Made by a program: the position numbers and the translations under genes
NCBI RefSeq assembly: GCF_016097555.1
Contig: NC_054701.1
Location: 63,741,927-63,805,926, forward strand
Source of the DNA: Gigantopelta aegis
Lineage: Eukaryota; Mollusca; Gastropoda; Neomphalida; Peltospiridae
Reading direction: 5' to 3'
DNA length: 64,000 nt
Shown here: positions 1 through 64,000 of the stretch, piece after piece
Layout: each line of letters begins with the position of its first letter
How positions within the stretch are numbered: the first letter of the stretch is position 1
Notes under the pieces: generated by a model
Told to the model about the DNA's origin: nothing
What the model saw: the letters and a program-made list of their open reading frames with translations, nothing else
Databases searched by the model: none

Positions 1-588
1 AACTGTATTATATTTTGTATATAAATTAACCCATGTACTGAAATAATAGTCGGAGTGTTTTCTTGCTTAATTAGTCTTTTTGGGTGTACTTTTCTATCCC
101 ACATGACCACATATGATGGAGTCTTATATTCTTTCCCTAAGGAAAGATCATTTTTCTTTCCCCACTTCTCTCTGCCCATATGTATAATACACCTGGATTC
201 TTTACCATAAGAGTAGCCTAAGTGGCAGCACTAGGCTTCCCTAATCTATCTCTCTCTATCTCTTCTCTTGACCAAGTATCAAAATAAACATAGATACCGT
301 AGATATAAGATAGAATACTTTATTACCCTTAAAAGGAATTTGTCTTACATCGACAGAGCACACAATACACAAAAGAAAATTACATAAAAACAGACAATAT
401 GCTCACAACATAACACACAAATTAGGTGACAATAGATAAATGGGTTAATTGAATAATAAATTAATAATTTAATTAAGACAGTCACACTATATCTCATGTA
501 CGTTAGATATAAAATAGCTCTAGTTTAATGTGATGAGGTGCTGTAAAAACAAATACTCTTTTCCTTTTGGAATATAAACAGAACTTAC

Positions 589-754
589 CAACTTGAGAAT
601 AAACCAGTAATGGCCATCTTGGTATCGGGCCATGATGTCCACGTGCAGTACTTGCATTTCTTACCCCGGCAGAACATAGCACACGCATTTTCAGGCGATA
701 TCATCTTTCTGGCATTTTCAGAAAATGCACTGTAGGATGGAGTAGGTGTCAACC
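589..754 (-). CDS. PTPDC1: PTPDC1-like gene, internal exon (N-terminal part, before the phosphatase domain)
   Basis: Read on the minus strand, a pyrimidine-rich acceptor ending CAG at 755-757 opens a 166 nt exon that closes at a GTAAGT donor (583-588). Its one open frame gives LTPTPSYSAFSENARK, then AMFCRGKKCKYCTW and MAITGLFSSW. From memory of the family, vertebrate PTPDC1 has the same layout just before its catalytic domain: a conserved Cys-rich CKY block, then a G(L/V)(Y/F)SSW block. The W codon is split by the donor, so the next exon should continue with the phosphatase domain; it is not recognised in 1-588 and probably lies beyond the window start. The frame joins in phase with the exon at 3210-3312. 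Family known: dual-specificity-like phosphatase linked to cilia and centrosomes; function here is inferred. Confidence 0.62.
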
Positions 755-866
755 CTGAAAAAAAAGGTATTAATTTTGTTTTTTAAATTAGGGTGTTTTT
801 TTTAGAATTAAAAAAAACAAGAAGCAGCCAAGCAAAATCATACAAGTAGTTACATGTAGAATGAAT

Positions 867-1121
867 GAAAGGAAATGTTTTTTATTTAATGATGCACTCA
901 ACACATTTTATTTACAGTTATATGGCATCAGACATATGGTTAAGGACCAAACAGATATGCACAATCCCACAGACAGGGTAGTACATACCACAACCTTTGA
1001 CATACCAGTCGTGGTGCACTGGCTGGAACGAGAAATAGCCCAATGGGCCCACCGACAGGGATCGATCCCAGAGCGACTGCACATCAAGTGAACACTTTAC
1101 CACTGGGCTACATCCAGCCCC
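867..1121 (-). repeat. tRNA-derived SINE with clear target duplication
   Basis: The minus strand reads a tRNA-like head (A box around TAGCCCAGTGGTAAAGTG, B box GGATCGATCCC), a body with CCAGCCAGTGC, and a 3' tail with the AATGTGTTGAGTGC motif followed by GTTTCCTTTC-like residues. It is flanked by an 11 bp direct repeat GTAGAATGAAT at 856-866 and 1122-1132, the target site duplication expected of target-primed reverse transcription. It lies in the PTPDC1-like intron. Confidence 0.85.
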
Positions 1122-1169
1122 GTAGAATGAATCAACACATGAATAAACATTTAATGACAACTCTAACCA

Positions 1170-1560
1170 GCCTTGGTGGTGTAGTGATTATGCCATCAGA
1201 TTTCTGGCTGGTAGGTACTGGGTTCATATCCCACCTGAGGCAATGTGGGATTTTCATGCCAGTGCCGGCTCCAACCCAGAGTGAGTGCACCGCTAGGCTC
1301 AATGGGTAGATGTAAGGCCACATACACCGAGTTTTACCCACTTCACGGGTGTGATTATGGGTGTCTCTCCTGACTGTATAACCCCCACATGGGGGATGAT
1401 TACCCGGCATGCACTGCAGGTTCCGTGTACCCCGGGCTCTGGTGATACCGAGATAGCTCAGCTGACAGCAAGCGTGGAGCACGGACCTGTCAAGTTGACC
1501 CATACCAAAATGGAAATACTGCGGCTTCACCATTCATCTCATAATCATCCATGTTTTTAA
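1170..1560 (+). repeat. tRNA-derived SINE, second head type with a distinct 3' tail
   Basis: The plus strand has a tRNA-like head with GGTGTAGTGATTATGCC (A box) and GGGTTCATATCCC (B box), then the body CCGGCTCCAACCCAGAGTG and GGTAGATGTAAGGCCAC shared with the copies at 14874-15152 and 38253-38628. The tail after about 1345 differs from both of those. No clean target duplication was identified. Frames through it are not coding. Confidence 0.7.
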
Positions 1561-1684
1561 TGTCCAAAATAAAAAATGTCTTTGTCTCCGTGTTAAATGT
1601 TTGTGGCGTGTTAAAAAAAATTAAACAAAAATTAATGACAACCCAGCACAAATATCCTGTCATTGGCAACGGGGAAATTGGAAC

Positions 1685-1872
1685 TTGGAAGAGAGCATCA
1701 TTTTCTTTTCGGGCTTACATCCAATTAAGGTTCAAGCATGCTGTCCTTGGCATACAACTCAGCTTTCTGAGCTGTCTGTCCAGAACAGTGGGTTAGTGGT
1801 TAGTGAGAGAGTAGTTGGTGTAGTGGCCTTACACCTACCCACTCCGATGTCTTAACCATTGAGGCCAGTGAG
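1685..1872 (-). repeat. SINE fragment, same family as 14874-15152
   Basis: It shares the tail block (minus strand GCTTGAACCTTAATTGGA) and the GTTAGTGGTTAGTGAGAG block with the full copy at 14874-15152, but the tRNA-like head is truncated and rearranged near 1840-1870. Confidence 0.65.
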
Positions 1873-1875
1873 AAG

Positions 1876-2200
1876 AGTTAAAGTTTGTTTTGTTTAACGA
1901 CACCACTAGAACATATTGATTAATGAATCATCGGCTATTGGATGTCAAACATTAGGTAATTCTGACTCATAGTCATAAGAGGAAACCTGCTACATTTTTC
2001 CTAATGCAGCACAGGATCTTTTATATGTACTTTCCCACAGAAAGGAAAGCACATACCACAGCATTTAACCAGTTGTGGCGCACTGGTTGGAACGAGAAAA
2101 AAATCAATCAGCTGAAAGGATACACCAAAGTGGTTCGATTCTGCGATGCAAGCACCTCAAGCATGCACTCAACTGACTGAACTAAATCCTGTCACCACCT
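1876..2200 (-). repeat. degenerate tRNA-derived SINE
   Basis: The minus strand shows the family's tail (GTTTAACGACACCACTAG in plus orientation), a middle with CTTTCCCACAGA, and a decayed head. It belongs to the same head family as 867-1121 but has the 'ACACCACTAGA' tail variant. Divergence suggests an old insertion. Confidence 0.65.
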
Positions 2201-2235
2201 GCCCCCCAACCCCCCCTTCCCAGAGGGAAAGAAAG

Positions 2236-2612
2236 AAGTGTTTTATTTAACGACGCACTCAACACATTTTATTTACGGTTATATGGCATCAGACATATGG
2301 TTAAGGGCCACATAGATTTTGAGAGGAAACCCGCTGTCGCCACTACATGAGCTACTCTTCCGATTGGCAGCAAGGGATCTTTTATTTGCGCTTCCCACAG
2401 GCAGGATAACACAAACCATGGCCTTTGTTGAACCAGTTATGGATCACTGGTCGGTGCAAGTGGTTTACACCTACCCATTGAGCCTTGCGGAGCACTCACT
2501 CAGGGTTTGGAGTCGGTATCTGGATTAAAAATCCCATGCCTCGACTGGGATCCGAACCCAGTACCTACCAGCCTGTAGACCGATGGCCTGCCACGACGCC
2601 ACCTAGGCCGGT
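2236..2612 (-). repeat. tRNA-derived SINE, near full length
   Basis: A full minus-strand copy: head with CCATCGGTCTACAGGCTGG and B box GGTTCGGATCCC, middle with CCGACCAGTGATCC, tail with CGTAAATAAAATGTG. It is nearly the same sequence as the SINE held in both arms of the inverted duplication (38253-38628 and 48263-48638). Confidence 0.8.
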
Positions 2613-2829
2613 TACCCAGAGGGAAGAGAGTTATCTACCACTCCTCTAAACACTTCAAGGTCTGCTCCAAATGCTAGGACATTGTATATGAGGCCCTCCA
2701 ACGATAAAAAGAGGAACTTGCACAACCCATACCAATTTCTTATGGTCCTGTTCTATGATTGGTGCGTAAACTTGAATTAGCATTTATGCTAGATTGAATG
2801 TTTAATTTCAGTTGGTAAAAAACCTTTGT

Positions 2830-3125
2830 TTGCTTTTGTTTAATGACACCACAACAGCACATTGATTTATTAATCATTGACTATGTCAAACATTTGGTAA
2901 TTTTTACATATAGTCTTAGAGATGAAACATGCTAAATTTTTCCATTACTAGCAAGGTATTTTTTATATGCACCATCCCACAGACAAGATAACACATACCA
3001 CAGACTTTGATAGACCAGTCTAATGCAATGGCTGAAACGAGAAATATCCCAATTTGGGTCCACCAACGGGGTTCGACCCCAGACCGACTGTGCATCAAAC
3101 GATCGCTTTACAACATCTCGTCCAC
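2830..3125 (-). repeat. degenerate tRNA-derived SINE next to the 3210-3312 exon
   Basis: Same family as 867-1121: minus-strand B box GGGTCGAACCCC-like sequence near 3062-3075, a middle with CCATTGCATTAGAC, and a tail resembling GTGTCATTAAACAAAAG. It ends about 85 bp from the exon. Confidence 0.65.
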
Positions 3126-3209
3126 TTTCAGTTAGCAAAATGCAAAAAAAAGACTACAAATACTAAAATACACCTGATACTTAAAAAGTTTAGCTTTTAA
3201 AAACCCTAC

Positions 3210-3312
3210 CTTTAACAGACCGTTCATGACTGGGGTCCCAAGTCAGAATCTCCATCCCTGGATTAGTGTGTTCGTCAGGATCTGGTTGCATTTTGGACCT
3301 TATATTTTTACC
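3210..3312 (-). CDS. PTPDC1: PTPDC1-like gene, upstream internal exon
   Basis: On the minus strand an acceptor (TTTGCAG, 3313-3319) is followed by 103 nt with a single open frame (GKNIRSKMQPDPDEH, then GMEILTWDPSHERSVK) ending at a GTAGGG donor. It ends in phase 1 and the exon at 589-754 begins with exactly the two bases needed, giving SVK-G-LTPTPSY across the junction. The other two frames hit stops at once. The intron between the two exons (755-3209) is almost filled with SINEs. This exon alone has no diagnostic motif; its assignment rests on splice phase and strand. The 5' exons were not found in the window. Confidence 0.5.
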
Positions 3313-5220
3313 CTGCAAAGAAATCAGTTGAAAAAAATTTAAGGTACTTAATAACTTATTCACCTATTCAGTAATGATATATATTTTGTTTGGCTAGAAG
3401 CAACTTATATTTCAATTACTTTTAGTATAGGGATATATTACAGTTTCATGATTGGAATATTAATTTCAACACATTCAGGGTTTTATCAGTTTTGTTTCTC
3501 GACTCCGATAATCGGCACCACTCCCCACCATTCTCCAAAGGCTATGTCGTTTTATATTTCCAATTTTGGAGTAAAATATTCCAAATCTGAATATAAATAA
3601 TTACCATTGTTTTATTATTATTATTATATAAAGAAATATTTTTGAATGATTTGTAATTCTTGACAAACAACCCTTCCCTCCCCATATGGTTTCATAATGC
3701 AAAACAGAATCTGATGTATTAATTTGACTTAGCTTTAATGAGATGTTTCTTAAATAAAACTGAAAATTCCCAATTTTTTGTAAACTGATGCTCAAATTCC
3801 CAAAAGCAAAGCCATGAAAAATAAATCCCCGACATTAAAAAGGCTGGGAACATTTTGTGCAGTATCATGTTGCAATTTGCTACAGATATCATTACAAAAT
3901 TTTAAAACATTAAACAGTAGCCCAAAATAATGTTGAAATTTTTTTTCTCATCATTTTGGGCTGAGAGTCCAGTTGTAGCCCACCTGGTCAGGACCGTATG
4001 TGTGCAATTCTGTGCACGTACAATAGTCTTCCTTAAAACACAAGGCCCAAGTCTGTTTGAAAAATTACTAGCTTCGAAATAGCATACATTTTGGTCCCTT
4101 AGCCCTGTGTTTATAAAACCTTTAGTCTAGACAGTGGACAAGCTGCTGGACAATCAAGCTGATGACAGTGGTTCAAATCCCGTCAAAGCTAGATCACACT
4201 TTTATTCATCTTTCTCATCTACCACCCTTTGCCTATCATTCTCATTATCTTAATATAAAAAAAACAAAAACAAATTCCAATTTCTCCCATGATTTCAATC
4301 TGTTTCGACACAGTTTCTCAATTTCCTCCAACTGTCTTCTGAGCTGTCCACAAATTATCGTAAGAGACAAGCAAAAGAAGTTGAAAGATAAGATGGCTTG
4401 CCAGATTGGGAAGATACAAGATCAAATTCAAAAGAAAGAAAGGAAAGGAGGTAGTGGCAACATCACAGAAAATGCATGCACGCAATTTCATTAACGATTT
4501 GGGTCTAGACTTTAAAGTTTTAGGAGGCTGTTCAAGCATCAGGACCTACTCCAACCTACATGTAGTCTGAATCAGACGGAGAAAGTGTGAAAAAATACTC
4601 TACATATCTGAAAAATGGCTACAGTAAAATTTATTCCAGTGTGAGTTCTGCATTTTAATTGCTAATTATTATTTTATTCAGTGGCAAAGTCAGAAATTAA
4701 GGAGCCCGCCTCTTGTTATTGAAAAACAGTGGTGTTGTCATCGTGACAAGTGTCTATTTTTGTGATTTAACTGTTGTTAATCCATTGCTGATTGACTACA
4801 ACACAAAATGTAGATGTTTAGAATCATTAGATAACTTTGATGGACCCCAACCATCTCCCTGTTGGTGCATTTTCTGTGGATCCAAAATGGTTTTAATTAA
4901 GTACTTAATTTGAAGTAACTTATCCATCTGATAAGGTTAACCATCCAAAAATTACCTATTTTAACGAAACCTGTTGGACCAGCATACATATTATTTCAAT
5001 ATGAGCTATTGTGAATACCGGGTATACATTTTTATCTTTAATGTTGAAACATTTGCAGTTTATCTCAACTGTACAAGTATATTAAAATGTTGGTAATATC
5101 AGTCACTGTATTCTTGAACTGGACCATATACATAATATAATGTATATTATCAGGGGTGGATCCAGGATTTTTTAGGGTATGGTGCAAGGTTTAAAAAGGG
5201 CAGCTATAGTACTCATAGTG
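3313..5220. other. intronic or intergenic DNA, no gene seen
   Basis: AT-rich sequence without a convincing exon. Around 4125-4300 there is a short tRNA-like stretch (GGTTCAAATCCC, a B-box match, at about 4171) that could be a decayed SINE head rather than a tRNA gene, since no cloverleaf could be folded by eye. Short ORFs here show no family motif. Confidence 0.4.
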
Positions 5221-5227
5221 TAAATGC

Positions 5228-5530
5228 AATGTAGAAAAATGAATGAATGAATGAATGAATGAATGAATGAATGAATGTTTAACGACACCCCAGCACGAAA
5301 AATACATTGGCTATTGGGTGTCAAACTATGGTAATGCAAACAAATAAAGTGATCAACATCAATATAAAAATTCAAGATTTAAATAAAAACACAGTGTAAA
5401 GAACTGTGCAAAAATACAAATATCACACATAGATACTGACTTTTACTCAAAACTTTAATTGTATCCCGAAGAAAACAAGGGAATTTGTGCTGTATTGGCC
5501 ATTCTCAGAGAATGTTACACCCCTGCACCA
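5228..5530 (-). repeat. retroposon 3' end with AATG tail
   Basis: It starts with about nine AATG units (5241-5277), then GTTTAACGACACCCCAGCACG and TTGGCTATTGGGTGTCAAA, then the block ACAGTGTAAAGAACTGTGC and, near its end, GTGCTGTATTGGCCATTC. A second copy of the same sequence sits inside the Harbinger transposase region at about 26884-27115. A simple-repeat tail points to a non-LTR retroposon read on the minus strand. Confidence 0.6.
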
Positions 5531-8500
5531 CGGTGAGAAAAAGAGCACCCAACAAAGTGAAAATAAGTAAATACAGTAACTTGCATTACAATGTTTATAT
5601 AATAACTTTTGCAAAAACATCCAGCTGACCAAGATATTACATAATCCCACTAGTTTTACTAGTTTTAATTGTACATGTATTTATCTGTTAAACACTAAAC
5701 AGTAGGTTTTCAGGGCAAGTTAAAATGGGGGGTACACCCCCCCCCCCCTAAAACCCTTCCCTTGGATCTGTGGTTGATTATTATATATATATATATATAT
5801 TTTATGCATATAATGTCAAATTACATTGATTTAATTAATTTAGAAAACTGAATTCATGTACTGGAACTGAATTCATGTATCCTGGTGTCATATGTTTTCG
5901 ATACAATAAGCAACAAATTTAAATATAATAAAAACAATACTTTGTACATACAATAATACTTTACCGATACCTATCACAAGTCACATTAGTTTATTATGAT
6001 AAACAGTGTTAATCCCCATGAACGCCAAGTTTTCCTATAAAAAAAACCCCATGCCATTAAGTCAAACAGGTGTTTCCACTATATTATTTTGACAAACGTC
6101 ATATGTTTTTGATACTTTCAATGACTGTCTATTTTTGCCCTTGTTACGACAGTGTAGGGTCTATACTCTGTGCAATAATTTACATCAAAATCTTCTTTTG
6201 AAAATAAAATTATAGAATGTTTGCAACTTGTAAAAAAAATATTGAATAATTTTCAGACCAATAAACACTGCTAACTGAAAACATATTTACATTATGTTTT
6301 TGTCATAAGTTAATGTCTAATCATCTTGTTCTATGTATCAACAGCAGAAAAATTCGGATTGCCACCTTAAGTACTCTGACAGAGGTAAAGAACCATATAT
6401 TTTCTAAAAATCTAACTCTACCAAACCACCTTGATTTGTAGTAAACGTAAATGTATGTGTAAACATGCCGCCACCAAAAACTGCTGAAAATAACTTTGCT
6501 GTGAATGACATAAGAGATAACCCAACCAGCTTGCCATAAATTTTATTGTTCAGTATAAAGATAGACCCAGTGGTTTTCCGTTTCAAAGAAAACTATTTTC
6601 CGTTTCATGTTTTTGTAAATTCCGTTTCATTTCCGTTTCAGAATACAATATGTAGGTCTAATTAACAATTTAAATAACACAAGTTGTGACAAATTAACAT
6701 AACAGGCAGACAACGCTGTTTACTTTTTAATTTTTCATAATTCTTGACAAAATATTAATTTTTTAAGTTTTAAAAGATGAAAAAAATAAAAAGTACTTTT
6801 TGTCAAATATATCATATAAAAATTTTTTACCGTTGGGTCTGTTTTACTTACTCTGTACGAAACCAAAACAAGGGTCCGAAAATTGACTGGCGTCGACATG
6901 CGTCGCTATTTGTCGTTAAATCAAAGTTGGCCTTCATATTAGTAGCGAAAAATTGGAGCAAAGATTACAATTATAACAACTACATAAAGCATAATTGTCC
7001 AACAATTGAGTGCACTCTGTTATTCAACAGGGCTTAGTGTTAACAAAAAGTAAACATTTATTTTTATCACCGCTTTGACAGTCTAATGTCGTCTGCAATG
7101 TGAAGTATGCGTATGACACAGCAGAAATAAAGTAACATTGCAACGTTCAGCCAGCCATTTTTTTTATAAACGTTTGCAAACATATTTTGACTGGTTCCCG
7201 ACGTGGTCATTCAGTTTAATGTGTAGCGTAAAAATCAGTCTTCCAAGACAAGCGTTAGCAACAAACTGCTGGCTGAACTTTCTCCTGAAAAAAACAAAAC
7301 CTGTCCCGTCTGCGCAGGCACAACAGACTAAGCAGTAAACCAGTCCCAAGTTAGCCAGCAAATATTTCGCTACCGTTCGCAAAGTATTTGGTTCCCAACG
7401 TGGCCATTTGGTTTACCGTGAAGCATATAATCCAATCCAGTGGACGTTTTTCCGCTCGGTCTGGCTGAATGTAGCTCCAGTAAATACGACACTACGCGTT
7501 TGCCAATAGTAATGCACACTGGCCAATCGTCAGTTTTACAGTGTGTGGCAACAGTAAAATGGTATTAATTTTTTTCTTCGCAGAAAATCGTAATTGTTTC
7601 ACAATGGGAATTCTGTGAATTCCATCCATTTTCCACGATCGCTGAAAATCACTGGGTCTATAAAGATCATGTGGTTTATAGTCTAACTTTGAAATGTCAG
7701 ATGTCAGTGTTGCAGATGATAACTTTGCAGGGATTTGTGACAGCTGGATTTTGCTATGTGAGGCATTTCTTTGGTACCAAAATATTGCATTTGAAAAAAT
7801 AATAACATGCACAATATTTATGGTATTTAAATTAAAACATAAAGTTGGCAGCTTGACTTGAAGCATTTTCAAAATTAAGAAAAAAAGACACTTTGTTGTT
7901 TATGTACAGGCTGATAGTGACGTAATATCTCGCATAATCTCACGATATATACAGTTATAAATGAAATATCAAAAATATATGTCAATCGAAATTGTATGGT
8001 GGTATGATACCATATATCGTCAACGTCCCTAACTGCGTTATGCTTCAAATTCCGTTCACTTTGTTTTCTTGTGCATGGTTTGCGCAATCAACATCCGATT
8101 TGTTGTCATCGGCATGTCGTTCATTTATGAAGTTTTTCTTCACAGTTCAGGAACATTTTTATAAACAATAAAGTTGAGAAAAGTAAGTATCTAAATACAA
8201 AACTTTACAAACCCCTAAAACCATTAATTTTACTAAGTCGTTTTTGTTTATTCCTTAAAATTACCGATATCGGATCCACATGACTTGTAGAAATTGACTT
8301 AAAATGGAGAAAGATGAATTAACATTTGGTGCGTGTCACATGACCTCACACGTGCCAGATGAACAAGGCCAAAGAATTTAATTTTTATGATTTTTAAGAC
8401 CCCTGTTGTTAGAATTTGTTTTCAATTATTATATTCGATCTGCAAAAGGTATGCTACATTTTTGTGCCTCTATTGTTGTGAATAGTATTCATAATCCATT

Positions 8501-9004
8501 CATAACAGTTGTAAATAATTTTAAGTACATATAAAAAATATATTTTACAAACTATGCGCAGGTATGGACGTAATGCCTATCAGTATTGACATCAAGTGTG
8601 AGCGATGTGTGTTGATAAAACGTGGACCGGAACAGAACGCTTGACAAATTGAATTTTTCCTTTAAAAAAATTGAATAAATTAAGTGTTTGGCAACTGTGC
8701 ATAATTAAGAAACATATATTTTTTCATGTAGTTGTCTTAAAAATGGAAAATGATGAACTGCACATGCACATTACGATACTTTTTGCAAATGTATGCACCT
8801 GAACGCAGTTAGAAACGTCACACTTTTTCCTGTTTAAATACTGTAGGGTGTTTCACTTTTGTTTACTAGAATGGATTTGTTTTACATCCAAATTGTTGAT
8901 TTTTTACGTTAAATGATTACAATCTATTTTGTTTCACGTATCGTAGCTGAAAAATGTATAATAATATTTCCATAAATATTGTATTCGTGTTTTTGTTGTT
9001 ATTG
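5531..9004. other. non-coding AT-rich stretch, minor repeats only
   Basis: No exon could be supported. Small structures: a C run at 5737-5749, a TA microsatellite at 5781-5801, four TTCCGTTTCA-like words at about 6575-6645, and two diverged copies of a unit starting GTTTGCAAACATATTTTG-like at 7170-7225 and 7375-7425 with GGTTCCCRACGTGG in common, about 205 bp apart. ORFs at 7138-7872 have no recognisable motif. Confidence 0.4.
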
Positions 9005-9662
9005 TCCGAACTAAATTGTTAACAACTACGAAAATTTACTCTCCTACCTTTAATTGCCGTTAGATATCCTCCAAAATTTGTCCAGACACAAATCTTGAAA
9101 AAACCATTACAATGACACAGATTCCATATACCAGATAATAACCATGTCACCTATATCGACTTTGCTGAGAGCGCATAGGGAAAAAAGCATGTAATTTTGT
9201 ATCAGCTGCCATTTTGACTTTTTATGGAATATTCTTCAAGAGGGGTGAAAGGATAGGACTTAATCTAACAACGTCATAACATGTTATGATATAAAAGCAA
9301 ACGTGATGACGTCATATTATTATTATTTTTTATTATTATTACTATTATTATTATTTTAATGATACCACTAGAGATCATCGATTTCATAGTAATTGTGTCA
9401 CATACTTTGGAGGCTTTCACCCCACTTGAAGAGTATTCCATAAACAAGCAACATGGCAGAAGGCAGAAAACTGCATGTATTTTTCCCTATGCAATCTCAG
9501 CAAAGACAATATCGGCGACATCGTTGCAGTCTCGTGTGTGGAATCTGTATATTTGTAGTGTTTTTTTGGCAATTTGTGTCTGGACAAACTTTGGAGGAAA
9601 TCTAACGGCAATTAAAGGTAGGAGAGTAATTTTTTGTAGTTGTTAACAATTTGGTTCGGACA
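9005..9662. repeat. fold-back (inverted repeat) element
   Basis: The left half, about 9005-9240, reappears inverted at about 9425-9662 with a spacer near 185 bp. Shared landmarks are TCCTACCTTTAATTGCCGTT on the left and its reverse complement on the right, plus TTTGTCCAGACACAAAT/GTGTCTGGACAAACTTTGG. A related single half lies in the palindrome spacer at about 44195-44345, so this is a dispersed family. No ORF of note; likely a non-autonomous fold-back or MITE-type transposon. Confidence 0.65.
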
Positions 9663-10092
9663 ATAGGTGAACACAGTTTGGGACGTTGATGGTACTTGAG
9701 GCAAGTGAATGGTCCTTTTTTGGCATTGAAAAACCATTTGGGGCTATTGTAATGCCAATTCAGTGGAAATATTTATACGGTAAATGCTAATGAAGATTTT
9801 AAATGCCAAAATAAGGCTTAAATTTTAAAACCTTTCACTGTACCAATTTTTGGGGGGGTCTTCTGTCAATTTTTGCCAAACGGAGTAATTTCTTCTTAAT
9901 AAAAAAATTCCATTTTAGGGGGTTAGGGGCAATTTAATTTTTTTATTGTTGTTGAAAATGTATATATATATTTTTTAATGTATTCCATCAGTACAGCAAA
10001 AATCGTTATCATTCTTGTCATATTTAGAAAGTATTCGCGGTCCCTGGCCTGGCAGTGGGAACTGAAATGCCGGTCTACGCGTTAACTATCTA
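9663..10092. other. non-coding stretch just outside the palindrome
   Basis: Single-copy-looking AT-rich DNA with homopolymer runs. It has no counterpart beyond the right arm, and marks the left outer limit of the inverted duplication. Confidence 0.4.
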
Positions 10093-10499
10093 TATGACAT
10101 TAAAAATAAAATTCGGCTCTGTCGAAAACAAATTCTGACAGTTACCATGACATTTTACCTGTTCAAATTCGTTTTAACATGTAGCATTTGGACAATGAAT
10201 ATGTATTCATTAACGACTAAGGCCAATACAATCACAGAAAATAGAAGTTGACATTTTGTACTGAAATAAAACTAGCGAACTTTTCTATCCGCAGTGAAGC
10301 CAGCGAACAATAAGAGGTTATCGGAGGTCAGGTCTTTCCAGAATATAGTTTCACATTGATTTACTTTATTGTCTTTCTGTATCAATAAATTTATAGTGCT
10401 TTTTGCAATAAACAATTATTTCTTCCACAATACAGTGAATATTAATATATTACAATTCTGAAATATGATTATTAGTTTAGGTATCAATGCGCATCCGGC

Positions 10500-11145
10500 T
10501 TCTCACCCCCTTACCTCTGCCATTTTGTTCGCTAGCTTCCTGATTTTGTTCGCTGGGTTGAAATTAATAGATATAGATAGTGAACAATTATTGCAATATT
10601 AATTTGGCATCACTTTAAGTATTTTAAATAATTTGTTCATTGCATTGTTTATTACTTAGTATAATATTGTTTAATTATTTTTTTTAAATTGTATCTAATC
10701 ATAATACTTGTGTTTTCCCCACAGATACTAACATGTTCAGTCCCGCTGTTGCATAAGGAACCAAAACCTTACCGGCTCTACAGCACGGTTCTGCACAGGA
10801 CGGTCTATGGTATACGCTGCAGTGAACGGGTTACCAGTTGTTCTACACGTGTACTAAGATATGAGGGGGTGAAGAAAATATATGTATATTGTGGATAATA
10901 ATCAATAAAATTTATATGTGCATATATATAACGTGTGCGTGTGTGAGTATTAACACAAATATATGTATATAGTGATGACGGCTCTATACAGGACGTTCCT
11001 ACACAGGGCGGTCTATTATTTTATATACTTAGATATGTGGAAAACACATTAACAGTAAAGGGAATAAATATATATTTTGTATATAAAAAAAATATATGTA
11101 TATTTTGGATAATACGCGAAAAAAAATAATATATATACTGTATAT
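10500..11145. other. arm segment with two related GGACGTTCC-type blocks, no gene
   Basis: It contains variants of CGGCTCTRTACAGGACGTTC and ACACGTGTACTRAGATATGAG, repeated in this arm at 13840-13862, 15154-15250 and 15370-15420 and mirrored at 57600-58390. The pattern is a short degenerate tandem family alternating with TA and CA microsatellites. A short ORF at 10689-10898 runs through it and is not considered coding. Confidence 0.5.
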
Positions 11146-11150
11146 ATATA

Positions 11151-12606
11151 TACTGAACAAAAAAAGAAACTTCCGATTTGTACATATAGTATTTGTTGTG
11201 TTAAAGAATTCATTGTGTAATGAAATTATATAGGTAGTATTAGCCTTTAGCTGTATTATCAGGATTCATGAATTTTATCGATTATTTTTGCACTGTTAAT
11301 CGTCGACAACGTGAAATTCAATTTGCACGTGCATGCATGGTTCGACATGTCCCGTGTAGTATTCGGTCGATTTGTTTTTTACATTGTAGCATTTTTAGTA
11401 TGCCAAGAATACCCAATAATTTACGCGAACGGACGATTGGCATGCTTGATGCTGGCATGTCGACAGAAGACGTTGCAAGGCATGTTGGGAGTTCTAGTCG
11501 AGCGATACGAAATCTTCGCGTAAGATTTCGAACGACAGTAAGCACCAACGACTTGCCACGTCGTGGATGTCCGCGTGTTACAACGCGTGGTCAAGACCGC
11601 TATATCATGAACACGCATTTGCGCAATCGATTCCAAACTGGCACTGCTACTGCTGCTAACAGACCTGGGCTTCATAATAACCGAATCAGTGGGCAAACTG
11701 TTGGTAATCGTCTGCGGGAGAACGGTTTACTTGCACGACGTCCTTACGTCGGATGCGTTTTAACGCAACGTCATCGTTTAAATCGTCTTAATTGGGCACG
11801 CGTACACACTCGTTGGATACGGCGACGCTGGAATACCGTTCTTTTTTCGGATGAATCCAGATTTTCTTTACAACGTGGTGATGGCAGGGTGCGCGTCTAC
11901 CGTAGGAGAAATGAACGCTATGTTCTTGAACGAGATCGTTTCGGGGGTGGGGGTTGTGTCATGATCTGGGCAGCTATTGCCCATGGTTATCGTTCTCCAC
12001 TAGTCATTGATGGCAATTTAAATGCTCAACGTTACCGCGATGACATTCTCGCTCATCACGTCATTCCTCTGTTCCATAACAACGCCAACATATCGATTTT
12101 TCAGCATGATAATGCCACCTCTCATACAGCTAGAGACACTGTACATTTTCTTAGGACAAATAACATTGATTTCATTGATGACTGGCCCTCTAAAAGTCCT
12201 GATCTCAACCCCATCGAGCATGTCTGGGATAGTCTGGACAGACGATTGAGGCGTCGTCCCAACCCACCCGCTAACGTTAACGAACTTCGTCAAGCGCTCA
12301 TTCAGGAATGGAACACTATTCCACAGGCAGAAATCAACACTAGTGAATTCTATGCGCCTGCGATGCACTGCAGTGGTCAATTCAAGAGGTGGTCATACCC
12401 GTTATTAAGTGGGTTTTTTTTTTTTTTAACCCCTACCACACTTGGTCAAAATTTCTCCCAGTTTCTGTTAACCTATGGCCATGATTTTTGCACCAAACGA
12501 TGCATCATGGAACACTCTTTAAACGCATATATAACAATTATTCCCCCGGTTTGTTTTCATCAAGTTATGTTCAAGCAAAGTTAGCGGAAGTTTCTTATTT
12601 TGTTCA

Positions 12607-12609
<3 letters not shown>
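11151..12609 (+). mobile_element. Tc1/mariner element, DD35E type, inserted in a TA microsatellite
   Basis: Terminal inverted repeats begin TACTGAACAAAAAAAGAAAC on the left (11151) and are mirrored at 12585-12609 (GTTTCTTATTTTGTTCAGTA). Flanks are TA repeats, the expected target. The right arm has the same TA-rich site without the element, so it arrived after the duplication. It carries one transposase gene. Confidence 0.92.
11400..12408 (+). pseudogene. Tc1-like transposase, one late frameshift
   Basis: The likely start is the Met at 11400 (MPRIPNNLRERTIGML), although the frame is open from 11268. An N-terminal paired-like helix-turn-helix region (DVARHVGSSSRAIRNL) is followed by a second DNA-binding half with RRGCPR. 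The catalytic core shows FSDESRF, then FQHDNATSHTAR, then SPDLNPIEHVWD. By count there are 35 residues between the second D and the E. The normal C-terminal end (NSRGGHTRY) is encoded in another frame, after about 12340, so one small indel broke the gene near its 3' end; the open frame instead runs on into unrelated residues. The enzyme would cut and paste the element at TA sites. Confidence 0.9.

Positions 12610-12691
<82 letters not shown>
12610..12691. repeat. TA microsatellite
   Basis: An uninterrupted (TA)n tract of about 80 bp directly abutting the right inverted repeat of the Tc1 element. Confidence 0.95.
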
Positions 12692-12694
<3 letters not shown>

Positions 12695-13795
12695 ACGCAG
12701 AGTATGACAAATATTTTGAAAAGTCACTAGCCACAGGGCTAGTGGGTTTGTGAAAACCACTAGCCCACCAAGATAAAGCACTAGCCCAAATTCCTGATCA
12801 ATTATAACTGGATTTTTATATAATTTTTGCAACATTACACATTTACGAGTATAACGGTAAAATAAAACAAACACTTAAATCATGTTGTAACTTTCAGTTT
12901 TTTGTCGTGTCATACGTTTTGTCTTTTGTCAAGTGTGATCCATCGTCATTGTCCCGTTTTCGTTTTTGCCCTCCCCACGGGGAAAAATAATTGAGCAAAC
13001 TCTTGGTTGGTATCTAAACACACTATCAAAATAATTAAATTTAAATGAGGGTACGACAGTGTGACACACGGTAATAAGATGGTTCAGTGTATTTGGTAGT
13101 TGGTTATATATTTAGGGCCTACTATTTATGTCGCCAGGAACGGTGATGCCAAATACAGGGCATTATCCCGTGTCAGACCGATATCAAAAGAATATAACGG
13201 CGACATCTTATCTTGTATCGGCAGCTGTGACGTATTATCCAAACCGCTACACGTAATAGGCCAAGCCGAGTCATTGCATATGCGGTTACCATTAAAGTAA
13301 ATTGTTTTCCTGATTGCCGATAACCACATGTTAGCGAAGTGTTAAATTAGAAAACAATAGGTAAATAAAACAAACACTGAAATTCAAAGCATGGCTGGGG
13401 TTTACTTGATTGAGATTAACCTGTCGTCGCGATTGGTGATTTCCAAGTTCTTAGCCTAAAACATATGTGCGAGATTAACTACCACGTGACGTGTCTAACC
13501 AATCAAAACACGCATGTCATTAGACTTTATTTCCTGTGCCAGAAACTTGAAAGAGAAGGGTAAACAATGTATGCTGTAACTGTGACGATGTAGAGATAGC
13601 ATGTTACTGCAGTTTGCAGACCTAGCTCAAGTGGATTATTATTATATACTGATTGCGTTGTTGATAAACGAAATTTCAGCCGAGAGAAAAAGAAAGAAAG
13701 AAAAAAAAAAAAAAACACGATCGAGCTAGTGGTTTTGCGTTTCTCACTAGTCCGAACTTAAAAACAACTAGCCACGGGCTAGCGGATTTGTCGAA
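12692..13795. mobile_element. left-arm-only element bounded by CTAGCC boxes
   Basis: It is absent from the right arm. Near the left edge is CACTAGCCACAGGGCTAGTG (12726-12745), a hairpin in itself, followed by GGGTTTGT; near the right edge the related ACTAGCCACGGGCTAGCGG (13769-13787) followed by ATTTGT. The two boxes are in the same orientation. The same GGCTAGTG vocabulary marks the small element at 36650-36990. No coding region was found. Class unknown; non-autonomous DNA transposon is the best guess. Confidence 0.45.
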
Positions 13796-13862
13796 CGTGT
13801 GTGTGTGTGTGTGTGTGAGTATTAAAAAATTATATAGTGATGACGGCTCTGTACAGGACGTT

Positions 13863-14866
13863 CTCACCTCTGAGGACTGTCTTTCGCCATCCGCGGATTA
13901 TAACGCTTCGCGCTCTATCCGCTTTAAAGAATTTTCTCTCGGCTTGTTTTAACAGTTTTAAATTTTATTTAATTATTTTTAAATGTTAGTTTGTATGGAT
14001 GTGTGAATGTATGTTTATTTAGTTTAGTTTGGTCAGCTTCAGGTTTGTATAGGCTGGGGTCCATTATCTGGCAATAATGCACTCCATCCTTCGCCGGCTT
14101 GTCCTTAACAATTTTAGGTTTTGTTATTTAAAAATTTATAATGTGTTTGGCGTTTTTTTTAACTTTAATTGTTTACTGGCGTGCTCTTTTTAATGTGTTT
14201 TGTTTTATCCAATTTTTAAAAATTTACTTTGTTTAAAAAAAAAAATATATATATATATATATGGGTCTTCGCGTCGACCGGGTGCATTTCCTCTACCATG
14301 ATTTGTTAAATTTTAATTTTGTCCTAAGTATTTAATCTACTAAAGTTATTTTTCTGTAGGCAGGGCTGGGTTAATTACAGTGTCTTCCATCACTTGGAGA
14401 CCCCATCGCTGGTTTAGTATATTATTTGTTAGGGGAGTGGTGCTGGGTTCCGGCTGGCGCGACGGTTGGGCGGATGGGGGTGGTGGTTCGGGGTGGGTGG
14501 GGGGAGGGGGATGCCACCAGAAATTAGGGGTTAGACGCTTAGGCGTAGGCGTTTTGGATTTAGGGAGAGATAGGATTGTCTGGGGCCTTCCCCCGTCCCT
14601 CGCTCTCCCTGACCCCCCCCCCCCCCGGGCCACGCTGAAGCTACAAATGAACCCGGTATTTCCCCATAAAGGTAAATTACTGTTAGTATTATATTTTAAT
14701 ATCAACCTCCTATATATTTTTAATTTTTGAGTAAAATTCAAAATTATTCCTTTAAATTTTCTGTCCCGGAGTAGACCTCTGGCTATCCAGAACTCGACCC
14801 CGGGACAGACATGCTTGAAACCTTCGTGGTATGGAAGCATGTGAATAAATGAATGAATGAATGAAT
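13863..14866 (+). repeat. non-LTR retroposon with AATG tail, left arm only
   Basis: The right arm reads straight through this site. The inserted block begins at TCACCTCTGAGGACTGTC and ends in repeated AATG units (14849-14866). It holds C/G homopolymers at about 14616-14629 and a purine-rich, G-rich stretch at 14465-14510. ORFs of 164 and 116 codons on opposite strands overlap here and look compositional, not coding. Possibly a truncated LINE. Confidence 0.55.
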
Positions 14867-14873
14867 GTTCCTA

Positions 14874-15152
14874 TTTATTTATTTATTTCAACTTATTTTC
14901 GTGCTTATATCCAATTAAGGTTCAAGCACGCTGTCCTGGGCACACACCTCAGCTATCTGGGCTGTCTGTCCAGGACAGTAGGTTAGTTGTTAGTTGGTTA
15001 GTAGTTAGTGAGAGAGAAGAGGGTGTAGTGGCCTTACACCTACCCATTGAGCCCTTAAGAACTCGCTCTGGGTTGGAGCCGGTACCGGGCTGCGAACCTG
15101 TACCTACCAGCCTGTAGTCCGATGGCTTAACCACTACGCCACCGAGGCCGGT
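14874..15152 (-). repeat. SINE inserted behind the AATG-tailed retroposon
   Basis: The minus strand has the head GGTGGCGTAGTGGTTAAGCC with B box GGTTCGCAGCCC, body GGCTCCAACCCAGAGCG, and tail GCTTGAACCTTAATTGGA. It is flanked by the 10 bp direct repeat AATGTTCCTA at 14864-14873 and 15153-15162. It is therefore younger than the element at 13863-14866. Confidence 0.85.
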
Positions 15153-15530
15153 AATGTTCCTACACAGCACGGTTCTGCACAGGACGGTCTATAGTATAGC
15201 TGCAGTGATTGGTTACCAGTTGTTTGTCTACACGTGTACTGAGATATGAGGGGGGAAGTCAGTAATAATAAAGAAAATATATGTATATTGTGAATAATAA
15301 TCAATAAAATATATATGTGCATATGTATAACGTGTGTGTGTGTGAGTATTAATTTTTTTTATATATATATAGTGATAACGGCTCTGTACAGGACGTTCCT
15401 ACACAGGGCGGTCTAGTATTTATATACTTGAATATGGTGGAAAACACATTAACAGTAAAGGAAATAAATATATATTTTGTATATAAAGAAAATATATGTA
15501 TATTTTGGATAATACGTGGAAAAAAAAGAA

Positions 15531-15534
<4 letters not shown>

Positions 15535-15592
<58 letters not shown>
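15535..15592. repeat. TA microsatellite
   Basis: A (TA)n tract in the left arm; the mirrored tract near 57480-57495 in the right arm is much shorter, so it has expanded or contracted since the duplication. Confidence 0.9.
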
Positions 15593-15594
<2 letters not shown>

Positions 15595-15839
15595 CGTGTG
15601 CGTGTGTGAGTATTAAAAACACTTTGCCGCATAAAAACTCAACTTTGCCACCCACATTTTTTATGTACTTTTCCCAATTAGATAGACACTAAGAAAAATG
15701 CAACAAAACACATTCTGATATTTAAAATATTACTTTACTGAACAAGAACAAACTGATACGTAATTTCAAGTCACTCAGAAACCCGCAAACACTCTTCGTA
15801 ATTTAAAAAAGTACTTTCTGGTTCCTTTCTTATTGAAAT

Positions 15840-16273
15840 GAACGCCATCTTTGTGGAACTCGGCCGGGTATTGTATGTTCAGACCAATCACACGTTTTCC
15901 AAACTTCTTCCTGAGGTGTCTGTTGATGGAATTTCTCTGTTTACAATACGCTCTTGAGGTAAGCCCGTCTGCTAATCTCTACGAAATATACTTCTTCAAC
16001 TCCGAGACGTTTGAACGATTGTTCTACTGCACACAGTTTATCAAATATATCTTTTGGTTAACTGCTCCCAGAAATGTCATTTTCCCCTAACTGTACAATA
16101 ACAACATCAGGCTGAAATTGCTCAACATCATCCATCATTCCATTAGGGATGTTATCCGTTCTTAGTCCTCCACGCCCAAAGAAACGGAACTCGCTTGCGA
16201 TCCTCCGATCTCGTGAACAAAACTGCTCCAGTCTTCTTACGTAGCTACTTCCAAACAATGCGATTTTGGCCAT
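15840..16273 (-). pseudogene. SGNH-hydrolase-like gene, degraded left-arm copy
   Basis: It begins MAKIALFGSSYVRRLEQF and keeps the GENDIS block, but the reading frame is lost in its middle because a short segment present in the right-arm copy is missing around 15960-15975. The 3' part, including the DGVHF block, can still be recognised at about 15840-15870. Partner of 56774-57295. Confidence 0.75.
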
Positions 16274-16322
16274 TTTTAAGTATATATTATCGATCTCAAA
16301 ACTTGTTCTCTATAAAAGGTTT

Positions 16323-16850
16323 AACAGGTAGGAAGGAAGGAAACTCTGTTTAACGTGCCCCTATCCACAGAGGTTCGGGCACGCCCACTTCGGATTTAGC
16401 CTCTGACTTCGCCAGTGACCAACTCCGAAGCAGGAGGGCAACAGGTAACTGGCAACTGGCAACTCATTGTGCGTGCCCCTATCCACTAAGGTTCAGGCAC
16501 GCCCACCCCGGATTCAGCCTCTGACTTCGCCAGTGACCGACTCCGGGGCGGGAGGGGGGGGGGGGGGGAAGTATGTGAAAGAGATGAAGGTGACAATTTT
16601 TAATAGTGTGGTAAGACCACTTAAAAACAGAGCCAAAATTAAAAAATAATTTGGGGTCTATCATTACATATGTTTATATTTATATTAATATAAAAGCACG
16701 ATAGTTAGAATTAAACCTATAACATTCTATTGTTTTATAATATAATTAGTAGGTGCATAATTATAGTTAAATTTTCAATCGGGCAGTTCAAAAATAATAT
16801 ATACTATACTTATATATTTAATAATAATATTTATACATATATATATATAT

Positions 16851-16881
<31 letters not shown>

Positions 16882-18529
16882 TTTTATTATTTAACTTTAG
16901 CCCTAGAGGAAAAAGGATTCGCAAAGGGGGGAACCCAGCGTTACCGAGCAGTCCGGCGCTCAAACCGCCAACGCCCTATCGCACCCAAATATGCACCCTA
17001 CCACGGCGTCCCCCCCCCCCCCCCCCCCCCAGGTTATCCATATAACACAGATGGGCCGTATTTAAATGAGATGAGTGGTATGAATATAATGATATATGAG
17101 AATAACCCGCGAGCCGCCGTCTGGTGTGGTTGTGAAACGTATAAGAAGTCATTGTTGTTGATGATTGACGGGTGGATTGATCCAGTTCTTGGAGTGAGGT
17201 GCCCTCGCCGTTCTCCTCAAGCATTCGTGAGCTCTACACCCCGAGGGGTGCGCCACCTAAACGGATGACAAATGTCATTGCTATATAATCCTCGGTGTCA
17301 CCCAAGTAACCACTTATTCGTTAAGTGGGTGGCTCCGAGTACCGGTCAGGTTTTTTTTATTTGTATATATACAATTGACCGATCAAATTAATACCGTTTA
17401 AAACCTGTTTGATAATTAAAAAGAACGGGTACATGTAAATTAAAATAATAATATTTTAAAAATGCTAAGAGGAAAAATTTAACAATAATAACTCAATTTA
17501 TTATAACAATTAATTAAAAGTATAATAACTATACCATACTTAATTAAAAACTAAAACACATTCACACACAGCCATATATTCCGCCCATGAAGGGCGGCAC
17601 AGACACTGCCAGGTGTCCGCGCCGCCAAGTCAAGGCGGAAAAACAACATTCACGCAACCACTCTCACACTAGGTTCAGATTACACTTTTTGGCCAGCTAT
17701 AAGCGCGGACCAAATAGAAGACATTTATAACGGGACCGGGTTCTAATTGGTCAGAACCCGGGCCCAGAAAGCCAATCGCCCCAGCACCCAATAGTTAATC
17801 ATTCCAGTAAAGATAACAGTAAAGAGTAGACGTGCTAGCAGCGGCCAGCAGAGAAAGAAGAGAAGTGAAGCAAAAGTTTCCATACGGTTGAAATGTGGGA
17901 AGTAGTAAAGAATACCGGACAGGATAATGTCCCAAGGCTACCCACGGCAAGACCCGGCTCTCCGGATATCACCGAATGGCACCTCGGGAACACTCGTGAG
18001 CGGCATTCAGCAGTTAAGACAGAAGAAAGAATACACAGTGTGTGTTAGAAGTGAACCGGATCGATATTCGACACTCAGTATGGAAGGGTGCGTTGCGATT
18101 GGCTGAATCTCGATCCCTAGTCGGAGCCGTTTAAGATAAAAGAAAGCCAGTGTTAAGAAACAACAGGCGGAAATTGAGCGGCTGCGATTGGCTGGATTTC
18201 GATTCCCTCTCTGGAAAAAAAAGAAAGAAAGGAATGTGGATGTTACAACTCTCCAGCCAATCGCCAACATGTGAATGAAGATTATTGTGTATAGGCTGTT
18301 CGGTGTTTCTAAAATTGTTTAAAAGGAAAAAGAGATTTATTAGTATAATTAATTAAAAGGAAATAAACATTTATAGTTAAAAAGAGTTAAAATATTATAT
18401 AAAAAGTGGAAGTTATTCGGTTTGTCCACGGGAGGGTAAGGCCAGCGCCGTTACCACCGTGGACAAGGTTTGCCACCAGCCAACTGTCCGCCGCTGTAAG
18501 GTGAGTTTAGAAGTTACGGCAACAGGTAG
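16323..18529 (-). mobile_element. 2.2 kb retroposon insertion with 9 bp target duplication
   Basis: The left arm is interrupted here relative to the right arm. The direct repeat AACAGGTAG occurs at 16323-16331 and 18521-18529, and the empty site in the right arm reads GAAAGGTAG. Read on the minus strand, the insert ends in TTCC repeats (16332-16340), as a non-LTR retroposon would. Its last 230 bp hold two tandem copies of a block with CACTGGCGAAGTCAGAGGCT and GGATAGGGGCACG; a third copy lies at 63268-63342. No long ORF; there are C and G homopolymers at 16553-16568 and 17010-17030. Confidence 0.75.
16797..16872. repeat. AT-rich microsatellite inside the retroposon
   Basis: Interrupted TA repeats of about 70 bp. 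Confidence 0.7.
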
Positions 18530-19482
18530 TGTCAAGCCAAGTCTTCGTTACTCTTTTATGTATTTCAGTTTCATTATTTTGTGTTGTCACAAGCAGTAGC
18601 ATGATGCCACATAAAATTTTTACACATGTATTAAGGGATTAACTACGGCAATCTTTGATTCACAAGTCGGCCCAGTGTTCTGTCAACACATCGAGGGGTT
18701 AGTGTCAGAACCCATTATATGGTGAATTATACAAAAATGAGTTAATTACCGTGTCAGCATCATGGAAATGTGTACTATCATTTCACAATATCTCATTCAA
18801 ATCAATCATTTATTTGTGCTTTTATACATCAGAACCCAAACCAATTATCTTGTATGTCCATTTCCACAAAAAGCCAAAACCATGTTTTCAGCACTACCTT
18901 ATTCTGTCTCTCTAGAATTTTGTAGTACCACCCATAGCTGACAGACATAACACGTTAGCTTACAACACTGGATTGTGGTGGGCTGTAAACTGTCTGAGAG
19001 ATTGAATCCTAGGTGCCAGACTGCATGACACGCTAATGACACATGCTAGCTCTAAGTGTTTACATCCAGCGATGGTGTTTTATTTAAACTATCTCTGGCT
19101 GGATGTTTTGGCTTACAAAGAAATAGCAGGTAGCTAGAATTAATTGTTTACACTACATGATGACCAGTCTGTTGGTGATAATCTGAGATGGGCTGCAGAC
19201 AATGGGGGGGGGGGGGGCTGGAAGTGTTTAGTTCTTAGACATCTGGAATGTGGTAAAATGTGTGTTGTTAACTAGTTGCTGAATAAATGTCGGTTATGTA
19301 AATAGTTTAATTAGAAGTGATTGCAGAGTTCATTTATCTCTACAGAAGAAACACGCAGTTGAGAAAATATTAACTGAACAGAGACATAGAGAAACTAGTT
19401 AAAAAGGAAAGTTATTTTCCCTTATTTTAGTTTGAATAGTTACTGTGTATTAGAGAAAAAATAATATAACTAAATTAATTTG

Positions 19483-19815
19483 CCGGGGGCAGGATGTAGC
19501 CCAGTAGTAAAGTGCTGGCCTGATGTGCAGTCAGTCTAGGATCGATCCCTGTTAGTGGAATCATTGGACTATTTCTCATTCCAGCCAGTGCTTCACAACT
19601 GGTGTTACAGACCATGCTATGTACTATCCTGTCTGTGGGATGATGCATGTATTAAAGATCCCTTGGTGCTAATTAAAAAAAATAGTTGCCCATAGTTTCC
19701 TCTCTAAAATATATTTATGGTCATTAACCACATGTCTGACACCACATACCTGTAGTTGTGTTGATTGTGTCATTAAATATAAAATTGTTTTCTCTCTTTC
19801 TTTCTTTCTTTTTTT
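19483..19815 (+). repeat. tRNA-derived SINE, plus strand
   Basis: Head GATGTAGCCCAGTAGTAAAG and B box GGATCGATCCC, then CCAGCCAGTGCTTCACAAC, then AAAGATCCCTTGGTGC, tail with TTGATTGTGTCATTAAAT ending in a TTTC-repeat tract. It is the cleanest plus-strand representative of the 867-1121 family. Confidence 0.82.
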
Positions 19816-20051
19816 AAACATGGCTCCCATACACAACAACCTTAGTTAAAAATTATGAACCAGTAATGTCTGTATTGCGTAGACAATGTGAATATTATAT
19901 ATAAAAAATGAAAATAAGAATGCTGGCACAAAGATGATAAATGTTTTATGACCATACGCAATAAAATATTTTAATTTACTTAGCATAGAGGGAAATTAGT
20001 TTATATTATTTCGAAGGCATCATCACAGGATTTTAACTTTTCTAGTCATTG

Positions 20052-21551
20052 TATACTCTTCAAAAGAAGAAACGCAAAACCACATTGTCGTAACATTTGG
20101 AGAATTGATTTAATTATTGAATGGTGAGTCCGATAATTACCAAATGTTGCAGGATTGTTCACAATTCACTCTAGTCCATTGTGAGTAAGTGATAGGACAC
20201 ACCACCAAGGTCAAGGTCATCTGGAGTCAATACCGGGTGTGGCCTCCGCGTGTGTTGACAACTGCCTGGCACCGCCTGCCCATTGAAGCAACCAGAGTAC
20301 GGATGACGTCCCGGGGGATGGTGGCCCACTCGGCCTGCAAGGCTGCTGCCAGCTCGGGCAGGGTCTGGGGCTGTGGTTGTCGCTGTCGGAGGCGTCGGTC
20401 CAACTCGTCCCATAGATTCTCAATTGGGTTCAAATCCGGTGATATCGATGGCCAAGGAAGGACATTAATGTTGTTGTTCTGTAGGAAAGCCGTTGTGAGA
20501 CGTGCTGTGTGAGGCCTGGCGTTGTCATGTTGGAACACTGCGTTGGCGTTGCCATAACTGGAACGATGTGTGGCCGGAGGATCTGGTCAATGTAGCCCTG
20601 TGCATTCAGGTTGCCCTGCACGTGGACCAGGTCAGTTCTGCCAGTGTGTGAGATGGCTGCCCACACCATGACACTACCCCCGCCGAATCTGTCCACTTCC
20701 TGCACGCAGTTTGCCGCATAACGTTCACCACGACGCCTATACACGCGACATCTTCCATCATGACGTCGGAGCAGAAATCGGGACTCGTCACTGAACCACA
20801 CCTGTCTCCATCGCAGTTGAGGCCATTGTCGATGAATCTGGCACCACTGCAGTCGGAGTCGACGGTGTTGTGGTGTTAAGATGACACCTCGAACTGGACG
20901 TCTGGCACGAATTCCTACCTCACGTAGGCGATTCCGTACGGTCTGGTCGGATATCCTGCGCAAACCTGGTATTGCTGCGGCTGTGGAGGTGGCAGTAGTC
21001 AATCGTTCCCGAAGGTGGCGTACCCGGATGTAGCGGTCCTGCCCGGGGGTAGTGTCCCGTGGTCGACCGGATCTAGGGAGGTCACGTGTTGATCCATGTT
21101 GCTGGTAACGGTCCCACAGTCTGGAGATGGTGCTTGGGGACACATGGAATGCCCTGGCAACGGCCGTTCTGGATTCGCCTGCGTCTAGTCGGCCGATGGC
21201 ATTGTTTCTCTGCGGTTCACTGAGACGTGGCATGTCCTGGATTGTCAACTGTCGGCCAGATACAGAGGCCAGGCAAGCGAACACCCTGCACTTTTATACT
21301 GTCGGTGTTCATGTTGCACGTGCAGACAACGCACGTGCAGTGGTGACATGGTTTGCACGTGGCTGCGTTTTTGCGAATATTCACATTTTGGAACTTTATT
21401 GTACAGTAGCTGCGTTTTATCGAATGTAACCGTGGGAATGTGTTTGGGACATGCAATGACCTTATATTCACAAAGCATGAACCGGTAGGAAACATAAAAT
21501 CGGAGTTATAACCCATTTGTACCCTTTTGCGTTTCTTTTTTTGAAGAGTAT
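20052..21551 (-). mobile_element. Tc1/mariner element, DD34E type
   Basis: The terminal inverted repeat starts TATACTCTTCAAAAGAAGAA at 20052 and is mirrored at about 21524-21551 (ending TTTGAAGAGTATA). TA duplicates flank it. It contains one transposase gene on the minus strand and lies inside the 6.2 kb insertion. Confidence 0.92.
20227..21233 (-). pseudogene. Tc1-like transposase with one frameshift in the catalytic core
   Basis: It starts at Met 21233 (MPRLSEPQRNNAIGRLDAG), with HTH residues VARAFHVSPSTISRLWDRY, the GRPR hook, then FSDESRFLL and GGGSVMVWAAIS. The frame then changes at about 20540 and continues as MFQHDNARPHTAR, SPDLNPIENLWDEL, ending GGHTRY at the normal C terminus. The two parts sum to the full family length. 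There are 34 residues between the second D and the E. A single indel makes it inactive as it stands. It would act on its own TIRs. Confidence 0.92.
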
Positions 21552-21589
21552 ATATTTTATAGACATTATATAATATTTGACACATACTG

Positions 21590-21700
21590 TAAAACGGGTA
21601 TTATCCGCGGCAGTAAATTTTCGCGATATCAAAAATGCAGGCAGTTCGCGGTTTTTAATTTTCGCGGTGTCATGGTTTTTGTTTTTTCTTTTTTGTTTGT
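21590..21700. repeat. short TTTTCGCG-type repeat
   Basis: AAATTTTCGCGATATC and ATTTTCGCGGTGTC lie within 60 bp, next to GGGTATTATCCGCGG. Such words recur in short fold-back repeats of marine invertebrates. Only a fragment can be delimited. Confidence 0.35.
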
Positions 21701-22890
21701 TTGTTTTTTAAATTACTAACACGTACAAAACTATACTTTGGTACATAACATTAAATCGATACTAGAGTGGTCAACAGAGGTATACGTAATATTATCCCTT
21801 TCTGAGCGACTCCGCTAAGTGCTGCAGCCACATGTCCAGCGGCGACCACACTGTGTATACAATTAATGAAATTAATCCAGGATGTGGTTCAATCAAATAT
21901 CCAGAAAGTGTGAAATAAAGACAAACACTTGTACTAGTAATCTTGTTTTAATGTTTAAACACCGGTTGTTAAAAACGTCTCACCTCTTTTGTTTTTGTCA
22001 CTTGTCGATGACGTTTTTCCGGAAGTTTACAAACCCATTTGTGTCCCTTATTTTGATTGGCCAATTAAAAATGGCTCATTATGCTAATTTCTAAATGTTT
22101 ATTCATAGCTTAACAAACGAATGTCTGTTCCAAAAATCAACTACATTTAGCGTTATGGCAGGTTCAGTTTTGCAGTGGTTAAAACAAGCTCGGACAAACC
22201 TGAAATACATATAGTAGTTGAAAATGAATTAGTAGATAAAGGTCAAGCATTTTTCTTTAAATTAGAGTCCGTTCATATTATAACTAATTGGTTAGAAGAA
22301 GCGACCCCTTTATGTAAATGACATAACATAAATATGCATAGTACTAATAAATATTGTTCATTGTAGTAGTTGAAATGTATGCACATTCATATTTTCTGGG
22401 CTAAAATATCTAGATATTACTACACTAATTGGAATAATTGTAACATTTCAGATGTTCCAATGATGGGGGATCTCTGGTCATTATAACAAAGTGGTTACTG
22501 CTATAGTGTGTTTAAATAAAATATGTGTGTGTACATGATTATCATTGTACGAGCGCATTAGACAAACATTATACTTAATCACGCACCAGATCAATGCTGA
22601 CGACGAATGCATTAAACTGTATTTAGATATTTTTTTACGCCTGATCTCATTGTACTTAATCGCATTCACTGTTATCATTATTATAATATCAATTATTAAA
22701 TTTTTTAATCAACAATCTTTATTCAATGAACAAATTAAAATGTTTCAAAACATTGACAATCAGAACATGAAACTATACCTGAAAATGTGTCTTATTTTTT
22801 ATCTACAGTTACCGCAATGTATTTGCAATTTATATATAATAAGACTAGTAGAGAAGTTCATTCCTGTACACGCATACAGTATATCACCCA
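21701..22890. other. no gene seen
   Basis: AT-rich DNA. ORFs of 65-118 codons at 21882-22094 and 22481-22901 lack motifs and splice signals that would make them convincing. Confidence 0.35.
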
Positions 22891-22892
22891 TG

Positions 22893-23185
22893 TCAGCATA
22901 GTTCAGTGGATATATGATTGATTGCCCTTAGTGGACCCATCGGCTTTTGTCTTACTTCAAACAGTGCCCAGGACTGGTACATTAAATTAAAGATTGTGGT
23001 ATGTACTTTCCTGTCAACGAGGAAGTGCCTACAAATGATACCTAGTAGCTGTTTTCTTGGAGCAGCTACTATGCTGGTGACAATTTTCCTTTTCCATTTT
23101 ATAGGCCAAGTGTCGAAATACCTCACAGAGAGGACATATAAAAATATGTGCTTGCGTGCCATTAAATATTTCTTTCCCATCCATG
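22893..23185 (+). repeat. decayed tRNA-derived SINE
   Basis: Head remnant GCATAGTTCAGTGGATA, middle GTGCCCAGGACTGG, tail GTGCCATTAAATATTTCTTTCCC matching the family's CGTTAAATA...TTCC end. It is more diverged than other copies. Confidence 0.5.
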
Positions 23186-23934
23186 CCAATATCCAACTAG
23201 TTAATAAACCTTAACGGCGCATATATATTAGGGTAGCCAGGATTTTATACTGGGGGTGGAGTGGGGATAGAGGGCACTGCTTTTACACATGTTATGGGGC
23301 GACATGTATTATAAAAGTTGGTATTGTGAAAAAAAGAGGTATATTTGAGAAGGAAAGGTCCTCTTGTACCCAATCCCTGGCTACCCGGATACACCAGTGC
23401 ATATATGTGCAATTTAAAGTATATCAATCAATAGATTTTGGTTTCAACACAGTTATCTTTAGTAGTATTACTTGAATATTTAAAATATACTCAACAAAAT
23501 GAATTAAGGACCAGTGTTAATCACAGATAACTTGTAAACATTGTTTCAGTAATATCTGATCCATGTTACATGCAAACATCTTGCACACAATGAGTTTTTT
23601 TGTGCATTTTTGTAAAACCTATGAAAATGCGTATTCTGCTAGAAATCATTACACGTTGATTGTAAATATATTTGTCATTTTATTCACTTTAAATTGCTGT
23701 TTAAATATTAAGTTAAAGAACATTTGTTTTAGAACATGTTAAAACGTAGACACTTTACAACGAATGGAAACGTTTAAGAAAAAAATGCCGAATATAGTTA
23801 CTGGCCCTGTATTCATTTTGAATCGTTAAATTACTGTGTATCAAAATTCATTAAACATATTAACTTATCTTAACTGTTGAATTAACATTATTAATTCAGT
23901 CAGTACCTCAACACTACAGATATGGTGCAGTTTA

Positions 23935-24085
23935 CTCTGATAGCTTACATTTCGTGTTTAATTAGTGTAATAAATATACCTGTTATAACTGGTATGATAG
24001 CTTACATTTCATGTAATAATTAATGTAATAAATATATCTGTTAAAACTGGTATGATAGCTTACATTTCATGTAATAATTAATGTT
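23935..24085. repeat. short tandem repeat, about 64 bp unit
   Basis: ATAGCTTACATTTCATGTAA recurs at 23998 and 24055, with a first variant at 23940. Each is followed by TAATTAATGT or a variant and ATCTGTTAAAACTGGTATG. About 2.3 units. Confidence 0.75.
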
Positions 24086-25165
24086 TTCAGGATTTGCTTT
24101 GCTTAACAAATAGTTTTTCTAAAGTTTTTAAGTGCTTCTAGCAACCTGCTACAATACCAGGGAACCTGATTCACCATCTCAGTGTAGGATAAGGTTACTG
24201 TGCACACAGCTGGAAACACCCATGACCCTTGCCAGTGTCTGCCATCCAGAGATAATTTGTTATTGTTTACAATTACTTCCTGCCTCCAGTACATTTTCAA
24301 AGTATTAACAACACAGGCCCAATTAGGTGTTTCAGAGCTGCTGCGAAATTGAACGTTTACAGTATGCCATGTGGACTCACTGCAAGATAACATTATTCTT
24401 CACTTGAGATTTCACACAATTTGTCACATGCTGGGCTGTAAGAAACACTGTTTATAAAATAGCTTGCTCTGGCATGCTTGTTGGAGCGGTTTGTATTCAA
24501 ATTCCAGGTGCCAGAATAAATTAAATATTTCTTCATCTAATTACACCATGATCTATTATTATTATTAGCAGACAAAACTTTTAAGTTTTATACTAAAAAA
24601 AATAACTGCTAGCATCTAAAAGCAAAATGTTTAGCAAAAGTTAAGTTTCCGATTTTTAAGTTCATTCCAAAGTTTTCAGTGCAGTTTTCTCAGATTGAAG
24701 TGGGAAGGAGATAAGTGGTTCTGGCACTAACCCCTCGACATCACAATACAACTGCTTCTACATAGTCACTTGTGGTTACGTGGTTAATTGGTTGTTTATT
24801 TAAGTTAATTATAATCTGTTGGTATGTGAGTTTGTCTGGCGTAAGTAATATAGTACACCATTATGCATGAACATGAATACAATTAACCGTCATTTTTTGC
24901 AATTTAGTTTCTTTTGTTTTATTTTTAACTGTTTCTGTATTCTGTGACGTATCCCTACTCTTATTTTTATCATTTGTCTATATATTTTTGTGTTTCATTT
25001 CCAAACAGTGCTTGCCAAATATTGTCGAAAGATACGTTCATTTTTGAATTCAGTCAATAATATTTGAATATTTGAGTTTTTCAATACTATTATTCAAGAA
25101 AATCAGAAAGTTGAAGACGTTTTCACCCTTGAAGTTTGTCGCGGCTGCGAAGCAGGTAATATTTC

Positions 25166-25797
25166 TTATTATTTATTCTAATATTTATTTAGCCTGACCA
25201 GCTATAGCGCTATTTTCGTATATACAGCCACTTCATATTGTTTTGTTTTGAGATATTTTATTGACCAAAAAAGAATCAAAAGGATTGCACAACAGGCAGA
25301 GCCTATATAAGTGCTCTCTCTAAACAAGGTAGGCACCTGGGAATATTCATAATCATATATATCTAAAGCATAATAACAATGTCTAATGGCATAAAATATT
25401 TAACATAATTAATATTTTTTAATATATAGTAATAAGAGGTAGAGAGTAGATAGAATAGAAATGGGATAGTCGAAAAAAATATGATAGTAATGATCCTATT
25501 GTTGGAGCTAACCTTATATGGGGCAGTAAGATCAGAATAATAAGTTAGTTCAACTCGAATCTCTTACTTTCAGCTATATATTTATGTACTGCGTCAAAAA
25601 TTGAATAGTTTTCTTCAATTGGTAGGTTTATTGACCCGGGTAGTAGCATATCAATGTCTAAGATATCAAGGTAATTCCGTAACGATGCAAATAAATCATA
25701 TCTTTGTCAATGGATAATGTTAATTTACGATTTCCATAAAGATAGAGAGTAGATGAAGGATTGGGATTTCCCTTTTTTATTAATTTTTTATAGGTAC
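25166..25797 (-). repeat. LINE 3' end, left-arm copy (interrupted)
   Basis: Reverse complement of the right-arm LINE remnant at 54970-55665: it encodes, on the minus strand, the last part of the LINE polyprotein and its 3' untranslated region. The remaining upstream piece is at 31452-31500; about 150 bp present in the right arm is missing, and 5.65 kb stands in its place. Confidence 0.75.
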
Positions 25798-25848
25798 TGG
25801 CACTAAGTTCATTTTGACATGGTTCATTTTGAGTTAAACTGTCAGAGT

Positions 25849-26190
25849 CCTTACGGATCGCACAAATTCACGGATCCTTACGATTTGGCCACTTTTACAA
25901 CCGATTTAAGAGTTGTTACGAGTTATTACGAGCTATTTACGGTTTATTACGGATTATTACGAGTTATTACGATGTATTTACGGCAAAATTCCACGATTTG
26001 TTACGAGTTGTCACGGATAACTACGAGCAACTTACGGGCATTTTACGAGCTTTTTACGGATTGTTACGAGTATATTACGGAATGTTACTATTCATCGAAG
26101 CTTTTACGTGTTAGTTACGACCTGTTTACGTGTTGTTACGAATAGTTACGAGTTATTTACGAGTATTTACGAGTCCTTACGATTTTTTGC
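25849..26190 (+). repeat. left terminal array of TTACG words at helical spacing
   Basis: About two dozen TTACG cores, usually as TTACGAG or TTACGG, are spaced mainly 10-11 bp apart and separated by variable A/T-rich spacers. In double-stranded DNA this puts them on one face of the helix. An ORF of 108 codons across it is only a by-product of the array. Confidence 0.85.
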
Positions 26191-26259
26191 CAAAAAAATA
26201 TATAAATCCTGCAAATCTCAATGTATCATCATTCGACAACTGACATCCAGAGAGACAAC

Positions 26260-27881
26260 ATGGCATATGAGAGAAACAGATTGCAGTTATATCAACAATT
26301 TCTACAATTGCTCCTTCAACTAGCCCAGAGGGAAGAGGACGAGGCCCAGCAGCTACCAGATATTCATCGACCGAGGCGGAGGAGGCGTCCAGCTCGCAGA
26401 AGGGTTTGGTGCAGAACCTGGCTGGCCTGCAGGACCCTCTTTGGACAGTATGATCATCTCCTGCATGAGCTGAACCGAGAAGACCCTGCTAGCTACAAGA
26501 ACTGTCTCCGAGTTAATGCTGACCTGTTTGGAGAGATTCTTGACAGGGTTACTCCTGCTATCAAGAAAGAGTCCACCTCATTCAGGTACATATATTTAAA
26601 TTTTCTACCTAATTTTAGTAGTTTTGCTAATATTTCATATAAATCTACCATTGTCATTACATTTTAAAGATGTGTACAATTTTTGTCTACTTTCAGGGAG
26701 CCACTTGAGCCTGGACTGAAGTTAGCTGTAACACTGAGGCATCTAGCTACTGGTGTGAATTATGCAGATCTGATGTATTCCTTCTGTGTGGCCCGAAACT
26801 CTTCGTACATATCACTCTTCGTACAAAGAAGAAGTTAGCCAGACAACATGCCCGAAGAAATCATCTCAGCATACAAAGAAGAAGAATGAATGCCGACACC
26901 CCAGCACCCATCGGCTATTGGGTGTCAAAAGATGGTAATGCAAATAAATCAGATCAACATCAGTTTGAAAATTCAAGTCTGGAAACCTTCCACAGTGTAA
27001 AGAACTGTGCAAAAATACAAATACAAATATCACAGAATTTTACGGACACAGAATTTTACTCTAAACTTCAATTTGTGCTGTATTGGCCATGGCAAACAGA
27101 ATGTTACATCAGAATCAGCAGAAGTTTGAAAGAGTCTGGAACCTTCCACATCTTGCAGTGCATTGGATGGCGAACCAAGAAACCTGCTGACTCTGGTTCG
27201 TTGTTTTACAACTACAAGAACTTCTTCTCTATGGTGATGATGGCTGTATTGGATGCTGACTACAAGTTTATATGGTTCAGTTTTGGTTCATATGGAAATT
27301 CCTCTGATGGCCAGATATTCAACAACTCAGAACTGCGACCAATGCTGGAAGAAGGAACCCTGGGCCTTCCACCACCATCTCCCCTTCCACATGATGACAG
27401 AGACACTCCCTACTTTCTGATTGGTGATGATGCCTTTCCACTCAGACCATGGATGATGAAACCATACTCAAGAAGACATCTGGACCATGACGAGCGCATC
27501 TTCAACTACAGACTGTCTCGTGCACGTAGAGTTGTGGAGAATGCTTTTGGCATTCTTGCCATGAAATTCCAGATTCTGCTTGGAACTATGCAACAAGTAC
27601 CAGAAACAGTAGATTCCATCGTCTTGGCCTGTACTACCCTCCACAACTTACTAAGGATCAGACAACCTGCTGCACTATGCCAGTATGTTGATGAAGAAGA
27701 CAACAGTCACAACCTAGTTCCAGGACAATGGAGACAGGGTACGGAACTTGCTGACGGAGAGGCAGGTTATAAGAGAAATGTTGCCAACGCTGCTGGTACC
27801 CCACAAAGGAACTATCTTAAAGAGTACTTAAACTTCGAGGCAGGGGCTGTGGAATGGCAGGAGAACATGATTTTACTCTAA
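26260..27881 (+). pseudogene. Harbinger transposase (HARBI1-like), spliced, broken
   Basis: Exon 1 (26260-26585) starts MAYERNRLQLYQQF, has a basic RRRRRPARRR stretch and LFGEILDRVTPAI, and ends at a GTACAT donor. Exon 2 begins at 26697 after TTTCAG, in phase, with LEPGLKLAVTLRHLATG, typical of the family's helical N-terminal part. After a small duplication near 26805-26825 and a stop, an inserted retroposon end (about 26884-27115) replaces coding sequence. The DDE_4 domain resumes: SGSLFYNYKNFFSM, DADYKF, SSDGQIFN (second D), GLPPPSPLP, GDDAFPL, and RRVVENAFGILA (catalytic E). The first catalytic motif, normally GALDGKH before the K-P-SGS block, is reduced to IGWRTKKP, so the first Asp is gone. 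The HARBI1-type enzyme would need its MADF partner for nuclear entry and DNA binding. Confidence 0.88.
26884..27115 (-). repeat. retroposon 3' end inserted in the Harbinger transposase
   Basis: CGACACCCCAGCACCCATCGG, TATTGGGTGTCAAAAGATGG, ACAGTGTAAAGAACTGTGC and TGTGCTGTATTGGCCATGG match the repeat at 5228-5530. By chance it leaves an open frame joined to the downstream DDE region. Confidence 0.75.
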
Positions 27882-28257
27882 TGTATTATACTTTAAAGGG
27901 ACTTGTTGTACTGTATTTTAATTTGTAATTTATTGTATTATTAATAATAATTGAATATGTAAATGTGACTATTGTAAAAAAAAATAATAATAATAAAAAC
28001 AAAACAAAAATCTATTTTCTTCCTTTTTTTTCAACTTTATTTCTTTATTTATAATATTCAAAACAGTTTACAAGTTATACAAGTTACAATACATTTTACT
28101 TTCAATATTACACTGTTCAAGATATTTCATTTACTAAGTGTTCACTGGGCGTCAGTAGTCGGCGTCGGCGGCGCCTTGGGCGTAGCAGGCATATAGTCAC
28201 TCAAGTTGAAGGCCGAGATGAAGGAAGTGTTGGGGTTCAGTGTCTGAAAAGCACCGG
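27882..28257. other. interval between the convergent Harbinger genes
   Basis: Holds the 3' ends of both genes: A/T-rich sequence with AATAAT/AATAAA-like words at 27940-28000 on the plus side, and CTTTATTTCTTTATTTAT (minus-strand polyA-signal candidates) at 28035-28055. Confidence 0.5.
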
Positions 28258-29751
28258 TCAAGGCTGCTGCAGTATCCGTCGAAGTTGAAGTTGTAGTGGT
28301 GGGTGCCTAGGTTCCACTGCGGATTGGGGTGGAGTAGGCGGTGGGTTGCAGCTGGCCGGTTGAAACTCTGTTCCCGCATACTGTCCTTGCTGCTGCAGGA
28401 CATCAGCAGGTGGATTGGATGCTGCCAGATTGCGTGCCAGGATGTAGTCGGTAGTCAGCTGGGGCTGCTGGGTCTGCCTCAACACTGTGGTGGACGTTGT
28501 CGGCCGAGGACTGGGACTAGGACTGGGAGCTGCGGCGAGTTGTGGTGGTGCTTGCAACAGGGTGTACTGCGGTGCTGCTGGCTGGCTGGCTTGCTGCAAT
28601 TGCTGCGTGAATCTGAACGGAGGCTGTGGTGGCTGCAAAAAGGTGACTTGCGGTGGTTGCTGTGCTTGACGACGTTCCAGGTTGGACTGTTTCACATAAT
28701 CCATCGCCTTGGAGGTGGCTTCATGGGTGAAATCCTCCAGGCAGGAAGGGGTCATCTTCGCCATGAGCATGCCAAGGAAGTCGCAGGTCTTCTCTATGTC
28801 ACTGTTCGGCTCTGCCAGCTGCTGCGAGACTTTGTCGAGGTAGTCGGAGATGGAGCCTGTTGTCGCTGATGTTGTCGCCGACTGTGGTGTACCTTCAAGG
28901 GTAGTCTGGGGTGTCACTGATGACTCATTGCAGTCAGAGTGCTGGTCAGGTCTCTGAATCTTCGACCCTCTGGTGGCCCTGGCTTGACAGACATACTGCT
29001 TGACGAACTCAAACTTCTCCAACAACCAGGTGATTCTAGGCGTCATGATGTCATCTACAGCACCGGCGCCGGATCGTGTTGCATTTTCCTTCTTCTTCAC
29101 CTCCTTCACGTACTGGGTCCTCAACGAAGTATACCATCTGTAGAGGTCACCAGGGTTCACCCGCATCTTCTGATCCATCTCCAGCCAGGCACGCTCCTTC
29201 TTGTGACGGTTCTTAAACTCGAAACTGGACTTGTCGTAAAGGAATCGGTTTGACTTCAGCCACTCAATAACCTCATCCTCTTCTTCCTTTGTGAGGGACC
29301 TGGCCATCTTAGTCTTAGGCTTCCTGTTCTTGTGCTTCTGAAAATATACAAAATAGCCAATTTCATAATACACATAAAAACAAATAATTGTACAATTACT
29401 ATAATTATATATGATATTATACATATTATACATTATACATATTTTACATTATACCTATTATATTATTTATTACTATATTCCTTATTTATTACTATAATTT
29501 TGACTTACTGCTGCAGTGGTCGTGGCAGTAGCTGTAGCTGCACCATATTCCGAACCATCACTTCTGGAGATCGAGGAGTCACGTTCACTGGCTACTATAT
29601 CAACTTCAAGTTCAGTGTCTTAAATGTCTTCTACATCAACAGGGTCTAGCTGCGGTGGTGGTTCAGGGGAAGGCGAGCATGTCCTCTTCTTCCGCGGAGA
29701 TTTTCAAAGAGCAGGAGACTTCTTGTTGACTGCCTTCTTATTTGGAGCCAT
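28258..29751 (-). pseudogene. Harbinger second protein, MADF/Myb-like DNA-binding, two nonsense codons in exon 1
   Basis: Exon 1 (29751-29509) starts MAPNKKAVNKKSPAL and contains a KSPRKKRTC nuclear-localisation-like stretch and an acidic part. It is interrupted by TGA after SPAL and TAA after VDVEDI, and ends at a GTAAGT donor. Exon 2 starts at 29337 after TATTTTCAG in phase 0 with KHKNRKPKTKMARSLTKEE. A MADF-like domain follows (EVIEWLKSNRFLYDKSSF, RAWLEMDQKM, DLYRWYTSLRTQY, about 60 residues), then a Gln/Pro-rich tail to 28258. The frame is open upstream of the acceptor, but that part is AT-rich intron. Known role of the family: binds the transposon ends and brings the transposase into the nucleus. 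Confidence 0.8.
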
Positions 29752-29867
29752 GCCTGTAGATATTGTAGAGTAGATATGCAGAGATGTGACTTCTATGACT
29801 TCTTGATAACAACTGAAAATGAAGTGTTCGATTTTGCAGCTTTTATACCTTTCCCCAAATCGTAAAC

Positions 29868-30068
29868 AATACGTAAGAATACGTAAAGTATACGTATCTA
29901 TTCGTAAAGTACTCGTAACTACACGTAAAGTGCTCGTAATAACTCGTAACAATCCGTAAAGCCATCGTAACATGACCCGAATGAAATCGTAAAGAACACG
30001 TAAGCACTCGTAATAATCCGTAAATAATCCGTAAATAAATCGTAAACTAACCATAACAAATCGTACAA
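29868..30068 (-). repeat. right terminal array, CGTAA orientation
   Basis: About eighteen CGTAA words (for example ACTCGTAAC, ATCCGTAAA) with 10-12 bp spacing, inverted relative to the array at 25849-26190. Near 30064-30080 the sense flips through TCGTACAAAAAATTGTTACGA, a near palindrome. Confidence 0.85.
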
Positions 30069-30069
30069 A

Positions 30070-30345
30070 AAATTGTTACGAGTAATTTACGGATTCTTGC
30101 AAGCAGTTTATGGATGGTTACATGTTGTTGCGAGCAGTTTACGATACTTACGGATTGTTACGAGTTATTTACGGAAAAATCAATCCATGGACAATCGTAA
30201 GAAGATTTTTGACATGTCAAAAAAATTGCCTCTCCTTTCACGGATCCTTAAGAGTGTCTGCGAGTTGTTGCGAGTTGTGACGAGTTATTTACGAATACCA
30301 GCGAGTTATTTACGGATGCTTGCAATTGACTACGAGTCACAATAA
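30070..30345 (+). repeat. additional TTACG array, same sense as the left end
   Basis: TTACGAG/TTACGG and the decayed variants TTGCGAG and TGACGAG continue at about 10-12 bp spacing. TTCACGGATCCTTA at about 30238-30251 also occurs near the outer edge of the left array (25868-25881). This suggests a second, older transposon end next to the first. Confidence 0.7.
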
Positions 30346-31451
30346 AATTGCACTTTACTTACATTTTATTATTTAGAATACACATTTCCATTCACCTGAA
30401 GTGCTTTTTGGTAATCCTGGTAATCCTGATGTTTGTAAAACCACGAAATGCACGTAAACAAAATTCAAGTGGGCACACACCTAGTTTAGATTACCATGAT
30501 GCAGATCAACGGAACGATTCACAGCTGACAGATATCACATTTCAATTTGACTCCCAGACTGTGGGGCCTTACATCGTATAAGATTAGTTGCTAAAATCAT
30601 TCTCACAAGTAAGCATCTATGTGGAATTATCCTATGGATATTATTCTAATATAGGTGAGTATAACATTAGCAAGACTTCCGAACGTTCCAGCATTCAGTT
30701 CATTCAGGATTGCATCATACTGGTCGGTACCACACCTATGAATCATGTTGTTGTATTCATTGACCGAGTATGTTACACCTTTTTGGAAATACGAAACAAG
30801 ACTTCATAGGAATGGTTTTGCTGATAAATGTGTAATACAAATATCAATGTATCATTTATTAACGTTTCACATCCCAACATTACTTTTTCTTCTTCTCTGG
30901 GATACTGGTATTCAATGTTGGGTGTGATGTCTTTAATAAGCTGCTATATAATAAAAAAAAGGGGGTGGGGGTATTAATTAACATATGTCTTTTTTAGTAA
31001 TCATTGTTTTCAAATACGCATTTAGACAAAATACTGTATTGAACATTACATCGTTTCTTAAAATAAAAACTGGACTGTACACAGTAAGAGTGAAAAAAAA
31101 TGGGTGGGGAATATTAATTAACATGTGTCTTTTCAGTAATCTTGTCTTCAAATACACATTTGGACAAACTACTGTATTGAGCATTACATCGGTTCTTAAA
31201 ACAAAAACTGGAATATACACTGTAAGAGTGACGTCAATATTACACCAATTCTTAAAATGAACGTGTCCACACCCTTCTGGGGGGCGGGGGCTAGTGACGT
31301 CGGCATTGCATCAGTACATGTACACACCCTTCTGGAGGCGGGGCCAAGTGACGTCAGTATGGCATCATCCCCTTACTACGCAGATTGGCGGCCATCTTGA
31401 ATGATGCAATAGTGAAATCGATATACCCTATAGACAGGCCCTAACTACTCA
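30346..31451. other. left-arm-only flank with two short tandem duplications
   Basis: No gene seen. A unit of about 135-140 bp starting TTAATTAACAT (30975 and 31115) is present twice. Beyond it a shorter unit with CACACCCTTCTGG and GTGACGTC is present twice (31268-31310 and 31324-31362). At 31451 the sequence rejoins the block shared with the right arm. Confidence 0.6.
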
Positions 31452-32438
31452 TATAACAAGATTTCATCCAGTAGATATTGAGGTGTTTCGCCTTTAAGTA
31501 TTTTATGCATTAGAATTAATTTACTATTTTTGCCACTTCATATTCGTTATATGTCTCGTATTCGCCAACCAGTGTATTCGTTAGACCCACTAATGCTTAA
31601 TCTTTTTATCATAATATATACCTATATATTTTTGGATATGTATGTATTATATGTATAGTGGCAATGCCTTCTTTAAATGTATTCTGTATTTCCTATCCTA
31701 TAGTATTATAATTGTTGTAATTATTGTTTTATTCAGCTTGTTTTTTTGTTTACTGTTTGATTTAGTGCCCGTTTTAATATACATTGCATTATAAAGTGTA
31801 AATTTTGCAGCTAATTATCTAATTTAACCTAAAAATATCTACCTATATTAACAGCACTTGTTTTGGGTTACATCACAATATTTCATAATGCAGCTAACGA
31901 TACAAAAAATCGCAGTTAGTTATCTATTCAAATTAATGTACATTGCCGTTCGTACGTAGTTATATATACATAAACACACGAGTATTACTTGCTAATATTT
32001 ATTTTTTATTAAATTTTAACGAGTCAGTCGTTATGTAAAAGAAGGAGATTGCACACAATCTGACAAACAATAATAGTAATATGAAACTTTATTAACGTCA
32101 AAAAATAAAGAATTGTTAAATATTGGTTGAAGTTTTTAGAAACGAAGAATTGTATCTTGAAATCAATATATGATGATATGTTAGAAAGTCAGGAATCTTT
32201 TAACTGGCTACACCATGTAAAACATTTATTATTTTCTTTAGGATTTGGATATGTATGATTTAATCAGCAAGTTGATAATCATGTAATATTTATAAAAAGA
32301 GTTAACATGCGCCTGTCAGATGCGCATGTATAATATTGTATATATTTGTATGCTTATGAGTCACACCGCTTAAAGTAAATACACTACTACTACTACTCCG
32401 CAATTCAGTAGCAGTAAATAAATAACTTTTCATTGTAG
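31452..32438. other. arm sequence upstream of the zinc-finger gene
   Basis: Starts with the remainder of the LINE (to about 31500) and continues as AT-rich DNA mirrored at 53831-54740. Probably intronic or 5' flanking sequence of the gene; no further exon could be supported. Confidence 0.4.
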
Positions 32439-34072
32439 ATTGTGATGGCGGATTTCATTGCTTCCACTGCCCAATATGCCCTGTAGCGAAATTCAAACCG
32501 TCGAGGAAGCAGAAAGTTATTAGCCATCTTCAGTCTCATTTTCATGGTGCAAAGGGAAATGTAAATGTTAAAGGATATTGCATTACTGGATGTCCTATGG
32601 AATGTCCGGGAAGCAGCAGCCAAAATCATTACCATTGTCCTGTCTGTAGCATCACATTCAAAAAGAAGGCCGTCTTTCTAAAACACGTGCCTTCGTGTGA
32701 TAAATATCTTACTGATATATTTGAAATTATATCACACGAAAAGACAACACAACTTATAGATCCCAGCAGTTCACCAAACGCAAACTCGGAAACGGACCCA
32801 ATTAGATCAAATTCAGATAATGAATCGGTTACAATTTCAAATTCAGAAACTGACACAATTTCAATACCAGTCATTAACACCAATTCCATACAATGCCAAC
32901 ACTGCAAGAAACTGTACCACAAAAAATATATCCGCCAGCACATCAAAGACAAACACGACAACAAAGAAAAAGGTATGACCAAACAGCGACATCATCACGC
33001 CGTCCTTGTTGACATCGAGAGCGGGATGTATGCTGTTTCACGAACACTGCGTGGTCCACAACATCCAGTACACAAAAAAAAAACCGATGGGACCTAAAAC
33101 CCACGTAGAGTGCGAAGTTGCCGACTGCAGGGATGTTTGCCAGACCAAGTGGCGCAGTGGTAATGCAGGTTGTCTATGCGACCACATAAAATCAACAGAG
33201 TTTTCAACATTAGGAACTTCATGCAATGTTTCCAATGACAAGCTGAACGATATGGTTTCAGAAGGATTTCTGACTGACGCCCGTCGAAACAGCTGTGTCA
33301 CTCTTGGATTCGGCCGAAAATATAAAGGTTCTGGCTGTTGTTAAACTTCCTCATCGACCCCACTGCAGCGATAGATTTCATTTTTATAGTGTTTACACTG
33401 ACGCAACACGATGGTGGTGCAAGGTACAGAGGACGACAGTGACAATTGACACATCAACATCGACAATGACATGTAAATGCAAATGGAAGAACTGTGAACA
33501 TCGAGGGCTGGTAAGATGTTGGCTGTATCGACAAGGACAAGATCCGACAACAATGAATGACGATCTCGAATGTCAACCAGCTGATGACTTAACAGATTCC
33601 TCCACGTATCCCCCGACTGGACGTGTATTAGGAGACGCTCTGACGTATATGCTTGACAATAAAACAGTAGACAGTGAACATTTACCGACCTTTGACAGAA
33701 GTGTATGCCCAAAACAGCTCATGCCTTATGAAACCGAGTGCAAATCATGTGGTAGCCTTTTGGAAGACCCTCAACTGATAACACGTAGAGCTACAGTGTG
33801 CACCCTTGACAGCGACCCACTACCATTTTACGAGACGTTCTACAGAAAGTGTTCAACCTGCAAGATGCCATATAGATACCAGGAAGTCAAAGACGGCCTC
33901 TTCAATTACAACAACCACCTCCTGATTTCCTTTTCAGTTCTTTTGGAAATCAGGGCTGGTCTAGTTGTAAGTCAAGATCCATTCATTTTTGTTACCAAAT
34001 ATTCACAATACTGATACGTTTTGACACAATAAATTATTCTTAATTATTATCAAAAACCCTGCATGTAACATG

Positions 34073-34112
<40 letters not shown>

Positions 34113-35345
34113 ATTGACAACATTATTTAATTTTAATTATTATTATCAAAAGCCCTGGATGTATAATGAACACACACACACTATTTTTGCTTGTATCATT
34201 AATATATGTATTGTCTATTTATATATAATTGCAGAATCACACAGCAATCAATAGAGTAGTCTCGATGTTAGAATATCGACTAGGAATAGAACTGAAGTAT
34301 TAAGAAATAGAAAACGCCTATCTCTCGTTCGGAGCACTAGTGCAGCATGACTACAGTTCTTCTGCATGAGATGCGGCCATCATCCGAAAATACTCATCCA
34401 CGATCTGACCAAAAAAGCAGTCTTTAAATATGCCGTAAATGAAGTTCAAGTTCCCGACGATCCTCAACTTGAGGTTGATGCTGATGCATTTTGGCAAAAT
34501 GTAAACCGGGAAATAGTCGCCAGAGGGTTTGTACGCGAAAAACCTAACCCATTTGTAATGAAGCCTGGCTACCAAAACTGGGCTCCATACATTGGACCAA
34601 ACACCAGGAAAAGCCGATTCCTGTACAATACCGAATTTGCAAAAGTGAAGTGTACAGAATCTGAGGACCATGAACCAGTGCCAGAGGAAATTCTGACTCA
34701 TCTCTTGGCAGATGAAAAGTTAGACACGGTCCGAAGATTCTGTAGACTGATTGGTGTTAGAGCTGAGGGAAGCAAATTAGACATGTTGTGCCAGCTGCGC
34801 AGCAACTCTCTCAGTAAAGCTAAATTCAATCATGCTTATTCATTCCTTTTCGGCATTTTCGGTGGTTGGTTGTCATCAACCTGTCAACACAATGTGACAT
34901 ATGCTGTCAAATTCCTCCTCAGATCAGAATCTCCTAGAGATTATGTTGATATACTAAGATCCATGAAACAAATGCCGACTGTTAACATTGCTGACATTGC
35001 TAACACCATAGCTAAAATGGGTAACCGGACACAGACGTATTTTTTTCACCCTAATGACGGATGGATAGCGGTAGATACACACGACAACATCAAAGCAGCC
35101 AGAGACGGGAAATTGGAAGTATCGACCGACCTAAGACATCTTCAGACCCAGCAGTACACCCTGTTACTGGTACTGATGCCAAATACATGCTATTCGATTG
35201 GTTTCACCAAGAAAATTTGCACATACCAAAAGAATATCTACGAAGATCCGGAAATTTGTGGGGGGTTTTCAGATTCCAGCCGATCTTTCTCCCGATTGAT
35301 CCCCTCAGTTCGATGGATACAGAGGCCTACCCGGTTTACTGCTAG
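32439..35345 (+). pseudogene. HMGXB3-like / KDZ-associated zinc-finger gene, left-arm copy
   Basis: Exon (32439-33966) opens after TTTTCATTGTAG with CDGGFHCFHCPICP and continues through GYCITGCPMECPG, a C2H2 finger (YHCPVCSITFKKKAVFLKH), a Ser/Asp/Thr linker and a second finger (CQHCKKLYHKKYIRQHIKDKH). It then crosses an A10 run that shifts frame, into a Cys cluster (HVECEVADCRDVC). A further 2 bp loss follows near 33310, then FYSVYTDATRWWCKV with TCKCKWKNCEHRG, a CxC-type zinc cluster. The donor is GTAAGT at 33967, the intron holds a CA microsatellite, and the acceptor GCAG is at 34234. Exon 2 (34235-35345) has an early stop and frame losses, then a long frame with CGHHPKILIHDLTKKA and GPNTRKSRFLYNTEF. 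The CxC clusters and the CGxxPxxLxxD block recall HMGXB3 and KDZ transposases; the assignment is from memory. At least four lesions; 5' exons are missing. Confidence 0.6.
34075..34107. repeat. CA microsatellite in the intron
   Basis: About 16 CA units; the matching intron in the right arm has longer GT tracts (52124-52187 and 52241-52277). Confidence 0.9.
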
Positions 35346-35439
35346 TCCTAGGAATCGACTTTAGCAGGCTCAGCTGTTAAGGTTACTTAGAAGCTATCTC
35401 TATGAAACTGAAATGTGTACCCTATTGTGACATTGTCTT

Positions 35440-38180
35440 TTTCATCAGGTATTGCATGATATGACATAAATCCCTGTGCATGGCAGATGCCCTATTATAG
35501 AATAGAGTTCGGAACTATATAGCCATTTTAATCATAAAAATCTGTTTTAAGGACAATAAGGGTGGCTATTTGGTTTATATGGGTACCTGTGAAAATGAGT
35601 TGTTGCCTATTTTCAGGCTCCATTTACAGACAGAACTAAATGATGTGACAGGAATCCCAATGTGTGGCTGATACCCTATTATACTGTAGAGTTAGGAACT
35701 ACGTAGCCATTTTCGTCACGAAAATCGATTTAATGGCAGATGGGGTGGGTAATGGGGTTGTATGGGTGCCCGAGAAAATCAGTTGTTGTCTATTTTCAGG
35801 CTCCATTTACAGACAGAACTAACTGATATGACAGGAATCACTATGTGTGGCTGATACCCTATTATACTGTAGAGTTAGGAACTACATAGCCATTTTCGTC
35901 AAGAAAATCGGTTTAAGGGCAGATGGGGTGAGTAATGGGGTTGTATAGGTGCCCGAGAAAATAAGTTGTTGCTTATTTTCTGGCTCCATTTACAGACGGA
36001 ACTAAATGCAGTGACAGGAATACCTATGCGTGGCTGATACCCTATTATACTGTAGAGTTAGGAACTACGTAGCCATTTTCGTCACGAAAATCGCTTTAAG
36101 GGCAGATGGGGTGGGTATTGGAGTTGTATGGGTGTCCGAGAAAATCAGTTGTCTATTTTCAGGCTCCATTTACAGACGGAACTAACTGATGTGACAGGAA
36201 TCCCAATGTGTGGCTGATACCCTATTATACTGTAGAGTTAGGAACTACATAGCCATTTTCGTCACGAAAATCGGTTTAAGGGCAGATGGGGTGGGTATTG
36301 GAGTTGTATGGGTGTCCGAGAAAATCAGTTGTTGCCTATTTTCAGACTACATTTACAGACGGAACTAAATGATGTGACATCAATCACTATGTGTGGCTGA
36401 TACCCTATTATAAGGTAGAGTTAGGAACTATATAGCCAATAGCATCACGGAAACCGGTTTAGGGGCAGTAAGGGTGGGTATTGGGGTTGTATGGGTCCCC
36501 ATTACAATTAGTTGTCGCCTATTTTCAGGCTCCATTTACAGACAGAACTAAATGATGTGACATCAATCACTATGTGTGGCTGATACCCTATTATACTGTA
36601 GAGTTAGGAACTATATAGCCAATATCATCATGAAAACCGGTTATGGGGCAGCAGGGCTTCTAGATTATGGTAGCCCCACTCCCGTGGCTAGTGATATTCA
36701 GTGTTGGGTTAGTAAATAACTACTATTGTCATGCCCGACGGCTAGTGAAAAAAAAGTCGTCAAATGCTGCAGTTAAGTCTATTTTGTAAATATGAATATC
36801 CTGACTGCACCCCAACCCCCAAAGTTAGTGTTTTAAGATCTATCTCCCTCTTTAGGTGACATATCAGATTATTATTATTATTTAGTCAAACTGTATTAAC
36901 TTAAAGTAGGGCTAGTGAATTTTTAATCGTGGCTAGTAAATTTTCAAAATCACTGATCCCATGGCTAGTGGATTAATTTTTTTTCTAGAAGCCCTGGGCA
37001 GTAAGGGTGGGTATTGGGGTTGTATGGGTCCCCATTACAATTATTTGTCACCTATTTTCAGGTTCCATTTACAGACAGAACTAAATGATGTGACATCAAT
37101 CACTATGTGTGGCTGATACTGTATTATAAGGTAGAGTTAGGAACTATATAGCCAATATCATCACGAAAATCGGTTTAAGGGCAGTAAGGGTGGGTATTGG
37201 GGTTGTATGGGTCGCCATTACAATTAGTCGTTGCCTATATTAAGGCTCCATTTACAGACAGAACTAAATGATGTGACATCAATCACTATGTGTGGCTGAT
37301 ACTGTGTTATAAGGTAGAGTTAGGAACTATATAGGCAATATCATCACGAAAATCTCTTTACGGGCAGGTGGAGTGGGTATTGGGGTTGTATGGGTCCATG
37401 TGAAAATTATGCGTTGCCTAACTTTAGGCTCCATTTACAAACAGAACTAAATGATATGACATAAATCTCAATGTGTGCCTGATGCCCTATTATAGGGTAC
37501 AGTTAGGAACTACATAGCCATTTACATCACACAAATCGGTTTAAGGGCAGATGGGGTTGTATGGGTCCCCTTGAAAATTACTCATTACTCATGACTTCAG
37601 GCACCATTTACAGACAGAACTAAATGATGTGATATGAATCCCTGTGTGTGGCTGATACCCTATTATAGAGTAGAGTTAGGAACTACGTAGTCATCTTCAT
37701 CACGAAAATGTGTTTATGGGGCAGTATGGGTGGGTACTGGGACTAGGAGTGCCGAGAAAATTGGTCTTTGTCTAATTTTGAGCTCCATTTACAGATAGAA
37801 CTAAATGATATGACATAAATCCCAATGTGTGGCTGATACCCTATTATAGTGTAGAGTTAGGAACAACATAGTCATCTTCATCATGAAAATCGGTTTAAGG
37901 GCAGATGGGATGGGTATTGAGAGTTTTAGGAATCTGTGAAAATTAGTTGTTGCCTAACTTCAGGTTCCATTTACAGACGGAACTAAACAATGTGACATGA
38001 ATCACAATGTATGGCTGATACCCTATTATAGAGTAGAGTTAGGAACTATATAGCCATTTTAATCACAAAAATCCATGTACGGGCAGATGGGGTTAGTATT
38101 GGGGTTGTACGGGTACCCGTGAAAATTAGTATTTGCCTAATTTCAGACTCCATTTACAGACATAACTAAATGATTTGGTG
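35440..38180. repeat. satellite of about 183 bp units, left arm
   Basis: The landmark CATTTACAGAC recurs at 35621, 35804, 35987, 36167, 36350, 36533, 37066, 37249, 37432, 37605, 37786, 37968 and 38151. That is thirteen units with a mostly 183 bp period, broken by one inserted element (36650-36990). Each unit carries GTGGCTGATACCCTATTATA and TAGAGTTAGGAACTA. It lies just downstream of the zinc-finger gene. No ORF. Confidence 0.92.
36650..36995. mobile_element. MITE-like element within the satellite
   Basis: It starts CAGGGCTTCTAGA and ends TCTAGAAGCCCTG, a 13 bp perfect terminal inverted repeat, flanked by GGCAG on both sides (possible 5 bp target duplication). Internally the word GGCTAGTGAATT recurs about five times in variants. 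It is also present in the right arm (about 49868-50190, missing one end), so it predates the duplication. Confidence 0.7.
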
Positions 38181-38252
38181 TTTCATTTAAATAACACAAA
38201 TTATTCTGAACATTGGCACATAGTAATGTATGAGTTCTAACATTACAAGTCT

Positions 38253-38628
38253 GGGACCGGCGTCGTGGTTAGGCCATCGGACTACAGGCTGGTAAGTACT
38301 GGGTTCGTATCCCAGTCGAGGCATGGGATTTTTAATTCAGATACCGACTCCAAAACCTGAGTGAGTGCTCCGCAAGGCTCAATGGATAGGTGTAAACCAC
38401 TTGCACCGACCAGTGATCCATAACTGGTTCAAGAAAGGCCATTGTTTGTGCTATCCTGCCTGTGGGAAGTGCAAATAAAAGATCTCTTGCTGCTAATCGG
38501 AAAGAGTAGCCCATGTAGTGGCGATAGCGGGTTTCCTCTGAAAATCTGTATGGTCCTTAACCATATGTCTGATGCCATATAACCGTAAATAAAATGTGTT
38601 GAGTGCGTCGTTAAATCTTTTTATAAAT
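38253..38628 (+). repeat. tRNA-derived SINE shared by both arms (left)
   Basis: Head GTGGTTAGGCCATCGGACTA, B box GGGTTCGTATCCC, tail GTTGAGTGCGTCGTTAAAT. Same site in the right arm at 48263-48638, so insertion predates the duplication. Confidence 0.85.
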
Positions 38629-38764
38629 CTTGGGAAAAAAGATGGTTAAATAAAGGTTGAGTCTAGCTGGGTCACAGTGACCCCAAGGTGATCAGCCTTT
38701 TTAGAAAAGTGTTTATTTTTTTTATTTTTTTTTAAGGTTTCATATATTTATTTTTTTGATACAG

Positions 38765-38851
38765 GAATGAAGGTTACTGATGGAACAGCCACAGTAAATC
38801 AATTAAAACAGTCCCTGTGTAATGCATTATCGACAACAAGTAACAATTCAG
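38765..38851 (+). CDS. candidate orphan exon downstream of the satellite
   Basis: Acceptor TTTTTTTGATACAG, then 87 nt with one open frame (MKVTDGTATVNQLKQSL, CNALSTTSNNS), then a GTGAAA donor. Phase 1 at its end fits the exon at 39281-39363. It could be the distal part of the zinc-finger gene or of another gene. The right-arm counterpart (about 46480-46575) has lost about 10 bp and adjoins the Tc1 insertion. Confidence 0.4.
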
Positions 38852-39280
38852 GTGAAACTACATACCTCGGCTGTTCCAGTAGGAAAGTGTTTATTTAGTA
38901 GCTACCATACAATTTTAAATCATAAATATTTGGCATTCTATCAGGAAGATGGTTAAAGATAGGTTGAAAAAATACATTTAGTAAATTTTGCTTCTGATGA
39001 TTTTATTGATACAGTATAATTATGTTGGTGTATAAGTTGGTTGCTTTATACTTTTTTATTTTTATACACAACACATTCTGAACATAGACACATGCATAAA
39101 TAATATGTTATGTGTCTATCACATGCCGTATATGCTTTTCTATTTTCATAATTCAGTTATAACACGTCATATTCGATGTGAAGATAGGTTGACAATGTAT
39201 CTGGGTTATAGCAACACTGCATTGTCAACCACAGGTTGAATTAAATACGAGGACTAAAATCTTTTTCTTCTCTTTTAAAG

Positions 39281-39363
39281 TTTACAATCACCTCTATCAT
39301 GTTGAAGACGATGGATGGTGTTCTCTTTTTGAAGACAAGCGACATGAAGTTTTTGTTAAGTAG
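39281..39363 (+). CDS. candidate terminal exon in phase with 38765-38851
   Basis: Pyrimidine tract TTTTTCTTCTCTTTTAAAG, then an in-phase frame reading YNHLYHVEDDGWCSLF and EDKRHEVFVK, ending at TAG (39361-39363). Joined to the preceding exon it gives SNNS-V-YNHLYH. The mirrored sequence at about 45981-46062 is intact. An antisense ORF of 90 codons over the same place is regarded as fortuitous. Confidence 0.4.
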
Positions 39364-40020
39364 TTAAAGATATATACACATTTTGTTCTCATACCCTGAC
39401 TGATAACCAGCAATGGTTTCATGTACACATTTTTAAAGTACATGAAAGGCCTATTGAGAACAAAATTACATTTTAACAATGAGGCCGAAACCTTTGTGGT
39501 GACATCTTTCTTTCTGTCCGTCTTTCTTGATTTCTGAACAATGCACAGTTTCTGATAATGTGTATCCACTACTTATTTATTATGAAGGAAACCACCACTT
39601 GATAAGTATTGTAGTAACAATACCATTTATGAAATGTTCTAGATACATAACGCTCAGTATGTACAGTAAACTTTAAGTCACCACAAAGGTATCAGGGTTG
39701 ATTTATTTTAGAATTTTATTTTTTTTAAAGTTGAATGAATGTATGATGCAAATTACTGGTATGATTTGAATAAAAAGCAGGTAAGTTAAAAATGTTTCCA
39801 CTGTATATATTTAGATGGTGGAGATGGGATATGTTGGAAGAGTAAGAGTTATAGTAATTTAATTGTGATGTTACATGAATGGATTGGTAGTTTTTAATTT
39901 ATTCCATTTAATTTCTTTAAACACAAAATACTATATAGTTGGACTACTCGTGTGCAGGACCTCTTTTGGTATCCGCTACAAGGGATGTCATGACACGCCA
40001 ACCTCAATATACATACTGTC
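39364..40020. other. inner end of the left arm, no gene seen
   Basis: AT-rich sequence mirrored at 45324-45980. The arm stops abruptly at ACATACTGT. Confidence 0.5.
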
Positions 40021-42760
40021 GTTCGATTTGAAGCCACTGAACGTCTACGAATGAACATGACCTACCACCGCTTTTACCACACGTGTAAAAGCATGGGGAC
40101 TCGTTGCCAACCCGAACGGGAGCACACGAAACTCGTACGCTTTCCCGTCGAAAAGGAAGCGCAGAAACTTCCAAAACGCCTTGTGCACCGGGACATGGAG
40201 GTATGCGTCATTCAGATCGATCGACGCAGCCCACTCCCCAATTTGAAGCAGGTTCCGGACCGAATGAACCGTTTCCATTTTCATGGAAGAAACGTTGACG
40301 TAGACGTTCAGTGGCTTGAAATTTAGGATTGGTCTCTATTCCCCATTTTTCTCCTGGGCGAAGAAAAGATGAGAATAAAATCCCGGAGTGTCCAGACTGA
40401 CTCTCTGGATGGCCCCTTTGTCGAGAAACTCGGCAATCATACTCTCCACTAAAACGCGCCGATCCGCGCATGGTAACGGTGGCATTCTCGGAGTGGAAGT
40501 AAGAGGGGGGCTCGAAGAAAAGGGTATTTTGTAACCGTGTCGAACAACCGACAGAACCCAGGGATCGAGACCCGGCAGCTTGCACCAATTTCGAAGGAAA
40601 TGGCGGAGCCTGCCCCCCCCCCCCCCCCCCCCCCCCCCACGGGTATGGTTGCTAACGGTACCTCCGAAAGCTACTGCTGATCGTTCACGTACCCTCACCC
40701 CAACCGCTTACCACTTGTAGGCGCAACGCCTTTGCTGGACTGAGAACAGAACGCAGTACGACGCTTGTGTCCTCACTTAGTGGAAGACGGGTTGTTACCT
40801 GGTTGCCTCCTAGTGTCAGGAACCCAGGGATCTGAGCCGACTGTAAAAAAGCAGCCTTTTTCACAGGAGGCTTGAACCCCGAAAACGTGGACCGACGTTT
40901 ACCAGAGGTTGAGGGTTGCGTGTTCGGGACTGGTCGCGACAAATCCTTGTCTAGGACAATATTAAAATCGGGACCGAAAAGTAAATTTTCCCGTACCGAA
41001 CGTGTATGAAAAAACGTCTTCTCAACGTTTGATGCACTCAAACCCGCCAGGTAATGGTCACGCCGTAACAAAAGACTGTTCGCAAACAATCGGCCAGATA
41101 ACTGAGCGATATGCTTAGAGGCTTTTGACGCAGCCTCCAAAAAGCCTTTCGCCATTGCGGGAAGGCTCTCGACAGCCTTATCCAAGCCAAATAGGAACGT
41201 ACCTAAATGGTTATTAACCTGGAACATCGACTTAGCCAGCCGTTCGAACGATTCCAGATCCGCGATTGGCAATGACACATGCGGCGATGGGGAACAAGTG
41301 GCTCGGACACTAGCGGGAACGACCGCCGGATGTTCGAGAAAATCCGCCCCCAACGTCTCATAGGTGTCGGCACAAAAAATGCGCGTTCCTGTTAAGATTT
41401 TCCCCGTAGGCAGTGCCGTTGGGTACTCCATCAACACCCACTCCTAGGATACGATCACTGCCAGTGATCAACGCATCAATGTCACAAAGTGAACTGTGCG
41501 CCTCCTGTGCAAGTGGAAAACCCGACTCCTCACGAGGAGTGACCAAATTCAAAGAACGGTTCCCGAAGGAGACACCCTTGAATGTAGGCTGGGCCTCAAC
41601 CTGAGGTATAGCGTCCCCACATACCTGTCGGACCTGGTCCCTGACAAAAGCCAGAACCGCCGGATAATCGCACTCCTCCTCTACCTCCGAACCGAAGTGA
41701 GAGAGAGCTGGGTCAGCGACAGAATCCGGTCCAACCGACGCTTCCTCTGAAGCCAGGTCACTGTCCATTGGATCCCGAAGATCTACATGGACTTCTCCCC
41801 CTAATCGAGATGCCCCTGGGGCAGTGTCTCCCGAGATGGAAACAATAGGAACCGAACGACAATCCCTAACTGCATCATCAAACTGCTGTCGAGACGCAGT
41901 TTCTGCTGGTTTTGGCGGAAAAGGTAGGGACCAAAGATGGTGCAAACTGTGAGGAGATTTCCATTGCTACCGAAGTCACCGGACCCTTGGGGTCAACATA
42001 TGCAAACGAAGGACCCAAACGGGATGAGTCCTCCACCCTACGGTAAACATCGGTCGGGATGCCATCAGAGACTGATCCCAGCATCGGAACAACTGGCTCA
42101 GTTCGAAGCAAACTGGCAGAACTCTCCTCGGGCCTTAAGAATGCTGAGGTGCCAAAACGACTGTCAGCAATCGAAGGCAAAGTCAGGGCCACCTGCTCTG
42201 CGGACGAAGCAGTGAACCCATGCACAACGGAGTGCATGTGCTCGGTAACCGATGAAGTCGTCAAAACCGGTGCCGCGACAACTCCACCCTGGCCCCCTTC
42301 TGTTTGTAAAGATAACTGTAACGACGATGGCGATGCCCGAGACGGAGCCACACAAACAGAAGAAGGCACCGTCACTAACGAAGACGGCTCACTTACCACG
42401 GTCACAATAGGAGCCCGGGGGGTGGGGGGGGGGGGGGGGGGCGCTCCCGAAGTATCGGTAACTGTACTCGTAACACGGACCGACGAAGAAACACCCTTGT
42501 GTTTCCCCCCTTTCCGGACACTTTTCGAAGTGTCTACAGACTTATGGGACCTACCCACTAAGTCCGATTTGCCGACTACTGCCGAAGCAGCCGACAAGAT
42601 TTTGCTGGTACCCGAAACCTGAGTCTGCGAACCGAACCGAACCCACTGGCAGTCCAAACACAACACGCGTGTGTCTTTACATCGTAAAGGAAATTAACAA
42701 CCATCTCGCGCACAAACTTTCCGTGCGCTAGCTGTCAACGAACACGCATCGGACATGGTA
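40021..42760 (-). mobile_element. retroelement fossil (reverse-transcriptase class, DIRS-like), truncated
   Basis: Minus strand. A gag-like region (about 42666-40685) with Ser/Pro-rich and Gly/Pro stretches is followed by the beginning of a reverse transcriptase with SIDLNDAYLHVPVH and FRVLPFGLATSPHAF. The LNDAY and LPFGL...P blocks are typical of DIRS/Gypsy-type enzymes, and the wording is closest to DIRS elements as I remember them. The element is broken, with several breaks, and is cut off at the inner edge of the left arm, so the rest of pol and both ends are absent. G/C homopolymers lie at 40613-40638 and 42421-42440. Age: old enough to have decayed, yet the frames are still long. Confidence 0.7.
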
Positions 42761-43680
42761 AATTCAACACAGAATTCCCAACTACCAACCATATGTCAAG
42801 TTCAACGGAAAAACAAACACAGGTGGACTGCAGAATTGAGAATGAAGTTACAGGTAGCCTGTGCAAGGATAGCATTGCGCATATCCGGCAAGGGAGAGAA
42901 TTCTGCAGTGTGTAGGTATGACTCAGGTTGAATGACATATTTGTTGTGCTAGCACAGTAAGCTGAATAAGACTATTTGAAAACATTCGGATATATGCCGA
43001 GGGTATATGAAATGATTCGGCTAATTACGAAGTGTGCTGAAAACTAATTTTAATATACAATTTTATATAAAATTCGTTTCAAGACGAAAACAAACCCATG
43101 ATGATATAGCCATAAAATATGTTTATGCTAGTATACAATCAGAGTTTATTACTGCACTTCCACCCACCCCTGTATTTTAGTCTCGCCCTATATTTTTAGA
43201 ATTTGTAAGCTCCCGAATAACGCTACAAAAGGCGAAGTGTAATTGGTCGATATTTAAATTGTTATTTATAGATGAAATGTCACCCGGACATGGGAGTCCA
43301 CGCAATGCTGTTAGATTTACTGGTAGACCAGTAGAGCTAATTTTAATCAGTTTGGTTGAAAATTCTAAATGGATCAAACAGCACACTAAGCATACGTAAC
43401 ACCATATATAGTGAAACCCGCAGCAGTTATGGAGAATACCACTAGTTATGTGGAGTTTCTTTTGGAGGGACGTGCAATCCCGTACTCCCTGTCAAAAATC
43501 CGCGTGACGAATTTATTACTTTTTAGATCTGTTTTATAAACACAAATTATAGGAACAGTCAAACTTTTAAACAAAGTACACACACATTTTGAGTTGTAAT
43601 ATATTTTAATAACACAACATGCCATTAAATTCTGTAATATATAATAATAAGAAAACAAATAATCAAATTCCTAAACACTT

Positions 43681-43683
<3 letters not shown>

Positions 43684-43745
<62 letters not shown>
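43684..43745. repeat. TA microsatellite
   Basis: Uninterrupted (TA)n of about 62 bp in the palindrome spacer. Confidence 0.95.
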
Positions 43746-43748
<3 letters not shown>

Positions 43749-44194
43749 AGATATTTGCAGCTTTTTGTTAGCTGCTTGGGTATGAACAGTGTCAACATTC
43801 TAATTTCAAAAGCAGACGATTTGTAAACAAAGGGTGGACAACTTTTATCACCTTATTATCTTGCGTGGTTTAAACGATCATGATTATTCATTATTATTCT
43901 GTAATCGTGTCGGGGGAGGGGGGATTGAAAACTCGCAGTCAAAAAAAATGTGTCGGGGGTTATACTAACTTTTAGAACCTGTCAGAAAGCATGCCAAATT
44001 ATTACTTAAAATATTTTCATGACAATTACAGACACGGCGGAGCACCCCCTCCCCCATCAAACATATTGTTGGTAGTAAATCTTAATTAAGACAGAGATGA
44101 ATTTTACTTGTAGAATGCAGGAAATTGCATTTCATGATATAAAATTTTCTAAATTGTACGTGGGAAGATACCCACGAACTCTCTAAAATCCGAA

Positions 44195-44345
44195 CCAAAG
44201 TGTTAACAACTACGTTAACAATGTTAAGTGTTAACAATTACCGTTAGATTTCCCCCAAATTTTGTCCAGACACAAATCGTGGAAAATAAACCATTAGCAT
44301 TTATTTACAGGGTGTATACTACCAAATCAAATCCCATAGACGACA
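44195..44345. repeat. half copy of the fold-back family
   Basis: GTTAACAATTACCGTTAGAT and TTTTGTCCAGACACAAATCG match the left half of the element at 9005-9662. No inverted partner is evident nearby. Confidence 0.6.
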
Positions 44346-46585
44346 ATAGTAACATATGTGGGCTAAAACTCCTACCTGCAACATATCAATCGACATAAAC
44401 GCCACGAATATAAATACTACCATCCCTCACCCTTAAAGTGAATCACAAAAAAGTGGGTGTCAAGCTGCTCATTTCTGAGATAACGGTTAGCGTCTATGAC
44501 TACCCTAGTTCCTCACAAAATTTTAGTACTTTTTTTTACAGGTACCCCATACATGTTCCAAGCACAAGGCTACTTGACACAGTGGTACTAGATGAAATAA
44601 AATTGCATACATTTTTAGCCCAGATGAAACTAATTTGTTTTACAACCAACACACTCACATTTATAACCAATCACAGGACTTGTGGTGTTCACTTCTCTAT
44701 CAAAAGTTGGGTGCACTTCGAACTTTGACCCAGCCGGAAGTTATTTGGTTTAGTACTACCTATGTGTCCAGCTATGTATTTTTATGACAACCAGGATCTG
44801 GTGTATTCTAACATAAAGTGACAGCTTCACTGAAACTGTTGTTTCTACAGTGCAACCTAATATAAATGCATAAGGCATATATATTGTATACAGTTTTGTA
44901 CAAATGCAATATGTCCTATTAAACAACAAAATGTTTTAAAATAAAACTCCTGAAAATATTTACCATTAACTCACCAATTCTCATCACAACTATATTTAAA
45001 AATCCGGAAGCCTCTAAACGTTATTATATTATATACTACTAACTACACATACAAATCATTAACAGGGGTGACGCAGATACATCATGATACTACTGCTGAC
45101 TACAAAATAATCGATACCGTTGCTCGTGTATCGATTCATATTTTGACCATGTAATGATTCCTACTTTAACTATGCATCAATTTACAAATTTTTTATTAAT
45201 TTATATCCAGATATTATTGCATTTAAAGAAAAACAGTGAAGTGGACAGAGAACATGTATATGCATGCTTATGTCAATAATATTCACTCAGAAAATACTGT
45301 GAATCGGGTATTGTGGTGTAATAACAGTATGTATATTGAGGTTGGCGTGTCATGACATCCCTTGTAGCGGATACCAAAAGAAGTCCTGCACACGAGTAGT
45401 CCAACTATATAGTATTTTGTGTTTAAAGAAATTAAATGGAATAAATTAAAAACTACCAATCCATTCATGTAACATCACAATTAAATTACTATAACTCTTA
45501 CTCTTCCAACATATCCCATCTCCACCATCTAAATATATACAGTGGAAACATTTTTAACTTACCTGCTTTTTATTCAAATCATACCAGTAATTTGCATCAT
45601 ACATTCATTCAACTTTAAAAAAATAAAAATACTAAAATACATCAACCCTGATACCTTTGTGGTGACTTAAAGTTTACTGTACATACTGAGCTTTATGTAT
45701 CTAGAAAATTTCATAAATGGTATTGTTACTACAATACTTATCAAGTGGTGGTTTCCTTCATAATAAATAAGTAGTGGATACACATTATCAGAAACTGTGC
45801 ATTGTTCAGAAATCAAGAAAGACGGACAGAAAAAAAGATGTCACCACAAGGGTTTCGGCCTCATTGTTAAAATGTAATTTTGTTCTCAATAGGCCTTTCA
45901 TGTACTTTAAAAATGTGTACATGAAACCATTGCTGGTTATCAGTCAGGGTATGAGAACAAAATGTGTATATATCTTTAACTACTTAACAAAAACTTCATG
46001 TCGCTTGTCTTCAAAAAGAGAACACCATCCATCGTCTTCAACATGATAGAGGTGATTGTAAACTTTAAAAGAGAAGAAAAAGATTTTAGTCCTCGTATTT
46101 AATTCAACCTGTGGTTGACAATGCAGTGTTGCTATAACCCAGATACATTGTCAACCTATCTTCACATCGAATATGACGTGTTATAACTGAATTATGAAAA
46201 TAGAAAAGCATATACAGCATGTGATAGACAAATAACATATTATTTATGCATGTGTCTATGTTCAGAATGTGTTGTGTATAAAAATAAAAAGTATAAAGCA
46301 ACCAACTTATACACCAACATAATTATACTGTATCAATAAAATCATCAGAAGCAAAATTTACTAAATGTATTTTTTCAACCTATCTTTAACCATCTTCCTG
46401 ATAGAATGCCAAATATTTATGATTTAAAATTGTATGGTAGCTACTAAATAAACACTTTCCTACTGGAACAGCCGAGGTATGTAGTTTCACCTGAATTGTT
46501 ACTTGTTGTCGATAATGCATTACACAGGGACTGTTGTAATTGATTTACTGTGGCTGTTCCTTCATTCCTGTATCAAAAAGATAAA

Positions 46586-48135
46586 TATACTAAAACGCAA
46601 AAGAAACGCAGGTTCTCATTAAATTGGATATAAAATATTAAAAAAACAAAACGAAATGAAGATTTCAACATTTATTTTGGAGCTACACCAATTCGGCACA
46701 CATTGGTGTTGGAAATGTTTGATTGAATTCCTTTTTGGCTATTGTTTCATGTCATAAAGTAGGGTGGGGGTCCATGTTAAAAATGTGAAAGAGACGACCT
46801 GTAGCATTGTCAAAGTCAGTATCGCGTGTGACCACCCTGGGCATTCAAACAGGCAGTGCAACGTCTCCTCATTGAGTTGACAAGCCGTTGAAAGAATGCC
46901 TGAGGGAGTGAGTTCCATTCATGGACCAATGCTGTCTCCAGCGCCTGCATATTCTGAGGTTGTCCGCGAGCCTGAAGGCGACGTCCGATTTCATCCCAGA
47001 CGTGTTCGATAGGCACCATGTCCGGTGATAAGGCTGGCCACGGCAACGTTGGGATGTTGTGCTGAGCCACCAACGCCTGTGTTGCCCTGGCATTGTCTTG
47101 CTGCAGCAAGCGCACACGTGGGTGAGCGGCAAAGAAGGGAACGACGTGATTGTTGATGACGTCATTTTGGTACACGGCGGCATTAACGCGTTGTCTGAAC
47201 ACATGAAGTTGTGTTCTGTGGTTGAATGAGAACCCACCCCACACCATCACACTACCCCCGCCCCATCGGTCGGCCTGCAGAACGCAGCAGTCGGAGTAAC
47301 GTTCATGTCGACGTCGCCATACTCGGATTCGGCCATCAGCGTTGGAAAGATTGTAACGGCTCTCATCAGTAAATAGAACTTGTTGCCACTGGCCACGTCG
47401 CCATCTTTGATGTTGTTGCGCCCACTGTTGACGTTGTTGGCGGTGCCGAGGGGTCAATATTGGTCCCACATAAGGACGGCGGTTACGGAGTCCTGCTGCC
47501 CTCAGACGGCGTCGGACGGTATCGGTGGACACTGGACCACGTGGACCACGCACCTGGTGAGCGGTGTTAGCTGCTGGCAGCATCCGATTCCTAAGGTAGG
47601 TCACCCGGATGTACCGGTCTAGGGCTGCGGTTGTCACCCTCGGGCGGCCGGTGCGTGGTCGATCGTTCACAGATCCAGTGATTTGGTGACGTTGAGAAAG
47701 GCGTGCGATTGTCGAAACATGACATCCCAATTGTCTGGCTACAGCAGTACGGGTCTGTCCGGCTTGCAACATCCCGATGGCCATCCCTCGCTGGAGTTGC
47801 GTCAGTCGCGGCATTTTTAAAATGTGATTCTGTTGTCTGTCACTACTCAAATTGAATTTATGCAATTAAATCCAGGTGTGTAGGCTTTATAAGCATTTCA
47901 ATGAGTGTGTTTGCACTGGATTCATGATACGGATGATCCAGCACGTGCAAACAACGTGTTTTGAGAATTCGTGACGTCACACAGGTAATGAAATTGACAC
48001 GCAGGTGGGACTGCGGTGTGGGTGTGTGCCATGTCCTTTAATACAGTTGAGGTTCAATTCCACCAAAGATACTGCTTTACAAAGTGCAATTCTTTCGCAT
48101 TTTCAGGACCTGCGTTTCTTTTGCGTTTTAGTATA
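46586..48135 (-). mobile_element. Tc1/mariner element, right arm only
   Basis: TIRs start TATACTAAAACGCAAAAGAA (46586) and mirror at 48108-48135 (TTCTTTTGCGTTTTAGTATA). It is absent from the left arm between the equivalent of the orphan exon and the SINE, so it inserted after the duplication. One minus-strand transposase, full-length frame. Confidence 0.93.
46816..47814 (-). CDS. Tc1-like transposase, open frame but short D-E spacing
   Basis: Met at 47814 (MPRLTQLQRGMAIGMLQAG) starts an uninterrupted frame of about 332 residues ending GGHTRY. HTH residues VARQLGCHVSTIARLSQRH, GRPR hook, catalytic FTDESRYNL, GGGSVMVWGGFS, LLQQDNARATQAL, and SPDMVPIEHVWDEI. An in-frame upstream Met at 47865 adds 17 unrelated residues. 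Only 29 residues separate the second D from the E, against 34 in the relative at 20227-21233. The lost piece is the HTAR-type loop after DNAR, consistent with a 15 bp deletion between short direct repeats. It may therefore be inactive despite the open frame. Confidence 0.92.
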   Translation of the reverse strand: MPRLTQLQRGMAIGMLQAGQTRTAVARQLGCHVSTIARLSQRHQITGSVNDRPRTGRPRVTTAALDRYIRVTYLRNRMLPAANTAHQVRGPRGPVSTDTVRRRLRAAGLRNRRPYVGPILTPRHRQQRQQWAQQHQRWRRGQWQQVLFTDESRYNLSNADGRIRVWRRRHERYSDCCVLQADRWGGGSVMVWGGFSFNHRTQLHVFRQRVNAAVYQNDVINNHVVPFFAAHPRVRLLQQDNARATQALVAQHNIPTLPWPALSPDMVPIEHVWDEIGRRLQARGQPQNMQALETALVHEWNSLPQAFFQRLVNSMRRRCTACLNAQGGHTRY

Positions 48136-48262
48136 TATGAAATCTTAAAAAAATAAAAAATAAAAAATAAACACTTTCCTAAAAAGGCTGATCACCTTGG
48201 GGTCACTGTGACCCAGCTAGACTCAACCTTTATTTAACCATCTTTTTCCCCAAGATTTATAA

Positions 48263-48638
48263 AAAGATTTAACGACGCACTCAACACATTTTATTTACGG
48301 TTATATGGCATCAGACATATGGTTAAGGACCATACAGATTTTCAGAGGAAACCCGCTATCGCCACTACATGGGCTACTCTTTCCGATTAGCAGCAAGAGA
48401 TCTTTTATTTGCGCTTCCCACAGGCAGGATAGCACAAACAATGGCCTTTCTTGAACCAGTTATGGATCACTGGTCGGTGCAAGTGGTTTACACCTACCCA
48501 TTGAGCCTTGCGGAGCACTCACTCAGGGTTTGGAGTCGGTATCTGAATTAAAAATCCCATGCCTCGACTGGGATACGAAGCCAGTACTTACCAGCCTGTA
48601 GACCGATGGCCTAACCACGACGCCACCGAGGCCGGTCC
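48263..48638 (-). repeat. tRNA-derived SINE shared by both arms (right)
   Basis: Mirror of 38253-38628. Imperfect flanking repeats CCAAGATTTATAA and CCCAGACTTATAA look like the old target duplication. Confidence 0.85.
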
Positions 48639-48719
48639 CAGACTTATAATGTTAGAACTCATACATTACTATGTGCCAATGTTCAGAATAATTTGTGTTA
48701 TTTAAATGAAACACCAAAT

Positions 48720-50890
48720 AATTTAGTTATGTCTGTAAATGGAGCCTGAAATTAGGCAAATACTAATTTTCACGGGTACCCGTACAACCCCAATACTAAC
48801 CCCATCTGCCCGTACATGGATTTTTGTGATGAAAATGGCTATATAGTTCCTAACTCTACTCTATAATAGGGTATCAGCCATACATTGTGATTCATGTCAC
48901 ATTGTTTAGTTCCGTCTGTAAATGGAACCTGAAGTTAGGCAACAACTAATTTTCACAGACTCCTAAAACTCTCAATACCCATCCCATCTGCCCTTAAACC
49001 GATTTTCATGATGAAGATGACTATGTTGTTCCTAACTCTACACTATAATAGGGTATCAGCCACACACTGGGATTTATGTCATATCATTTAGTTCTATCTG
49101 TAACTGGAGCTCAAAATTAGACAAAGACCAATTTTCTCGGCACCCCTAGTCCCAGTACCCACCCATACTGCCCCATAAACAGATTTTCGCGATGAAGATG
49201 ACTATATAGTTCCTAACTCTACTCTATAATAGCGTATCAGCCACACAAAGGGATTCATATACATCATTTAGTTCTGTCTGTAAATGGTGCCTGAAGTCAT
49301 GAGTAATGAGTAATTTTCAAGGGGACCCATACAACCCCATCTGCCCTTAAACCGATTTGTGTGATGTAAATGGCTATGTAGTTCCTAACTGTACCCTATA
49401 ATAGGGCATCAGGCACACATTGAGATTTATGTCATATCATTTAGTTCTGTTTGTAAATGGAGCCTAAAGTTAGGCAACGCATAATTTTCACATGGACCCA
49501 TACAACCCCAATACCCACCCCATCTGCCCGTAAACAGATTTTCGTGATGATATTGCCTATATAGTTCCTAACTCTACCTTATAATACAGTATCAGCCACA
49601 CACAGTGATTTATGTCACATCATTTAGTTCTGTCTGTAAATGGAGCCTGAATATAGGCAATGACTAATTGTAATGGCGACCCATACAACCCCAATACCCA
49701 CCCTTACTGCCCTTAAACCGATTTTCGTGATGATATTGGCTATATAGTTCCTAACTCTACTTTATAATACAGTATCAGCCACACATAGTGATTGATGTCA
49801 CATCATTTAGTTCTGTCTGTAAATGGAGCCTGAAAATAGGTGACAAATAATTGTAATGGGGACCCACTAGCCATGGGATCAGTGATTTTGAAAATTTACT
49901 AGACACGATTAAAAATTCACTAGCCCTACTTTAAGTTAATACAGTTTGACTAAATAATAATAATAATCCGATATGTCACCTAAAGAGGGAGACAGATCTT
50001 AAAACACTAACTTTAGGGGTTGGGGTGCAGTCAGGATATTCATATTTACAAAACAGACTTAACTGCAGCATTTGACGAAAAAAAAATCACTAGCCGTCGG
50101 GCATGACAATAGTAGTTATTTATTAGCCCAACACTGAATATCACTAGCCACGGGAGTGGGGCTACCATAATCTAGAAGCCCTGCTGCCCCATAACCAATT
50201 TTCGTGATGATATTGGCTATATAGTTCCTAACTCTACAGTATAATAGGGTATCAGCCACACATAGTGATTGATGTCACATCATTTAGTTCTGTCTGTAAA
50301 TGGAGCCTGAAAATAGGCGACATCTAATTGTAATGGGGACCCATACAACCCCAATACCCACCCTTACTGCCCCTAAACCGGTTTTCGTGATGATATTGGC
50401 TATATAGTTCCTAACTCTACCTTATAATAGGGTGTCAGCCATGCATAGTGATTTAGGTCACATCTTTTAGTTCTGTCTGTAAATGGAGCCTGAAAATAGG
50501 CAACAACTTATTTTCTCAGGCACCCATACAACCCCATTACCCACCCCATCTGCCCTTAAATCGATTTCCGTGACTAAAATAACTATGTAGTTCCTAACTC
50601 TACTTTATAATAGGGTAGCAGCCACACGTAGGGATTCCTGTCACATCATTTAGTTCTGTCTGTAAATGGAGCCTGAAAATAGGCAACAACTCATTTTCAC
50701 AGGTACCCATATAAACCAAATAGCCACCCTTATTGTACTTAAAACAGATTTTTATGATTAAAATGGCTATATAGTTCCGAACTCTATTCTATAATAGGGC
50801 ATCTGCCATGCACAGGGATTTATGTCATATCATGCAATACCTGATGAAAAAGACAATGTCACAATAGGGTACACATTTCAGTTTCATAGA
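48720..50890. repeat. satellite of about 183 bp units, right arm
   Basis: The reverse-complement landmark GTCTGTAAATGG recurs at about 48730, 48913, 49095, 49276, 49448, 49631, 49814, 50295, 50478 and 50661: ten units plus the shared MITE-like insert. Seven units lie on the far side of the insert in both arms; on the gene side the left arm has six and the right arm three. Confidence 0.92.
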
Positions 50891-50943
50891 GATAGCTTCT
50901 AAGTAACCTGAACGGCTGAGCCTGCTGAAGTCGATTCCTAGGA

Positions 50944-52122
50944 CTAGCAGTAAACCGGGTAGGCCTCTGTATCCGTCGAACTGAGGGGATCAATCAGGAG
51001 AAAGATCGGCTGGAATCTGGAAACCCCCCCACAAATTTCCGGATCTTCGTAGATATTCTTTTGGTATGTGACAATTTTCTTGGTGAAACCAATCGAATAG
51101 CATGTATTTGGCATCAGTACCAGTAACAGGGTGTACAGCTGGGTCTGAAGATGTCTTAGGTCGGTCGTCAATTAGAAATTCCATCGATACTTCCAATTTC
51201 CCGTCTCTGGCTGCTTTGATGTTGTCGTCTGTATCTACCGCTATCCGTCCGTCATTAGGGTGAACAAAAATTGTCTGTGTTCGGTTACCCATTTTAGCTA
51301 TGGTGTTGGCAATGTCAGCAATGTTAACAGTCAGCATGTGTTTCATGGATTTTAGTATATCAACATAATCTCTAGGAGATTCTGATCTGAGGAGGAATTT
51401 GACAGCATATGTCACATTGTGTTGACAGGTTGATGACAACCAACCACCGGAAATGCCGAAGAGGGATGAATAAGCATGATTGAATTTAGCTTTACTGAGA
51501 GAGTTGCTACGCAGCTGGCACAACATGTCTAATTTGCTTCCCTCAGCTCTAACACCAATCAGTCTACAGAATCTTCGGACCGTGTCTAACTTTTCATCTG
51601 CCAAGAGATGAGTCAAAATTTCCTCTGGCACTGGTTCATGGTCCTCAGATTCTGTACACTTCACTTTTGCAAATTCGGTATTGTACAGGAATCGGCTTTT
51701 CCTGGTGTTTGGTCCAATGTATGGATCCCAGTTGTGGTAGCCAGGCTTCATTACAAACGGGTTAGGTTTTCCGCGTAGAAACCCTCTGGTGACTATTTCC
51801 CGGTTTACATTTTGCCAAAATGCATCAGCATCAACCTCAGGTTGAGGATCATCGGGAACTTGAACTTCATTTACAGCATATTTAAAGACTGCTTTTTTGG
51901 TCAGATCGTGGATGAGTATTTTCGGATGATGGCCGCATCTCATGCAGAAGAACTCGTAGTCATGCTGCACTTGTGCTTCGAACGAGAGATAGGCGTTTTC
52001 TATTTCTTGATGCTTCAGTTCTATTCCTAGTCGATATTCTAACATCGAGACTACTCTATTGATTGCTGTGTGATTCTGCAGTTATATATAGACAATACAT
52101 ATATTAATGATACAAGCAAACA

Positions 52123-52188
<66 letters not shown>

Positions 52189-52238
52189 ATTATACATACA
52201 GTGCTTTTGATAATAATTAAAATTAAATAATGTTGTCA

Positions 52239-52278
<40 letters not shown>

Positions 52279-53830
52279 CATGTTACATGCAGGGTTTTTG
52301 ATAATAATTAAGAATAATTTATTGTGTTAAAACGTATCAGTATTGTGAATATTTGGTAATAAAAATGAATGGATCATGACTTACAACTAGACCAGCCCTG
52401 ATTTCCAAAAGGACTGAAAAGGAAATCAGGAGGTGGTCGTCGTAATTGAAGAGGCCGTCTTTGACTTCCTGGTATCTATATGGCATCTTGCAGGTTGAAC
52501 ACTTTCTGTAGAACATCTCGTAAAATGGTAGTGGGTCGCTGTCAAGGGTGCACACTGTAGCTCTATGTGTTATCAGTTGAGGGTCTTCCAAAAGGCTACC
52601 GCATGATTTGCACTCGGTTTCATAAGGCATGAGCTGTTTTGGGCATACACTTCTGTCAAAGGTCGGTAAATGTTCACTGTCTACTGTTTTATTGTCAAGC
52701 ATATAGGTCAGAACGTCTCCTAATACACGTCCAGTCGGGGGATACGTGGAGGAATCTGTTAAGTCGTCAGCTGGTTCACATTCGAGATCGTCATTCATTG
52801 TTGTCGGATCTTGTCCTTGTTGATACAGCCAACATCTTACCAGTCCTGGATGTGCCAATTGTCACTGTCGTCCTCTGTAAAAATGAAATCTATCGCTGCA
52901 GTGGGGTCGATGGGGAAGTTTAACAACAGCCGGAACCTTTATATTTTCGGCCGAATCCAAAAGAGTGACACAGCTGTTTCGACGGGCGTCAGTCAGAAAT
53001 CCTTCTGAAACCATATCGTTCAGCTTGTCATTGGAAACATTGCATGAAGTTCCTAATGTTGAAAACTCTGTTGATTTTATGTGGTCGCATAGATAACCTG
53101 CATTACCACGGCGCCACTCGGTCTGGCAAACATCCCTGCAGTCGGCAACTTCGCACTCTACGTGGGTTTTAGGTCCCATCGTTTTTTTTTATAACGTGTA
53201 CTGGATGTTGTGGACCACGCAGTGTTCGTGAAACAGCATACACCCCGCTCTCGATGTCAACAAGGACGGCGTGATGATGTCGCTGTTTGGTCATACCTTT
53301 TTCTTTGTCGTTGTGTTTGTCTCTGATGTGCTGGCGGATATATTTTTTGTGGTACAGTTTCTTGCAGTGTTGGCATTGTATGGAATTGGTGTTAATGACT
53401 GGTATTGAAATTGTGTCCGTTTCTGAATTTGAAATTGTAACCGATTCATTATCTGAATTTGATCTAATTGGGTCCGTTTCCGAGTTTGCGTTTGGTGAAC
53501 TGCTGGGATCTATAAGTTGTGTTGTCTTTTCGTGTGATATAATTTCAAATATATCAGTAAGATATTTATCACACGAAGGCACGTGTTTTAGAAAGACGGC
53601 CTTCTTTTTGAATGTGATGCTACAGACAGGACAATGGTAATGATTTTGGCTGCTGCTTCCCGGACATTCCATAGGACATCCAGTAATGCAATATCCTTTA
53701 ACATTTACATTTCCCTTTGCACCATGAAAATGAGACTGAAGATGGCTAATAACTTTCTGCTTCCTCGACGGTTTGAATTTCGCTACAGGGCATATTGGGC
53801 AGTGGAAGCACTGAAATCCGCCATCACAAT
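50944..53830 (-). pseudogene. HMGXB3-like / KDZ-associated zinc-finger gene, right-arm copy
   Basis: First exon 53830-52385 (minus) with the same C2H2 fingers as the left copy and the same A-run frameshift after RGPQHPVH. Here two deletions around 52850-52880 remove the FYSVYTDATRWWCKV stretch and the TCKCKWKNCEH cluster, so the CxC domain is lost. The donor GTAAGT and acceptor TTCTGCAG bound an intron with GT microsatellites. Exon 2 (52075-50944) is intact over 351 residues from MLEYRLGIELKHQEIENAY: it holds FFCMRCGHHPKILIHDLTKK, GPNTRKSRFLYNTEF, EILTHLLADEKLDTVRRF and LFDWFHQENCHIP. A G-run indel then shifts the last residues; the other frame ends EAYPVYC, as in the left copy. Together the two arms show what the undamaged protein contained. 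No HMG box or transposase RNase-H motif could be demonstrated. Confidence 0.6.
52124..52187. repeat. GT microsatellite in the intron
   Basis: About 31 GT units, followed by a second tract at 52241-52277; longer than the CA tract in the left-arm intron. Confidence 0.9.
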
Positions 53831-54758
53831 CTACAATGAAAAGTTATTTATTTACTGCTACTGAATTGCGGAGTAGTAGTAGTAGTTTATTTACTTTAAG
53901 CGGTGTGAATCATAAGCATACAAATATATACAATATTATACATGCGCATCTGACAGGCGCATGCTAACTCTTTTTATAAATATTACATGATTATCAACTT
54001 GCTGATTAAATCATACATATCCAAATCCTAAAGAAAATAATAAATGTTTTACATGGTGTAGCCAGTTAAAAGATTCCTGACTTTCTAACATATCATCATA
54101 TATTGATTTCAAAATACAATTCTTCGTTTCTAAAAACTTCAACCAATATTTAACAATTCTTTATTTTTTGACGTTAATAAAGTTTCATATTACTATTATT
54201 GTTTGTCAGATTGTGTGCAATCTCCTTCTTTTACATAATGACTGACTCGTTAAAATTTAATAAAAAATTTAATATTAGCAAGTAATACTCGTGTGTTTGT
54301 GTATATATAACTACGTACGAACGGCAATGTACATTAATTTGAATAGATAACTAACTGCGATTTTCTGTATCGCTAGCTGCATTATTAAATATTGTGATGT
54401 AACCAAAACAAGTGCTGTTAATATAGGTAGATATTTTTAGGTTAAATTAGATAATTAGCTGCAAAATTTACACTTTATAATGCAATGTATATTAAAACGG
54501 GCACTAAATCAAACAGTAAACAAAAAACCAAGCTGAATAAAACAATAATTATAACAATTATAATACTATAGGATAGGAAATACAGAATACATTTAAAGAA
54601 GGCATTGCCACTATACATATAATACATACATATCCAAAAATATATAGGTATATATTATGATAAAAAGATTAAGCATTAGTGGGTCTAACGAATACACTGG
54701 TTGGCGAATACGAGACATATAACGAATATGAAGTGGCAAAAATAGTAAATTAATTCTA
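53831..54758. other. arm sequence upstream of the zinc-finger gene
   Basis: AT-rich DNA mirroring 31500-32438. No exon supported. Confidence 0.4.
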
Positions 54759-55665
54759 ATGCATAAAATACTTAAAGGCGAAACACCTCAATATCTACTG
54801 GATGAAATCTTGTTATATGTTAATCCCACTAATCGTTTTACACTCAGAAATCAACATCCATTCACTCCACCAACATGCCATACTAATTCATATAAAAACA
54901 GCTTTATTCCCAATATTTTGGAGTTATGGAATGATCTTGACAGTTTAACTCAAAATGAACCATGTCTGCGTACCTATAAAAAAAATTAATAAAAAAGGGA
55001 AATCCCAATCCTTCATCTACTCTCTATCTTTATGGAAATCGTAAATGTAACGTTATCCATTGTCAGCTTCGTAACTATGCTAGTAACTTAAACTATCATT
55101 TATTTTTAAGCCATCTTTCTGATAGCCCAAGTTGTGCATGTGGAGATAACTGTGAAGATAATTTTCATTATTTTTATGTCTGCCCTCTGTTCATCGGACA
55201 AAGATATGATTTATTTGCATCGTTACGGAATTACCTTGATATCTTAGACATTGATCTGCTACTATCTGGGTCAATAAATCTACCAATTGAAGAAAACTAT
55301 TTAATTTTTAACGCAGTACATAAATATATAGCTGAAAGTAAGAGATTCGAGTTGAACTAACTTATTATTCTGATCTTACTGCCCCATATAAGGTTAGCTC
55401 CAACAATAGGATCATTACTATCATATTTTTCTCGACTATCCCATTTCTATTCTATCTACTCTCTACCTCTTATTACTATATATTAAAAAATATTAATTAT
55501 GTTAAATATTTTATGCCATTAGACATTGTTATTATGCTTTACATATATATGATTATGAATATTGTCAGATGCCTATCTTGTTTAGGAGAGCATTTATATA
55601 GGCTCTGCCTGTTGTGCAATCCTTTTGATTCTTTTTTGGTCAATAAAATATCTCAAAACAAAACA
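54759..55665 (+). repeat. LINE 3' end (C-terminal polyprotein and 3' UTR)
   Basis: First frame: HKILKGETPQYLLDEI, FTLRNQHPFTPP and NSFIPNILELWNDL, the C-terminal region after reverse transcriptase that LINEs of the CR1/RTE kind encode. After a stop and frame change near 54985 a second stretch reads NYHLFLSHLSDSPSCACG, then DNCEDNFHYFYVCPLF, a C-x-C...H...C zinc-like motif common to LINE C termini, and ends RFELN at 55360. The 3' UTR runs to TTTTGGTCAATAAAATAT (about 55640). It is 5' truncated, as is usual for LINE copies. Mirrored in the left arm. Confidence 0.8.
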
Positions 55666-55795
55666 ATATGAAGTGGCTGTATATACGAAAATAGCGCTAT
55701 AGCTGGTCAGGCTAAATAACATGGTAACAAGTTATATTTAAAATGTTTTAAGTAAATATTATAAGAAATAATAAGAAATATTACCTGCTTCATTT

Positions 55796-56049
55796 ACGGC
55801 ATATTTAAAGACTGCTTTTTTGGTCAGACCGTGGATGAGTATTTTCGGATGATGGCCGCATCTCATGCAGAAGAACTTGTAGTCATGCTGCACTAGTGCT
55901 TCGAACGAGAGATAGGCGTTTTCTATTTCTTAATACTTCAGTTCTATTCCTAGTCGATATTCTAACATCGAGACTACTCTATTGATTTCTGTGTGATTCT
56001 GCAATTATATATAAATAGACAATACATATATTAATGATACAAGCAGAAA

Positions 56050-56102
<53 letters not shown>

Positions 56103-56228
56103 CATTATACATACAGGGCTTTTCATAATAATAATTAAAATTAAATAATGTTGTCAATTGTGTGTGTTCACTGTCTATGTTCTGGGGGCAATAAATCTTT
56201 AAAAAAAAAAAAAAAAAAAGACATTGTG

Positions 56229-56264
<36 letters not shown>

Positions 56265-56304
56265 CATGTTACATGCAGGGTTTTTGATAATAATTAAGAA
56301 TAAA
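55796..56304 (-). pseudogene. extra fragment of the zinc-finger gene (intron plus start of exon 2), right arm only
   Basis: Contains the beginning of exon 2 (to ACTTCATTTACGGC-equivalent sequence) and the GT-microsatellite intron, in the same orientation as the gene at 50944-53830, ending ATTAAGAATAA. It has the left-arm variants (GAAGTATTAAGAAATAG with the stop, and CACTAGTGCAGC), not those of the nearby right-arm gene. A short A-tailed insert (about 56164-56222) interrupts it. Confidence 0.75.
56052..56101. repeat. GT microsatellite
   Basis: About 25 GT units inside the extra gene fragment. Confidence 0.9.
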
Positions 56305-56773
56305 CGCGACAAACTTCAAGGGTGAAAACGTCTTCAACTTTCTGATTTTCTTGAATAATAGTAATATGCGTCATATTTTCCGTATTGAAAAACTCAAATA
56401 TTCAAATATTATTGACTGAATTCAAAAATGAACGTATCTTTCGACAATATTTGGCAAGCACTGTTTGGAAATGAAACACGCAAATATATAGACAAATGAT
56501 AAAAATAAGAGTAGGGATACGTCACAGAATACAGAAACAGTTAAAAATAAAACAAAAGACACTAAATTGCAAAAAATGATGGTTAATTGTATTCATGTTC
56601 ATACATAATGGTGTACTATATTACTTACGCCAGACAGGCATCATGCTACTGCTTGTCACAACACAAAATAATGAAACTGAAATACATAAAAGAGTAACGA
56701 AGACTTGGCTTGACACTACCTTTCAAACCTTTTACAGAGAACAAGTTTTGAGATTGATAATATATACTTAGAA

Positions 56774-57295
56774 ATGGCCAAAATCGCTTTGTTTGGAAGT
56801 AGCTATGTAAGAAGACTGGAGCCGTTTTGTTCACGAGATCTGAGGATCGCAAGCGAGTTCCGTTTCTTTGGGCGTGGAGGACTAAGAACGGATAACATCC
56901 CTAATGGAATGATGGATGATGTTGAGCAATTTCAGCCTGATGTTGTTATTGTACAGTTAGGGGAAAATGACATTTCTGGGAGCAGTTCACCAAAAGATAT
57001 ATTTGATAAACTGTGTGCAGTAGAACAATCGTTTAAGCGTCTCGGAGTTGAAGAAGTATATTTCGTAGAGATTAGCAGACGAGGAAACTTTGAGAAATCT
57101 CCCGGGCTTACCTCAAGAGCGTATTGTAAACAGAGAAATTCCATCAACAGACACCTCAGGAAGAAGTTTGGAAAACGTGTGATTGGTCTGAACATCCAAT
57201 ACCCGGCCGAGTTCCACAAAGATGGCGTTCATTTCAATAAGAAAGGAACCAGAAAGTACTTTTTAAAACTACGTAGAGTGTTTGCGTGTTTCTGA
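56774..57295 (+). CDS. small SGNH/GDSL-hydrolase-like protein, intact
   Basis: 173 residues from MAKIALFGSSYVRRLEPF to RRVFACF. Block I, GSS (residues 8-10), stands in the place of GDS with a candidate nucleophile Ser. FFGRGG (block II Gly), QLGENDISG (block III GxND with oxyanion Asn) and HKDGVHFNKKG (block V DxxH, catalytic Asp/His) are all present, so the catalytic set looks complete. No signal peptide or membrane segment is evident. Length is short for cellular esterases but normal for SGNH domains carried by transposable elements (known in some LINE ORF1 and tyrosine-recombinase elements). No partner transposase or polymerase frame is seen beside it. A degraded twin is at 15840-16273. 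Start chosen at the first Met, which matches the twin. Confidence 0.82.
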   Translation: MAKIALFGSSYVRRLEPFCSRDLRIASEFRFFGRGGLRTDNIPNGMMDDVEQFQPDVVIVQLGENDISGSSSPKDIFDKLCAVEQSFKRLGVEEVYFVEISRRGNFEKSPGLTSRAYCKQRNSINRHLRKKFGKRVIGLNIQYPAEFHKDGVHFNKKGTRKYFLKLRRVFACF

Positions 57296-57869
57296 GTGAC
57301 TTGAAATTACGTATCAGTTTGTTCTTGTTCAGTAAAGTAATATTTTAAATATCAGAATGTGTTTTGTTGCATTTTTCTTATAGTGTCTATCTAATTGGGA
57401 AAAGTACATACAATAATTTGGGTGGCAAAGTTGAGTTTTTATGCGGCAAAGTGTTTTTAATACTCACACACGCACACGTTATATATATATATATTATTCT
57501 TTTTTTCCACGTATTATCCAAAATATACATACATTTTCTTTATATACAAAATATTTATTTATTTCCTTTACTGTTAATGTGTTTTCCACCATATCTAAGT
57601 ATATAAAATACTAGACCGCCCTGTGTAGGAACGTCCTGTATAGAGCGGTTATCACTATATATATATTGTTTTGTTAATACTCACACACACACACGTTATA
57701 TATATGCACATATATATTTTATTGATTATTATTCACAATATACATATATTTTTTTTATTATTACTGACTTTCCCCCTCATATCTCAGTACACGTGTAGAC
57801 AAACAACAACTGGTAACCATTCACTGCAGCTATACTATAGACCGTCCTGTGCAGAACCGTGCTGTGTAG

Positions 57870-57932
57870 GAACGTTCTGTACAGAGCCGTCATCACTATA
57901 TAATTTTTTAATACTCACACACACACACACAC

Positions 57933-57983
<51 letters not shown>

Positions 57984-58000
57984 TATATATATATATATAA
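57870..58000. repeat. CA and TA microsatellites in the right arm
   Basis: A CA tract at about 57916-57933 is followed by TA tracts at 57938-57976 and 57985-57999; the left-arm equivalents were split by the Tc1 element and other inserts. Confidence 0.85.
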
Positions 58001-59048
58001 AAAATCGTGTATTATCCAAAATATACATATATTTTCTTTATATACAAAATATATATTTATTCCCTTTACTGTTAATGTGTTTTCCACCATATCTAAGTAT
58101 ATAAAATAATAGACCGCCCTGTGTAGGAACGTCCTGTATAGAGCCGTCATCACTATATACATATATTTTTGTTAATACTCACACACGCACACGTTATATA
58201 TATATGCACATATATATTTTATTGATTATTATCCACAATATACATATATTTTCTTTATTATTACTGACTTCACCCCCTCATATCTCAGTACACGTGTAGA
58301 ACAACAACTGGTAACCGTTCACTGCAGCGTATACCATAGACCGTCCTGTGCAGAACCGTGCTGTGTAGGAACGTCCTGTACAGAGCCGGTAAGGTTTTGG
58401 TCCCTTATGCAACAGCGGGACTGAACATGTTAGTATCTGTGGGTATTATGATTAGATACAATTTAATTAAAAAAACAACAACAATATTATACTAAGTAAT
58501 AAACAATGCAATGAACAAATTCTAAAGCACAATTATTTAAAATACTTTAAGTGATGCCAAATTAATATTGCAATAATTGTTTTCTATCTATATCTATTAA
58601 TTTCAACCCAGCGAACAAAATCAGGAAGCTAGCGGCAGAGGTAAGGGGGTGAGAAGCCGGATGCGCATTGATACCTAAACTAATAATCATATTTCAGAAT
58701 TGTAATATATTAATATTTACTGTATTGTGGAAGAAATAATTGTTTATGGCAAAAAGCACTATAAATATATTGATACAGAAAGACAATAAAGTAAATCAAT
58801 GTGGGAACTATATTCCGGAAAGACCTGACCTCCAATATCCTCTTATTGGATAGAAAAATTCGCTAGTTTTATTTCAGTACAAAATGTCAACTTCTATTTT
58901 CTGTGATTGTATTGACCTTAGTCGTTAATGAATACATATTCATTGTCCAAATGCTACATGTTAAAACGAATTTGAACAGGTAAAATGTCATGGTAACTGT
59001 CAGAATTTGTTTTCGACAGAGTCGAATTTTATTTTTAATGTCATATTC

Positions 59049-60104
59049 TCGGAACCGGCGTGACGTCACACGGCCTAGTTACCGATCATCCGGGTCTTTG
59101 GGGGGTGAAGCAAAGCCTTAATGATTACTGTTTTACATAGAATAAAGTTATCATATTAACTTTTTGCATGCCTTGCATATTGTCATTTATTTTTTGTAGC
59201 TAACACATAGTTGCAGCATGTCTTATGAGTATTATAGCAGCTTGGGTTGTCATATAATAGAAGCGAACGGGAATATGAATTAGTACAGTCTATATTTATT
59301 ACCGACATGTTTCCGTATAGCTTATATTGTCGATGGGACCTGACTAGAGGCAGGTTGGGCAGAACAGTTTTTGTTATAAATTTTAACAACTTTGAAATGA
59401 TAAAATAATTATTAATATTATAATAATTATGATGTGGGCTACAAAATATATAATTTGTATGTATAATAATAAAATTTATATGCACGATTCAAGATAATTA
59501 TTTTTATGATTTAACATAATTATTTTATTTCCAAATAGAATGTAATAATTAAACAATTGCAAAGTTGTTACTTTACAACTTTAAATTACAGTATTATTAT
59601 TGTCATTCTTATTATATAGATGTATTGGCAACAGTGAAAATGTTCCACTGAATACATTCTTTTATTCTTTAAAAAACAAACCCAGTTTCTTGAATTAATG
59701 AAATGATTTTGTTTTTACAGATTGTGAAAATATCTCACGATGTTGGCCTTCCTTACCGCTTGAATGCATGCGAAAAGAAAATACCAATAATAAAATATAG
59801 CCAACCTCAGACCTAAGGGGAGTTATATCTCTCTCTAGCTACCCATCACTCCCCTGAGATTAGTTCAAGGAGAATAATATATAGCTCCCTTTGGCATGTG
59901 AATATTAATATTTTAAATTGCCCCCCATAATCTAAGTTAGGGTAGCAATTAATAACTCCCATATTATTTTCATGTCACGATCTACAACCTACTAAAACAT
60001 AGTGTTACCTCATCGAATAAACATATAACTGTTTTAATAATAGGGTTTAACATGGTATATTTATTAATAAAACACAAAAACTTACCTGAGTAAATAATGA
60101 TTAA

Positions 60105-60163
<59 letters not shown>

Positions 60164-60745
60164 GTGTGTGTGTGTTGTTTTATACCTAGTCAGTGGATAT
60201 TGCAGATTTTGTCTTGGGCTGTACTGGAATTGTTATTGCAATTAAATTTAAGTAATATGTACAAAACTAAGATACAGGTGGAGAAAGGAGATGGGGCAAA
60301 TATCATGATTGTTAGTAAACTGATCTGCATCAATATGCCTTCTGCTACACATATTTAACCTAAGTTGCTTTTAACCTGGGTTAAATTACCTCTTGTATTG
60401 ATGCACTTATGTAGCATATTAAAGGAAAATGTATGAATGAGATGGTTAAATGCCATATTATTCTCCATGTGAAACAGTGTTTTTAGAAAGGAAAACAAAT
60501 ATCAAATATGGCGATGACCATTCATTTTATTGCAGATAATTGCTGAAACAGATTGTATGCACACATGCACGCACACACGCACGCACACACACACACAATC
60601 CGAAGAACTGCAGAATACCATAAAACGACATGTAGATTCAAAATGGTAAGTCCTTTAACTTGAACAGAAGCAAAATCTACAAATGTGCCACAACCACCAA
60701 ATTACATTGATTTATAACAGAGTAAATTTTAAAAAACCCAGAAAC

Positions 60746-60804
<59 letters not shown>

Positions 60805-60869
60805 ACACATGTATGCGTATGTATGTATGTATCCGAGATACAAGTATACCTTTATTGTTTAATACATTA
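59049..60869. other. flank beyond the palindrome, no gene seen
   Basis: AT-rich DNA with a CA/TA microsatellite (60107-60170), CA-rich words at 60565-60598 and a TA microsatellite at 60750-60801. No splice-compatible exon with a recognisable motif. Confidence 0.4.
60750..60801. repeat. TA microsatellite
   Basis: (TA)n tract of about 50 bp. Confidence 0.9.
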
Positions 60870-60940
60870 TACATTTGGGCTATTACACGTCCGCAGGTAC
60901 AATAATATTGTACCAGCGGACGTGTAATAGCCCAAATGTA
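60870..60940. repeat. near-perfect 71 bp hairpin
   Basis: Arms of 34 bp (60870-60903 and 60907-60940) are reverse complements with a single mismatch, separated by three bases. Each arm contains GGGCTATTACACGTCCGC or its complement. Candidate: solo fold-back MITE, cruciform or small-RNA hairpin. Confidence 0.9.
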
Positions 60941-61842
60941 TTACTGTAGTATCTGGAGTGGGGTAGGGGGGCAAAATCTTGAGTAGTAGGGACAACCTTG
61001 TTAGGGGGAGAAGCCATATTTATATATAAAGTAGTTGAAAACCTATATGTTCGTACTGCAGGCCTGCTACAGACACATTTGCACACGCACAAAAAATAAA
61101 TAAAGTTTAAAAAACAACTTGTATAATAAATTATTATTATTGTGTGTGTGTGTGTGTGTGTGTAATTTAACTGTACATACTTTTTATTTTAAAAATAAAA
61201 ATAATTAAATAGATGTAGTAGCCGAAGATGGCAAAATAAATACAAGTATAGAGAATGTCTTGATTGAACTAAAATTAGATTAAATGAAAAATGAAGACCA
61301 CACAAATTTGATGATAAAAAGAGTATACTCTTTATTCAAGAACTGGATGCATCCGGGGTTTTTTTTTCATGAAAGTATATGGAATTGTGTATTTTATTTA
61401 CAGTATAATGTGGAAATGTTATCAATGCACATGCTTTAACCATTTTGGTTGCTATTAACGTCGGTTATTGTTGACAAGCAACCACATTAAACTCAACGTA
61501 GTCGCAGTCTGCGTGGGGGAAGCCATGGCGTTGCATCAGGTTTGTCACGTTTTAGTGCCTCTACCCAGAAGCGGCGTCTGGTCTCTTCTTTTCGAAATTT
61601 GTAAAACGATATTTTTTTAACATCAAGTTATGGTTTATGCAGCCAACTGCACAACATGTTTTAGGCATCTTGGCAGTTAACTGATTGAAATGATCGACTG
61701 AAATTGACTAAATTCACTATCAAACCATACGTAACTAAGGAGAAGCTTCACCGCGTCACGTGATAAACAATGGCGGATAGGGCCGAAGTACCCGCATGTT
61801 CGGTTCCGAGAATAAAGCCACGAGGCAGTAGTCATTAAACCA
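60941..61842. other. no gene seen
   Basis: Includes a GT tract at 61141-61162. Sequence from about 61740 is richer in GC (CACCGCGTCACGTGATAAACAATGGCGGATAGG) and may be the 5' leader of the ORF region that follows. Confidence 0.35.
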
Positions 61843-62823
61843 ATGTTGTTGTACATTCTGTATTATTTATCGATGAAGACGGACGTCAGCCCTTGCTCTC
61901 TCGATCTGCCCCCCCACCTGGGGGGATTGCTCAAATCCTACGGAATGCTGTTAGAGTACCGGGTATCGTACACCGGGTCACGGGCCTCCGTGACCTTGGT
62001 GTACGGGGACCCGGTACCACCGAAGAAAGGAAGGTGGAGGAAGAGGAGACGTGCGCCAGCGGCGGCGCAGGGGGAGACAAAACCGGCGGCTAAACCGCCG
62101 GCAGCGACTCCGTCTGCTGGATCGCCCAACGCCACTCAACTGAAGAGGAAGACGAAGATGGAAGTGGTCTCGGCCCCAGTCATCAACGTCCCCTCTGCAG
62201 GAACCGAGGAAAGTGACATGCCGGACTGAGTCTTCTGCAGTTCGTCGTACATCCAACCCGATCCGCCTGCCTTTACTTCTGGGCTTCCGGACTTGTCGCC
62301 GATTAAACCGGTGGCACCCGTTGAGACCCAGGCCCGGAAGACGGCTGTGGTTAAGAGGAAGGCGACCACTCCCCCGAGTGCCACTCCAGCCAAGCCAAGT
62401 CGCCCGACTAAACCGCCGAATCCAGATGAACAACCAGAGGGACCATGGACACTGAAGGCCGGCAAACTCCATCCGCGGTTCCAACAGCTGATGAAGATCA
62501 ACATCGAGGACGTGCGCCAGCTCATTAGTGAGCCGAAGCATAGCGCATATCATCCGCTACCGACCGAGTCCGATGAAGGGGAATTTGCTGTCCATCGAGT
62601 CCAGGTGGATGTGGATATCACTGCAGTTTGCGTCACCGTTCGCCGGAAGGGAAGATACAATCAAGCGCTGCTACTTAAGGAGATGGACAACCCGTCACTA
62701 CATCGCGTCCTCAAAATCCTGGCGGGGACAGAGTACAGTCACATCACAAAGATGGTAGCAGCCTCTCCCTACCGGCATGATCTTCCACATCTGGACGCCA
62801 CCGACTTCATCGGCTCGCCGTAG
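61843..62823 (+). CDS. unrecognised basic, proline-rich ORF region
   Basis: Two consecutive open blocks in one frame. The first (61843-62229) has LPPHLGGLLKSYGMLLEYRV, SRASVTLVYGDP and a strongly basic KKGRWRKRRR stretch. The second (from about 62230) has KPTKPP-type basic-proline linkers, then a more ordinary globular part (WTLKAGKLHPRFQQLMKI, AVHRVQVDVDITAVCVTV, LHRVLKILAG) ending at TAG 62821-62823. I do not recognise a family. GC content is above the surroundings. It could be the nucleic-acid-binding first ORF of a retroelement, since a repeat tail shared with another retroposon follows at 63268. It could equally be a host gene. Confidence 0.45.
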
Positions 62824-63267
62824 CCCCCAACCTCCTAACAACCTTTACCTCCGTGAGTACTAACCTCTTTTATTGGGCTAGTTAGACTTTAAATGTTTTG
62901 GAACGCAGTTCAAAATTTTTATATTTATTTTTTTATAAATAGTCTAACGCATTTTATTTTGGCGCCCGTTCAATTGCTCAAAATCACCTTAAAACTTTTC
63001 GGCCGAGCAGTCTTAACCATTTTTGGCTAAAATTTTAGAGTCCAGACATGTATCGGTATGCAGTACTCTTTGTAGACTTAGGTAAAAAACAGGCTTCACC
63101 GAGGAATCGAAATTCAGCCAATCAGAACACGGCTCCCACTCGGTGTTACTTCTTGTTTATGAAGTGTCTGCTATTCGGTCCGCGCTTACTAAATGGCTTT
63201 TTTCCAAATTCCGCCCACTTCAAACTTACACCACCCCCCCCCCCCCCCCCCCCCCCCCCCTGCTCCG
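62824..63267. other. 3' region of the preceding ORF, no gene seen
   Basis: T-rich sequence followed by a C homopolymer (63233-63260). Confidence 0.4.
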
Positions 63268-63342
63268 GAGTCAGTCACTGGCGAAGTCAGAGGCTAATTC
63301 CGTAGTGGGCGTGCCTGAACCCTCGTGGATAGGGGCACGTAA
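63268..63342 (+). repeat. third copy of the retroposon tail block
   Basis: CACTGGCGAAGTCAGAGGCT and GTGGATAGGGGCACG as in the tail of the insertion at 16323-18529, again preceded by a C run, in the same sense relative to that element. Confidence 0.75.
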
Positions 63343-63405
63343 ATATAGTTGCCCGTTGCCCGATGTTGTTGTTTAGATCTGCTGATAAACAACGCATATT
63401 GAAAC

Positions 63406-64000
63406 ATGGTGGCAGCGAGTGGTAAGATGTTTTCCCGTCCCAATATAGACTGAAATACTTGATGTATTTGCAGTGAACTTTGTTTTGATTCGATTACGAA
63501 TCATGTGCTGCGAACTGTTCAGTGTTCGGCAATCGCGCCGCAATGACTCGATGTCAACAAAAAATCTCGTAACAGATACTTTAATGAACATAATTCAGTA
63601 ATATGATCAGAGTTAAGTTACTAAATGAAGTAATAGTTTGCTAAAAAAAACAAAACCCTGTGTTTTCGCTACGTGGATCGCGTATTACAGACAGATTGTT
63701 GCAGAGAAATCTATTTTTTGAACGCACATGTTATAGCCAGTTTCAAAATGGGTGACAGCGGAGATGAAATTGGTGCCACTTCTAAGGTGCAACTGCCAAG
63801 CATAGCCCCTCCAAGCAAGTTAAATATGACTGGTAATGTTGCGGAGAATTGGAAGATGTGGAAACAAATGTGGAACAATTATGAGATTATTACAGAATTA
63901 GCCAAACAAACAGATGAGTATAGAACGGCAATGTTTTTACATGCAGTAGGGCCTGAAGCATTAAAGGTGTATAATGCTATGCAGTTCACAGATGAAGAGA
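63406..64000 (+). mobile_element. start of a Gypsy-type LTR retrotransposon, continues past the window
   Basis: A primer-binding-site-like TGGTGGCAGCGAGTGG begins at 63406, directly after a CA that could close the 5' LTR. A leader follows, then a gag frame from Met 63748 (MGDSGDEIGATSKVQL), with the WKMWKQMWNNYEI motif and MFLHAVGPEALKVYN typical of Gypsy gag capsid regions. Within the window the gag frame looks whole; the rest, including pol and the 3' LTR, lies outside, so whether the element is whole cannot be judged. The 5' limit of the LTR was not determined. Confidence 0.75.

Follow-up and report, generated by a model that had tools for sequence, protein, structure and literature searches.

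A stretch of some 40,000 letters in the genome assembly of the mollusc Gigantopelta aegis adjoins its own mirror image, and the mirror passes both ends of the window, the 64,000-nt stretch of DNA analysed here. Was one locus duplicated in inverted orientation in the animal, did transposons build the symmetry, or did the assembler join two haplotypes head to head?

Extent of the mirror symmetry

Self-BLAST with chaining showed that positions 10092-40019 match 59046-45324 as 12 chained inverted pieces in exactly reversed order, which bears out the reverse-ordered blocks described in an earlier sequence-only reading. Of the 13,704 20-mers in the reverse complement of the right arm, 7,441 occurred in the left arm, against 118 in the same-strand control. 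The match is best read as two long inverted arms of single origin, with a mirror symmetry far above chance, and the structure, if real, would belong to a known kind, the large palindrome or inverted segmental duplication. Its main parts are:

10092..40019, + strand: inner part of the left arm (putative copy), from self-BLAST and chaining; lengthened by arm-specific insertions
40020..45323: non-palindromic spacer, from self-BLAST
45324..59046, - strand: inner part of the right arm (putative source), from self-BLAST, chaining and relatives that continue across the inner edge
1..8535, + strand: outer continuation of the left arm, pairing with 66953-91919, mostly right of the window
1-1332, 1442-1843, 1843-2216, 2615-3443, 3457-4258 and 4250-8535, + strand: left outer blocks, inverted matches to 66953-91919

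The sharp outer edges first placed at 10093 and 59048 did not stand, for the symmetry goes on outside these coordinates and outside the window. Inverted matches were found for the pairs 4250-8535 / 71226-66953 (95.2% identity), 3457-4258 / 83740-82933, 2615-3443 / 89173-88338, 1442-1843 / 89982-89582 and, outermost, -561..1332 / 91919-90021 (parent assembly, window coordinates). The symmetry runs from -561 to 91919, with arms of 40.6 and 46.6 kb. The supposed outer edges are only points where arm-specific DNA breaks the match; at the right one a high-copy repeat begins, most matches listed starting at 59041-59045. Outermost, left homology stops at -561 and right homology enters a repeat at the contig end. 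Beyond the 200-N gaps that flank the contig, a search from -49999 to 124000 (>300 bp, >85%) returned only pieces of ~310-670 bp at 85-98%, which we took for dispersed repeats because some of them recur within the stretch.

The outer blocks also bear on whether one fold-back, or long-terminal-inverted-repeat, transposon supplies the arms as its terminal repeats. The arms do resemble such elements in being inverted and in holding tandem arrays towards their inner side, and the three bases TCT are present outside both of the edges first proposed. Nevertheless, the symmetry continues past those edges, several unrelated repeats compose the arms, and a 4,271-bp query from the outer block (4260-8530) had full-length matches in the two arms alone among the best 40 of 12,795 candidates scored. 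The arms evidently hold locus-specific DNA besides mobile elements, and we rejected the fold-back transposon as highly improbable.

Composition and common origin of the arms

Inside 10092-40019 and 45324-59046 the arms are largely one dispersed element, termed element A, as would be seen had one large transposon inserted twice, independently and in opposite orientations. The shared features are:

44962..58878: element A (class unassigned), right arm; truncated at 44962, crosses the inner edge at 45324, terminus ...TTTCAGT at 58878
10260..40019: element A, left arm; same terminus, ends 362 bp short of the right copy's reach
58879..59046: 168-bp flank past the element A terminus, right arm; common to both arms
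10092..10259: the same 168-bp flank, left arm
51041..58407, - strand: insert nested in element A, right arm; CxC4/KDZ-type gene on the - strand, GDSL-like ORF 56714-57295 on the + strand
~10754 to ~35250: the same nested insert, left arm, at the same place in element A; ends estimated from the alignment
35456..38174: tandem array of a 183-bp unit, left arm
48715..50833: 183-bp tandem repeats, right arm

Copies of the arms' innermost 1.3 kb and outermost 0.65 kb are scattered through the genome, which at first favoured two separate insertions. Nine of 11 relatives of element A examined stop directly after TTTCAGT and then diverge, and the 168-bp flank, which differs between the arms by 2 mismatches, was not seen at the ends of the 11 other copies examined. 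Past position 506 of a 647-position query, only the two arms still matched (2 of 43 matches, 40 of 41 candidates scored). The two sides of the nested insert were joined within 80 bp in 9/13 relatives, while the site held other DNA in 2/13 and was uncovered in 2/13; this listing took in hits of at least 60 bp that were not confined to the tandem array. Sharing therefore passes the element's termini: it includes the flank, the nested insert and the outer blocks to -561/91919, and the left arm ends within element A. Two separate insertions were discarded on these grounds and have next to no probability. Because the arms share element A, the nested KDZ-type insert, the 168-bp flank and the outer blocks, the comparison demonstrates that both derive from one locus.

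CxC4 cysteine clusters are associated with KDZ transposases. The nested insert carries such a cluster (PF18717, E 1.2e-09 in the right arm and 6.1e-11 in the left) and can by this feature be classed as a KDZ-type transposon. Neither terminal inverted repeats nor a target duplication were seen by eye at its approximate ends, 51040/58408. Between the arms its KDZ-type gene gave a pN/pS of 0.62 (39 vs 17 changes), a crude count that is not decisive for selection. In a viral collection, no relative of the KDZ-type or GDSL-like protein was confirmed. Helitron-like ends were considered and dropped, the terminal 61 bases folding no better than shuffles (z -0.80, -1.38, 1.44, 1.31). Rfam gave 0 matches at gathering scores and ARAGORN 0 tRNA genes. 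All genes that could be recognised in the arms are transposon-type.

Each arm also carries insertions of its own:

11153..12607, + strand: Tc1-like transposon, left arm only, at TA
46587..48132, - strand: Tc1-like transposon, right arm only, with TA duplication
13864..15152: left-arm insert with a tRNA-SINE-like end, named by eye (ARAGORN finds no tRNA); possible weak 6-bp duplication, 5/6 match
16332..18523: left-arm insert, 2.2 kb, with the 9-bp duplication AACAGGTAG
18609..24832: left-arm insert with a Tc1-like ORF (20430-21293) inside; no target duplication seen
25845..31449: compound left-arm insert with a Harbinger-type pair, a DDE_Tnp_4 ORF and a MADF ORF

Insertions with their own target duplications, as had been claimed, were found in the Tc1-like elements at TA on each side, the 9-bp duplication and the weak 6-bp one, and microsatellite lengths are indeed unequal between the arms, e.g., 42 vs 31 TA units.

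Inner joints and divergence

Sharp inner edges, also anticipated from the letters alone, were located at 40019|40020 and 45323|45324. The features at and between them are:

40020..40049: left inner joint, made of 6 bp followed by an inverted copy of 40299-40322 at 40026-40049
40047..42693, - strand: truncated retroelement, RVT_1 domain in ORF 40045-40335
44306..44960: dispersed repeat abutting the truncated start of element A

Element A continues through position 45324 in 9/13 relatives, so the right inner edge is unbroken element DNA and it is the left edge that is new; an element terminus at the inner edge was ruled out, the apparent end being the query's own start. At the left edge, element-A-internal sequence meets the truncated retroelement, an arrangement that marks a new joint. 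The retroelement is cut at 40047, where 39/39 other listed copies match from that point (best 40 of 338 candidates scored). Its upstream gag-like ORFs gave no Pfam match, and "DIRS-like" is a naming from reading frames. The dispersed repeat at the far side of the spacer has 9 listed copies that match to 44960, the query's end. The inverted copy at the left joint matches its donor, ~250 bp away, at 23/24 bp, scores 43 against 31 for the best of 200 shuffles, and overlaps the matched part of the retroelement by 3 bp (40047-40049).

This 24-bp copy resembles a break-repair or template-switching scar. Excerpts of PMC11724301 describe short templated inverted duplications at double-strand breaks, mostly ~5-34 bp, formed by fold-back near the break; the left joint is like them in being 24 bp, inverted and drawn from ~250 bp away. 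Those events were shown in yeast, according to the same excerpts, whereas in the present case all that is visible is a scar, and the joint that holds it belongs to a duplication spanning tens of kb.

Cleanly aligned sequence between the arms comprised 15,952 bases with 394 differences, a divergence of 2.5% that is similar along the arms (block-wise 1.2-3.5%; K 0.012-0.035, total 0.025). Together with the many insertions, it bears out a long separate history of the two arms and shows that a fold-back read of the same molecule cannot account for them. The longest identical run was 392 bp, reached in 17/1000 permutations, and the heterogeneity of divergence was mild, reached in 23/1000. Since both slightly exceed random expectation, small gene-conversion events between the arms are possible. 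The near-identical arms or long identical tracts of a gene-converted palindrome were absent. Break repair or template switching fits the 24-bp copy; arm-to-arm gene conversion, named in the earlier reading, is unsupported as a strong force at 2.5% divergence.

Duplication or haplotype misjoin

The remaining rival is an assembly artefact in which the assembler misjoined, head to head, both alleles that a heterozygous animal carried at one locus. The whole palindrome lies inside a single 98.2-kb contig, C3:63735727-63833892, flanked by two 200-N gaps, the right one at 91967-92166. Its axis sits no more than 212 bp from the contig's midpoint, and right-arm homology stops 47 bp short of the contig end. 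These features, and the draft status of the assembly, count against duplication; the position of the axis and the end of the homology also speak for a misjoin. Among the best 40 of 12,795 candidates scored, the 4,271-bp stretch has exactly two full-length occurrences, both in this contig. Excerpts of PMC7895826 indicate permissive settings for this long-read assembly, built from Canu-corrected PacBio reads by wtdbg2 with -e 2 and --rescue-low-cov-edges. A divergence of 2.5% with transposon differences may also occur between marine mollusc alleles: for Pinctada fucata, parts of PMC9646362 report that heterozygosity is ~3% and that alleles differ at many sites in the presence or absence of transposons. 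In that account, however, the haplotypes are separate scaffolds, whereas here both arms lie in one contig, inverted.

Against a misjoin, both arms flank one non-palindromic 5.3-kb spacer, and a break-repair-like scar lies at the left joint. By reasoning, a fold-back read of one molecule would stay palindromic right up to the turn; a misjoin driven by repeats would need to strike the identical locus. On the right the contig ends within a repeat family, an alternative reason for stopping there. Low-copy neighbours outside the arms were not retained in two copies: no second copy was shown for -3916..-600 or 43760-44285, and none for 114001-118123 save a 53-bp piece; a fourth control, -19999..-15000, was not single, with a 91% relative on C3 plus weaker ones. 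We regard the misjoin as unlikely, though a serious contender, and consider it probable that the structure is a genuine, old inverted segmental duplication rich in transposons, and so present in the animal.

Under such a duplication, the right arm would be the source and the left arm the copy, because element A in the right arm passes the inner edge, as in 9/13 relatives. The starting locus, ~40 kb or more at today's length, would already have held element A and the nested KDZ-type insert. It would have been copied in inverted orientation ~5 kb away, presumably by a replicative mechanism, with end joining or template switching attaching the inner end of the left arm to a broken retroelement, a step that may have left the 24-bp inverted local copy. 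Afterwards the arms would have drifted 2.5% apart, each gaining its own transposon insertions. More tentatively, fold-back template-switching repair at the retroelement break may have made a palindrome with arms of at least 40 kb that persisted, unhomogenised and uncollapsed, to 2.5% divergence, its origin recorded in the 24-bp inverted scar.

Primate sex-chromosome palindromes likewise have two long inverted arms around a short unrelated spacer, and their arms are kept alike by gene conversion. The snail arms differ in being 2.5% apart, with large arm-specific insertions and without strong homogenisation. Large palindromes or inverted segmental duplications of comparable class are described for willow in excerpts of PMC7023750. 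A narrow literature search found no comparable gastropod palindromes, thin ground for claiming rarity. The locus shows that plain insertion sites can pose as palindrome edges. If an artefact, it would warn that two haplotypes in a draft mollusc assembly can end up folded into one palindrome-like contig. If real, it would be a large palindrome with distinguishable source arm, copy arm and joint, datable and not homogenised.

Extent and content of the palindrome

The window was placed in the parent assembly (1,149,253,464 bases, 5216 contigs) at C3:63741927-63805926; positions below zero or above 64000 extend the window coordinates into that assembly. Comparison of the window with itself gave 12 inverted pieces chained in exact reverse order, 10092-40019 (left arm) against 59046-45324 (right arm), as the sequence-only reading had described, and the sharp inner edges that it placed at 40020 and 45324 proved exact. 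Of 13,704 20-mers taken from the right arm after reverse complementation, 7,441 also occur in the left arm, versus 118 in the same-strand control, which excludes a palindrome by chance. The outer edges claimed at 10093 and 59048 did not hold: the symmetry goes on beyond both and past the window ends. The search covered the first 20 kb added on the right and 10 kb on the left, then further sequence. In the extended self-comparison, 4250-8535 paired with 71226-66953 at 95.2%, and 3457-4258 paired with 82933-83740 in inverted orientation; in a still longer stretch, the symmetry extended leftward as far as -561 and rightward as far as 91919. The entire palindrome lies inside one contig, -6199 to 91966 (98,166 bases), flanked by two 200-N gaps. 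A high-copy repeat starts at the formerly proposed right outer edge, most of the 43 matches listed beginning at 59041-59045 (40 of 425 candidates scored).

The arms carry their own insertions, some with target duplications, as had been claimed, together with a small element in a left-arm interruption:

11153-12607, left arm: Tc1-like element at a TA
46587-48132, right arm: Tc1-like element with a TA duplication
16332-18523, left arm: 2.2-kb insert with a 9-bp duplication
13864-15152, left arm: insert that is SINE-like at one end, with a weak 6-bp duplication (5/6 matching)
9000-9668, within the left-arm interruption 8536-10091: small inverted-repeat element

Larger compound inserts are also arm-specific, and the differences in microsatellite length noted earlier were found, for instance 42 TA units at 12608-12691 versus 31 at 57937-57999. 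An 11.7-kb right-arm insert (71219-82932) lies at a TTAA, the corresponding left-arm site being empty by eye; its ends are CCCTT...ACGGG, and it resembles a piggyBac-type element. At both ends of a Harbinger-type insert (25906-30175) lie short TTACGAG-like repeats in inverted arrays, resembling fold-back ends. The inverted-repeat element 9000-9668 recurs at 106087-105421 (93%).

Common origin of the arms

At least 65 matches were obtained for an inner stretch of 1,273 bp in the right arm (40 of 76 candidates scored), and at least 43 for an outer stretch of 647 bp (40 of 41 scored). A large share of the arm is therefore a dispersed element, designated element A. Thirteen copies were taken in 20 stretches for comparison; one copy listing covered matches of 60 bp or more reaching outside the tandem array. 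Of the 11 copies examined at this end, nine stop directly after TTTCAGT, another after TTTCAAT, and the remaining copy stops earlier; the flanks past the terminus differ. The two arms share 168 bp past it with 2 mismatches (58879-59046 and 10092-10259), and past query position 506 of the 647-bp outer piece only the arms match among the matches listed (40 of 41 candidates scored). A nested KDZ-type insert (51041-58407) sits at the same place in both arms; its two sides join within 80 bp in 9 of the 13 element A copies, other DNA occupies the site in two, and two have no coverage there. Of 12,795 candidates, 40 were scored for a 4,271-bp outer-arm stretch, and only the two arms match it in full. 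Together, the common flank, the nested insert and this stretch indicate, on sequence comparison, that both arms descend from one locus. Among the copies compared, the same three features make two separate transposon insertions very unlikely.

The nested insert holds a CxC4-domain gene (PF18717) and, in the opposite direction, a GDSL-like ORF. The two close copies of the first coding part of the CxC4 gene are the arms, and a small number of further partial copies match at 83-96% (among 40 scored of 1,149 candidates); the insert is a low-copy family, and a reversed piece of it lies in one of the two element A copies with other DNA at the site (C4:22018000-22031500). A crude count gave pN/pS of 0.62 for this gene between the arms. 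In the right arm, part of the KDZ-type gene occurs twice as a direct repeat (55788-56167 and 51865-52249, 92%). A survey of open frames with Pfam, covering 23 frames in the window, showed no ordinary host gene in the arms.

The two inner edges

In nine of the 13 copies, element A continues without a break across 45324, the position of the right inner edge. The right copy in the window also crosses it, reaching 44962, beyond which relatives carry other sequence and the window a dispersed repeat; in the left arm the element ends 362 bp short of this reach. The right inner edge thus appears to be old sequence and the left the new joint, with the right arm as the probable source. At the left joint lies a truncated retroelement, which we named DIRS-like; its reverse transcriptase domain matches RVT_1 (E 3.1e-10), and four reading frames upstream in it gave no Pfam match. 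It is cut at 40047, since all 39 other copies listed match from that base onward (40 of 338 candidates scored). The retroelement (40047-42693) belongs to a many-copy family, the window copy being 96-97% identical to the 39 listed over 354 bp. The junction consists of 6 bp followed by 40026-40049, an inverted copy of 40299-40322 (23/24); this copy shares 3 bp with the matched part of the retroelement and aligns with a score of 43, against a best of 31 among 200 shuffles. In yeast, fold-back synthesis at breaks gives rise to templated insertions that are short, about 5-34 bp, and inverted (PMC11724301), and similar break repair may have produced the left-joint scar.

Inverted duplication or joined haplotypes

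The arms were compared over 15 blocks (15,952 bp) outside tandem arrays, and differ by 227 transitions, 167 transversions and 64 gap openings, giving a K2P of 0.025 (blocks 0.012-0.035). Heterogeneity among blocks was mild (23 of 1000 permutations), and the longest identical run, 392 bp, was reached in 17 of 1000. Nothing in these alignments suggests recent homogenisation of long tracts, and small gene-conversion events are possible. The divergence lies within the range of mollusc heterozygosity, which is about 3% in Pinctada fucata (PMC9646362), as would fit two haplotypes misjoined by the assembler. The genome paper of Gigantopelta aegis describes 1.15 Gb in 15 pseudo-chromosomes, assembled from Canu-corrected PacBio reads with wtdbg2, Racon, Pilon and 3D-DNA (PMC7895826). 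Also in keeping with a misjoin, there are two copies, both within one contig, the palindrome axis is 212 bp off the contig's middle, and right-arm homology stops 47 bp short of the contig end. That end, however, lies in a repeat family with at least 45 matches (40 of 230 candidates scored) and is therefore a natural stopping place for a contig. Both arms also share one non-palindromic spacer, the left joint resembles break repair, and no second copy appeared, among the 40 candidates scored for each, of three low-copy stretches that belong to neither arm (43760-44285; -3916 to -600; 114001-118123, apart from a 53-bp piece). A fourth control, -19999 to -15000, has a 91% relative at C3:33.87 Mb and weaker ones on C13 and C14; it is an older low-copy repeat family or duplication and says little on this question. 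A misjoin of haplotypes is rather unlikely. A narrow literature search, which proves little, found no matching paper on gastropod palindromes. The palindrome is probably a real inverted duplication, and large inverted duplications are an already known kind of structure.
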